A stretch of 64,000 bases of DNA from Phorcus lineatus. Taxonomy: Eukaryota; Mollusca; Gastropoda; Trochida; Trochidae. Below are positions 1 to 64,000 of this stretch, one piece after another (the first letter of the stretch is position 1; each line of letters begins with the position of its first letter). Where the stretch lies: positions 76,525,022-76,589,021 of the forward strand of contig OV121081.1 in the NCBI GenBank assembly GCA_921293015.1, read 5' to 3'. The position numbers and the translations under genes were made by a program. The notes under the pieces are model-generated. The model was not told the DNA's origin. It searched no databases and saw only the letters and a program-made list of their open reading frames with translations.

Positions 1-1366
1 GATATCCAGATTTGCGTGATGTAACATGGCGTAGCTTTGGGACCTGAGAAACTAATGGTCAATCACGATCTCTCTCAAGTCGACGTGACGGAAGACAACC
101 TGTTTATAACTTTTTGCGGCTAACTGTGTAAGACAGATCGACAGATTTGGTTGAGGGGCGTCACGTGGTGGGGAGCTATCTCATACAATTGCAGATCAGA
201 ACTAGTGCTCGTCGGTGGCAATCTGACGGCCGCAGATCTTTCACCTTGTCAACCGCTAGAGGGAGCTCTTCCAGCAGGGCACGTACACAGCATGTGACAC
301 ATTGGAATGACTATACGGCAAATAACAACATCAGTAACCTATTCTCACTCTCCGAATATCCTTATCTCAACTAGTTTGAACATCCTGGGGATCATCTTGT
401 TGACTGGTATTGATGTACATTGTGTATTGATTTAAAAGTTTCATTTCTGTATGACTGTTATTGTGTTATTTAAATGTACTTGAAGGAGTGTTTAGTTTAT
501 CTTTTCTATCTAGTTCAGAAATGAAGGAATACTAACAAGGTACATGTAAGAACTGTTATATAATTATGTAAGTATAAGTAAGAAGGTGTATATTTCTCGA
601 TTGTAGACTTATTTCAGACCTGTTTATAATAATTGTACTGACGTTTGATATGCAAGCTTAAGTCACGCAATGATATCCATTAGGGTTGAGAGCACATTAT
701 ATTGCATTGATTATTAATAAAACGGTGCTTGACATGGAACTGCTATTAGGATGTGATGCCTTTGATGTGGCAATACATATCATATTAAGACGGGCTAATG
801 CATTATAAACAGAAACTTAAATAGTTAAGATGCAGCTTTTATTGCTTATTATACTGTTTAAACAATCAATTAAGAGTTCTCGTCATTTATTTGCCTACTA
901 TTAATAAGGTTGATGTTTACGTCAAAGTCGTATCCCCTTTAAAATAACCAATGATGGTCATGACAATATTGTCTTCCTCATTATTATTATCGGCATGATC
1001 TCAAACTACTAGAATCACTCGGAGTAGTAAAACCCGTATAACCATAAACAACAATAAACTCTTGGATAAATGTTGCTTTAGTAGAATGTCGTTTTTGTAA
1101 ATGCCGACATACTTCGTTTGAATGGAGACTGCTGTCGTATAAAGTACACTTGGAAGATATGTTCATGGTCATAAAGTTTGTCATTCCAAACAATAATTAA
1201 ATTACTTTAACAAATAAATTTCAAAGATATATAATTTAGAATTATTTTAAAGCAAAGTATAAGAATCTGAAGGGCTTGGTAATAAAAACGGTTTTCCGTT
1301 TTAAAGATCATTTGAAAATTGGGTAGAAGGTTTTCGTGACGAAATCATATATATGTACAATGTATA
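1..1366. other. Unique non-coding flank with a CTCF-like motif near the left edge
   Basis: The first 330 bases are visibly richer in G+C than the rest, and the remainder is A+T-rich with no convincing coding frame. A 14-codon open stretch at 3-47 (reading YPDLRDVTWRSFGT then a stop) touches the window edge and could be the end of an exon, but it is too short to call. At 253-267 the string CCGCTAGAGGGAG resembles the animal CTCF core. Around 690-760 there is a weak match to block P of the downstream tandem array (a run reading ATTGCATTGATTATTAATAA), which may be a stray relic of the same repeat. Confidence 0.35.
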
Positions 1367-1926
1367 TGCATATATATGTAAGATTCGAATCCATGGCAGG
1401 CTTCAAATCTGTGGCGGATTTCCAAATCTATGGCAGATTTTCAAATGCCTGACATTTGTACTTTTTTTGTATGTTTCTGCAATGATTAACCAAACCTTAC
1501 GCTAGGCAAACTTACCCGAAAATCCGTCGTCAGGAATCCAAGGGTTACAAAAGATAGTATTTCAATACCTTAGGGCTAAAGAAGATAGACTCACCGAGGG
1601 CTAAAAAGATCCTACAAAATAAACGCTATTGATGTGGCATGAAGTCGCAAATGTCTTATTTACATCTAAGGTATTGTTTAATGTATTTTAGTATTATTAT
1701 TATTTGGTCGTTATCAGTTTGCAATATCTCTCAGTGACTTACCTATTTATTACGCTTGCGACGCAATTTGGCCTTACGACGGGAAAAGTTAGCTATTATG
1801 ACGTCATCGCACAATGACGTCACTTAGCATGACGTCATGAAACAGTCTAACAATCAAACAAGCCACAGATAAGGAAACCCGCCATAGATTAGAGACCCAC
1901 CACAGATCTGAGTCCTACATATATGT
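1367..1926. repeat. MITE-like inverted repeat element with tandem subrepeats in its arms
   Basis: The left arm (about 1372-1450) and the reverse complement of the right arm (about 1858-1922) align over roughly 50 bp, starting with ATATATGTA and running through a GGCGGRTTTCC-type motif. Each arm holds short imperfect subrepeats of about 20 bp containing TCTRTGGCRG. The inner 400 bp is non-coding and includes three perfect TGACGTCA sites. I see no clear target duplication, so the exact ends are uncertain. Inference: a decayed non-autonomous DNA transposon. A local inverted duplication is the alternative. Confidence 0.5.
1799..1837. promoter_or_regulatory. Cluster of three perfect CRE palindromes
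   Basis: TGACGTCA occurs at 1799-1806, 1815-1822 and 1830-1837, so the starts are 16 and 15 bases apart. TGACGTCA is the established full-length cAMP response element bound by CREB/ATF bZIP dimers. No gene start is recognisable nearby, so any promoter role is inference. The cluster may be the regulatory cargo of the surrounding MITE-like element. Confidence 0.4.
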
Positions 1927-4900
1927 TGAACTTCGTACAATAATATTGACAGTTTAACAAAAAGTAGAGCATAATATTATGGTTCGTTTATATATTGTGA
2001 AATGTTTTATTCAGTTTGCAACGTTAGCATATCTATTCAATATTTCAAACTTACCTATTATATCTCTCTTACCAAACATTAGCTTTTTGCGTAGAAATAA
2101 CTTTTGTGGAATATTTAGATATACATTTTTGTAGATATAAATGTCGATAGAGATTCATCAGCTACATTTGATTACTTAGTATGTATATAGTTCGTACATT
2201 CTTACATATTGTCATATTATGAAGTCATGTGAAGATAATCTGCTTGTCCGATTTCAAATTACGAGAGAGTAAGAAGAACTCAAAAGAAGATTCACGTAGG
2301 AATTTAATGTACGTATAAGCTAACTGGCCTAAGAATGGTATTTATAATTGTTTCACTACGTCTCACGGGGTCAAAATTTTAAAAATGAACTCGCAGATGA
2401 AGTTTTTTTGAGAAATTTGAAATTCGAACCCCTATATTTTTTAAAAACCCTTCAATTGATTTTTATGTTTTCCTTATTTGGTCGTAATAAGGAAACACAG
2501 GAAATTGCATTATGATATCACCAACACACTAGCGACAATGAAGTAATATCATGTCTTTACAAATTGAAATAAGACTCTTTCAGGATGATTTTTAAAAAAA
2601 GCAGATTTGACAAAAGGAGTATATTTCAACTGTCAAGGAATTTCATTTTTCAGAAAGGTGATTCCTTGCCCCACATTAAAACACAAGTTGAGAGTATTTT
2701 TGTGACAGCCTGGGTAAGAAACCTTATTCAGAATATGTCTGTGTTCAGTCTACAGGAAATGGGCAACTGGAGAAAGGAGTTGTTTGTGATGACCTTCAAG
2801 CGACAAATATGTCAGTTTGTTTTTTACCAAAGTAATGATAATCATATAGCGCCTAGAGCAAGTGCGCTGTATTATTGATATCGTTAGAGGTAGAACATCT
2901 AAAAATGATTGATACTTTAAACGAAACTGAGGGTTCACTATCATCGCCAAGAAATGCAGTGAAGGGATGAGATAAAAAGTCAGCTGGTGGCAAACCAAAG
3001 TATTATGACCTACCGTCCGATTTGATGTAAAACTGTTAAATGTAAAGAAATGTAAAATACAACTTTTTTTAGAAATCGTATTTCATAGATATTTTCATAG
3101 TCTAAATATTACACAACATTATATATTTATATTTTTTCTGACTATAATAAATTTTCATTTGTCAACACTGAATACTAAGTATGATTCTGCTAATGACCAA
3201 TACCCCTATTTCTTTTCAAAGGTTATTCTGAATACTAAGTATGACTCTGCTAATGACTCATACCAGTATTTCCTTGTTATACAAGTTCAGAAATGTTAAC
3301 TATTTTCAATGTATTTCCTCGATCTCTAACTTTGATCTTCTTTCCCATCTTAGCAATAATCAAACTAGATGTGAATACCTTGACCCTCAACATCACGACT
3401 GAACCCGATCGACTGATTCTAACGAAAGTACATCTATACTTATGAACACACCTTATCTTTCTTGATCCTTCGTCCCACCAACACAGGACTCAAACACAAG
3501 TTCATTTGTTAATGAAGACTTACTGTAAATTTTAAACAAAACGTTTGGACTTGTCCATGTCTTCTTTATAACCCTAACTATTCGAACACGTTACTACATA
3601 TCACTTGCGATATTGTATGACAGAGTATTGTCAAAAGGTTACATATAATCGTTAATACCATGTTCCGATAACGGAGTATTGAAATGAAAAAAGTAAAGAG
3701 TTTCATGTATCAGAATTTTTGGAAATAGGAAAGAACAACAAGCTTGATGGGTACCGTCATCCTGGTGAAACCTTCACAAGCAAACGTTTATTATCACATA
3801 AACGAAAAAAAGTAAACATAGGTAACGATTCCTAAGTTTATCCTATCGAATGTGGTTTAAAAATACATTCGCGCAGTATTCATTGATCAAATAATCTTAT
3901 TCTTTGATGTTGACCCCATCTTAAGAAACTAGTAATATGTGGGTTTGTAATCTTTCTCCCTTGCAAATAAGATTCAAAAGATTTTCCAACGAAATAAATA
4001 TATTTAAGTCAGAAGACGAAGGGATCTCTATAAAGATAAATCAAATTACAGTTTTCAATGTTCATCACAGAGAAAACAGTAAATTGTTTGCAAAGTTACG
4101 TAACACAATTACTTGGTCTTTGATGTGAAGGTGCGGATCACCCTTACAACCATAAAACCTGATTGAGCTTCCCTACGTAAACCAATATCTAACAAAGGAC
4201 TGTCGTTCACTACATTTTATTGTGAGTCACTACATTGTTCTTTTGAATTCTTTTTATCTCCTTATGGTCTTTTCTAACTAATAGTTATATTCTCAAATAA
4301 CTAAGACTCAATGTACTTATCAAACATAACACCATCAACCTACACAGTTATATTTTACGCTTTATGTTTACTAGGAACAATGCCAAACGTTTCATATTAC
4401 CATTGCACTGGAATATGTATTTCGATAATATCATCGAAGTAGATTATGTTATCAAATATAGCAACATAAGTTGGATTTAGTAATAAGTATTAGAGGCTTG
4501 CCGATATCCCACTTGATGAAGGAATATCCGTACGTTTCGAAACGCCGTCATTTTCACCAAAAAAAATATATTTTGGAACTAGTGGTGTCTTTATTGTTGT
4601 GTCAACATTGTGACGTCTCAGCATTGTATCTATGTTGTAATGATGAAAAAACAAAATGAGGTTTTTAAGTAATGATGAAAAGCATTATGACGTTTTGATT
4701 TCGCAATAATTTGTAATTGCAGATATCGATCGATTGATCTTTCATACGACATATCTATTCTTTTTGAAGACAAATGTCTCTACCTTGTTATTGATTCGTG
4801 TTTAGGTAAGTTCAATCATTCAAATTGGTTGATATAAACATGAACACAATTATAGGGTAACCAATGCCTACACGTTGCACAGTGCTTCAAAAGGTGCTAT

Positions 4901-7130
4901 TGTCCCAGTTTGATATTTGTATATGTAAATTATATTTTCTTTAAAGGTTAAAATATCCCATTTCTCAACATTATCTGTCGTCTTAGTAAAGGTGTCGCAT
5001 ATGAAGCAAAAATTGCATGCGGTCATGTTAGTATGAGGAAAGGAACTTGATTCGCATAGCAGTGCTTGAACTTGGTACATACATTTAAGAGATGTTCATA
5101 CTGATTAAAGTTGTCTTTCAGTAGATAACATTTTTGTGAGATCATTTTGTTTCCTTAAGAAATGTGCAAAAGCACCTCACTTATGAACAATTCGTTTCTG
5201 AAATGCTACAATATCATTTATGTTTGATAAAGTTATATTTTATTTTATTATATTTATATGTTAACTCTGTGGTCTTTGGTTGTTCATTAGCGAAGTGTTG
5301 CAAATACTATTTACTGGATGTAATAAATTCTTTATGTTAAACATCCCTTCATAAAAATTGACGATGGAGGGATAGTCGGGTTGAGTATGTATTGCATAGA
5401 AGATAACTTGACGGAATATATTTTTATTGTGAATGCATATGCAATACGTGTTATCTCCAAAACCGTCAATGTATGTGACGCCGATAGTAATCCCGAAAAG
5501 TGCCTCCACTAAATACAAAATCAAAGCGATGTACTAAAATTTTCATTTGATTATTTGTTTAAATGAAAAATAAAGTTTGTTTTTTCAAAAGTTTTATTCA
5601 GCCTGACTTCTATTCATGAAATCTTGATATAATGTTTTTTAAAGTACGTTTCCATTCACCTAGAGGCACACCTCTGTGGTATTTCGTTTGACTTATAATA
5701 TAGAAACCTTTTCTATTTTCAATTGAACTAAAAATCATAGATGCATGATATCCTTCTCTTTCTAACCGTGTAAAGTAAATCACAATTAATTTGTAGATTG
5801 TTTTAACAATCTGTATATTGTGAGTATAACATCTGAAGATAGATTGCAAGGAATACTAAGTTATTATTCAACCACCTTACACGATCGTTGCAAAAAGATT
5901 TAAATTTCAATGTTTGCTACAGAAACGATATTTTGTTTACGGAATTTATTAACTTTTGATATTTATTTTGTAGAGATTTATTGTGTTCATCATTGAGCTA
6001 TTTCCCTATAAGCAATTGAGGTACGTAATTTAAAAGGAATTCTCTGCGTTCTTCAATATTTTTACACTTTACAAGGTATAGCCATATCCAAGTTCCTTTT
6101 AAAATGGTGATTTAGAGTTCATATCGAAAACTTTTGATCATTTCTATATCTTTCAATTTCTCGACGTTAAACGGCACTATCACATTACAGTGATAATGAC
6201 TAGATAACCCGATCTATTCCCTGGCGAGTGTTTAACATACTTCCACACATTTACATGATTGTACCTAGTCATCAAGCTTCACAGCAATTATTGCCAAGTT
6301 CCTAACGATGTATCAACCTGACAGTACTGCAATTTATTGAGTGAATAATCGCCAAATTTTATTGAGATTAATTTCTTTAGTCAGCACCAAGCCAGATCAG
6401 GTTAACAATTATTTCAGGAACTGTCAAGTCGATCAGATGTGTCGGATATCTTATGAATAATGTCCAATTTTGTAATGCTTTAATTGCGATTGTTTTCGCT
6501 TTCATCGGGTATAGCAGTCAAAATACTATGTGATATGGATGCCTTTAAGAAACTCAATTTCATCTAGTAGATTAAGTCAATGTTACATACATGTACATAA
6601 ACTGTGTTTCACTTTCTTACTGCGAACACTTGGAATATCAATTTTAACAACTAATGCTCCGCATCAATGCTAATGAAACTGACGGGCAGCAGACTAAAAA
6701 AGAGAATGAAAACTGGTGCACATTATGCACCAAAAAAGGAAAAGCTCTTCATCCAATGAAACGAAAATTTAAGTAATATGAGGCCAGGAAATGCGGATGC
6801 TCGAAACAGGCTTGGTTTTGTTAGTGTAATAGGATTAAGACTTTGATATTATTGACCACTAAATGAATGTTTGTGTGTGAAATATTGAAACAACTATATA
6901 GACTCAAACTAAGAACATGTAAGGATTTCTTCGAGCATGATGAGAGTGATGGCGACGTGACAATGAATTGGTAAATGACCCTTTCTCAAGCCTTTTATGA
7001 CCCAAAGTCGCGTTGATTACAGTTATGTGTGTTTCAGACTGTTAGTTTTTAACTAAATACATATTTCTATAAATGATGTAACTAAATCAACACTAAAGTA
7101 GATTGATATTATAAGGTAGTAGGTGGTTGT
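1927..7130. other. Non-coding A+T-rich stretch
   Basis: No coding frame, RNA gene or transposon protein is recognisable. Open frames here are below 100 codons, show no family signature, and are expected by chance at this base composition. The only internal structure I see is the 60-bp tandem duplication at 3169-3275. The stretch precedes the first recognisable block of the large tandem array. Confidence 0.6.
3169..3275 (+). repeat. Two-copy 60-bp tandem duplication
   Basis: The phrase CTGAATACTAAGTATGA recurs exactly 60 bases later and is followed in both copies by TCTGCTAATGAC, then by a similar A/C-rich segment and TATTTC. The second copy is incomplete at about 3229-3275. Non-coding. Confidence 0.75.
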
Positions 7131-7395
7131 AAAATGAAGATCATTACTTGTACGAATTGACAAGACCAGTTTCTTATAACATAGTTGTCGTTATACGAAA
7201 CAAACATCACAGAAACCGCCATTATAACATGTATACTGCACTTTCACATGCAGACATGTTAACTTATTATAATCGCATCCATTTGGTTTGCGAAAAAAAT
7301 TGTATCCTTTAGTTTGGGCACAAAAGTGTACATAGTTCTGTTATAAGGATGTGATTGTTAGTTTTTTATGGAATTGGATATATATATTTGTTTGT

Positions 7396-7492
7396 CTTCT
7401 TCTTCTTCTTCTTCACCATCATAAAAAACAACAACAATATAATCATCATCGTCAACAATATAATCAGCATCGTTGTCGTCGTCGTAGTCATC
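7396..7492 (+). repeat. Compound trinucleotide microsatellite
   Basis: A run of TTC triplets is followed by AAC/ATC/GTC-type triplets, with CATCATCGTC and GTTGTCGTCGTCGTAGTC near the end. It produces an artificial low-complexity frame of Phe, Ile, Asn and Val that should not be read as a gene. Confidence 0.8.
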
Positions 7493-8932
7493 ATTGGTTC
7501 AACCGTAACGCTTCTTGAGGTTGCAATGGTACATTACTTGAGAAAGGAGGCAATTTAAAGTTACATTTAAAAAATTAAAGATATAACTTAAATTGATAAT
7601 GCGTTTATGTACCTGGTTACCAGATGTCTTTATAATAGGTTTTAATACTTCAACTGCGAATTTTACTTTCGGAACAAACAAAAAATCTTAGCGGAACACA
7701 CAGTTTCACGCTTTGAAGTTAAATGAGATATGTCGAAAACAAAACCCAACTAAGATCTTGCTGATCAAATGATAGACTTGCCATTCTTTACGACTTCACA
7801 GTTACTGATAACTTTAAAAATGAGGAGGTGACACCAATGATTTGCATTTTGTCGCTTCGATTGACATCTATCATGCACTAATTCAGAAAGGAGGGTTAAG
7901 TTTTTCAAATATTTAAAATCAATAAAGATTTCGGGCAAAAGGTTCTAATTAACGAACTTAAGGACAAAGTTGTTAAAACATGCAAGACCTATTCATTGAA
8001 AAATATCAAAAAGTTTCGCAAAGCATTTTGCAAGGTATGATATTGCGCATCTGGGCTATGAACGCGCAAGTTTAATGGGAAAAGCATCATGATCGTATAT
8101 CATGTTCTCACTTATCCCAGTTGGATACTGACTATATGTCCTCTTTGGTGCACCATCCTGATGACGTGAACATAAGTGTTCCGTCGTCAAATGAAGCCTT
8201 TGAAAATCAATACATCGTTCAAAGTATGTGTTAATGAACGAAGCTGATGTAGTAAGATATGCTATAAATAGTAAAGTAAAGTTGCGAAAAAGTTATCTTA
8301 ACAATTTAACAACCGTTTCCTGAAGTTGTTTGGGTATGGTGTTAAGAGTCTACATAAGTGACATTTACAAATTATAGCAATGGGAACTACTAGACAACTG
8401 ACGCATTAACATTTTAGATAAACAGAAGAATCGTCTATATATGTGAATATGAACCAAGCATGACATTTGCAAAAAGTCACATATGTTTTTCAAATAATTT
8501 AGCAACCGAAACTTTTGTGAAAACTCTAGCAGAAGTCATTTGGTCCTGGCGCCATCAAGGCTTCGACATCATCAAGTACATCAGGAAAAGTTGAAACCAT
8601 CATCATGTTATGAAATCAACAATTGACAATGTTGCAAAATTATGACCATGCTGCACAACTAGTCTAATAACAGTGATTGAATGAAAAGTGTACAGGTTTT
8701 ATTTACAAGTATCTATAAATAAATCAATGGTGAATAAAATATGATACTACAATGATCTGAGGGCCTTGTGATATTAAATATAAAAGTAGATACAAAGTAT
8801 TGTGGTTATTTGCCTAACTATACCAACTACGAGAGGTGGTTATCAAAACTTTTATTAATATCATCTTCACATTATGTCGTCATTGTCCAATCAGCCTTAC
8901 AAGCTGTGGTTTAACATTACATACCGTTGATA

Positions 8933-8942
8933 GATGTGATAT
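8933..8942 (+). repeat. Target site duplication, left copy (GATGTGATAT)
   Basis: The ten bases GATGTGATAT stand immediately left of the inverted-repeat element at 8943-9381 and recur immediately right of it at 9382-9391. Paralogous array positions near 15281 (TAGATGTGATATCATTA) and 29180 (AAATGTCATATCGTTA) have the site once, as expected for an unoccupied target. Confidence 0.8.
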
Positions 8943-9381
8943 CAGTCTGATTAAAATCGACCGTGTTCCGAGGAATAGAAGTTTCAAAATATTGACTCTA
9001 CCGAGATTCGAACTCTATCTGTCTAGGTTATCCTCTCCAGAACGGTCTGACCGCAGCCTACTGTAGCGTACGTGCTGACACCAGTTTAGCGCAGACAAAA
9101 CCTGGTTATTACACAATCGTGTTTAAAATAAGGATAGCGATCAAGGTTAATGAATGGTAAATGGGAGTTACTTGCCCTTAGCTACTGATACCGAATGCTT
9201 TTGCAGCACGCATTGTGATTGGTTAGCTGAGTTTACACGTAAGAACGTGCGCTACAGTAGGCTGCGGTCAGACCGTTCTGGAGAGGATAACCTAGACAGA
9301 TAGAGTTCGAATCTCGGTAGAGTCAATATTTTGAAACTTTTATTCCTGATCCTCGGAACACGGTCGATTTTAATCAGACTG
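8943..9381. mobile_element. 439-bp MULE-like MITE with ~130-bp terminal inverted repeats
   Basis: The element starts CAGTCTGATTAAAATCGACC and ends with its exact complement. The arms (about 8943-9073 and 9245-9381) match over about 130 bp apart from a 6-bp indel (ATCAGG) and a few substitutions, so it is fairly young. The central ~170 bp is non-coding. The 10-bp flanking duplication and long inverted repeats fit Mutator-like (MULE) non-autonomous elements, which are known for 9-11-bp duplications. No transposase is present, so the superfamily is inferred from structure only. The arms also contain GAGTTCGAATCTCGG, which resembles a tRNA B box. Confidence 0.8.
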
Positions 9382-9391
9382 GATGTGATAT
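9382..9391 (+). repeat. Target site duplication, right copy (GATGTGATAT)
   Basis: Exact second copy of the ten bases at 8933-8942, directly abutting the right end of the MULE-like MITE. Confidence 0.8.
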
Positions 9392-12241
9392 TAGTCTTTA
9401 GACAATATTTTATGTGACTAACAAAAACCCCAATCAGGTGGCTGCCGATGTTATCTATTTTAGTGAGACAGTTCTACCATTCGGCTTTTTTCGTTCTGTT
9501 GTTTCACATTTTACCTCACACAATTGAACAGTAGCGAAGGCTTAATTTTTATTGCATTGATTATCAATAAAACGATGCGTTACATAGTCTGTCTGTTATG
9601 ATACGACCAATGAAGTGGAAATTGTAAAAGAAATTGCATTCTTAATTTCCATGGGAGATAAACAAATTCGGCTGTGTAGTCAATGAAACACGTTTGAATA
9701 CACTTTGACTAAAATATATAAGCTCTGTGTAAATATACAAATTGATATATGATAATATATATAAATATCAGATATATTTATCAGTCGTCCATGCGTGATA
9801 CGTTAGAAATATCCATTAGTCCCGTTATCATATGATTATAAACTTGAAGTAATTGATCATCTTGCGTGATGTGATATTCAGTTTATATTTCAAGAAACAG
9901 TCGTTTGTGTCATTCGAATATGTCATATTGCAATAGTGTCACAGGCATTGATGAAAACACTTCACAAGATAACATTATTAATTTTTATTGAATTATGAAT
10001 TATATGTTTTGGTGATCTGTTGCTTCATATAAAAAAACGAAAACATGATGGTGTATAAAATGTGGTCAAATCAAAGACACTATTTAATGAAAAGGAACAT
10101 TTTCCAGAACTATGATATTGATGTTTTAAATACTTTTTAGTTATGTTTTCTCGTGATTTCGGATGCATTCTGATAATCATGCGACTATGGGTTTAATGTA
10201 TAAATACATCATAAACATCACAATCACCATTATCATATAACAAGTAGAAATATTGGTGATTTGTTTGAAATATTTCGGAAACGATTTCCTACTTTGGAAA
10301 TACTGCATTCTAAATCGAATTTTAAACTAAATAAACTTGAAGCTTGAAAAGATCTGAATGTTGCTTGGCAAGTTAACTTTGTAATTAAATGTTAGTTTTT
10401 GTAATTAAACTATTTTAATGCAAAGTGCAGATGCTTCTTTGAAGAAAATGTCCACGTTTGCAAAAGTTACACTTTGATTATATCAGCTTGGGTAATTACT
10501 ATTAACATTAAGATAGAGAACCACGGGTATCAACGGTTAACAGATAACTGGGTACAAACTATATCACCTCGACATGATGGAAGTTTAAAACTATTTATCG
10601 ACCTAAGGGGGTCGTGTCATATGCGACCGCTTGTGACCTTGAACTGCAACAAATACCCGTCTGTCTGTCAGTATCCCCCCTCATGAAAACAATGGGGTTT
10701 TTTTAATAAGATAATTGTGGGAGACTCTGAGAATAGAAAAAGGACGCTTCCTTATAATATATCATAAGGTTGAAAGACGATATAACATATATGACGAGTA
10801 TTGACTTTGGTGAAATATTCGAAGAATTGTATCGTATGATAAATAGGACACGTTTTCTATTTTCATTCTTTTATAACAAATGCAAACCAATCATAGAAAA
10901 CACAAACTTTTGCCCTGTATAGTATTATCTTTTATGCCAGTAGCACGTAAACGTTGATCATGCTGAAGACGTCTCATTGCATAATGATGGTAACACTCTA
11001 ACGCAACCATGCGCTAAACAGTAAATCTTATGCAAGAACCGATAGGAAAGTAAACATTGATGGGATAAACCAAGAAGCGGCAGTTTTAATCAACCCTTCC
11101 TTGAAGTGTCAAATTTGACAATGAACCACTCTCATGTGCATGGCACTATTGCGTGTCACATGTACAGCTCAGAGAGAAGTTCTTTATTCGTGAAGATGCT
11201 CTCAAGGCATGTCAAATCTCCATGTCTATTATCATATCATAACCTGCATAGGTATATGCATTTAGATATCCCCCACTTTTAAAAAGTATATATCTAGATT
11301 CAAGGCTGAATTGCTAATAATAATTATTATTATTATATTACTTATTTTTGTCTCGCCTGTTACGTCATAAAGAGATGGCGTACAGAAATAATTATACAAA
11401 AATGTACAACGTAGTGCAGCAATATTAGATTTTATGTTAACGAAATTGATAACAATATGGATTCAATCTGATGGCTGAATCCTTAATAACAAACAGATAA
11501 CATACAGACAAACGTACATTGCAATTCTGATAGCATCGTCTGCATTGAGCGACCTGCAATAGTCTTGATAACCTGAGAAGCAATTAATTCTTAAATCTGA
11601 TAATGTGTTGGAAATAGTGTTTCAAGTGGAACATTTCCAAATATAAACCAATGGTAGTTAAAAGAATATATCATCTGGCAAGTGTTAATGCACAATCTAA
11701 GAGAGATATTGATGACCCTAAGGGAAAACTCGTAACATATATGGACTCTAGACATTGAGCCTTTAAAAAATAATTCATCTTCTGTAAAAAAAAATGGGTT
11801 GAATTTTGTGACGCATGTAAATCACCTCTAGAGAAATTCTGTTTCTTTCAATTAGTAATTGTGAGCTTTTTTCCTGTTGAAATTAACTTCCCTGTATGCT
11901 TCGCCTACTTCATATAGAGAAATAGAGATTCTCACTATAGGCAATTTCTTTGTAAAAACGAGAGAACTGCAAATCTGTACTTATTTTAAGATGACTTGTG
12001 AACTAATAAACTAAAACCTTTGGAGATACCTTAATAACACAAATATGTAGATTATCTTTGTTCATTATGAAAATAATAACACATATATAAGCTTCTGAAT
12101 CCTGTCAGATACTACACACGTTACCCTTTCTGATCATTGGTTGGTACTCTTAAATGTCTGGCAGTCACAATTTAAGAGGGAAACGTGAGGGGGAAATACC
12201 CAGATAAGGAACGTCTGATATTTGAAACACTTGGCTATCAA

Positions 12242-12242
<1 letters not shown>

Positions 12243-12309
<67 letters not shown>
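12243..12309. repeat. (TA)n microsatellite, about 33 repeats
   Basis: An uninterrupted TA run lies inside array block S, just left of the composite inverted repeat. Tracts of this length commonly vary in length between individuals and assemblies. Confidence 0.95.
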
Positions 12310-12312
<3 letters not shown>

Positions 12313-13147
12313 AACAAATGAAATACTTCAGACGACACTTGCTGTAGATATCATTTAATGATGACTGGATGCGTCGCATTTTGACTTGTTTACAAGTCTT
12401 TTCAACAGCGTGGAGCTTTCACAACATGGCAAATAAATATATAGGTACATAGCTAAACGATGTAACAATGTGTAATAGACTTAGATTGATTAGCAATTTA
12501 CATGTGGTTAGCGTGAGTAGTGCACAATGCACTATTTATGAAGAATTAAGATTTGAGTCATTATAGAGGTATCTTCCTGGTCGGTCCCAGTCCGTGAATT
12601 GATCTATTGTTTCAATTGCACAATTGACATTTCTTGTGTACATGTAATTTCTAGGAGTATATGATTTTATGCTTTTTGAAGAGTGTCTTTTTATGAAGTT
12701 GAATTTACTCCAAAAGCTTTTTGTAAGGTTGTTTTGCGATGACGTGGATGAAGTATCATTACTCCTCTCTTCCAATGTTGATACTATTGAGTCGTCCTTC
12801 ACGCTGGATAAACTTGTGTTAGATCGGTGAAGGTCCTCGGATGATGGTAAGTCATCTGACTGGCTCAATACCTCTACAAGAGAAGACTCATCCGATTGTA
12901 GGTAATGATGTTGAATTTGTTCTATATCAATTGATGGGGGCCTTGTTCTGTTGTGTTTCTTCCAATCCTTGTGGACCTTGTTGTTTGGAAGCTTTTTTTG
13001 TCCTTTGTGTGATGTTTTCTTCTTTTTCTGCACATTCGATTTCACAACACGGCAAATATATAGATACATAGCTAAACGATGTAACAATGTGTATCATTAA
13101 AATGATATCTACAGCAAGTGTCGTCTAAAGTATTTCATTTGTTCAAA
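12310..13147. repeat. Composite unit: 50-bp inverted ends plus 55-bp internal direct repeats around an ORF
   Basis: The left end (12310-12361) begins TTTGAACAAATGAAATACTT and is matched in reverse complement by 13093-13147. Inside, a direct repeat of about 55 bp containing ACATAGCTAAACGATGTAAC occurs at 12418-12475 and 13040-13092. The minus-strand ORF of 183 codons fills the space between the direct repeats. The inverted ends suggest a transposon-like or inverted-duplication origin. The direct repeats suggest target duplication or duplication of flanking DNA around the ORF block. I do not recognise the family and see no transposase signature. Confidence 0.6.
12536..13087 (-). CDS. Unrecognised 183-codon basic/serine-rich ORF
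   Basis: I do not recognise this protein. The open frame begins at a TTG; the first ATG is six codons later (13067-13069). The N-terminal part lies in the 55-bp direct repeat. After it comes a strongly basic stretch (KKKKTSHKGQKKLPNN), an acidic/serine-rich centre (DESSLVEVLSQSDD, SSLSSVKDDS) and a C-terminal part with aromatic residues (FWSKFNFIKRH, TDWDRPGRYLYND). No membrane segment or signal peptide is visible, and the composition suggests a mostly disordered protein or cytoplasmic tail. By a rough estimate at about 67% A+T, a frame this long is not expected by chance in 64 kb. It could be a terminal exon, because a possible acceptor (AATGTGCAG) precedes the basic stretch. It could also be cargo of the surrounding repeat. 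Confidence 0.4.
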   Translation of the reverse strand: MLHRLAMYLYICRVVKSNVQKKKKTSHKGQKKLPNNKVHKDWKKHNRTRPPSIDIEQIQHHYLQSDESSLVEVLSQSDDLPSSEDLHRSNTSLSSVKDDSIVSTLEERSNDTSSTSSQNNLTKSFWSKFNFIKRHSSKSIKSYTPRNYMYTRNVNCAIETIDQFTDWDRPGRYLYNDSNLNSS

Positions 13148-13285
13148 TATACATTTACTTCACGTGCGACCTTTCACCTTTTTACCTATATATATATATA
13201 TATAGATGTAAAAGTTAAATGTTCGTGGTTTATGTATTAAATATTCTTTGAAAATAACAAGCTGAAGATTGGTATTCATATAAAT

Positions 13286-13325
13286 TCATTACCAACCGGT
13301 TTCACAACATAGTGATCATCAGGGT
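13286..13325 (-). ncRNA. Hammerhead-ribozyme-like core in the PLE terminal repeat
   Basis: On the minus strand CTGATGA (13316-13322) is followed twelve bases later by GAAA (13300-13303) and then CCGGTTGGTA, which can form a short stem closed by a GGTT loop. CUGAUGA and GAAA are the two conserved core boxes of hammerhead ribozymes, and PLE terminal repeats are known to carry such motifs. The pairing I can draw for stems I and II is weak, so this may be a decayed or inactive form. Confidence 0.3.
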
Positions 13326-13445
13326 AACTTATACATTGTGTTGCTAATGGTATAGCGTTAACAATGGCAAGGGACGGAATTCATGACGTCATATGCCTAC
13401 CACTAAAAATATATATAGTAAATGCGACGTCAACATGATTTAATA

Positions 13446-13760
13446 TTAGTTACAGTTCAATTTAGGGGTATATCCATAAATAAAGAATCGTTTTTTTATT
13501 TTCCTCAGCTCTTCATTATCTGTGCGCATTTTGTAAATAGGACAGATTGTGAACTGGGGATTGCAATTCTTTGCGCATTCATCTATATGTGTGCTAAGGG
13601 GTATACATCTATAGTTTGGTGTTTTAATCTGTTGCATTGTTTATGTACTCGGACTCTCGCCCTTAATGTATCCCCCGTTTGACCAATATACTCTTCGCAA
13701 CAACCAGCGCATGTTATTACATTTCTGGATTTCTGGAGGCGCAAGACATATTTTCCATTA
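13446..13760 (-). pseudogene. GIY-YIG endonuclease fragment of a Penelope-like element
   Basis: Read on the minus strand, one frame gives a cysteine-bearing segment ending ITCAGCCEEYIGQTGDTLRA, followed by RVRVHKQ. It holds the YIG part of the GIY-YIG fold and the conserved TLR-R-x-H helix. A second frame continues as LSTHIDECAKNCNP and then KRFFIYGYTPKLN before a stop. Both pieces match the usual order of PLE endonuclease motifs. The change of frame near 13630 shows at least one indel, so this is a pseudogene. In autonomous elements the domain nicks the target for target-primed reverse transcription. Confidence 0.7.
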
Positions 13761-14164
13761 TTTTGAATTTTTAATTATTCCTAAAGGTGAATGAATTAAC
13801 CTCTAAAATGTGTGTACATGTGCCGCAATTCGGCCTATTACATTTTGTGATACCTCCACCTAATTCAGGTTTTTTTTATCTTTAAAGCACCCTTTAGATA
13901 ACAGTTGTTTCAGGTTTTTGCTATGCCGTTTACTGTTTATCACTTTAGTATACACATTATACCATTAGCAACACAATGTATAAGCTACCCTGAACTTATA
14001 TGAAGACCAATCTTCAGTTTGTTATTTTTAAACAATATATATCGGCCAATCAATTTATTTCACAGAAGAAAAATATACCTATAAGGGTTTTTGTAAAAAG
14101 TTTTTGAAACGGATTCTGGTGTTCATTTACCAAATACATAATACTTTTCTATAGATAAATTCCG

Positions 14165-17100
14165 TCTACCTTAGCTGATCATTTACTGATATTTATATTG
14201 ATACATCATGATAACAATTTCTGAGTGTGTCAACTATAACTTGCATATTTATATCAAAATAATGATGAAATGAAAAGTTGTGTAGATGACTTCATGACGA
14301 CTTTAACAAGACCAGTTATATACCTAGCTACTGCCGAAAGATATATATATAAAATCAAATATCTATGGAAACGTATTTTGCTCTTATCATTGATAACAAT
14401 AGAAACAATTGACATGTCATACAACACAATATCTGTTATTAGATACATCACCTGATCTTAATAATGTAGATGTAATCACATGGCATTATGCAGAACATTT
14501 TGTTCGAATTTATTAGAGACTGGTGAAAGGAAATACTTTATCAACGGAGACAAAGGTGATAATTAAAGAATATTGAAAGTGTTGTCAATGGCATTAACAA
14601 TAGAACATCCGTGAATATTTCTTTAAGGTCTGTTAAACAGTAGATAGGAAAAAACATTTCAAAACATTTTTATGCAGACGTTTTTTAAAAATCTTATTAA
14701 CCAAAAAGGATTAACCTTTTATGATCATGTGACAACCCTACACTTGTTTCAACAGTAACTTACATACCTCTTACATTCAGTGAGACTATATACCATATCA
14801 TCTTCACACGTTAACAACAGAACCATCAACATCATCACCACATCATAACACAAAAGTTGCAGGTATAGTTCTAATATCTCCATGTCATGAAATGAATTTT
14901 CACATATCTTAAAGTTTTCAAAATATCCCCAAAAAATAAATCTAAGGCATTCAGGATTTTTTTGTATGCTTGCTGAGTATTATAATTGTCCATCTGTCAA
15001 AATGTCAAATCTAATTGGAAAATATTTTCGACAATATAAGTGTTCTGCACAATCCCGATGATGTGAACATAATTGTTCTGCCATCGAAATTAGAATAATA
15101 ATAGCAATAAAATCGTTGTGTCTTATGATATCAAATATATACATGATATACAAAATAGTGTGAGAGTATTTGCCTAAATATGCTTAGTAGGAGAGGTGGT
15201 TATCAAAATTTCATTTATATCATCTTCATTATATGTCGTTATATTGTCGTTATGTTTAACATTACATACCGTTGTTAGATGTGATATCATTAATATCTGG
15301 ACGATTTATTAATGTCAGCGCGATTAAAGCAAATTAAACAGCCTTTTGGCTGACTCGGTTATCTATTTTAGCGAGGCAATGCAACCATTAGGCTTATTTC
15401 ATTCTGTTGTTTCACATTTTACCATACACAATCGAACGGCAGAGGATGCTGGATTTTTATTGCATTGATTATCAATAAAAGGATGTGTTACATAGTTTCT
15501 CTATTATGATACGAGCTTTGATATGATATGGAAATTGAATGATGGAAATGCAATCAACATTTTCCTGGAAGACAAATTAGTCTGGTTGAATAATTACATT
15601 TTCCATTTCAAGATGAATTCATTTGCAAAGTCCTTGTCGAAGTTTTCCTCTATGATTGCATAGATATTTTCTAGGTAGGTAGTAAAGTAGGTAAGTAATT
15701 TCTATACACATTATGGTGAGATCGATGAGTATCAACCATGTCAGATAACTGGATGGGAACTACATCACCTTGACATGACGTTGACTATATATGACAAGAA
15801 ATATAAGATGTCAATACTTTGGTGAGGTTATACAGAAAGCTGCAACATTACATCCATTATATTCCAAGTATTAAAATACCGTATTTTTAATAGAATTGTA
15901 CAGTAATTAAACAGATAAACTTCAAATGGTATGAATGATGCTTGGCAAGATATTGTTTTTCCTTCGAAACGTTATCTGTTTTAATGGAACTATCTCAATG
16001 CAATAGGCAGATGCTTCTTTGAAGAAAATAGACAATGTTCTCAAAAGTTACACTTTGTGTATCTCGATTTCTGTGATTGCTACACACATTCAGGGAACAT
16101 CCATAAGCGTCAACCGATAAAAGATTACTGGATGACAAACTTTTTCACTTTAAAATGTCTATAGACTATATCGACATATGCAGTTACGAGATATCCAACC
16201 TCTTGTGACGTTACACATTTATTGCATTATTATAGTTTTGTAATTACTTTGAATGTATTTGCTTCGCCTAGACTTTAAGCACCCTCCCTCGGCGAAAACA
16301 AATATTCGTTTTCTTAAAGAATACTCACGCCTTTAGCTCTAGAAATATCATAGATGACTTCTGTATAAATGTTATTGGTTAGGAAGATGATATTTGAAAG
16401 GATAATATATTATACATTCCTAGACGGGTATGATTTGTAGTGACTTTTCTGACAATTTTGACAATGGTTGCTTGTTATAAACAGCATATGCATATCAAAA
16501 AGAAGATTTTCATGACAACTATACAGTTTCACAAACTTTAGCGGATGTAACGTCCTGAACGCCTACAAGCAAAAGGTTTTTAGTCTTTGAAGCGATGACG
16601 TTCTTTTATTGCCCAATTTGTTGCGGTGAGTTTAAATATTACCATTTATCCTATTTATGTTAATCAGGTAAACCAATTGTAATCAGTTTCATGAGAAGTA
16701 GGGTTGTTGTACGTAGGGAGTTATCCTGACCTATCTATATTTTGATTTGTTTTAAGTAAGTGTCGACCTTCAAATTGATCAAAGTATCTCTAACAAACTT
16801 CAACCAAAAGTTATTCCATAAAGTAATGAAACAAGGCTCTTTTTACAAAAGAAGACCTATCAGTTTCATTGCCTGTCAAAAAAGCAAACCGTAATGTTTT
16901 TTGCAAAGGATTTGTTGGCTAAGCTTATGTACAATCATAAGTAAATGTAAACTTGATCTTATTTCGTATCTCATTTTGAATCAATGCAATGTTGTGTGTA
17001 CCCTGTCAGTCAATTCCAAACTCAATCTGTAAGATTATCTTAAATACAAATTAGTACTTAATGTCTTTCTTACCGCACACAACCGACCATGCACATCAGC

Positions 17101-19935
17101 ATGTATCCCTGCAAACTATTTGTTTGGAACCTGTAAGATTCATTACAATGCTCTTTGAGTTGACCGATGCCCCTTATTGCTTCCTATAACAATCTCCAGT
17201 ACTGTCATGTATATTTAAAGCACAAGGTTGTGACACAGTCGGTCAATTACACAACCTGTCTATCTGCGTTACGGCTGTCAGTAGGAGACAGCAAAGGTAG
17301 GAGAAGTCTATGTCACGATAAGAAGATATTATTACATAAGACGATTGGCCATAAAAACACGATTTCTTTCTGATTCTAATGTCACCTGCCATAGACGATT
17401 TCCTAAAGAATTCATGTGACCAGACACACAGGGTATGTTCAACGAGAGTATTTAGTATGAGATATCAATCTTTAATGGATTATGTATCAAGCGTGCAAAA
17501 TCCCGCAGTGTAGTATTCATACGGCAATATTAGACTAGTGTAATACCACGACCCATGGTTATCCTGGCGTCTCCTTGCCCAGCGTAGATGGTAAAAAATA
17601 TAATTGTGGAATGGTCGATATGCCTGAATACCGGTAGCTCAAAGGAAATCTCATGACAGTGTTCCTGCTGATATGTTGCCCTACCGCCGCCAACGCCGTT
17701 GACGTCATGGGGACGATGCGCAGATGTAGCGTGCGCAGATAACAGTCTTCTCCCTCGGTCTTCCGCTTTTAGGATGGTCAGTTGTCTGGTCAGTCTGGTT
17801 AAGACAATGAAGGAGTCGAATGACCGTTTTTCTGGTGCAACCAAACGCCTTGTTATCTGGCGGATTGAAACCCCAACTTGTGCCATTCCGATGACTCCTT
17901 TTCGCTCTGATGCTGTTTAACGTAGCAGTTTCTTCTGCTTTTCCGTAACACAAGTAGTTTATGATCGAATTCACTGTTTTTAATATTCTAAGCTTGTCAA
18001 ATTCATGAGCAAGTTAAAAATATCGAGGTTTCTTAAATCACTTTGCCGTCAACGTTAACGTCCATTCGTTACATTAGGATAAAACATTTTGTTTGTCAAA
18101 AGTTATGTCTAAATACGAAAATCTTTAGGTGTGTACTATCTTTTGTACTTCAGTTTTAAGGCTGTCTTTCGTGTTCACCACAATGTTACCTTTATTAGAT
18201 TGTTAATAATAATGAACTAGCAAACAACATTGTACAGATTAATAAACCTACCTGATTGGATTTGGCGTTTAATGATATGACCTAGATGCGTATAAATATT
18301 TTAGGATTGGAAAACCCCTCATTTTCTCTTTTGAAAACCAATGTTTAAAATGCGTTAGGGTAATGTTGATGGAAGTCACTTTTCACTTCATTATCGGAAT
18401 CTCAGTCTGTGTATATTAATATCACGATCTGCTTTAGTATAACAACGTGTATTCACTTAAATAAATACATAAAGCAATCACCGTACATTTAGAAATAATT
18501 TCTGAATAGTTTTCTACGGATCCAGGATTTGGTTATATGGACCTGCCATTAGACAAAATGAAGACACAAGCCTGTTTGCAGTAACAAATACATGTTACGA
18601 CATACTTCATTTACCTTTGTAGGAAGTTCAAGAAAAACCCTTTCATTCTATTATCTCCCTCAATAAAACCCGAAGTACTAAAAAAATATCTTCAATAACA
18701 AACATTTAACAAAAAGACAAAAGGTACATATAGCAAAGGAATAATGATAGCATTGTCTGTGTTGAGCGCCCTGCTTTGAAAACTTGACTATCAATTAAAA
18801 CTCTGATAACGTTTTACCTTTATTTCCTGAGAGCCTTTTTGGAATATTTCCAGCCATTTTCCTGTTCAAATTGACTAGCCACTTTCCTGTTCAAATTGAC
18901 TTCCGTGTATGTGTCAGCTAGGTCTTATACAAGTAAACAGCAACAGAAATTGTCATAATAAGCGATTTCTTTGATCGGAAATTTGCAACAATGAGAGAAC
19001 TGCTAATCAATATATATTTGAAGACTACTTGTTTGAAGCACATTTGCTTATTAGACTTACACAAACTTGAGAAATAATAAACTACAAACGTTGCAGATAT
19101 CTTAATAAGACACATATTTAGGTTATACTTGTTCATTATTAGAATATATATACAAATTTAAGCTTCTGAAACAGTCTGTAACAATCTAGAAACGTTGCGT
19201 TTTCTGATCAGTGGTAGGTCCTCTTAAGTGTCTGTCAGAGGGAGGAAAACGTGAGAAGGAATTACCAAGATATAGCACGTCCGATATTGGAAACACTTCT
19301 ATGTTTGGTTATCAAGTAAAGACACCTTCACTTCAAAAGAATTTATGTCCATGTCTGAATTCGTGTACTAAACCTCAGAATAAGCATAAATCTATTTGGT
19401 GGGAAAAAAACCCGGACCAATCAGAGAATATGATTGGTTTTAGAACGCAAATTCGGTGTTCATGGATCAGGTATAGGATAATTTCTATAGACACATACTG
19501 TCCTCCTCGGCTAGTCTTTACATCATGACATATGACAAACGTTTCTGGATGTGTCCTCTTTAATGTGCATTTATCAGAACAGTAATAAAATAATAACATA
19601 TGTATGGAACTTCAAGACAGCAGTACCCAGACGGGTTAGGAGACGTAATTCACATAAAAAAACGATCTATAAAATTCAATCAGTTGACCATTCTGATCAT
19701 TGGTTGGTCTTCTAAATGTCTAGCAGTCACACTGTTTTGTGATAAAAAATGAGGAGGAATTACTCAGATTTGGCACCTCGAATATTTGTAGCACCTGTTA
19801 ATTTTAGACAATTTCAGGGAGAATTTTCCAAAGAGCTTGTACAGAAAGGAAATGGACATGTAAGAGCTTCCATGAAGCTTTAAGAGAACATATTCCGGTG
19901 TTCATGTAACATAGATATGATACTATTCTATTTAT
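14165..19935 (+). repeat. Large tandem array, copy B
   Basis: Blocks seen: X (14165-14330), Q (about 15030-15095, shortened), N (15180-15300), P (15370-15560), R (15925-16160), T (17150-17370), V (18690-18860), S (19060-19320) and a second partial S (19690-19790). A segment around 16690-16830 matches copies D and E only in reverse complement. A Tc1/mariner transposase relic lies between T and V. Open frames over S (19211-19528) and T (17167-17373) are not kept in the sister copies, so they are not called as genes. Confidence 0.6.
17690..17974 (-). pseudogene. Tc1/mariner transposase N-terminal (HTH) fragment
   Basis: On the minus strand one frame reads ERKGVIGMAQVGVSIRQITR, and after a frameshift near 17845 a second frame continues CTRKTVIRLLHCLNQTDQTT and then HPKSGRPREKT. 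This is the typical Tc1-family order: a first helix-turn-helix, a second HTH, and the GRPR-type linker that binds the inverted repeat. The DDE catalytic part is not visible, and the downstream frame (HDVNGVGGGRATYQQ) is not recognisable. The fragment is frameshifted and truncated, so it is inactive. It is more G+C-rich than its surroundings, as expected for a foreign insert in the array unit. Confidence 0.7.
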
Positions 19936-22900
19936 ACATCCTTAGCTAGTCATAAAGAGACATTTCGATCATAAAAAATGTTTCCGAGTGTGTCCATTAT
20001 AATTTGCATAGATCAATCAGAAAATAATAAAATGATACGATATGTACTTGATCTCAGGGGGACAAGGTCACTGACAGAAAGGCAGTGGCATATGTATATG
20101 TACTTTGCTCTTGAAACCAACAGAAACAAAAGACAATTATTACGGTTGATCGTTTTAATGAGATACATTGATCATTTGACATTATGCAGAATGCTAATTC
20201 AACATTTTCGTAGATAGTTTTAGTTGGCAGTGAAAGGTCAAACGTTATCAAAGAGGACTAGGGGAGAAAAAAGAAATATGGTACCAGTTGAACATCCGTG
20301 AGTTTTTGTTGTAAATTTTATTTGTAAGTTAGGATTATTCTTTTGTGAATCTAATACAACCCTACATGTTGGTCATCAATACGCTACATACTTTATCATC
20401 ATTACGACTATCATCATCACCAATGCATTCCTTAGCAAATCATTGGTCCACAACAACCATCCCTTAGGTTTTAAGGTTGCTTTGCCATAAGTTAGGAAGA
20501 ATGTAGAAGTAAAAACTTAAGACATTAAAGATAAAACTTGAGATTGATAATGGGTGTATGTTCCTGTTTACCAAATGTTCTTATAACAAGAACAAATAAT
20601 TCAACTGAGACTTTCCCTTTTGAAATTGTTGAAAACAAACCATCTTAGAAGAATGTTCTTCATTAACAAATTTTACGTCTTGAAGTTAAATGAGATATGT
20701 GGAGACACAAAGGCTGTACTGCTTTCTTATTGGTAAAATAAAAGTCTTACCATTATTTACGAGTTCACTGTTATTGATGACCTAAAACTTGAGGAGGGAA
20801 ACATTAGAAATGTATGCTATTAATCATGCAGTAAATAAGAAAAACGAAGGAAAACACAAAAATCTAACTTTTTTAATTCATGAAGTAATTTTCACAAATA
20901 TTTTAAAGTTAGCAATTTTAGCCAAAACGTTTTATATAATTTTCTAACCAATGGACAAACTTGTTTAAGCATTTCAGGCATACCAATTCAAAATACATTC
21001 TGGATGTCAGTTTGCTTGATAAATTGAAGTGCTCCGAAAATTACGAATGTAATTTGACAATAATAGGACAATAATAATGACAGGGCGGGATAAAATGATA
21101 TGAAATGTTCTCACTTATCCCAGTTGGATACTGACCATTAGTCCTCTTATCGCTGCAACATCCTGATGATGTGAACATAAGTATTCTGCCCTCAAATCAA
21201 GCCTTTGAAATTGACTTCATAACTTAATGTAAGTGGTGTGATCAACGCAGCAGAAATAGCAACAGATGTTATTACCAGAATGGTTAAGTGTTGAAAAGTT
21301 AGCTAAGCTATTTAACAACTGTGTCCAGTGGGGGCCGGGTACTTGACTTAATAAAAGTTTAGATAAAAACAAGAATTGACTATATATTTGAATATGAACA
21401 AAGCATGAGTCCCATTTGTATCCAAAAAAATATCACTTGAAAATTAATTTCAGGTATTGATGAAATGAATAGATTTAGCAATTGTAAAGAAAAACATCAC
21501 CATGGATAAATTTTTGAAATAAATGATTTACCTTTATATTTAGCAAGAGATATCATGTGACATATCAATGGCCGTGCTAGAGAACCATAACATGTACGTA
21601 TACATCACTTACTTCACCAACTTCATTAACTGTCCTTAGACATTGCTAAAGACACAAAACCATAAGTGTTACCTTTGGTAAAATATCTATCAGAAACACA
21701 AACCCTGATGTTGGTGTTTCACCTTATGGTACTGTTTGATGCCGGTGTAATTGACTACAGTATTGAGGAGAGCCTGTGGAAGAGATGAAACTTAGGGCTT
21801 TCAAGTTATCATAAACTTGATAAATATAGAATAAGTGCCAACAATAAACCGGAAGAACTGTCTTCTGTTATTTGCGTTCTCTGTGTTATTTTTCAACAGC
21901 AATGAATAAAACATAGGTCGTTCGAACCGAATTTCAAACTTATGAATAACAGCATTTAGCAATCACAGTTTGCACTAATGAACCATATAAACTTCAAAAG
22001 ATCTGAGTGATGCTTGGCAAGATAATTTGGTAATATCAAAATGTTTTTGTTATGAACCTATTTCAATGTAATGTGCAAATGCCTCTTTAAAGAAAATGGT
22101 GGGCGTTCATTAAAGTTTCATTTTATTTATCTCAGCTTGAGTTATTACTATAAAAATTAAAAGCCGATTCATGAGTATCAACCAATAACAGATAACTGGA
22201 TAGGATTTATGTCACTATGACAGTACGTCATATATAAATCAACTTCGGGAGACTTGAGATATCCATACCATGAAGATGAATTCTAATACCTCCCTAGGTC
22301 AATATGATTTCTATCGATTTTGGTCACGGATTGAAGAATTGTAATGGTAAGGTCCTTAGGAACAGGGTGTGACAGGTGTTCATTCTTAGAAGCGATGATG
22401 CTCTTGTGTTGCACGTACTGGTAAATCTTCATAATCCTTGAATAGTTGTTATTCAACACTCACGTAAATCAAAGTTTTGTTAAACGCCTTCCTGCAAAAC
22501 AGAACATCCATTCCATTACATTCATATCAAGATCGCATAAAAAGCTATAACAAACATGCAGGGATCTTTTTTCTAGAAACAAATACATGATGATTTACAT
22601 CCATGTATGCAACTTTATGCCAACCAGTTTGAATGTTAAGTTGATTTTAATTGTTTTTCAACCAATGATAAATGCTGATGTCCATGCAGGTTTCTACAAG
22701 CGAGAGCTTTTCTTTAAATATTGCTTGTTATAATACCTTCATTTAAAATCTGCTCATGTACGCAGTTACTGCAGAATATTTAAAAATGGACATTGACCTT
22801 AGTTTTGGATAACAAGTACCATGTGGAGATAAAAACAGTTGTAATCAGTTTCTATAAACAAAGGCCGGTATTTTCATTTTGCTTTGTTTTACATCAGTGT

Positions 22901-23040
22901 CGGCCCACAATTTGTTAAAGCTTCCCTCACAAACTTCAATCATGAAGTCATTTCATAAGAAGATGAGAAACGTATAACCTATGGGTGATACTGCGATGAA
23001 TATCAATGTAGCACTACACACAACCCCCTTACTGTGTGTA

Positions 23041-23615
23041 CAGCTGCATACCGAAAGTTTGTTCATTTACCACTGAATCGTAGTGTAAATATTATTTATT
23101 TTGGGTTTCGTTTCAACGTCAATAGAATAACTTCAGAAGAACTGACAATTGATCATCCACTGTGAAATTGCCATTCCTGATGTCATTTTGGGATCGTCTG
23201 GTCTCTCGTCTTTTGGCATATTGATATAGACAGAAGGGGTCACATTTTCGAAATTTCGATTTCGTTAAATGTCAAATTAAATGTTCCATATCGACTCTCT
23301 GAGATATCACATTGACTTTGTGCTAAGGAACAAACGTGACATTTTTAAAGAAGTTGATAACTTAAACATGATTTTATGGAGAAAAATCAAAATTAGTGTT
23401 TTCGACATTTTGACCCCTGGTCACTTCAATGATGTGCCAAAACTGTTACGGATAATTGTGGGGTACGATAAACATTTGCCTTAAAGAAAAATGGATCTGC
23501 ATATGTATATTGAAAATTCAATATTATACCTTTCCTTTTTGCAACGCTACGATACCTCAAATGCATCTCAAATTACATGATATTTGCACTAGTAAATTCA
23601 GGTATGTGAACAAAC
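23041..23615 (-). mobile_element. TA-flanked MITE, reverse-oriented copy (BEL-free)
   Basis: It begins after a TA with CAGCTGCATACCGAAAGTTT. In reverse complement it aligns along its length with 38562-38647 joined to 46289-46822, the MITE into which the BEL element has inserted. Shared stretches include GGATCGTCTGGTCTCTCG and TGAGGTATCGTAGCGTTGC read on the minus strand. Its terminal inverted repeat at the right is cut off after GTGAACAAA by a SINE fragment. It carries no coding frame. TA flanks and a CAG start suggest a Tc1/mariner-type non-autonomous element (inference). Confidence 0.75.
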
Positions 23616-23707
23616 TGCAGACAAAATTGCCGAAACCCAAGCGGGATTCAAACCGTGGACTTCTTGATCCAAAGCCAAACCCCTGCGCTATCGCGCCACC
23701 TCTGAGG
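23616..23707 (-). mobile_element. tRNA-headed SINE fragment (3' part missing)
   Basis: On the minus strand an A box (TAGCGCAGGGG, complement of 23680-23690) and a B box (GGTTTGAATCC, complement of 23644-23654) are spaced as in a tRNA gene. GGCAATTTTGTCTGCAG follows, matching the full SINE at 40358-40674. The copy stops there, inside the right inverted repeat of the MITE. Loss of the 3' end is unusual for a SINE insertion. Deletion or recombination at the shared CTGCAG/CAGCTG sequence is a likely cause (inference). Confidence 0.7.
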
Positions 23708-25214
23708 AAAAGATTAATTTGAGAAAATTTGTTTGTCTTTTCTGCACAGTGTACAAGCAAACTTGGCATACGGATAAACCTAAAATAAGTTGTATAATAA
23801 TTTTCAGAACAAGAACGTTATTGAAAGTCAACATGATTTGAATGATGAGTTTACTATGTTTGCTACGTTGAACTGTCAGTGTTGTTATCATGTAAATTTT
23901 CCTCAAATAATGATATCTAATCATTTCATGATTACTTGCGGGACATATAATTTCGCTTACAGTAACTATGTCCAAATGACAGATATTTTTAAATTATTGT
24001 AATTCGACCACTTTCTATTTTTTAAAACAAGCTTTGTTTGTGGTTGGGGTTACAACTAAAACATGTATATTTTGTATGTTTTCAAAGTTCGTATATTTCG
24101 TTAGGCCGTATTATTCACATGTAATATGTTGCAATTTCATCTTCAACGTTTATTATTCATTTATTGTCAGAAATTGATAAATTGTCAATGATTGTACTAT
24201 TTAAAGAATAATAATTCTATGGTATACGTATTAGTCATTATTCACCGTATATGTTACACCATTAGTAAGTTAACGACAAAGTTCAATAGAAGTGGAACTT
24301 TAAGGCATGCGGTAAAGTGTTGCTTCACACCTTCACACCTTCAATGGAACAATAGAATGTTATAAATACGACATGAGTGACAGTGTGGTATGGTAATCAG
24401 ACTTTATTGTGGTGGAATGTACATTCATTGGTTGCATTGTGACAGTTGACCTTTTGCTCAATAAGTTGACAAACGCATTAAAGTAAGGTAAGTACTTTTG
24501 CCTTCACTAGCAACTGAAATTCATTTGGTTGAACACGATGGATCAGGATGATAACAAGAGCATGACGTCATGGAATAACATACTGGCGACATTGACTAAT
24601 GTCAATTCGGTAAACAGGTCTGATTTACAATAATTTTGGTATGCTCTTTTCCTCTGACAAGTGATAAGCTTTTGACAATTTGATAAATAGTTCAATCTGT
24701 TGCTTTGTAGTATGCAACACTGATACAATTATTGTAGGAACTCTTCTGATGAATGGAGAATGCATACGATTTTGTCGACAAACGCATACAAATTGTCATT
24801 GCAAACTTCCTAATATACAATGTATGATCACTTTTTCCAAACAATACATTTGTCAAGGTAAAAAACTCAATCTGTAAGGTTATTTGCAAACACATCTCGG
24901 CATTACATAATGTCTTTCTGACCATACAACGATTACCATGCACATGAACGATTTTTGGAGTCTGTAAGAGTCTTCACACAACCTGTCTTTTTGTGCTACA
25001 GGTGTCAGTACGAGACAGCTAGAGGTACATTTAGGAAATAGTTTATGTCACGAAACAAAGATACTGTTACATGTAATGTTAAGGGAAGATTTATTTTCTA
25101 ACTGTAATGTCAATTGACAAAGATTTAAGTTTATATAGAGTTACCTCTGTATTCTCGATGCAAAATTCACTACAAAATTCTTACGTTGACGTACATTGTA
25201 CAGTGACACTGCAC

Positions 25215-25463
25215 CTCCGCACGTGAAGTCCCTCTTCCAGAAATACTGTCCGAGCCGATGTTCGGCCGATGACGATCTCTTCGCACAACCACAACAGTAA
25301 AATTGGTGATGACGTATTCTCTATGAATGCTCCTACCTTATGGAATGAACTGCCACGACATATCAACTCAACCTACTCTGCATTTTGCAGTCTCCTGAAA
25401 TTTTCCTTTCAATTAGGTTTACAACTCTTTAAACTAGAATGTATCACCTTATCAAACTCTTAA
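25215..25463 (+). pseudogene. C-terminal tail of a non-LTR retrotransposon polyprotein
   Basis: The frame reads RNTVRADVRPMTISSHN, then GDDVFSMNAPTLWNELPRHI, followed by a serine/leucine-rich helix and a stop at 25461-25463. The pattern FSxxAPxLWNxLPxxI is the well-known C-terminal motif of CR1/Jockey-like LINE polyproteins. Only about 80 codons remain, and the frame is closed just upstream, so this is a 5'-truncated dead copy. The class within the LINEs is not certain. It lies between blocks T and V of array copy C. Confidence 0.65.
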
Positions 25464-28400
25464 GTGCCACTGAGCACCATTAGTTGGAATGAAGGCGTTA
25501 TTTAAAAATAACTTTATTTTCATCATCATCATCATTGTTATTATTATTAGTAGTATTGATAGAAGCCATGTAACACTTCCGTATAGCCTCACTCTTTACG
25601 CGGCTAATGGAAATGTCATTGCTCATGTTTTCCATCGACTATATTTCATTAAAGAAAAAAGGTGGAAGAATAAGAAGCAATTGACGACACAGAGAAGGTT
25701 CAGACAATGGTTTTTATAAAGATGACTAAACTCAGTGATCAATATTTCAATGAACTGAATACAAAACGGCCACAAAATAAACCTTATATTTATACCAGGT
25801 ATTCAATTCGCTCCATTTGTGAAACAAGTACAAGAAAATAGGAAAATATTTGAGCGTTTTAGTAATGTTTCAACATTTTTACCGTTTACATTATAGGAAT
25901 CTCATCAAAAACCCTTTGTTTAAAAGCCTGTGTTCTAAAATCTAATCTTAAGTAAGCAACAGTTAACAAGAAGCCAAACGTACATTGCCATTATGATAGC
26001 ATCGTCTGCGTTGAGCGCCCTGCGATAGCTTTGACAGACTGACAAGCAATTAATCCGTAAATCTGATAATGTTTTGGCATTTGTTTCCTGAGTGCTTTTT
26101 TGGAATATTTCCAGGTATAATTCAATGGAAGTTGAAATTATATAATTTGGCATAAATAAATACACGATCAAGACCTTGTGAAACGCTCTTTACATTGCCC
26201 TTCTAGTAGACCATGAGCTAAAATGCCCTTTATTGCTTCCTGTTACACTCTCTCGCACTGTCATGTATATTCAAAGCACAAGTTGTGATATAACTGGCAA
26301 ATGACACAACCTGTCCTTCCTCTGCTACACGTGTCAGTACTAGACAATAGGTGGTAAGAAATGGTCTATGTCACGATACAAAGACACTATTACAAATGAC
26401 AATTGGTCGTTAAGACACGATATCCCTCTGATTCTAATGTCATCTTCCACACGATTTGCTAATGAATTAATGTGACCAGACAAACGCAGGATGTTCAACA
26501 AGTGTCTTTGTTAAAGGTTAAATGTCTTTTTTATGGATGCTAAATTACGTGAGAGTAACCTTAGAGTATTTAGTATTAGATATCAAACTTTATTTATTGC
26601 GACATCGATTTAAAATATCTAAAATATTAAGGCCTTTCCCCCTGCTTTATCACAACATTACGAGCAACTTTTAATGAAATAGCAAAGAATAGTATACAGA
26701 TTGATAAACCTACCTAATACGATTTTTGTTTCTAATCATGAGACATTAGAGGCGTATGATTATTTTAGGAGTGGAAAACCGCTGATAGATTTATTCATTA
26801 TTTTCTTATTTGAAAAACACTAATAGCAATTTAATCATGATACCCACACAGATAATTTGCTGTCGTAAATTTCTCTTTTAAACTTCAGATAATGTTGATG
26901 GAAGTCACGTTAAGATAAGACAACAAAGGATTGATGACGTATTATTCGATTATCAAAATGTCATTCTGTATACTTGAGTATAATGCTCTATTTTAGTATA
27001 TAAGTGGGTATCTACGAATCTAAAGAAAAAAGAAAGTAATCACGATATAGTTATACACGATAATACTAAGATAAATTCTAAATAGTCTGTATCCAGGATA
27101 TGGTTATGAGGACCTGACAATAGGTCAAATGAAGAAAAAACGCTTTGATTCAATTATGTCAAAAGCCCTGTTTTCTGACAAATGTTCACTAACCAACAGA
27201 CAAACGTTGAAAGTGTACATTGAAATTCTGTTTGTGTTGAGTGGTGTGGAACAAGCAACCAATTAATTCTGAAATCTGATAATGTTTTGGCATTTGTTTC
27301 CTGGGTGCCTTTTTGGAATATTTCCAGAGGCAATCCAATGGAAGTTAATAATATATCATCTGGCAAGTATAGATATAAATCTAAGAGAGATATCGTGAAA
27401 CTAAAGAGAGCAACTCGTAACACACTTGGAGTCCAATTATTCAAATCCGCTCCTTGAGAAAAATGTGATAACGTCCTCTTTTTTTATTCAGAATTGCATT
27501 TTTGTGATGCAGGCAAATGAGAAATTATGTTTCTTTCAATCAGTAATGTCAGTCCTTTTCCTGCTGTAATTGACTTTACTTTGTCACTTACGCCATATAC
27601 ATGTTAAGAGAAACATAATTCAAAATAACTGATTTCATTTGCTCGAAACTTACCACAGAACTTATATCCTTATTTTGTGTAAGATAACTTGTTCAAAGTG
27701 TTTTTCGATACCTACATATAATTGGGAAATTTGGAGTTATCTTAATAACGCACATATGTAGGTTATCCGTGTTCATTATGAAAGTATAAACACATATATA
27801 AACGTCTTAAACAGAGTATCATAAATGACTGACATTGCCCTTTCTGATCATTGGTTGGTCCTCTTAAGTGTCTGCCACGCTTTCAAGAGGGAAACGTGAG
27901 AAGGAATTACCTAGATATAACAAGTTAATATTGGAAACACTTTTACCTTTGGTCATCAAGTTAACACAACTACATATAAAATTTTCAAAAGATATGTCGA
28001 AATTCATGATATACCCCTAAAAATTGGGAAACAAATTGTTTCACAGAGAGAAACAGACTGATCGGTGTTAAAAAAGATTATTCGGTGATCGTGTACCAAA
28101 TATATTATACTTTTCTCTATATAGATTTGTTCTCCTTAGCTTATCATTAACTGATATTTAGATCGTTCTTTGATGATAAACTAGTTTGAGTGTGTCGATT
28201 ATAACTTGCATAAATGTATCATAACATTGATGAAGTGATACGATATTTTACTTCATGATCTGTTTGGCAATCATTATATATTTCTCCAATATGCATACTG
28301 ACTCTTTAAGATCTAAACACTTTGTAATGCATTCTTAAAGCATTAGATAGCTCATTTATTTTCTCTTCAACATACTGTTTGACCGTCAACAAACCCAAAA

Positions 28401-28802
28401 GTCAAATCTAAAAACTAACGTTGCATTGTAGACAGGACTTGTTGATTAGTACTAGTATTTGTCTAATTTAGGTTAACCTTATGTCGTGCATGATAGATAC
28501 ATTTTATTGACAACATATGTTTGAAAATTAAGATACTTGTATCATATCTGTTGGATGGATATATTTTGTCTAGAATAAGCATCCACACGAACAGTCCACT
28601 TATGTTTGTATCTCTGAAGTATGTCAGATAAGAACAACAAAATGTATCTTCATGGGTATTGATTCACGACTGTTATGTTGAAGAGTTCCCGAACCATTTA
28701 TCGACCAAAAGTTTAGTCCACGGTATAAAACGCTTGTGTAAGATCAACTTTTCATAGCAGCCACGCTCCTATGGCTTTTACATCATCAAGATCATAACGA
28801 AA

Positions 28803-28935
28803 ACTTTTTATTTACTTATTTGTTTATTTATTCATTCATTCATTCATTCATCCGTCCATCCCACTCACCCACCTATTCATTCATTCATTTATTTATTTAT
28901 TTATCTATTTATCTATATTTATTTATCTATTTATC
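28803..28935. repeat. Tetranucleotide microsatellite (ATTT/ATTC/ATCT)
   Basis: Runs of TTTA, TTCA and TCTA units with interruptions (for example CCGTCCATCCCACTCACCCA in the middle) fill about 130 bases. It has no coding meaning. Confidence 0.9.
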
Positions 28936-30380
28936 TAAGTAGTTATAGCTAGTTTGATTGACAAGTGATGAAGAATAGTAATCTTAATACCACAAAAATC
29001 AAAGTGTACTATGATAACAACATTACAAAACTGTAAAAAATTGATACAGAATTGAAGATATCATGAGGTTATTTGCCTACCTTTCTTTCTAAGTGATGCG
29101 GTTATCAAAACTTAACGTTTTATATTATCTTAGTAATGTGTTAGAATCTATGGTTAAACATTACATACCGTTAATAAATGTCATATCGTTAGTCTTTGAA
29201 CAGTATATGTTTATCAGTGTGAATAAGGAAAAGTAATATAACAAGATGGCTACCACGGTAAGTCATTAGGCTTATTTCATTCTGTTGTTTTTCATTTTAT
29301 CATACAATATCGAACAGCAGCTAAGGAATGGATCTTATTGATTATCAATAAAACGATGTGCTACATAGTTTCCCTATTACGATACGACCTGTGAAGTGGA
29401 AATTGTTTGATTGGAGATAAATTAAGATAATTATTCTCATTTTTATTCTACTTAAGTTAATGAAAATATTGACAATTGAAATTCTGGATTTGGAAAAACA
29501 CAATAGACTTACTTCCAACATGATGAGTCTGCATTAGAAATATCCTTAAATAAACTAATTTTAATCAAAATAAATGGTCTATTTATCATGTCTTTATATA
29601 CTAGAATAAATTCATCAACGCACGGTCTGCTTTTCGGTACATAGATTTATGAAACAGCCATTTGTGTCCTTCGAATATGTGGTTTTGCAACTGTTTTACA
29701 GACACGTTATAAAGATAGAAATTCTTAACCTTTAATCATGTTAATACGCTTTATATATGCTTTGGTAAACTCTTTTATGCTCTATATAAACATCAGGAAA
29801 ACCTGATAAAGTAAAATAATCGTCAAAATCATTCTAGATCAAGTGATTCTGATTATTATCTGTTATAAAGTACGGTGATTATGACTCTTTTCTACGAGAA
29901 AATTGGGAAATTATTTGCCAGTAAGTGTCAACAATAACCGTAGATCTATAAAAAAAAAGAAGACAAAGACATACTTTAATAAAGACGAACACTTTTAAGA
30001 ATTATCTTTGTTCATTGAGGATTTAGTTACCTCTCAGTCATTTGTTCCCATGATTTCGGACGCAGTCTTATAACTTTGCTACAATGGTAAAATAAACTAG
30101 CAACGGATCTCGCGTCAAAATGACCATGCAATAGAAACGCAATATGTATATCCACCTCATTAACATCACCAGCGTCACCAGCGCTACCATCATCACCATA
30201 AACATTATCTTAGACATTATCACTTCCTAACAGACACAATACCATGTCTGTTATCCAAACTACAGTTCCTGCTAGAAACACAAGACCAGCAATAAGTACC
30301 AACAATAAACTGTATGACCTGTTTCGTGACATGTTGCTTAATTTAAAAAAAAAAGAAAATAAGCAATTATATATAATATG

Positions 30381-30504
30381 ATGAAGTACACGATTTTTTG
30401 GATATTCAACGTCTTTATTAACAGATAGATCTTGAATAAAAGTTGAATATCCATAAAATCGTGTACTTCATTACAACTACATCTTCTAGAATGCCAAAGA
30501 GTTC
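30381..30504. mobile_element. 124-bp hairpin insertion with 12-bp flanking duplication
   Basis: ATGAAGTACACGATTTTT plus the bases to 30410 pair with 30442-30471 in reverse complement with one mismatch over 30 bp, around a 31-base loop. ATATATAATATG flanks the insert on both sides (30369-30380 and 30505-30516). Sister array copies near 10045 (TGGTGTATAAAATGTGGTC) and 36690 (TGTCTAAAATGTGATC) have the flanks without the insert. It is probably a small foldback element. It has no coding content, and the family is unknown. Confidence 0.6.
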
Positions 30505-30725
30505 ATATATAATATGGTCACAACTAAGACCTACTTATAAGAAAAGGAACATTTTCATGTATTCACCTTGGGCATTAATTTTTTAAATACCTCACAGTCA
30601 TGTGATCTTTTGATTTCAGATGCATTCGGATAGTAATGCAGCTATGGTTTAAAAACCTTTAGCATGAGAGCTCGTGTCACCATGACCATGTAATAGAAAT
30701 ACAACATGTATGTATACATCATAAA

Positions 30726-30729
30726 GATG

Positions 30730-30761
<32 letters not shown>

Positions 30762-30764
30762 TAT
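30726..30764. repeat. (ATC)n microsatellite
   Basis: About a dozen ATC/TCA triplets in a row. On the minus strand it gives an artificial Asp run. Confidence 0.95.
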
Positions 30765-33700
30765 CATAAACATTATTAGAGAAATATAATTGACCTTCTA
30801 CACACACACACATAATATCATACTTTGCCACAATAACTATGATAAATAAACACTCTATCACTATTGTTGGTGCTTCACCCTTATGGTACCGTTTGTTGCC
30901 GGTGTAATTGACAACTGTAGAGAGATGAGGCTGTGGAAGAGATAACACTTAAGACTTTCAAGTACTCATAAACTTGATAAGTATAGAATAAGTACCAGCA
31001 ATAAACTGGATGAACTGTTTTTGGTTATTCACGTTCTCTGAGACTTTTTGTCAGCACTAAGAACAAATATGGGTCCTTTGTTTGATATAAACTAGTGCTC
31101 TAAATACTGTTTGACAAAGCTTGGACAAAAAAGAAAAACGGCCATTTTTACTAATTGTAATTGTAGGGTCCTTACGAACTTGGGCTGACGGTTTTTCATT
31201 CTGTCATTTGTTGTTTTAAAAACTGCCGTAAATCAATGTTGGTTAAATTTCAATTTGGAACACATGACCATTCCATTAGATTGATATCAATGCGACATAA
31301 AGACCTGTACAAAATATTCATTGATATTTTGCTTTACCCTGTATCTTTTAAACAAGTATCTTTATCTTATTAAATGACTTTATGACTGAAGCTTGAACAA
31401 TTTATAGTTTGACGATTATATAAAACAAAGCAAAATAATAATACCACCATTTGTTTCGGTTTTTGATTATGATTTTTATTCCTTCAAATTATATCTCTTT
31501 ATCCAAATCATATTCAAATCAATGTTTCTATATTTAATACAAAAGTCATTGTCAGCATGCCCTATTTCTGTTTTCACGAACATATCAAATGTAGTTTTTA
31601 TTCCTGTCTATTTTACAGAGCTTTGTTATTGACTTATAACTCTGAGAAAGGAAAATGGTTCATTATATGTTGTCTGTTCCGCAAAGGGTATGAATACACA
31701 TGACATAAGGATGATTAGTCATTGTTCTTAAAAAGTTGAATGATAAATTGACAGAACAGGAACCATTGGTGTTGTTAAAAGTCAACAATGCTTTGAATGA
31801 TCATTTTATCATGTTTGTTTAGATTAAATGTCAGTGGCGTCAACATGTACATTTATTGTTGATTAGTTGATAGACAAATAATCCCGCTTACAATAACCTT
31901 GTCAAACTGATAGATATTTAAAGGTTATCATGGTTAAATCAGTATTTATTCTTTGAAACCACATTTGTGGTTCTCAATTTAAACATATCTATTTCGAATG
32001 TTTCCTTTTTACCTAATTTGTATGTATGTGGACTCTTTTTATTATTATACTTCACTATTTGTTGCATTTTTATCTACAACGAATAATGTGAATATATAGT
32101 CAGAATTGATAAGTTGCCATTGTATGTGCTATTTTAAGAACACATATTCACCACCTAGTTGGTTGACGACAAAGTGAAATAGACTTGGTATTTCAAGCAT
32201 GGAGTAAAGTGTTGCTTCGCACCTCGAGCTGTAATAGAGTAATATGATGTTACAAATAACCTTTTAAAAAAGAAGAATAGTGACGGCAAGAGTGACACTG
32301 TTGGATTGTAATCAGACTTTATTATGACGTAATGTAGAGTCAGTTGCTACATTGTGACAATTGACCTTTTGCTCAATATGTTGACGAATGCATTCAGTAA
32401 GCAAAACACAGGTAAGTACCTTTGGCTGCACTAGCACCTGTAATATATTTGGTTGATCAGGATAGAAACACTTCGGATATGATGCAATCTATACATCACT
32501 GTTTCTAAATACCAGTCATTTTGTAAAAGATGAATACACACGTTCAGGAAAACTTACTACCATTGTCATGTAATACAACTATAGACTGGCAATGGCGTTA
32601 ATATCTCTTTTATACACTAGAGCCGTGGTATTTGATGTTTCCTCGTTCTATAAAGAAAGAAACATACTAACTAAATTAAACAAGCTATAAATATTTTATT
32701 GAATATCAAAAAGAAAACAATGAACTACAGTCACAAACAATAATTTGAAGTAATTATTTAGAACTGCATGAGGTCAAACAATATCATGGTAACAAGAACT
32801 TGATGTCATTCAAAAACGCATTTACTTCATTAGAGTTTCTGTACTGTCATGCTATCATCACTTTCTGGACAATTTTGCTTGTATACTAATGACTATTTCA
32901 ATCAAATCAATCTGATGTGTTATGGGTCAACTGTAATGTATAAATACATATTACTAAAGGAACTTCAATTTAATACTAGTTTTATTAAACCACTTAATGA
33001 TTAAGTATAAAACGAGCAAAAGCGAGTTTGATACCAAATCATGAACAAGTTGAATGAAAATAGTATCAAATTGAAAAAAGTTAAGTATTCTGTTTATTAC
33101 TTGACCTTAGTAATCAAGCATGATTGCCGAAAGTGTACTGACCGAAACATTGGCCTTTCTCTAGCCTTTTCCTGTTGAAATTAACTTACGTACATTCGTC
33201 AACTACGTATTATAGATGTACAGAGCAAAATATCTAAAAATTGTCATGACAAGCGATTTCTTTGCTCGAAAATTAGCAAAACCTATAGAAAATTTGCTTG
33301 GCGGTAGACTGAATCATACTTGAGAACTCAAATAATAAACTTTGCAGATATCTTAATAACACACATATGTAGGTTATATTTACGTGTTCGTTAGGAGAAT
33401 ATAAACACAAATATACGCTTCTGAAACAGTCTGACATAATCTACAGAACGAAAACGTTCCCTTTTCTGATCATTGGTTGGTTTCCTAAAGTGTCTGGCAG
33501 TCACGCTTTTAAGAGGGAAACGTGAGATGAAATTACCCAGATATAGCACGTCCGATATTGGAAATACTTATACCCTTGGTCATCAAGTAAACACAACTTC
33601 TCTTTGAATCTTCAAAGGAACGTACATTCCTGTCTGACTTTATGTACTAACCCTCCGAATAAGCCTAAATCAATTTTACAGAAGAAAAACAGACCTTTAA

Positions 33701-33847
33701 GAGCGTTCATGATTGGTTTTAGAAAATATATTCGTGTGTTCATGGAGCCAAAATAATTATAATACTTTTCTATTGAAACATACCGTACTGATTACATACT
33801 GTCATGTGATTTTCAAAAGGAAGTGACTATATAGTGTTTCATCATCG

Positions 33848-33945
33848 CAGCAGCATCATGATCATCATCATCATATCTAATGATCATCATCATCATCATC
33901 TTCATCATATCTAATGATCATAATCATCAACATCATCATCAATGC
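33848..33945. repeat. (TCA)n microsatellite with a repeated interruption
   Basis: TCA triplet runs are interrupted twice by CATATCTAATGATCAT, which suggests expansion of a larger unit of about 35 bp. It lies just before block O of copy E, and comparable ATC-rich tracts precede block O in other copies. Confidence 0.85.
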
Positions 33946-35064
33946 TTTCTTGTACACTGCCATTGTTCCAAAATATTGTTACTTTAGGTTGTAAATGTGC
34001 CTTGACTTAAGTCAGGAGTCAAGATGAAGTCTTAAGACATCAAAGTTAACACATGAGATTTGGAATGGATGGATGTTCCTGTTTATCACATGTCTTTACA
34101 AAAGACAGTCTTATTCTACTTTTTGATATTGTTGGAAACAAACCATTTTAGCTGAATAAAATTTGAAGGCACAATTGCAAGCTTTGATGTTAAATGAGAT
34201 TTAAACATTATTGAATCTACACTGGTAAAATCAAAGACTTGTCATTCTTTACGAGTTCAATTGTTATTGATGACCTAAAGCTTGACGTGGGAAATACCTG
34301 TGATGTTTCTTATCACTCATGCACTTAATCTAGTAATTTACACCATTTTAGTGTAACGATAAGGTAAATCTAACACAAAAGCTGCAAGTGTATTTCAAAC
34401 TTCTCTATGTTATCACGTTTTAAAGTTACTTGAGCTTTATTAAAATTCCCAAAAAAATGAAAGCCAACTTACTAACTAATGAACAAAATTGTTAAAGCAT
34501 ATCAGCCATACTCATTGAAAAGATATTCAGGATGTTCCGCAAAGTATACTTGCAAAATATAATATTTTCTACCCAAGATTTAAGTGCTGAAGAATGTTAT
34601 TTAATAGGAAAAGAATTATGACAGGGTGGGAGGAAATCATGTGAAATGTTCTCACTTATCGCAGTTGGATACTGATAATTAGTGCTCTTGTCGCTGCACC
34701 ATCCTCATAATGTGAACATAAGTGTTCCACCGTCACGTCAAGCCTTGGTATTCACTACAAAGTTTAAGTATACGTTAATGAACAAGTAGAAAGAGTAAGA
34801 ATTGCTTTCAAAAGAATAGAGTGGGGTCAAAGTACCGTGTTAAGAGTTTACTTAGGTGAACTTTACAATATTATAGCAATGACAACTACCTGGACAATTG
34901 ACTTATTAACATTTTAGATAAACACAAGAATTGTCTAAATATGAGAATATGAAACAAGTATGACATTTGCACAAAGTCGCATTTGTTTCCCAAATAATTT
35001 AGCAAATAAAAACTTTTTTCATGGGGTATGACGTTTGTGTAAGAGCAAGCATCACTAACAGCTA

Positions 35065-35076
35065 TATTGTTCCTCT
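35065..35076 (+). repeat. Target site duplication of the LINE, left copy
   Basis: TATTGTTCCTCT recurs at 36152-36163 immediately after the LINE 3' end. This gives the 5' truncation point at about 35077. Confidence 0.75.
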
Positions 35077-36057
35077 AATAGATATCTTGGTATTGTTTTT
35101 TCCTCTAGGTTAGTTTGGTCTAAGGCTTGTGAAACTCTTTCAGTTCAGGCTCGAAAAGCTTTGTTTCCAATTCACAAAATGATTCAGGCTTACCCATACC
35201 TTCCATTTGATGTAGTTCAGAAAATATTTGATACAAAGATAATGCCAATAATGTTATATGGTTCCGAAATTTGGGGGTTTACTTTCAGAGGTGAAATCGA
35301 GAAAGTTCAAAATTTTTTCTTTAAGAGGTGTCTTAATATTTCTAAATTTACTCCAAATCGTGTTGTACTAGGCGATGTTGGAAGGCATCCGGTTTGTATA
35401 AATTATTTCAGTCGCTGTGTTGGATTTTGGTGTCGGCTTCTGTCTATGGACGGAAGTCGGAATCCTAAAGCATGCTACGAAATGCTTAAATTACAGGATA
35501 GTAATGGTAAAGCTAACTGGGTAACAGGAATTCGTATGTTATTGTTTTCAATGGGATTTTCATATGTTTGGATATCGCAGGATTTTGGCAATTATGATTT
35601 ATTCATGCAGACTTTCCTGGTACGCTGTAAAGATATTCAGTTCCAAGATTGGCATAGCAGCCTTGTTGAAAGGAATGATTTCAGATTCTACTCTAGCTTT
35701 AAATCGCTGTTACATACAGAGAAATATGTTTTAGAATTATTTTGTCAAAAGGATCTCCTACGAATATTTTGTAAATTTAGATTCCAGTCACATAATCTTA
35801 AGATTAGTAAATTAAGGTACGACAAGGATATTGATAATGATCAGCTTTTATGTATTAATTGTAATATGAAGGTAATAGAAGATGAATATCATTTTTTATT
35901 AGTCTGCCCCTATTATAGGCATTTACGGGAAAAACTTATTCCTCCATACTATTTCATATTCCCTTCAAGGGAAAAATTGTACAAGTTACTATCTTCTAGC
36001 AATCCTGAGCATATTAAAAATCTGTCCATTTATTTGAAAAGAAAACTGCCAATATAA
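35077..36057 (+). pseudogene. LINE ORF2 C-terminal fragment (RT thumb and zinc-knuckle end)
   Basis: The reading frame is open from the truncation point and begins NRYLGIVFSSRLVWSKACET, the region just after the RT palm. It continues with PYLPFDVVQKIFDTKIMPIM and YGSEIWGF, the conserved RT/thumb-side segment of invertebrate LINEs. It ends with a CxxC plus HxxxxC zinc motif (CINCNMKVIEDEYHFLLVCP) and a basic tail. There are 326 codons without frameshift, so the copy is relatively young, but the endonuclease and RT catalytic core are absent and it cannot be autonomous. The nearest ATG-like start is internal; the frame begins because of truncation, not at a real start codon. CR1/L2 affinity is inferred. 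Confidence 0.75.
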
Positions 36058-36151
36058 TTAATGTAAACTGGACATGCGTCAATTTTGAGCTGTATCTCCA
36101 TGTGCTTTTGGCCATGAGGCCTTTTCACGGAATAAACTTGTCACTTGTCAC
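35077..36151 (+). mobile_element. 5'-truncated non-LTR retrotransposon (LINE)
   Basis: About 1.07 kb bounded by a 12-bp target duplication (TATTGTTCCTCT). It consists of the last third of a LINE polyprotein, a short 3' untranslated part with AATAAA (36131-36136), and a tail of repeated ACTTGTC units (about 36136-36151). Short 3' repeats in place of poly(A) are typical of CR1/L2-type elements. The upstream target sequence is array block Q and the downstream sequence leads to block P. Confidence 0.8.
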
Positions 36152-36163
36152 TATTGTTCCTCT
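36152..36163 (+). repeat. Target site duplication of the LINE, right copy
   Basis: Exact repeat of TATTGTTCCTCT at 35065-35076. Confidence 0.75.
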
Positions 36164-38642
36164 TGTAACTTTAATTCTGTTGTTTTCCATTTACCATACA
36201 CAATCTAACTACAGCGAAGGGATACATTGTTATTGCATTGCTTATCAATTATACGATGTGTTACATAGCTTCTCTATTATGATGCGGCATATAGAGAATA
36301 AATTATTTGATGGAAACGCATTTGAAATTTTTGTGAGTACGTGATAACAAACGTTACCTTATATACATTTAGATTCGTACAATTCGACTTCGACTAAATA
36401 TTTAAAGCTCTGTGATATATCAACAATCTAATAGGGCGCCTAATTAAATTAAATAAAATGCATAATTTTAATCTTAAGTTAAATGATGACCTCCACACGG
36501 CGGGAGATAAATTCAACAGATCGTTGGTTGTGTTATTAGAATATGTGATATTCAAATGGGGTCACAGGCATTTATGAAAACACATCGTGAAGATAAAATT
36601 TCTTAATTTTTCTTTTTAATTATATAAGTATCTGTGATATGTTTTCGCAAACTCTTGCTTCATATTAAAATAACGAAAACATAATTATGTCTAAAATGTG
36701 ATCAAAGTCTTTACTTAAAAAATTAGTTCTTAAAAATTACTCAGGGGTATTGATGAATACAATTTAGCAACTGATTTATTATTTAGATAGATATATAACC
36801 TTTAGCAAGAATTTGACAATAATTAAAGAGATGAACTTCAAAAGATGCTTGGCAAGATAAATTTGTAATTTCAAAATTACTGTTTTTAAATGAAACTATT
36901 CTAAGGCAAAGTGCAGAAGATTCTTTAAATAAAAAAAGTCGGTGTTCTTTAAAATTTCACTTGAATAATTACTATAAACATAAAGATAAGACCTATTAGT
37001 TTAGGTATCTATGAGTATAAACCATCAACATGTAACGTGATATGAATTATATCACCTTAACATTACGTCATAGGAGGGTTGACTAGTATATATTTATATA
37101 TTTATATATATTATATATAGGTAGATGTAAAATATGCATGCTTTCGTGACCTTATACAATAAGGTGCAATATCATATCTTAGCCAGAATACTGCATATCT
37201 TTGACAATTCGTATCCTCCCTCGTCAGAAACACATACTGGCAGGATGTTTTAAGAATACTCTATTCTACGGTGTTAAAAAACACAATAAATAAGGATGGT
37301 ATTACATAACTCCTTCAAAACGTATGAATATTAGCGATTTATATAGGGATCAATTTTACTAATCGTAATTGTATGGTCCTTACGAACTAGGACTGACATG
37401 TTTACATTCTTAAAAGCAATGATGTTATTTAGTTTTGCACACTGACAAATCTTCGTAATCCTGGGAAAAGTTTTTGTTTAACAAAATGTCGTTAATCAGT
37501 GCGTGTTTAATTTAAACCTGATATCAATGCGGCATAAAAAGCTATACAAAATGTCTCATATCTTTACCTTAAGAAAAGACTTTAAGATTAAAGTTTGTGT
37601 AAGAAGCTTAAACACTTGATAGGTCGACGCTTATGTAAAACAAAGCAAAATGATAATACCACCGTTTGTTTCATGAAACCGTTACTTCTGTTTTTTTCTT
37701 CTTATGATACCTTTTATTCAAAAATATTTTCAACCCATCTGCATTAATTGAATACAAGATCAAAATATTAATGAGGGATTGTATTACCAACAAAATAAAA
37801 TGAAAGGCTCTCGCTTGTAAAAAAAACCTACATGGACATTAGCAGTTGTCATTGGTTGAACAACTTTGAAACAATGCTAACCAGTACTAGTCATACTCTA
37901 ATGGTCTCCGTTTGAAATTGTTACAGGATTTTGTGGCTAAGCACTTTTAAGTCAATGTTTATATCTGTTTATAAAAGGTTAATGCCAATATGATCTAATT
38001 TCAGTTTTAGTGGACATATCAATTTTAGTTTTTATTTCTGTCTAATCATTATTGCTTTGCTATCGAATTAGAACTCTGAGAAAAAAAGAATGATTCATAA
38101 TGTGTATTTTTTCCGCGCAAGGTATAAGAAAACTCGATGTACGGATTAACATAATAGAGTTAATCCATAGATAATGATGCATTGACGTTATTGAAAATCA
38201 ACTTTGATTTGATTGATCAGTTTGTCATTTTTGTTACGCTCAACTGTCAGTGGTGTCAACATGGACATTTACCTCAAATAATGTTATCTAAACCTTTCGT
38301 GATTAGTTGCTTGGGAACTAGTTCCGCTTACAGTTACTACTTCTAAAAGACAAACATTTTAAAGTTTTTGCGATTTTATCGCTATGTATTCTTTTCAACC
38401 AGTATTGTGGTGGTTTAAAGCATATGTATTTCGGATGTTTAATTTATTTCCTTATTTGTAAGTGATGTGCCTATTTCTTGCTGTATGTTATTCACTTTTA
38501 CTTTGTCACAGTTCTTCCTACAACAGATAATGTGAATATATACATGTATGGTATATTTATACAGCTGCATGCCAAAAGTTTGTTCAAATACCTGAATATA
38601 TTAGTGCAAATATCATGTAATTTGAGATGCCTTTGAGGTATC

Positions 38643-38647
38643 GTAGC
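38643..38647 (+). repeat. BEL target site duplication, left copy (GTAGC)
   Basis: GTAGC directly precedes the TG of the left LTR and recurs directly after the CA of the right LTR (46289-46293). The sister MITE has it once (GGTATCGTAGCGTTGC read on the minus strand near 23545). BEL/Pao elements typically make 4-6-bp duplications. Confidence 0.9.
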
Positions 38648-39122
38648 TGGTAAGCAGATGACCTAATTTTCGTTTGTTTCGTATTGTACATATTTACAAA
38701 ATGTTCCTATCCAAAAATGTATGTTTTTCATTGTTTCCGGACATGAACAGTTCACCCGAACGCACGCTGCTTCGCGGATAGACGCCCGAACGCATGCTGC
38801 TTCGCGGAAACATTTGAAATCAGCCATCTTGGATTGTACCGTGACATTCGTCAATCAGCTTTTACATTCTGTCGAGACAGGATGTCTTTTCGTTTTTTCG
38901 TAAGAAGTTAGTCGTGAATTAGAGGGTTATTTGAATTTGTTAGTCAAGATATTGTTATACATGGTCATTAGTGTGAATAGAGACATAATGTTAGTGAATT
39001 AGAAAGAATATTAGTAAATTAGAAAAGAACAATAACAAGTAAGTTAAACCAACAGTTGTAAATAGCATTGTAAATAAAACTGTAATATACGTTAGACACG
39101 CCTTTGTTATTCCTGCCGAACA
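38648..39122 (+). repeat. 5' LTR of the BEL element
   Basis: 475 bp, TG...CA ends, 7166 bases upstream of its twin. An AATAAA polyadenylation signal stands at 39073-39078. Near the 5' end, a CpG-rich 24-bp motif beginning CCCGAACGCA is repeated at 38755-38778 and 38785-38808 with one difference; this is a plausible U3 enhancer pair (inference). A/T-rich short repeats (TTAGTGAATTAGAAA, TTAGTAAATTAGAAA) lie further on. No clear TATA box is seen. Confidence 0.95.
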
Positions 39123-39124
39123 AT

Positions 39125-39140
39125 TGGTAGCAGAGCGTGG
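39125..39140 (+). other. Primer-binding site, close to initiator tRNA-Met
   Basis: TGGTAGCAGAGCGTGG lies two bases after the LTR. Its first eleven bases are the complement of the 3' end of animal initiator tRNA-Met (...CTCTGCTACCA), and the next five differ at two positions. Minus-strand DNA synthesis of the retrotransposon would start here. The tRNA assignment is from memory of conserved tRNA-iMet sequence. Confidence 0.7.
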
Positions 39141-39249
39141 TTAGACTGAAATTTAGGTTTGTAGGAATAACATAGTCGTTGGAATATGAAGTCGTATTTC
39201 TTGTTAGGGTAAAATTCTGATCAAATCTTCAGCTTTAGCCTCTGACAAC

Positions 39250-40530
39250 ATGTCAGAACCACTGAAGTCAAATCCCACTGGGGAATTGCAGGGTACACAA
39301 GATGTTGATGAGTCAAAGGTTAATATTACATCGGGTTTAGAAAATCCCAGTGGGGAATTGCAGGCTACTCAAAATGTTGATGACTCGAATGGAAACAATA
39401 CATCACGTTTAGCAAAACTGAAGCAACAGAAAGCAAAAGCAAAATCAGCTTTCACTAGGGTTAAGAACAAGCTCTATTCGAGCCTAGAACGAGAAGAAAG
39501 GCCTTCTCGTCAGTCAATTCGAGACCAAATTGATCAATTAGGTGTTATGCAAGTTCGTGCCATGAACATTATGGTACAGTTAGCGGAAGTTTACTCTTCT
39601 AACAATGATGCTTCAAACGTTAAGCAAATAGGTGTCGAAATGGACAAAATAGAAACAGAATATGACACAGCACAAACAAGTGCTGAAAATCACTTAGATG
39701 CCAGACCTGATAAGAGCTCTGTTATGAGTATGAAAAGTGGCATGATAAACCTCTTTGGTGGTAGTCAACGGGTTGCTGATGCTTCAGTAAATGACAACAA
39801 GAACATTGAAAATAAGGTTGGTTCTGATCAAGCTTCACAAGTGAAAGAGGATCATGCTAGTAAAGGTCACAAAGACAACATTATCAAAACGGGTCGTAAT
39901 GAGGTTGTAAATCCGTCCGTTGGGTCTATTGAAAGGCAAACTCCAGTTGTTCAAAAGGTTAAAAATGAACCTCCTGTAGTTAAAAAAGTCATTACAGCAA
40001 ATACTGATATGTGGAGGCATCTCAAACCAGTGGCAATTCCAGTCTTTTACGGGGATGTTAAATCATACTCAAGCTGGAGGGCTGCGTTTATGACTTGTAT
40101 TGACAATTCTCCTGCCACTGCAGAATACAAACTATTACAATTGCGGCAATACTTGTCTGGTGAAGCACTAAAAGTCATTAGTAGTTTGGGGCACAATGTG
40201 ACAGCTTATGAAGTGTCACTGGATCGGTTAGATAGGAAGTATGGTGGCACTCGGCGACAAGTTGCTTTGCACTTGGAAGAAATTGAAAGCTTTAGACCTT
40301 TAAGACCAGGGGTAGTCAAAGATCTTGAACGGTTTGCTGATATGTTAGACGTTGCTGGGGGCGGGATAGCGCAGTGGTTAGCGCGTTCGGCTTCGGATCA
40401 GGAGGTCCGTGGTTCGAATCCCGCCAGGGGCTCGGCAACTTTGTCTGCAGTAGAGAACTGTTCTACACGCAGACAGGTTTGGGTGCAATGCTACATTGTC
40501 TTCAGTGCAGTACCACCCATGGTTCGCTAG
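39250..40530 (+). CDS. gag: BEL Gag region (N-terminal part of Gag-Pol), cut short by a SINE
   Basis: The ATG at 39250 is the first in frame after the primer-binding site and untranslated leader. Residues 8-55 are a 24-residue tandem duplication (NPTGELQGTQDVDES, then NPSGELQATQNVDDS). A lysine-rich helical region follows (KLKQQKAKAKSAFTRVKNKL). About residues 255-366 match the DUF1759-type capsid-like domain of BEL elements (VAIPVFYGDVKSYSSWRAAF, RLDRKYGG). From about residue 370 (GGGIAQWLAR) the sequence is encoded by the inserted SINE, and the frame stops at 40528-40530. Gag would package element RNA into particles. Without the SINE the frame would run on into the zinc knuckles and Pol. 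Confidence 0.9.
   Translation: MSEPLKSNPTGELQGTQDVDESKVNITSGLENPSGELQATQNVDDSNGNNTSRLAKLKQQKAKAKSAFTRVKNKLYSSLEREERPSRQSIRDQIDQLGVMQVRAMNIMVQLAEVYSSNNDASNVKQIGVEMDKIETEYDTAQTSAENHLDARPDKSSVMSMKSGMINLFGGSQRVADASVNDNKNIENKVGSDQASQVKEDHASKGHKDNIIKTGRNEVVNPSVGSIERQTPVVQKVKNEPPVVKKVITANTDMWRHLKPVAIPVFYGDVKSYSSWRAAFMTCIDNSPATAEYKLLQLRQYLSGEALKVISSLGHNVTAYEVSLDRLDRKYGGTRRQVALHLEEIESFRPLRPGVVKDLERFADMLDVAGGGIAQWLARSASDQEVRGSNPARGSATLSAVENCSTRRQVWVQCYIVFSAVPPMVR
39271..39414 (+). repeat. 72-bp in-frame tandem duplication in gag
   Basis: Two units start with AATCCC at 39271 and 39343. Both contain GGGGAATTGCAGG and are exactly 72 bp apart, so the reading frame is kept. The units have several differences, so the duplication predates this insertion. 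Confidence 0.8.
40345..40357 (+). repeat. SINE target site duplication, left copy (TTAGACGTTGCTG)
   Basis: Thirteen bases of BEL gag sequence repeated exactly at 40675-40687, as expected of LINE-mediated insertion. Confidence 0.95.
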
Positions 40531-40674
40531 TTCCAGCCGATTCTCGCAGGTTTCACCGCAATGCATAGCCACAAATAGTGTTGCTGGCTTTCTCCCTGCA
40601 ATAATACTAGCAGCCGCGATATAAGTGAAATAATCTTGAAAGCGGCGTTAAACACCAACTCACCTCAACTCACC
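40358..40674 (+). mobile_element. Full-length tRNA-headed SINE inserted in BEL gag
   Basis: A 317-bp insertion bounded by a 13-bp target duplication. The head has perfect RNA polymerase III promoter boxes: A box TAGCGCAGTGG (40367-40377) and B box GGTTCGAATCC (40411-40421). A G+C-rich body follows, and the 3' end reads GCGGCGTTAAACACC followed by CAACTCACCT repeats. I recall that 3' end from mollusc SINEs. With its duplication it adds 330 bases, a multiple of three, but it introduces in-frame stops at 40528-40530 and 40576-40578. A 5' fragment of the same family is at 23616-23707. Confidence 0.93.
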
Positions 40675-43600
40675 TTAGACGTTGCTGTTGCTAACCTTCA
40701 TGACTCTGATAGGGTTGAGGAACTAGGTAATGGACTTTTGTATCTAAAGCTTCAGAAAAAGATGACTGAATCAATGGTATTGCGGTATCAGCGTTGGGTG
40801 TACGAGTATCAAAGACAAGAGTCAGTTCTCACATTACGTGAGTGGGTTTTGTTGGAGGCAGATTTCCAAACTATTGCTTCAGAAACCTGTCATGGCTTTT
40901 CACAGAGATCGGTTAAATCTGATCAATTTAGGCAAAGTAGCAAGTCGGGTACTTATTTTGGTAGTGAGAAGCATCAGTTCCAACACAACAAGACAAAAGC
41001 TTTAAATTGCGACTTTTGTCATGACAAACATGCAATATGGAATTGCAAACAGTTCTTGGTTTTAAAACCAGAGGATCGCTGGGATGTAGCAAAAAAGCAC
41101 AGACTTTGTTTCAGATGTCTTGGGTCTTTTCATCGGGGTAAATCTTGTTGGTTCACAAGAGATTGTGGCATAAACGGTTGCAAAAGTAACCATAATAAAT
41201 TGTTGCATGTTGAAAAGCAGTCGTTTTCATCAGATAGGGATACTTCTTCACAAACACAAGAGGGTCATAGTCGGCCTGAAAGGTCACATGCGGCAAGCTT
41301 ACCTTCAGAGAGTCGAATAAAATCCTACCTTGTTGCCTTAAGAACAGTTCCTGTGGTGATAAAATCAGGCAAAAAACGACTCACAGTGAATGCACTTTTA
41401 GATGATGCTAGTACAAAGACCTACATTAATGCAGATGTAGCTGCAGAATTAGGCCTTCAGGGGGAAACACAAAAAGTATCTGTGAATGTGCTGAACAATC
41501 AGACTGAAACTTTTGACACAATGCCTGTTGAATTTGGTTTGGAAAGTATCAGTGGAACTGTTGACATCAACATTTCAGCTTTGACAACACAAAAGGTTAC
41601 AGGAGATCTTCAAGTAATAGATTGGTCAAAATGCAGACATCTATGGTCCCATTTGAAAGACATAATATTTCCAGAGATCAGTTCCCCTCCAACGATTGAT
41701 CTCCTGATAGGCATGGACTATTCTGGACTACATTTCTCACAAAAAGATGTTTGCGGACATGCAAATGATCCAATTGCAAGGTTAACTCCTTTGGGTTGGA
41801 CGTGTATAGGGCAAATAGCTGGTGCATGTGATGATAATCACACAAATTTTGCAAGTACTTTCTTCTGCAATAGCAATGTCGAAGAACTCAATACTCTCAT
41901 GCACAGATTCTGGGAAGCAGAAGAGTTCTCATCACCTACATTGCCAAATGTCAAAGGTGAGGATGGATTAGCTTTAGAATCTGCAAAAGAATCAATGGCA
42001 ATTGTTAATGACAGATATGAGATAGGCATTCCCTGGAAAACAGAATCCGAGTTACTGCCTTCCACTAATTGGGAGATGGCTTATCAAAGGCTCGAAAGCA
42101 CGGAAAAGAAACTATCAAAAGATAAAGTCATTGCTGAGGCATATTGTGCAGTCATAGATCAGTATCTAAACAAAGGATACATCAGACAGGTTCCTATAGA
42201 TGAAACGGATTTCAAGCGCAAGTGGTATCTGCCGCATTTTCCAGTCGTTAAATTAGACAGAACAACTACAAAGGTGAGGATAGTTTTTGATGGTTCAGCA
42301 AGATACAAAGGATTGTCTTTAAATGATGTCATACATCAAGGTCCTAAACTTCAGAGGGATTTGTTTGATGTCTTGCTGCGTTTTCGCAGAAACCCAGTTG
42401 CTCTTGTCTGTGACATAGCAGAAATGTATCTTCAAATAAGTATATCCCCACAGGACAGACCATACTTTAGGTTTCTTTGGAGGTCCATGAACAGAGACAA
42501 GCAACCAGAGGAGTATGAGTTTACTCGTGTAGTGTTTGGTATCAACTGTTCACCATTTCTTGCACAATTCATCTCTCAGGAAAATGCTAAACTCCACGCT
42601 GAAGAACTTCCAATAGCATCCGAGACAGTTGACAAGTCTACCTACATGGATGACAGTATGGATTCGGTTGAAAATGACGAGGAAGCTATAGAAATGTACA
42701 GACAACTTACTGAAATTTGGGGTAGAGCTGGCATGCATGCTAGGAAATGGATGTCGAATTCAGTAACTGTTCTTGAACAAATTCCTGTAAAAGACAGATT
42801 ATCAGAATTTGCATTAGACAGTGGATACTTACCTTCATTGAAGACTCTTGGAGTAATGTGGAAGGCAGAACAAGATGAGTTCACGTTCATGACAAACTTA
42901 CCTGAGCTTTCAACAAAATTGAGCAAAAGAACATTCCTCAGTCAAATAGCAAAACTGTTTGATCCCTTAGGTTTTCTATCGCCTTTCACAATCAGAGCAA
43001 AGATTTTGCTGCAAGAGATGTGGACTGCTGGGCTTGAATGGGATGCAGTTGTTCCTGATGATCTGAAACAAAAAGCAAACAAGTGGTTTAATGAAATTCA
43101 TGATGTGAAAAATGTCAAAGTGCCAAGATGTCTAAGAAGTGCAGATAAGGTTGTTACAAACGATCTTCACATCTTTGTTGATGCATCTGAGTCGGCTTAT
43201 GGAGCTGTTGCATATTGTGTGAATACTTACCAAAATGTTGACATGACGTCTGTGATTGTGGCAGCAAAAGGAAAGGTAGCACCTCTGAAAGCAGTGAGCA
43301 TTCCTCGTCTTGAGCTCATGGCTGCCATTGTTGGGTTGAGACTCGCCCTGTCAATCACAAAGACTTTAGCAATCAAAATTGAATCAGTCAGATTTTGGTC
43401 TGACAGTTTGAATGTACTGGGATGGATTAGAAACAACAGTCGCACATTCAAACCGTTTGTGTCAAATAGAGTAAGTGAAATTCAGTCTTCAACAAATCCA
43501 TCACAGTGGGTGTTTGTTCCAACAGAGTTAAATCCTGCAGATTTGCTTACAAGGGGTATTACAGCACTGAAACTGGTTTCAGATAGGCTATGGTGGTCAG

Positions 43601-45318
43601 GTCCAGAGTTTCTGGTTCTTGGTGAGTCTTTTTGGCCAAAACAATTGCATTCAAACGAACTTAAAGAATCTTCTCAGTTCGAAAAGAAATCGGTTAAAAA
43701 ACAAACAATGACCTCTTTCCTTTCATGTACATCTCAAAGTCCTTGGAAACTTGATCCAAAACGATTTTCAGATTGGAGACGATTTCTCAGAATCTATGCT
43801 TGGGTCCTCAGGTTTTTGATGAATTGTTCTCAAAAGAAACACCAGAGAGTCACTGGTGAATTGACTGTTGATGAACTACAAAGTACAGAGAGCAGAGTCA
43901 TTTCCTCTATGCAAAAGCAGGTGTTCGAAATTGAATATTCTTCTTTGCTCAAAGCACAGATGTTGCCATCAAAAAGCAAACTCGTTAGTTTAAAACCAAA
44001 ACTTGATCACGATGGTGTAATGCGTGTCGACGGACGTCTCGTGCAAGGTGAGCACATTTCTCATGAAGCGAAATTTCCAATAATTTTACCTCGAAAGAAC
44101 TGGATCACAAAGTTAATTGTAAAGCATTTTCATGAAAAGGCAAATCATGTTGCTGGAACAAATCAAACTCTTGCTGCAATTTCAACCAGGTTTTGGATAA
44201 TCTCAGGTCGTGAAGAGATCCGTGAATGGGAGAATCAATGCATGAAATGTAAAAGGTTGAAAGCTAAACCAGCACAACAGATCATGGCACCATTACCAAA
44301 ATTTAGACTTAACCCATCGTTAAGAGCATTCGCTCAAGCTGCAGTAGATTTTGCAGGTCCCTTCTTGACAACTCAAGGTAGAGGCAAATCAAAGCGCAAG
44401 AGATATCTTTGTCTATTCACATGTCTTTGTTCAAGAGCTGTCCACCTAGAACTTGCATTTGGTCTGGATACTGATTCATTTCTGAATGCCTTCTATAGGA
44501 TGACCAGTCGTAGAGGTCTACCAGAGGATATTGTGTGCGACAATGGCACAAATTTCGTAGGCGCTTCTAGGGAGTTAAAAAATTTAGTGTCTTACTTAGA
44601 TTCAGCTTCAGTGAAACGTTCTCTTGCCAACAAAGGAACAAAATGGCATTTCAATCCGCCAGGAGGTCCTCATTTTGGAGGAGTCTTCGAGACTATGATC
44701 AAGTCTGCAAAACGAGCCATATATGCTGTTCTTGGCAACAGTGATGTTAATGATGAAGAACTTCTAACAGCCTTTACTGGTGCTGAAAGTCTCCTTAATT
44801 CCCGTCCTATCACCTATCAGACTTCTCATCCACATGATGATGTGCCACTCACTCCAAATCACTTCTTGCACGGCCAAGTGGGTGGTCAATTTGCTCCTGA
44901 GTCTGTTGATAGAACTTCCTTCAATCCAAGAAAACGTTGGAGAAGAGTTCAGGAGCTTGTGCGACACTTTTGGGCCAGATGGATGAAGGAATGGATTCCT
45001 AGTCTTAACAGAAGAACAAAATGGCTAACGTTAAAGAGAGACTTCAAAGTTGGTGATGTGGTCTTGGTCATTTCATCCAGCACTCCAAGAGGTCACTGGC
45101 CACTGGGCAGAGTACTCGAAGTTTATCCAGGACATGATGGTCATGTTCGGGTCGTTGACGTCCAGACTGGTAATGCTATACTTACCCGACCAGTCACAAA
45201 GCTTTGCCATCTAGAGCTTACAGAGGAGGAAGAGAGGAAAGAAGAATCGGACAGAAGGACAGAAGAAGGACAGGAGGACAGAAGAGGATTCGGACAGGAG
45301 GACAGAAGAGGATACTGA
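40636..45318 (+). CDS. pol: BEL Pol region: zinc knuckles, protease, RT, RNase H, integrase
   Basis: The frame is open from a TTG in the SINE tail, and the first 13 codons are SINE sequence, so this is not a natural start. Numbering from 40636: zinc knuckles near 125 (CDFCHDKHAIWNC) and 158 (CFRCLGSFHRGKSC); retropepsin with LLDDAST at about 254-260; reverse transcriptase about 530-770 with YMDD at 670-673; RNase H with D849, E893 (RLELMAA) and D923 (WSDSLN); integrase with an H-H-C-C zinc region near 1170-1215 and catalytic D1238 (VDFAG), D1302 (CDNGTNF) and E1352 (FETM); then the DUF5641-type C-terminal domain near 1430-1540. All catalytic residues are present. It is expressed in family members as one Gag-Pol polyprotein; here the SINE stops separate it from gag. 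Confidence 0.93.
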   Translation: MKAALNTNSPQLTLDVAVANLHDSDRVEELGNGLLYLKLQKKMTESMVLRYQRWVYEYQRQESVLTLREWVLLEADFQTIASETCHGFSQRSVKSDQFRQSSKSGTYFGSEKHQFQHNKTKALNCDFCHDKHAIWNCKQFLVLKPEDRWDVAKKHRLCFRCLGSFHRGKSCWFTRDCGINGCKSNHNKLLHVEKQSFSSDRDTSSQTQEGHSRPERSHAASLPSESRIKSYLVALRTVPVVIKSGKKRLTVNALLDDASTKTYINADVAAELGLQGETQKVSVNVLNNQTETFDTMPVEFGLESISGTVDINISALTTQKVTGDLQVIDWSKCRHLWSHLKDIIFPEISSPPTIDLLIGMDYSGLHFSQKDVCGHANDPIARLTPLGWTCIGQIAGACDDNHTNFASTFFCNSNVEELNTLMHRFWEAEEFSSPTLPNVKGEDGLALESAKESMAIVNDRYEIGIPWKTESELLPSTNWEMAYQRLESTEKKLSKDKVIAEAYCAVIDQYLNKGYIRQVPIDETDFKRKWYLPHFPVVKLDRTTTKVRIVFDGSARYKGLSLNDVIHQGPKLQRDLFDVLLRFRRNPVALVCDIAEMYLQISISPQDRPYFRFLWRSMNRDKQPEEYEFTRVVFGINCSPFLAQFISQENAKLHAEELPIASETVDKSTYMDDSMDSVENDEEAIEMYRQLTEIWGRAGMHARKWMSNSVTVLEQIPVKDRLSEFALDSGYLPSLKTLGVMWKAEQDEFTFMTNLPELSTKLSKRTFLSQIAKLFDPLGFLSPFTIRAKILLQEMWTAGLEWDAVVPDDLKQKANKWFNEIHDVKNVKVPRCLRSADKVVTNDLHIFVDASESAYGAVAYCVNTYQNVDMTSVIVAAKGKVAPLKAVSIPRLELMAAIVGLRLALSITKTLAIKIESVRFWSDSLNVLGWIRNNSRTFKPFVSNRVSEIQSSTNPSQWVFVPTELNPADLLTRGITALKLVSDRLWWSGPEFLVLGESFWPKQLHSNELKESSQFEKKSVKKQTMTSFLSCTSQSPWKLDPKRFSDWRRFLRIYAWVLRFLMNCSQKKHQRVTGELTVDELQSTESRVISSMQKQVFEIEYSSLLKAQMLPSKSKLVSLKPKLDHDGVMRVDGRLVQGEHISHEAKFPIILPRKNWITKLIVKHFHEKANHVAGTNQTLAAISTRFWIISGREEIREWENQCMKCKRLKAKPAQQIMAPLPKFRLNPSLRAFAQAAVDFAGPFLTTQGRGKSKRKRYLCLFTCLCSRAVHLELAFGLDTDSFLNAFYRMTSRRGLPEDIVCDNGTNFVGASRELKNLVSYLDSASVKRSLANKGTKWHFNPPGGPHFGGVFETMIKSAKRAIYAVLGNSDVNDEELLTAFTGAESLLNSRPITYQTSHPHDDVPLTPNHFLHGQVGGQFAPESVDRTSFNPRKRWRRVQELVRHFWARWMKEWIPSLNRRTKWLTLKRDFKVGDVVLVISSSTPRGHWPLGRVLEVYPGHDGHVRVVDVQTGNAILTRPVTKLCHLELTEEEERKEESDRRTEEGQEDRRGFGQEDRRGY
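40675..40687 (+). repeat. SINE target site duplication, right copy (TTAGACGTTGCTG)
   Basis: Exact copy of 40345-40357. The BEL reading frame resumes from this point. Confidence 0.95.
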
Positions 45319-45400
45319 CAGGAGGACAAGAGAGGATTCCGACAGGAGAATAGAAGAGGAAACGGACAGGACTGAAGAGGAATCTTGAGATAGAAGAGGA
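45236..45400 (+). repeat. Purine-rich ~24-bp tandem repeats at the end of pol
   Basis: Units containing GGACAGGAGGACAGAAGAGG recur with a period near 24 bp across the stop codon. They encode the odd basic/acidic C-terminus (EEGQEDRRGFGQEDRRGY) and continue into the 3' untranslated region. They are probably expanded within this family and are unlikely to matter for integrase activity. Confidence 0.75.
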
Positions 45401-45799
45401 AGAAGACAAGACAAGAGAAAATGTTACAGAGAAGACAGGATTTAATTCAATGGAGTGATTCAGAGGAGGTGATAAAATAAGTGAATTGTGTTTTATTTCA
45501 GATTGGAATTCAGTGATGTGAGTAGATGATGTGATGATAAAATGTGTTTATTATGTGAAATTTCAGTATGAAAATGGTGTGATCTTAAAGTTCAAAAATG
45601 TTTCATGGAAATTGTGTTAAAATATGAATGAAAATATGTTCAAAATGGAATATTCTTGGATTTCTTGGATCTGAAGATATGGTGGTGACGTATTCGAACT
45701 GGACATTTTTCTTTTTCAGGTCATTTTCTTTGATATTGGACAATTTATTGTTTTGAATGTTTTCTTTCAGTGAATTCATTTTATTGATAGGGTTCTATC

Positions 45800-45813
45800 A
45801 AGGAGGGGGGAAA
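45800..45813 (+). other. Polypurine tract of the BEL element
   Basis: AAGGAGGGGGGAAA directly precedes the right LTR. A tract of this kind primes plus-strand DNA synthesis in LTR retrotransposons. Confidence 0.9.
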
Positions 45814-46288
45814 TGGTAAGCAGATGACCTAATTTTCGTTTGTTTCGTATTGTACATATTTACAAAATGTTCCTATCCAAAAATGTATGTTTTTCATTGT
45901 TTCCGGACATGAACAGTTCACCCGAACGCACGCTGCTTCGCGGATAGACGCCCGAACGCATGCTGCTTCGCGGAAACATTTGAAATCAGCCATCTTGGAT
46001 TGTACCGTGACATTCGTCAATCAGCTTTTACATTCTGTCGAGACAGGATGTCTTTTCGTTTTTTCGTAAGAAGTTAGTCGTGAATTAGAGGGTTATTTGA
46101 ATTTGTTAGTCAAGATATTGTTATACATGGTCATTAGTGTGAATAGAGACATAATGTTAGTGAATTAGAAAGAATATTAGTAAATTAGAAAAGAACAATA
46201 ACAAGTAAGTTAAACCAACAGTTGTAAATAGCATTGTAAATAAAACTGTAATATACGTTAGACACGCCTTTGTTATTCCTGCCGAACA
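45814..46288 (+). repeat. 3' LTR of the BEL element
   Basis: 475 bp, read as identical to 38648-39122, including the CpG-rich 24-bp pair (45921-45944 and 45951-45974) and AATAAA at 46239-46244. Short open frames in it are shadows present equally in both LTRs. Confidence 0.95.
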
Positions 46289-46293
46289 GTAGC
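46289..46293 (+). repeat. BEL target site duplication, right copy (GTAGC)
   Basis: Matches 38643-38647. The MITE sequence continues directly after it (GTTGCGAAAAAG), as in the sister copy at 23041-23615. Confidence 0.9.
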
Positions 46294-49200
46294 GTTGCGA
46301 AAAAGAAACGTTAATAATTGAAATTTCAATACAGATATGCAGATCCATTCTTCGTTAAGGTAAATGTCTATCGTACCCCCACAATTACCCATAACAGTTT
46401 TGGCAGGCCATTGAAATGACCAGGGGTAAAAATTCCGAAAGCACTAATTTTTAATACTCTCCTTAAAATCCTGTTTAAGTTATCAACTTTATCAAAATTA
46501 GTCACGTTTGTTCCTTAGGACAAAGTCACTGTGATTGGGTTGGTTTTAATCTCAGAGAGTCCAAATGGAACATTTCATTTGACGTTTAACAAAATCAAAA
46601 TATCGAAAATATGACCCATTCTGTCTATATCAATATGCCAAAATTTGCACGAGAGACCAGACGATCCCAAAATGAATGGCAAGAATGGCAATTTCACACA
46701 TGGACAGTGATCCATTGTCCGTTTAGTTGAAGTTATTCTATTGAAGTTGAAACGAAACCCAATTTACATAATATTTGCACTACGATTCAGTGGTAAGTGA
46801 ACAAACTTTCAGTATGCAGCTGTATTTGTCGTTGAATGTACCATATAAAGAACAAATACTCGCCATTCGTTGGCATACATACTAGTCAGCCTTCACAGTA
46901 TTTGGAATACCATTAGATAGTTGATGAACGAAGTACAATAGACTTGGTATTTCAAGTATGTAGTAAGGTGTTGCTTTACACCTAATATTGTTCAATAGAA
47001 CAATATGATGTTACGAATAACCTTTCTAAATGGAGTATAGTGACGGCAAGAGTGACATTGTGGGATGGTAATCAGGCTTTATTATGGCAGTCAGTTGTTA
47101 CATTGTGACAGTTAACCTTTCGCTAAATAAGTCGACGGATGCATTGAAGTAAGCAAAACAAACTCGTAAGTACCTTTTGCTGTACTAGCAACTTAATTGT
47201 GTTTGTGTGATCAGGATGAAACGTACTTCGCACTTGATGCAATGTAGACATAACTATTATCATAAATGCTAGTCATTTCTAAAGGATGACGAAACAAGTT
47301 CAGAAAACAAACCAGAATTGGGACTAAAACAATCATTGACTGACAATCGGTCTGATACGGCGTCTTAATTATTTTCATCGCCTTCATATGTATACATTAT
47401 GTATATCATATATGCTTATGTAATTAAAGAAAACAAATCAGAAATTGTATCTTTATGATAACAAGGGATTGTTGTATCAAAGTATCAAACACAAAACGGA
47501 AGGAAAACAATGAACTACAGTCACGATTGGTTGGTTGTTTAGGACTGCCTGAAGACACAGGGCATCACGTTAACAAGAGCATGATGAAACAACGTATTGA
47601 TCTCATTACATTTTTAGAAACTCAAGCCAATTCGGCTCATGATTAGGTAATCTATTTAGTATGCTCTATTCCTATGACAAGTGACCAACCTCAACCTCAA
47701 CCTCATACATTTTTTCACGGCTCAATTAAACTGATTTTTTCTTAGACCTAAATGTAACCGACGGGTGTTGATGTTACAAAGGCAATGAGACTGATATCTA
47801 ATGGATGCATGCTCGTAAGGTTGATATACAATTGATCTATACAAATGTCTCTCTGCATTAATTCATAAATTTCTTAAATTGTAGATTGATAAAGTATGCA
47901 TAAACTTTGTTGACAAACAAACACAAATTGTCATCATCGCAGTCTTCATAATACACAGCATATGATTACTTTGTCTTATCAATTCATTTGTCAAAGGAAA
48001 TACATTTCCAATCTAAATTTGTAAAATTATTCGCAAAGACAAATGGGCATTTCATCATGTTTTTCTTACCATAAAGTATTTAAAATGCACATCAGCATTA
48101 TCTCTGAACACCATTTTGGAACCAATAAGACTCATTACAAAGCTCTTGAAGGAGACCATGAGACGAAATGCCCTTTACTGCTTCCCGTGACACTCTCTAG
48201 CACTGTCATGTATATCTAAAGGTTGTGACAGAGTCGACCAATTACACAACCTGTCTTCCTGTGTTACAGGTGTCGGTACGAGACAGCAAGAGGTAAGAAA
48301 TAGTCTATGTCGAAATTTGAAGACACTATTACATGTACAATGACATGATTTTAATGTCACCAGCCACAGACGAGTTGCTAATGAACTAATTGGACCAGAC
48401 AAACAGAGGATGTTCATCAAGTGTTTTCGTTTGAATGAGTGAATGGGTGATGGTCCAAGGTTAAAATGTCTAATCTACTTATGTTAGATTATGTGGAAGT
48501 AGGCTAAGAATATTCAGTATTATATCCTAAGAGAGCAACCATGTTTTTTTAAACAATTTTTCATATTTATGATGATTATGATCTTTGAGGATATTCATTA
48601 TAATTTTCTAATTCAAAAACCAATCTCTAGAAACCGATACTAATAAAATGTTAACTAAGTATTCTCTGCCGTTCATATCTCCACTACAAGATATATTTTA
48701 CATTGTCAGAAACTCATTAAAAAGCGTTAATGTAATGATGTTTAAACCCTGCTTCTAAATAGCGTCATAAGCCAACAGTTGACATACAGACAAACGTAAA
48801 TTGAAATGCTGATGACATGTCTGTGTTCAGCACCTAGCAAAATATTTCACAAACTGTCAAGCAATTCTTAGATTTTGGCATTTGTTTCCTGATTGCCTTT
48901 ATAGAATATTTCCAGGTATTTTTCAAACTCGTAATGTACTTGGACTTATGTGACTCTGATCCGGAAAAAAAAGTTTTATATTCTATTTATCAGTTTTTTA
49001 AGAAGAAACGCATTTTTGTGATAAAGGCAAATAACCTTCATAGAAATTCCGTTCCTTTCAGTTTTCCTGTTGGAATTGACTTTGGTTTATGTGTCAAGCA
49101 CGTGGTCACATACACACGTAGAGAGCAAATAATCTAGGAATTTTCACGAAAAGCGATTTATTTCCTCGAAACTTAGCAACAACTAGAACACTGCACATTT

Positions 49201-49830
49201 CCACACTTTATTTCCAAATCATGTGTTCAAACTGTTTTTGTTTTTTTTTTTGCTTACCGGCTGATTATGATATATTTCATATATTGTAAGCCAAAAGCTA
49301 TTGAGATACCTTAATAACACACATGTGTAGGTTATGCTTGTTCCTTATGATAATATAAATACATTAATAAGCTTCTGAAATAAACTATAAACATTTCCCT
49401 TTCTTAACATTGGTTGGACCTCTTAATTGTCTGGCAGTCACGTGAAAGGAATTACCCAGAAATAGCAGGTTCAATATGGAAACACTTATACCTTTGGTCA
49501 TTAAGTAAAGACAACTTCAGGTCGAATCTTCAAAAATTTATATTCATGTCTGAATCCATGTTCTATCCCCAAGAATCGGACACTAACTTTATTATACAGA
49601 GGAGATAGGGGCCCCGATCGGTTTTAGAATAGATATTCTGGGGTTCATATGCCAAATCATAATAGTTTTAAATTCCTATAAATAAATTCCTTCCACCTTA
49701 GCTGATATCTGACTAATACTTTCATCAAGATATCATGGGATCGTCCACTCTAATTTGCATGAATATATCAGAACAATTAAAAAATAATAAGATAATTTTC
49801 ACTTTACGACGACTTTGACGAGGCGAACAC

Positions 49831-50051
49831 AAAACGTTTTGTTAGTTACTAGTGGCCATGTGTGTATTCATGATTTGCTATTGACACAGCATAATACTGC
49901 ATAGCTATTTTACGAGATAGTTATCTGATTTTTTTAATATGCACGCGATCAAATGGCCTTAGGAAGAATGCTTGAAATGCAAAAGTTTGTTATATCTTTG
50001 TAGTTGACGGTTAAATGTTAACTGTTATCAAAAGAGATAAAGAGAAGAAGT
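49831..50051. other. Array edge, no gene
   Basis: Beyond the last X block I no longer see array matches. A+T-rich, no coding frame. Confidence 0.4.
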
Positions 50052-50301
50052 AAAAGGGGCTCGTTCTCTGAAATTTGCATTTCTTAATCTTTTTCGCAAA
50101 AAAAAAAAATTCTTAATACCAAATGCGTTATCTTTAGAGCGTCAAAATATCTCATTACTCAACACGATCTTCCGTAGCCGTAGAGGAAATAATCAAGTAA
50201 CAGGAAAAACCTCTGGCGGTCATTATTGTGTAACACGTTTTAATGAATTTATTCGTGCGATCACTTTGGTTACCTAAAATAACATGCTGCTGGCCCTTTA
50301 A
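50052..50301 (-). mobile_element. TTAA-flanked MITE, diverged minus-strand copy
   Basis: In reverse complement it starts after TTAA (50298-50301) with AGGGCCAGCAGCATG and aligns with the element at 53890-54161. Shared phrases include AATGACCGCCA and ACTTGATTATTTCC. An A12 run near 50100 interrupts it. The left end near 50052 (TAAAAGGGGCTC) is diverged and only approximate. Confidence 0.6.
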
Positions 50302-52421
50302 TACTGTAATTGTGATCAACGGCCTTTAAAATTGAACCTCCGTGATCGTTTTATTTTGTTAACAGTATAGAGATAAACGAATCATTTCAAAGCTTGTTTA
50401 CGTAGACCTATTTACCTTTTTCTTTTATTTTATTTATAAAGTAGGATACTCATTTTATAAATATGACACAACCCTACGTTTGTGTTGGTTTGCTTTTTCT
50501 AAACATGTTAATTTCATAATACATGAAATAGTTCAAACATTGGCATGATTTCAAAGCTTTAATGTGAATACACGCGTCTTATTCAGATAAAGGTTATCAC
50601 TGAAACTAGATTAGACAGAGATAGATATAAACATTGTTAGCAATAATGGAAGTAACAACATAAGAGGGTGTTTTTGTTTACAGAGGCGAACTTGAATGGA
50701 TAATGGTTGCTGGTTTCTGTATCTAATGATAAATCGTCAATCTTCTGAATGTCTCGTATCGGGTATCGTCACACTCTAACATTTACAAAGTCGTTCACAA
50801 TCTTAAACATAAACAAAAATTGTCATTTTTCTTTCAAAACATTAAATGATAATTTTGTATTTCTATTGCTCTACTACACATAACACTAATGAGAACAGCT
50901 CAGAACACCGTCAATATTTTTGTTTTGGAAAGCTGGTACCCGAAACCACAGCTCACAGGGCAATGTTTACTAGACATGTTGTCATTTTTGCCTCAGATGG
51001 AAATAAATATGTAAGAAATCTGAATATTACCCGAATCTATGCTGTTCCCTTCCATTCCCTCTTTTAAGTTGCAATATTTCTTAAAGCAAGCAATTCGTTT
51101 TCCCTTGTGTACAGTAATTAATGTTTCTGTACCAATTGTACTTGATTCATCTATTTTCATACTTATTGCCTTATATTTCACAACTGCAAATATATTCTTG
51201 CAATTTTGATGCGCATAGATCTTTCAAAGGTGAAAAAGACATTATCAATGACTTGGCCTCCATCAATAGTTATTCAACCTGGATATAATCATTTGAGACT
51301 GATATAGTTTAAATGTGTACTGTTGATTTAGGATAAACCATCCATTCATTATAATACCACTAGAAACCATTTTGAAATATACTCTTTCTAAAAAGAAACA
51401 CTCGACTATTTATTTGAAAATAGTATCATAAAAACACTTTAAAATTCTTCTTTGTAATCATAGATTTTATGATCATATTGAATGATCAGGATCAGATGGC
51501 TTTCGTGACGCTCCTAATGACCTTAGACATTTCATAACGTCACGACATATTCAAAAAGGATGTGGCCAGATGGCATCTGGTTCAGATTCTGGAGTTGTTG
51601 ATATGTTTGCGTAAAGTAAGTCAAATAGTCCAACATATTATAAGCCCCACGAATATGAATTTACGTAAATTACGACCCCATCCGATGGATACGAGTTGTG
51701 GTTACAATGGATTAAGTCATTAGATGTATAAGACAATTGACTATCTTTATACGATATTTGACACATGTGCGATTCATTTTCTCTCTGTAATGTTCATTAA
51801 TGTAAAGCTGCGTTTCATGTGTTTCTCTTTTGGAGGAGTATATATCAGACTTTACTTACCTCATTATGAAACCATTACGCTTTGGATACAATAAAGAGAA
51901 AACAAGTCTTGTGTGTAAGCATGGGTTTAGCCACTGAGCCTTTAAAGTAATGTATTATACAATTTTTACCATTTACAAAAGATTTTGCAACACATACGGA
52001 AACAAGAAAGAGACATGTGTATCAGTTTCCCATGAGTATATGAGCGTGATAATGGTTGCTGGGAACAGACAACGCTGTGACCATTCACCTTGGATTCAAT
52101 AAGTGCCTACAGTGAGCTTAGCAAACAAGATAGAGGTGAATGGAAACAGTTGTCTCTAAGTGCGTACATGTTCCTTACCGTCAAGTTCTTTAAATGAGTC
52201 AGCTGTGTTTGGCATTTTTAAAACTTTGGCTTTTGTAGATATGTTCTGACTGAATGTGTTTTAAGAATCTAATTTCAATCTGCTTTGCAGCAAGTGGTAC
52301 TTTTCTCCAGAAGGGTGCAAACGGGGCGGCAAACGGGATATAATTTGTGGCAAAATCGAGAATATAATTGCATACCTGGTCTTTAATTTTCTATGTGCCT
52401 TTTTCTTTCTAATATATTAGT
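50302..52421. other. Non-coding stretch
   Basis: No recognisable gene or transposon protein. Open frames are short and unsupported. No array block is seen. Confidence 0.5.
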
Positions 52422-52504
52422 TTGAAGAGAACTCCCACGCCAAAAACTGAGCCGCCAGTGTACTATGGAGATGAGACGTGCCTTCGAACATGTACCACAA
52501 CCTC

Positions 52505-52625
52505 ATCGTATTTGTATTCAACAGAAACGATATCCCCTGAGTACCTATATTCAACGCACTCTATCTCCACAGTACCTGTATTCAACAGAGAGCTTTATCA
52601 CCACAGTGCATGTATTCGACAGAAG
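52505..52625 (+). repeat. Four-copy ~33-bp minisatellite inside an open frame
   Basis: TATTCAAC/TATTCGAC recurs with starts near 52516, 52549, 52580 and 52614 (spacings 33, 31, 34), each followed by a similar A/C/T-rich segment. The plus-strand frame 52422-52733 (103 codons) runs through it, reading SSYLYSTETISPEYLYSTHS, but the unequal spacing breaks codon periodicity. I do not call a gene. Confidence 0.65.
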
Positions 52626-52733
52626 TTTTTTCCCCTCGGTACCGTACATGAAATAGAAACTTTATCCACACAATACGAACGGAAACTATATCTTGTACAA
52701 CCATTTGATGATGCCTTCATTTTTGCCACATAA

Positions 52734-53889
52734 AGTCATTGATAACAAAAGAAACATGTCAGTTTTAGATGCCACGGCATATACAACACATACGGAAAAA
52801 TGAATCGACAGGTTATTATTCCGCATGACCTTTTCCAATGTTAACACGACTGAGGTTTTGATTATTAAGAAGAAATGTGTGTGGCATATGATGATGATGT
52901 ATGTATCAAACAGTAAACACATTACACTTTACGCATAACCTTTAGAAACAGTGAATGATTGTGTGGCATGTTTGTTAGTTCAAGAAATGATTTTGATATG
53001 AATCTTTCATTAACATAAATGCATCCTGTCCTTGTCCAATGCAATAAAGTTTCCTCATTGCTAATATGTATCACAGTCTTACGATTCGTGATGTTTTATT
53101 GGTTTCCAGTTGCGCTGTAAACCCTTTCGTTTAAAAATCCGGAACATCACCATGTATATAGCAATTAAGAGGATCAATATACTGAGAGTACCCTAATTAA
53201 GTTATATATTTATATACATGCTTCACATATCAAATAGAATATCAAACCACAGAGATTTAATTAAGTGTACAACAATTACTGCAAATACTATTACAATTAC
53301 TGACTTTCTATTTTTGTTCTCTATATATTATAGTATTTATTATTGAAATAATTAATGCGTATGGAGAGCTGAATTATTTCCCATTGTCAGAAATGATCCT
53401 CAATCTGTTGAATTACAATACAAATATTTTCGACGAATCCTTTTGTAGGTTCCATTCTCGAGAGGACGTTATCGTTGTTGTTAGTTGTAACGTCGATACC
53501 GAGGTCATTGTACATGTGGAAACGTGCAGCTGGTCTTGATTTCAGGGCTTTATTGGTCTCGAGGAGATATTTATTTCGTAATCAAATATTAATTATTCGT
53601 GAATGGTTGATGTAAACACTCTACACTAAACCTTAAGGCTAACGATACACGATTTCATCCTTACATGTAGATTAGATTATCGAACCATTAAGCAACTATT
53701 TGATACCTCTTAAAGGTATTTTTCGACATTGAAATGATAAAACCTAGCTAAGGTTCACACCTGCGCTTAAGTAATGTAACACTTTCAGTATGCTTTCAAA
53801 GTTAATCAAAGATGCTAGTATATGTATGTAATTGATGGAATGTTGCCTTTCCTAAGCGTTATAAAAATGTTTGATATATAATACTTTAA
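52734..53889. other. Non-coding stretch
   Basis: A+T-rich with no supported gene. Nothing else stands out. Confidence 0.5.
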
Positions 53890-54161
53890 AGGGGCAGTAG
53901 CACGTTTTTGGATAAATAAAGTGACCAGGATCGGTTAAGCCTTTCGAATCCATTTCTCCACCTTAAATGATTGTAAGGGGTTCACACAACAATGACCGCC
54001 AATGGTTTTTGCATGATACTTGATTATTTCCGTTACGCATACTGATGGGTTAAGTAATAAGATGTTTTGACCCTCTGAAGATGATGCATTTGGTATAAAC
54101 TAATGGTTATTGGGGAAAGTTTGAATAATCAAATTCTTCATAAAACCGTGCTTCTGCCTCT
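53890..54161 (+). mobile_element. TTAA-flanked MITE (piggyBac-type target), 272 bp
   Basis: AGGGGCAGTAGCACG at the left matches the complement of CGTGCTTCTGCCTCT at the right (two differences in 15). TTAA lies directly outside both ends (53886-53889 and 54162-54165). TTAA duplication is characteristic of piggyBac-type transposition. The interior is non-coding, so this is a non-autonomous element. A diverged relative lies at 50052-50301 on the other strand. Confidence 0.75.
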
Positions 54162-54165
54162 TTAA

Positions 54166-55597
54166 GGAAATCATAGAATTACCCTTTATCTAATTCTCCT
54201 CTCAAGGAAATTGTATTAAACATATTCGACAGATATGTGCCAGTTTTCTTGTATTGGAAAACTCTCTATTCTGCAGCTGCCATGACAATATCATAATCAG
54301 TTTTTTTCTCCACATTGTTTTTTTCCCTTGGGAATGTACTAATAGATATGAATTTCTAAAATTATTTTTCACTAAATTCCGTAATTAGACTGTATCCATT
54401 CTCTTAATATATTTAGTGTTTCTGTTTGTTTGTTTGACGTCATCACTCGTGGTACGTGCATAACGAGTTCATATATTACTGTTGATCCAGTTGATCAATA
54501 AAGAATAGCATATTTCAAAATATATCTTTCAAGAAAATACGACGTGCCTACTCAGTTCAAGGTGAGTCATTTATTGGCCTGAGGTGTATGAATGAATGCA
54601 GATGTGGTTGACGTTATAGACTCAGATGCGAAGTTATGTATTTGTCCTTGGTTTGATAAAATGAGGAAAATAGTTCAAACAATACAAGGTCTCAGTGACC
54701 GTTTTGATCGAGGTTTAACTTGACATCGCTATCGTGTCAAAACGATCCCATTTGAGTCTAATTCAATGTCCTGTTCTTTAAAAATTGAACGAAAAGCAAT
54801 AAACTTAAAGCTAACCAAGTAACAGTCAAGACAACTTAGACACAAAAGAAAGGAAAGATATCCCGTAGGGGAGAATAAATTGTTCTGAAATCATCACACC
54901 ATGCCCCTTGTCGTATGAAGGGATTCTGCAGGCTTTGTAAGGCTTAGTTACTTGGACGACGACAGGGAGATGGATTACTATTATCAAAACATTCTTCTTT
55001 TCCTGAATGCATGTTATATTATACATATCACGTTAACTGCTTCTTTCAAGAAAGTAAATAAAAGTTATATAGAATATTTGGATTTTCTTTTCTTTTAGTT
55101 TTCTATTACATTTCCGGCAATAAATCAGAACGTGAAGAAAGGGTTGTCTTTCTCAATAACTACATATACAAATACGAAACTTGCATGTATCGTTTGAACT
55201 TAACTTACGAGTCAATATTATATGATAACGGAAGACTAAATGATACAATTAGAGGGAAAATGGGAATGATCATAAGACAAAACTAATATGAACCATAATC
55301 GCATGTGTCACTTTCAGGTGGCATGTTGTATATCGCACTAAGGTGAACTCCCATTTTCTCTTAGACTTGTTCACGTAAGAGACAAAGTTTGACAGCTGAA
55401 AAACCGCAAATCGACGGAAACCGAAAATGTCCAGTATGCATAATACGGATTTAGCGTTTTACTATTTAAGACATGTGCGTTCGCTCCGAAATACACCGGA
55501 GAAATAACCGCAGGTTACTTGCAATATGATTGTCATGAATTCTAACGACAAATATATTATATTATACCGTAAATAACCAAATTGCTACCTCAGTTCT
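54166..55597. other. Non-coding stretch
   Basis: No supported gene. A TGACGTCA palindrome occurs near 54437, alone. Confidence 0.5.
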
Positions 55598-55864
55598 ATG
55601 GCATTAGGTACTATGAAAAATCATAGGCGGTACAATATATGGTTTCACATTGCTCTGTTTACTGTTTACGTTTTATGCACAAGACTACACTGGTTACCAA
55701 GCAAAAACTGTGAACACGAAAATGCTGAGGAGTTTTCTAAGATGAAGCTTTATTACATTTTACGAACAAGTAATGCTTTACAAAAAGCAAATGATATATG
55801 CTATCAAACAAAACACATGAAAGATACATTGAATGATAGCTTTTCTAAAATACTGATATACTGA
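55598..55864 (+). CDS. Small unrecognised ORF with an N-terminal hydrophobic segment
   Basis: 88 codons from an ATG to TGA. A short basic N-terminus (MALGTMKNHRRY) is followed by a hydrophobic segment (NIWFHIALFTVYVLCTRLHW, about residues 13-32) that could be a signal anchor or signal peptide. The rest is polar and helical-looking with two cysteines. A TATA-like run (TATATTATATTATACC, about 55552-55567) lies 30-45 bases upstream of the ATG. I recognise no family. A frame of this length can arise by chance in A+T-rich DNA, so it may not be a gene. It might be a first exon or a small secreted or membrane protein. Confidence 0.2.
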   Translation: MALGTMKNHRRYNIWFHIALFTVYVLCTRLHWLPSKNCEHENAEEFSKMKLYYILRTSNALQKANDICYQTKHMKDTLNDSFSKILIY

Positions 55865-58800
55865 ATACACTCCACAATGACTTCATCTGCTTCATTATGA
55901 TAACGTCAAAGATTTTAAAAGGGTGTGCAAAAATTATATGAATGAATACGTCTGTTGTTTCTGCAGATGAGGTCTAACTTTTTCCAGTGCTTTTAGAAAT
56001 AGTCGGTGTTGGATAGAATTAGATTTGAAATAATAATAGGATGCTTTTTTCAAACACAGTATGTATATATCATGTTTGAATGTCATTATAAGCATCAAAT
56101 ACCTGCAGATAGCCATAATTATAATATTACATATGAAAAAGGTCCTTCTACACTTCAGTATAGTTAAGATATAGATTTGAAAGGTTAAAATCAAAGAGGT
56201 ATAAATGCTTGTTGCCTTTTAAGCCAGTGAACCAACACATTATGAGGTCTATACTTATAAATTCTAACTTTGAAATTTGATGATAGTTTTGATATCCGTA
56301 GAAAATTTAAATTTCATTTAAATGCAAAATCAAAGTACAGCAAAACATCTTTAGTTCCTCTACACTCATGTTAACAAAAACGGTTTTGAAAAGTACTTTT
56401 GATCGAATGCAATTGAAAATATTTTACCTTAACTAAGGACTTACAAAAACACTTTTGTGAAAACAGCATGCTATGATTGTTCATCATTGCGCAATGAAAA
56501 ATTGGTAAAATACTAGTCCAGACGTTGACCTTGACGTTGACCTTGTTTCGCCAAATCAGAAGACAGCATGTTGTGTAAACGCCAAAATACGACGAAAATA
56601 CCTTGTAAAATCAAATTGAAGGTTTAGGGGAATAAAATCCGGTTCACATGACTTTGTTAACACCAATCAGAAGGGAGCATATTGCTTAAATCTCACAGTT
56701 GGGGTCTATACAGTTGTACTGATATACATGTGTCTTTTTGTGTCATATAACTTGTTTACAGATTGTACAAACTATTCTTCCACTTACTTGCTGTGTTCCA
56801 CGAGCGCGATAAAAAGATTTATGTTGTTTAGAACGCTTTTACCAACATTTGTCTCACTGTGATAAGAGATACTAATCTGTTATTTATTACAAAACGGTTA
56901 TTTATTACAGTAAAATAATGTTGTATTACCCGATGAATTCCATGAACTGTCCAGCATAACAAGGTATAAGTACTAGTCAAATTACATAAATCTGAATACG
57001 ACCTGCAGCAGTTCCAAAGAAAGGGCACAAAATATTTATCTTTAAATTGTTGAAAGTTTTCCCCATCGGTTACGGAAACAGAAATGAACGTAGCTAATAG
57101 ATATTAAATTCCTTTATGAAAATATTTCCCTTTACATTAAATATTTAAACGTTAGTGATGTTTATAATTAGTGTTTGTAATAAGGGCACTAAAACAGGAA
57201 ATCTGAAACAAATGTACTACGTAAGGAGAGTGGAATTGTATGTTGATTTTACGTGAGATTGAAGACAATTCGATTTTTGTCGCAATGGTATGACTATAAC
57301 AAAAGAAAACTCTGATTATCTGTAATGATGTGATTGAAACTCAACCTATGCCTCACGAACTATTTGATGACATGGATGAATGCACAGAAACAAATTTAAA
57401 TCGCAAGTTCCTAAATTTGTTAACTTGAAATAAATCTTTCGTAGATAAGGTTCTTAGGCCTAATTTCACAAAGCCCCTTAGTGGTAAGGGTGCCCTTTAC
57501 CCATAACATTTATCACGTAGTTGTTAATTACATCGGGTTAAGATCACCTTAGTCTAAGAGAAGCCTGTGCAAGTGGACCCTGGTTCTCGTATTAACAAAG
57601 GAGACTATTTTTGCGAAGGTCATTTCCTATATAGTTTAAGTCGAAGCTGAGAAAAACAGTTTTCTTACAAGGAGAACCATGCACCAAGAGAGAGAGGCCG
57701 ATCGGTCGATGTTATGGTGTATCATTCCAAACTTGCCTTATTGCGAAGCCGGTTCGGTGATCATAAGACAAATAACATCAACCAAAACGTAGTTTTCGGG
57801 GGATATAGAAAAATTATCTCGGTGCGTGCGGATATTCAACATACGTTTACTTTTGGTCGTTTATTTAAGTTGGACAATCAGCTGGTGTAGTGCTGCCCTT
57901 CGGGGTTTCCATTTATTTCTGCTCTTATACTATACGATGGAAACACAAATTATAATTTTGATTACTGACCAGAACTAAAAAAGCCATAAGGCCAAGCTTA
58001 TTGAAACTTGTTGTGTTGAACAACCATTATGTGATTTTTTTCTTTTCTATTTCTATGGGGAAAGAGTTTCAAAAAACAATACCGTTTCCACGAGAGAAAC
58101 TTAAAGTCTAAACGCTGAGCCCAATGAAACAAAGGATGTTAAACAATTATCTTGTTATAGGTGGAATTATTATCAATGATCTGCTTAAGATAGTTGCCAG
58201 TTAAATTAATAAATCATGTAAAATATTAAATTATTCAAAGGTTAATTAAAGAATGGAGACTATAACAAATGTTTAATATATGTAACACTTTGGCAACAGG
58301 GGGATTAAGCCGACTCTGTTTGTTGGCATTGACAAAGAATAACAACTCTAAAGATCAAAGGAATTATCAGTCAGTGTTGTGTTACGAAGAACATAATGAC
58401 CAATTCTCATGATGTCTTAGATATATGTTACGTTGGTATCTAAGATTGCTATTTCATCCCCTATAAGCATCGCCTTACTTACATATTCTCGCGTTCTATA
58501 AATAAATGTATTCGCGAATCTTCTATAATCAGCTTCTTTTGATTTACATTAATTGGTTGTTTCTTCATAAGACTGATATACGATAACAGGTCACGACCAA
58601 AAAAGATATTGACCGCAAACCTTAATATTGTCAGATATTTGCATTTAATATTTGAGGTCTGTACCACATTAAAGCTAATACGCTGTAATGTGATTATCAA
58701 ACAATACTTATGCTTTTATAACACGAAGGTTTGCTTTGGTGCCGATATTCTTGATGGTGAACAATTCCTTTGTATTGATGACAATGAAGTATGAAACTTC

Positions 58801-60216
58801 CTATTGTAGGAGCCAGCTTTATATTAGAACAAAACCTTGTGGCCCTGTCGATATTCTTATATTTATAGACTACAATGTATACATTTACTAGATAAGACTG
58901 TATGATTATGTAAGATGTATATTCTCTTCATAAAGCATATCGCGTTTACCCATTTGTCAGAAATTTACTTTTAAGCCATGAATGACGATAGACCCCCATC
59001 CCCGAAAAAACAAACAAATTAGAATTGCAAAGTGTATGAAAGTTAAGCAGGTGATGGTGATATCAGCGGTAACAATTTGGGAGAAATAAACCATTTACAA
59101 TTAAAGTAATTTTTCATTATAACAATAAAAAAAAAACGTTTTAACATATTAAATTAATTCTTGGTTCCGGATAACAAATATATCAACATAAATATTTGGC
59201 TGTTATATGTTGTAATGGTATCCTTATTCTACTCAAAGACGTATAACTTTGTTCCACTAGAACTGAAGATTCGTTAACGTTTCGTTTGATTTGTACTTAA
59301 CAGAGGGCTGATATATATATCCTTTATACAGAGACCTATCGACACATGTCTGATTTCATGAACATGTACACAAAAATATTTTTTTTAATTAAAAAAAATT
59401 AAAAGAACAAACTAACAAGAAATATAATACCTGCTAAATCCTGAAATATAGGGTAACTTAAATCATGGAATTTTAACTAAGTCACCACACAAATGATTAC
59501 TAGTCAAACTAACGCTTTGACTTGATTTCATTCGTAAAAGGTGCACATCACCTGTAACGAGATAATAATACATTACATCAGTTGACTTTCATATTTAAGC
59601 AACTTAGTATTTCAACTCTATCAAATGATATTTTCGGGGGAAATATAACGTGATGTTGTTTGTAACGATTTGTAAAACAATTCGTACTTCTTTAACAGTG
59701 TTATTGGATCATATTCTCAAATAAAAAGGCCCAGGTATTGCGAAACCTCATCCAGACGCATAATAACGTAATAGACTGAAGCCTCCACATAATCATGAGG
59801 CAAAATGACCAAGTTAAGGCAAACAATCAAATTATGTCATTTAAGAATTCATGCCTTTTCAAACTAAAGAAACCATTTTTTAAAAGTGAATATATGTATC
59901 ACAGGGTCCTAAGTTTCAATGATTTCCGCTGAGCCATCTCAGCAGGAAGAGTGTAGGCAATTACATAATCATCAAGCAAGTTAAACAAATGTCTTGCACG
60001 ATGGATTCAAGATAAATATAATCGTACAACTGCATTTATATAGGACATAAACTAAGGTATAAAAAAAATGAAAAACTTACCAAAGTGCGTAATTAGAATA
60101 TACCTGGATGAATATTGATACCAACTGATGCCTTCTTATAAACTTTGTATATATGGCATGGATGTATCACTAATGAATTGAAAACTTAAATAGAGCTGTG
60201 ACTGCAAATTGATGAA

Positions 60217-60222
<6 letters not shown>
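55865..60222. other. Non-coding stretch with one nuclear-receptor-like motif pair
   Basis: No supported gene. GTTGACCTTGACGTTGACCTTG at 56522-56545 holds two TGACCTTG half-sites. Around 57470-57590 a G+C-richer patch (CACAAAGCCCCTTAGTGG onward) looks like a dispersed repeat, but I cannot bound it. Confidence 0.45.

Positions 60223-60256
<34 letters not shown>
60223..60256. repeat. (TA)n microsatellite
   Basis: An uninterrupted TA run of about 17 units, non-coding. Confidence 0.95.
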
Positions 60257-60260
<4 letters not shown>

Positions 60261-60959
60261 ATTATAGAAATGAAAAGTAATGTTGCCATGCATCGTAGCT
60301 TTAAATCAACTTTAAAAAGCTCATTTTAAATGTGTTTGTTGTGTTTAATATTTTAAGTACACTTAATTATGCACGTAATTACATGTTTGCGTATCATCAA
60401 ATAAACCATTTCCATTAGCAACCATGTTAGACAAGTTGTATGTTCAAGACATTGCAAGTGGTAATACGTTTCAAACCTTCTGTCCTAGAATTTATCACCG
60501 CAAGTATTTTCCCTACATTGTGTTAATACATGGGCATACACTGCATAAAAATTAAACATTTTGGATATAGCAAACCAATGACATTATTATCAATATTATT
60601 GCACCCGACAAAACGAAACTTTTTCCAAAATAGCAAAAGCAAGATTGTTTTACATTAAACTGTTCATTAAAATGTAAAACCAATCAGAAGTCAAAATATA
60701 TTTTAAAATTGTAATACTTAATCAAATAACATATATCGTACAGGAACTATTTTCCTGTTAATAGTATCTATATATCTACTAAATGTGAAGGATAATCATA
60801 AAATATATCTAATTAAATTTGTAAAATTACTCATAGTATATCGCTGCATGAGAAGGCTTCTTCCAATCTTGTCTCTTTGTGATAAGCGATACCAACTTGA
60901 TATTCATAACACAAAAATGATGTTAGATTATCAAAGCATCTAACTTCATCTCATGCAAT

Positions 60960-61319
60960 TTTCAGATCGCAGCGTGATCTGAGAAGCGTGTCTGTATACA
61001 AGCAGCTAGGTTATAGCGGGAAGGAACAGCTGTCATTGGATCTGCTTCCTTCAAGTAAACACTCGCACTTAGAGAAACAGCAACAGTCCCAGACCTAAGG
61101 AATTTTCACTTTCTGGGTCCCACGATTTAACGGGTCGAGCGCTGCCTACTGATAAGGCGCATGCGCTGCACAGAGCGAGGAGTTTGCGAGTTAGAGGAAA
61201 GCTATTGTCGATATGAACTATGTGGTAGTCAGTAGCAAGCGAAGACAGCGCTTCATGCACCATACAGGGCCGATAGCCAACTAAAAGGGATACTATACTT
61301 TTCTGTTCAAAACCATACG
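60960..61319 (+). promoter_or_regulatory. Candidate promoter and 5' untranslated first exon ending at a splice donor
   Basis: This patch is clearly richer in G+C and CpG than its surroundings. GCGCATGCGC (61158-61167) is the palindromic core of the NRF-1 binding site, typical of TATA-less animal promoters. About 150 bases downstream, ACG/GTAAGT at 61317-61325 is a full-consensus 5' splice site. The only ATG frame between them (from 61213) is 24 codons and closes before the donor, so the exon would be untranslated. No downstream coding exon is recognisable in the window. Direction, start point and gene are inference. Confidence 0.3.
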
Positions 61320-61325
61320 GTAAGT

Positions 61326-62783
61326 GCATGTATAATGTCACTCTGTCTTTTTTTATATGTTTAAAGTGACATATTCGTCTAGCGTGTACGTTGATCTCTT
61401 GCGGAAGTTATTTCCATATGTCACATCGGTTGTTGGGATGTCCGAAATACAAATAAGAAAGCAAAACGATGTGATTTATGTCATAGGATTAAAGCCATAG
61501 ATTATTCATAGCACTGTAGACGTTGGTGAAATTTTAATCCATTAAAAATAATTGATTTCTTTAAAATATATGTAAATATTTTAGATCATATCTTCGTTGA
61601 TTACCAAACACACACCTTATTCCTGCTCATGTTTAAAATTAGTAATGTTGACAGTACAGTTAGGTATAACCGGTTTGCATGGAGTTTCATACATCCCTCA
61701 AATTGCCCAGGTGGATAGGGTAAATTGTTAATACACTCATATAGAAAGTCAACACTACATGCAAGCACAACCTTTTACCTTTATGTATTGATTTATAAAC
61801 TGACACATCCAGTGTTAATATTTGATATCGGAGCTTTCACCGGGTTGTCTTCAATTCACATTAATGTTCTATTATATTAAAAAGTTGACAAAATTGAAAG
61901 AACAACCTGGGGCTGTCGTCAACGAACACTAACTTGCTGTGAAAGTGATGTTCTATATTTTTAGAATCTTGTTCATTTTCTGCCTTTGGTGTCGTCTCCC
62001 GTCCCCTAAGGCGACGATTTTGTGTGATGGGAAGTGTAGCGGAACGATGCGACTGACAAGGGGAGGGAGAATGAGGGGTGAAAACTCATGTCAACAAGTG
62101 TCTTAATGGTTTTCTCCTTTATAGACGGATAGTCGAGGATGAGATATTCCTGTCTATACAAATGATAACTTAACCCTTGACCTCCGCAACAAGGGGTCAC
62201 ATTCTAAATTTCTATCCAGGTAGATTAAATGACACCCGTTTCCAGGGTGATCGTGTTTACGAGGTATTGTTATTTAGATTTTAGTAACTCTCAATTATAT
62301 CCCAATTCATAGAATATTTAGGTATTCAATGAGTCGTGCCCATTTGTAATCTGCTCTACTTTTATGTTTCGTATTCTTTCTCAAGTTATCTATTTCAATG
62401 CTCTTATTTCCATTTGCATTCTCACCTTAATGGCATCTTCTTCTATTTCTCTTTTCAAAATCCAAAACCCTTATTCCAAACGATGACAATCGTAGACTAA
62501 ATACGAATAACTTTTTTATTCTTGAGTTTATGCTTTAATACATTCAGTAGAGAGAAATCGGAAATAGAGAATAATGAGATAAATAACGAGAACATGTATT
62601 GATCAAAGATATCAGTTTCCATTTATTACTGCTTGCTAATTAAATGCAGTTGTTTATTGCTGGAACTTAGAAACACATTGTACAGTTGTCGCCAGTTAGT
62701 TTAGCTGGTACAGAAAATCTTCTAAACAATTTAGATTTAGAGTGGTAAAGTACAGTGTAGAGACAGTTATTCAATAAACAATG
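61326..62783. other. Non-coding stretch, possible intron
   Basis: No coding frame or repeat recognised. If the donor at 61320 is real, this would be intronic. Confidence 0.35.
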
Positions 62784-63245
62784 TTATTTTACAAATGTAT
62801 TGTCGCTAAAATAGGGATATGTGGAAAGTATCCTAATAGGTGTCGCCATGGATGGGCATCTATAGAGCATATAATGATTCTGTAATCCGCTAAACCAGGT
62901 CATACGATCCGCAGACTCGCCATGATCTTTCACTGTTAAACATCTGTGCAGAGCGTGGTATTTGGTAAATTTAACTGAACATGTGTCATGCGTTATCACA
63001 TACATGTCAACGCTTAAACAAAAACTTAATTTTGTCATTGTATATGTTAATATCTCTACACATGTTATTGATTTATAATCATTGCTGTAGTTCTGATCAT
63101 TTTTAATTAAAATCCCTTTCCTTAAATCACTAATCAAATGAATAAATAAAACTGTCGTTATATCAATTCTTCTAAGATAACTATCGTAAATGATCGCTTT
63201 TGGTAAATATTCAAAATTATAAATTTTACTGTATTGAATACACAT
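62784..63245 (-). CDS. Unrecognised 153-codon ORF
   Basis: A minus-strand ATG frame to TAA, 153 codons. I do not recognise it. It shows scattered cysteines, no signal peptide, no clear membrane helix and no repeats. The C-terminal third (around HALHRCLTVKDHGESADRMT and SGLQNHYMLYRCPSMATP) lies in slightly G+C-richer DNA and looks the most protein-like. By a rough estimate at about 67% A+T, a frame this long is uncommon but not impossible by chance in 64 kb. It could be a single exon, a decayed transposon fragment or chance. Confidence 0.22.
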   Translation of the reverse strand: MCIQYSKIYNFEYLPKAIIYDSYLRRIDITTVLFIHLISDLRKGILIKNDQNYSNDYKSITCVEILTYTMTKLSFCLSVDMYVITHDTCSVKFTKYHALHRCLTVKDHGESADRMTWFSGLQNHYMLYRCPSMATPIRILSTYPYFSDNTFVK

Positions 63246-64000
63246 AGTTTTCTAGCCTGATAACATCTATTCCAATGGGAAATTTTTTCTCCCTAAACAT
63301 CAATTAAGCAAGGGAATTTTATTGCAAATGGGTTTTATTCTATGTTGTTTAGAAGTGTAAACCTTGAATGTATATTGACGTTAACATTAAACACCCAAGT
63401 ATACTCAAATCTACCACTCTTGTTTGACCGATACCAACGCATTCGTCATCATTTTAACGGGAACCATGCATAGCGTTTGCCGTTTACAAATGTCGCCAAT
63501 TAGATTTCGTATGCTGCGACATGATAGTGAGAACGTTATTTGACTGCATAGCATATTCGATCCAATAGTTTTATAAAACTTCCAAACATGCTTCGGACTA
63601 CTACGTTAGGCCTTGGTTGCCTTCCATCTAGTCAATAGGTACTGTATAGATCCAAAAAACTTTGTACGTATTAGAAACACCACAGCCTAAATGTCGAGCA
63701 CTTTTCAGGGTTCCTCTTTTGGAAAAAGAACATCTTTTGAACGATTGCTAATCATCGTTGATTAACTTTATTCAAGGCCAAATTTAGTATTCTCGTGTTG
63801 CAGAATGCAAAATGTTAAACTAACTGAGATTTGAGAGAATAATCAGTGTGTATGACATACTTATCTTGGTCAAAGTGAACCACTGACTTTAGCTACAGGT
63901 TTTATATACCAAGATACGTTCCAGGAAATATATTCCAGAAGACTCGTTACACACAGTCTTCAAAGGGTAGGGACGAACAGGTACATAAGAAAGCGGATAA
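63246..64000. other. Right edge, no gene seen
   Basis: A+T-rich sequence without a supported frame or repeat. Confidence 0.5.

Follow-up and report, generated by a model that had tools for sequence, protein, structure and literature searches.

A diverged tandem array of five approximately 7-kb units without detected coding signal in the gastropod Phorcus lineatus

Layout of the array and its insertions

The DNA analysed here (the window) is a 64,000-nucleotide stretch of Phorcus lineatus contig OV121081.1, in which five main head-to-tail units (A–E) span positions 7413–49810, accompanied by partial extra copies and by one upstream relic block at 697–774. Self-comparison of the array yielded 73 forward and 5 inverted match pairs, against 0 in each of five dinucleotide shuffles, confirming the five-copy, approximately 7-kb tandem array that a first-pass annotation of the window had proposed. 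The units, described by blocks X, N, P, R, U, T, S and postS, and the features found in or beside them are as follows.

697–774, plus strand: N relic located upstream of unit A (E 1.1e-07; E 9.2e-08 with the N core)
7413–14298, plus strand: unit A, with X, N, P, T, S and postS, and a dispersed repeat between S and postS
12243–14047, no strand assigned: insertion in unit A, the first part of which is the dispersed repeat
14846–19618, plus strand: unit B, with X remnants, N, a partial P plus P, U, T, S and postS
19662–20059, plus strand: B2, a partial extra copy with S plus postS
20382–28258, plus strand: unit C, with X, P, R, U and T twice, S and postS, and a segment (22653–22959) inverted relative to E
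29038–33817, plus strand: unit D, with N, R, S and postS, and an internal repeat (29963–30208 / 30523–30776)
33884–49810, plus strand: unit E, with X, N, P, R, U, T, S and postS, split by a BEL-type element and another insertion
35059–36054, plus strand: 332-codon open reading frame (ORF) inside the other insertion of unit E, labelled LINE in the first-pass annotation, with no Pfam match
38648–46288, plus strand: BEL-type LTR element in unit E, with LTRs at 38648–39122 and 45814–46288 and target duplication GTAGC

Across 264 kb, profiles of the eight blocks matched 39 times at E ≤ 0.01, always within 7413–49810 and on the plus strand (39/39), most of these matches being the same rows from which the profiles were built, with block limits set by this analysis; in the 200 kb of flanks the profiles had no match at that threshold. 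For the eight blocks profiled here, the common orientation and recurring order described earlier stand, with exceptions to strict order: U and T are doubled in unit C (24974/26182 and 25886/27137), unit B carries a second S–postS (19662–20059) and a second partial P (15693–15790), and the inverted segment of C covers 311 columns aligned to 37568–37864 in E. The copies differ in block content: full X is found in A, C and E only, B keeping 51 bp of it at 15036–15086, and R is aligned in C, D and E only. Trinucleotide simple repeats lie at the X-end starts of A, C and E, the three units that retain the X end. All five S sites listed before were recovered, with CATTGGTTGG at 12135, 27849, 33471 and 49408 and, near 19205 in copy B, the diverged version CAGTGGTAGG, and a sixth, partial S that had escaped the list was found at 19662–19838. 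The N relic at 697–774 is possibly the remnant of an older unit.

The BEL-type element and the insertion around ORF 35059–36054 account for the length of the last interval of the array, which by our own arithmetic shrinks to the previously estimated 7.2 kb or so once both are subtracted. The two LTRs of the BEL-type element are identical (475/475 bases), its ORF at 39208–40527 contains DUF1759 (Pfam), and the element is very young. The repeat in unit A had 69 matches besides its self-match, on 15 contigs and all in query bases 226–601 (window 12225–12600). Among 136 flank ORFs of at least 66 codons, taken from the seven stretches nearest the array, Pfam assigned eight families with one member each; the sole strong one is a class-A GPCR, 38 kb past the array, whose best PDB relatives are the neurotensin and ghrelin receptors, and the weak ones include SAP30 (E 1.1e-4).

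Copy number, divergence and coding signal

For blocks S, U and T the search covered the full 958-Mb genome, with all first-look candidates scored. The search, which took in three of the eight blocks, returned 15 matches (6, 4 and 5, self-matches included), 15/15 of them in the array and, at its sensitivity, none outside it. S, U and T thus occupy a single locus and, for these three blocks, show the low copy number and non-transposon character of a tandem segmental duplication rather than the many unlinked copies of a dispersed repeat; for X, N, R, P and postS the search covered the 200 kb of flanks. Neither outcome that would have spoken against the array in the first-pass annotation, random block order or blocks dispersed through the genome, was seen for S, U and T, with X, N, R and P checked in the flanks. 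That separate dispersed repeats had clustered here by chance is exceedingly unlikely: insertions abound in the region and the genome-wide search spans S, U and T and not X, N, R and P, but S, U and T match nowhere else, the eight profiles are silent in the flanks and every profile match has one orientation.

Across the ten copy pairs, K80 distances were 0.25–0.33, with approximately 75% identity without gaps, and the tree was star-like, with terminal branches of 0.17–0.22 and internal branches of 0.024 and 0.035. With a gamma shape of 4.55, rates were fairly uniform from site to site, though not entirely, as matches clustered at p < 0.05 in 10 of 39 long pairwise alignments.

Codon periodicity in the copy alignments reached p < 0.05 in 2 of 75 tests and p < 0.01 in none, gap lengths were divisible by three in 124 of 757 cases, no ORF in the block consensuses was longer than chance (T came closest, p 0.066), and all-against-all comparison of stop-to-stop ORFs gave nothing above chance. 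No reading-frame trace was thus found in copies or consensus by tests that a noncoding gene part or very short exons would escape. The earlier observation that no ORF survives across copies holds for the shared blocks, and the long ORFs of the region sit in unaligned insertions.

Conserved cores and RNA-like signals

A few segments of 40–110 bp are more conserved than the remainder of the array, and X, N, R, S and P contain clustered invariant columns. The most conserved stretches are the following.

8092–8189, plus strand: top stretch of X, with other copies starting at 21105 and 34646
9546–9605, plus strand: top stretch of N, which in copies A, B and D contains the palindrome ATTGATTATCAAT
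12015–12065 and 12121–12165, plus strand: conserved stretches of S
24367–24479 (unit C coordinates), plus strand: top stretch of R, directly before the donor-like GGTAAGTACTT at 24487

In X, 29 of 30 columns are invariant in three copies, which 0 of 1,000 shuffles equalled; the same best-30-column test was not significant for R (p 0.591), S (0.37), U (0.473) or T (0.817), and misalignment near gaps inflates such clustering tests. The best 40-column windows had pairwise identities of 0.82–0.89, compared with a mean of 0.595. R ends in donor-like sites at 24487, 32411 and 47165; of the four copies of U, two retain an acceptor-like site, which the other two have lost.

Rfam gave no match at gathering score across the window; at a loose threshold, positions 7100–38600 gave one sub-threshold match, to ceN53 (25.8 bits against 50), within the unit E insertion, and the tRNA search found none. 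Among 124 alignment windows scanned for structure, 5 had z < −2 and 4 had z < −3, the latter being P on the plus strand (−6.9) and U (−4.73), R (−4.5) and T (−3.06) on the minus strand; consensus energies were small for P, R and T (−1.9, −3.8 and −5.6 kcal/mol). The U minus-strand hairpin (−23.9 kcal/mol) was rejected as a candidate, as both partners had changed in 0 of its 42 pairs and its single-copy z values were −2.36, −0.44 and −1.30; the X core fold, with 1 of 21 such pairs, was likewise rejected.

Origin and meaning of the array

The array shows one orientation, a recurring block order with partial units, star-like distances and no coding signal. Most probably, it arose when noncoding DNA was duplicated locally and in tandem long ago, and it then decayed nearly neutrally without visible homogenisation and was hit by transposable elements; adjacent, same-orientation, kilobase-scale copies are what such a tandem segmental duplication consists of. 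We suggest that a segment of approximately 7 kb gave rise, over a brief period, to five or more copies arranged head to tail; unequal exchange is the probable mechanism, and the simple repeats at the X end may have had a role in it. The copies would since have drifted nearly neutrally, without homogenisation and with transposable elements landing in them, and would have no present function. The partial and internal duplications count in favour of this explanation, being traces expected of unequal exchange. Against fully neutral decay count the clustered matches and invariant columns, the lone N core at 697–774 and the four of 124 structure windows with z < −3.

An alternative view is that regulatory modules, or else an lncRNA or intron unit, are repeated here, and that selection still holds the 40–110-bp cores in X, N, R and S. 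The near-invariant X core, the identity of the best 40-column windows, the persisting N core and the splice-like sites of R and U would all fit. This view is unlikely, however, given the inflation of the clustering tests beside gaps, the lack of significance of the best-30-column test in R, S, U and T, the loss of the U acceptor in two copies, the lack of an Rfam match at gathering score and the want of support for structure from paired changes in U and X. Equally doubtful is its fuller form, in which five or more independently diverging copies of regulatory or noncoding RNA modules would retain selected cores in X (8092–8189), N (9546–9605), R (24367–24479) and S (12015–12165), the palindromic N core outliving its own unit at 697–774. 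An array of dead gene copies, the decayed gene cluster suggested before, would have units of this size, exon-like islands of similarity and splice-like signals as at R and U, but the missing codon periodicity, gaps not in threes, a consensus without long ORFs and the lack of paralogues of S, U and T outside the array make it very improbable. The first-pass interpretation is thus partly supported: its low-copy macrosatellite fits the layout, with a large tandem unit of approximately 7 kb, but not the divergence, as the low unit divergence that concerted evolution would leave is absent.

Known systems resemble the array in part. In the purple sea urchin, the Sp185/333 locus has microsatellite-bounded tandem segmental duplications whose 4.5-kb segments each carry a gene and are highly similar (PMC3091723). 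Macrosatellites have units of a few kilobases at most, D4Z4 measuring 3.3 kb and DXZ4 3 kb (12–100 copies), with satellite families homogenised through concerted evolution (PMC8122249). As described there, the array shares with Sp185/333 kilobase tandem units with simple repeats at their edges (here the X end of A, C and E), but its units measure approximately 7 kb, show no coding signal in the tests applied and are approximately 75% identical without gaps; with D4Z4 and DXZ4, whose units are smaller and homogenised, it shares large head-to-tail units at one place, but has five main units with deep star-like divergence. Tandem pseudogene clusters likewise consist of diverged, transposon-ridden tandem units, whereas here copies and consensus hold no coding relic. 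Among the literature matches listed, none is a direct precedent, and we do not assert that such arrays are absent from the literature.

Under the favoured reading, a tandem duplication of noncoding DNA, the locus would be a clear case of such a duplication escaping homogenisation while staying traceable at approximately 75% gap-free identity, with the nested insertions serving as time marks. Should the conserved cores prove functional, this one genome would offer five natural replicates in which a noncoding element could be dissected.

Extent and probable single-locus nature of the array

Self-comparison of the window, which covers positions 76525022–76589021 of its contig, connected five segments by forward matches. 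Under permissive settings it gave 73 pairs in forward and 5 in inverted orientation, whereas each of five dinucleotide shuffles gave zero, establishing as real the five-copy tandem array that the first-pass annotation had claimed. One unit runs from X through postS. Profiles of the eight blocks repeated across units A–E (X, N, P, R, U, T, S and postS, as delimited for this analysis) were scanned against 264 kb, with the BEL-type LTR element that splits unit E masked, and yielded 39 matches at E ≤ 0.01, every one on the plus strand and inside 7413–49810; the majority are the rows from which the profiles were made, the new ones being partial P copies, partial S copies and the simple-repeat start of X. 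A second, more sensitive scan (plus strand only, 16 segments) revealed an X remnant at 15036–15086 (E 5.8e-08) and an N relic upstream at 697–774 (E 1.1e-07; 9.2e-08 with the N core alone). Excluded from the count were, from this sensitive scan, an X match within a simple repeat (30720–30766, E 1.1e-04), an R match (13676–13844, E 0.012) and postS matches at 60154–60193 (E 0.08) and 57753–57852 (E 0.094). The aligned fraction was 0.50 in unit A, 0.56 in B, 0.67 in C, 0.68 in D and 0.66 in E.

In a search of the genome (957,807,699 bases, 74 contigs) that scored every first-look candidate for these queries, all matches, including self, lay within the array: six for block S (630 bases), four for U (458 bases) and five for T (309 bases); the search skips very common words, and distant copies may escape. 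Of the eight blocks, the array is thus single-locus for S, U and T.

The X ends of A, C and E sit in simple trinucleotide repeats, consistent with, but no proof of, duplication by unequal exchange there. Further small events are indicated by an inverted segment in unit C (self-comparison) and by the following features; unit C also carries U and T twice each (profile scan).

19662–20059, plus strand: partial unit S–postS (profile scan)
15693–15790, plus strand: partial P (profile scan)
29963–30208 and 30523–30776: internal repeat of unit D

Insertions and flanking features

Several gaps between blocks are insertions.

12243–14047: insertion in unit A, its first part a dispersed repeat
17708–18013, minus strand: ORF in an insertion, HTH_29 match below threshold (17.6 versus 28.1 bits), presumably mariner-like
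23039–23550 and 46289–46824: repeat present in both, in opposite orientation, 84.2% (self-comparison)
39208–40527: first of two long ORFs in the BEL-type element, containing DUF1759
40579–45315: second long ORF in the BEL-type element

A query reaching into the unit A insertion had at least 70 genome matches (40 of 1,218 candidates scored). Among the matches listed, all non-self ones fell in query bases 226–601 (window 12225–12600), on 15 contigs, with 83–96% identity among the long ones; nearby copies also occur in the 100-kb left flank. Block S, unlike this adjoining insertion, is not a dispersed repeat. The inserted ORF 35059–36054 had no Pfam match, its LINE label coming from the first-pass annotation; an ORF at 25227–25460 is, at a guess, LINE-end-like.

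The BEL-type element (38648–46288) has LTRs identical at 475/475 bases and is a very recent insertion, far later than the duplication burst; its target duplication is 5 bases, GTAGC. It contains tandem repeats at 45239–45371 (24-base unit, 5.8 copies) and 39270–39417 (72-base unit, 2 copies). Unit A contains a probable foldback element, an inverted repeat (8943–9079 versus 9239–9381, ~140 bases, 93% identity) that has relatives at about 115 kb in window coordinates. Downstream of the array lie 3.4 copies of a 34-base tandem repeat (52513–52623) and, 38 kb past it, a class-A GPCR gene with a single open frame of 400 codons (88126–89325 in window coordinates), whose closest solved relatives are the neurotensin and ghrelin receptors. 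This gene and the BEL-type element suggest an animal genome.

Coding potential, constraint and RNA structure

The array has no coding signal, as the first-pass annotation had held: codon-phase differences reached p<0.05 in 2 of 75 alignments and p<0.01 in none, 124 of 757 gap lengths were multiples of three, and the longest open stretches in the eight block consensuses did not exceed those of shuffles (p 0.066 for T, up to 0.786).

Signs of constraint were mixed. Clustered matches reached p<0.05 in 10 of 39 long pairwise alignments, which share sequences and are non-independent. On multi-copy blocks, the variance test yielded p values of 0.000 (X, N, R), 0.006 (S), 0.017 (P), 0.088 (U), 0.259 (T) and 0.203 (postS). 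In the best-30-column test the values were 0.000 (X), 0.02 (P), 0.036 (postS) and 0.038 (N), with R, S, U and T not significant. These clustering tests, on one genome, are inflated by misalignment beside gaps. The best 40-column windows were:

8092–8189 and 8398–8462: block X
9546–9605: block N
24367–24479: block R
12015–12065 and 12121–12165: block S

A gamma shape of 4.55 on the tree of units favours rather even site rates. RNA structure reached z < −3 in 4 of 124 windows, and the strongest of these four by energy lacked two-sided paired changes. Block U carries an imperfect inverted repeat predicted to form a long minus-strand hairpin (26222–26365, 17166–17307, 48167–48304), which is most stable in unit C's second copy of U (−39.8 kcal/mol, z −2.36) and less so in the other copies; two-sided paired changes were not found in it. 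Donor-like strings occur at the R end in C, D and E, and an acceptor-like site in U is retained in two of four copies.

Origin of the array

It is improbable that each unit would be a regulatory or noncoding-RNA module whose core is under constraint. Dispersed repeats clustered by chance are less likely still, a reading weakened by the lack of profile matches at E ≤ 0.01 in the flanks. A macrosatellite is alike in layout, but homogenisation is typical there and the array does not show it. Ungapped identity was 0.749 over 22,625 columns, and real divergence is higher because local alignment retains the better parts; K80 between units ranged from 0.251 (B–D) to 0.326 (A–D). Long terminal branches (0.17–0.22) and short internal ones (B+D 0.035, support 93; C+E 0.024, support 85) suggest that the copies arose in a burst, followed by long independence with no visible homogenisation. 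The array most probably represents a tandem segmental duplication of noncoding DNA that is old and has since decayed, single-locus for S, U and T.
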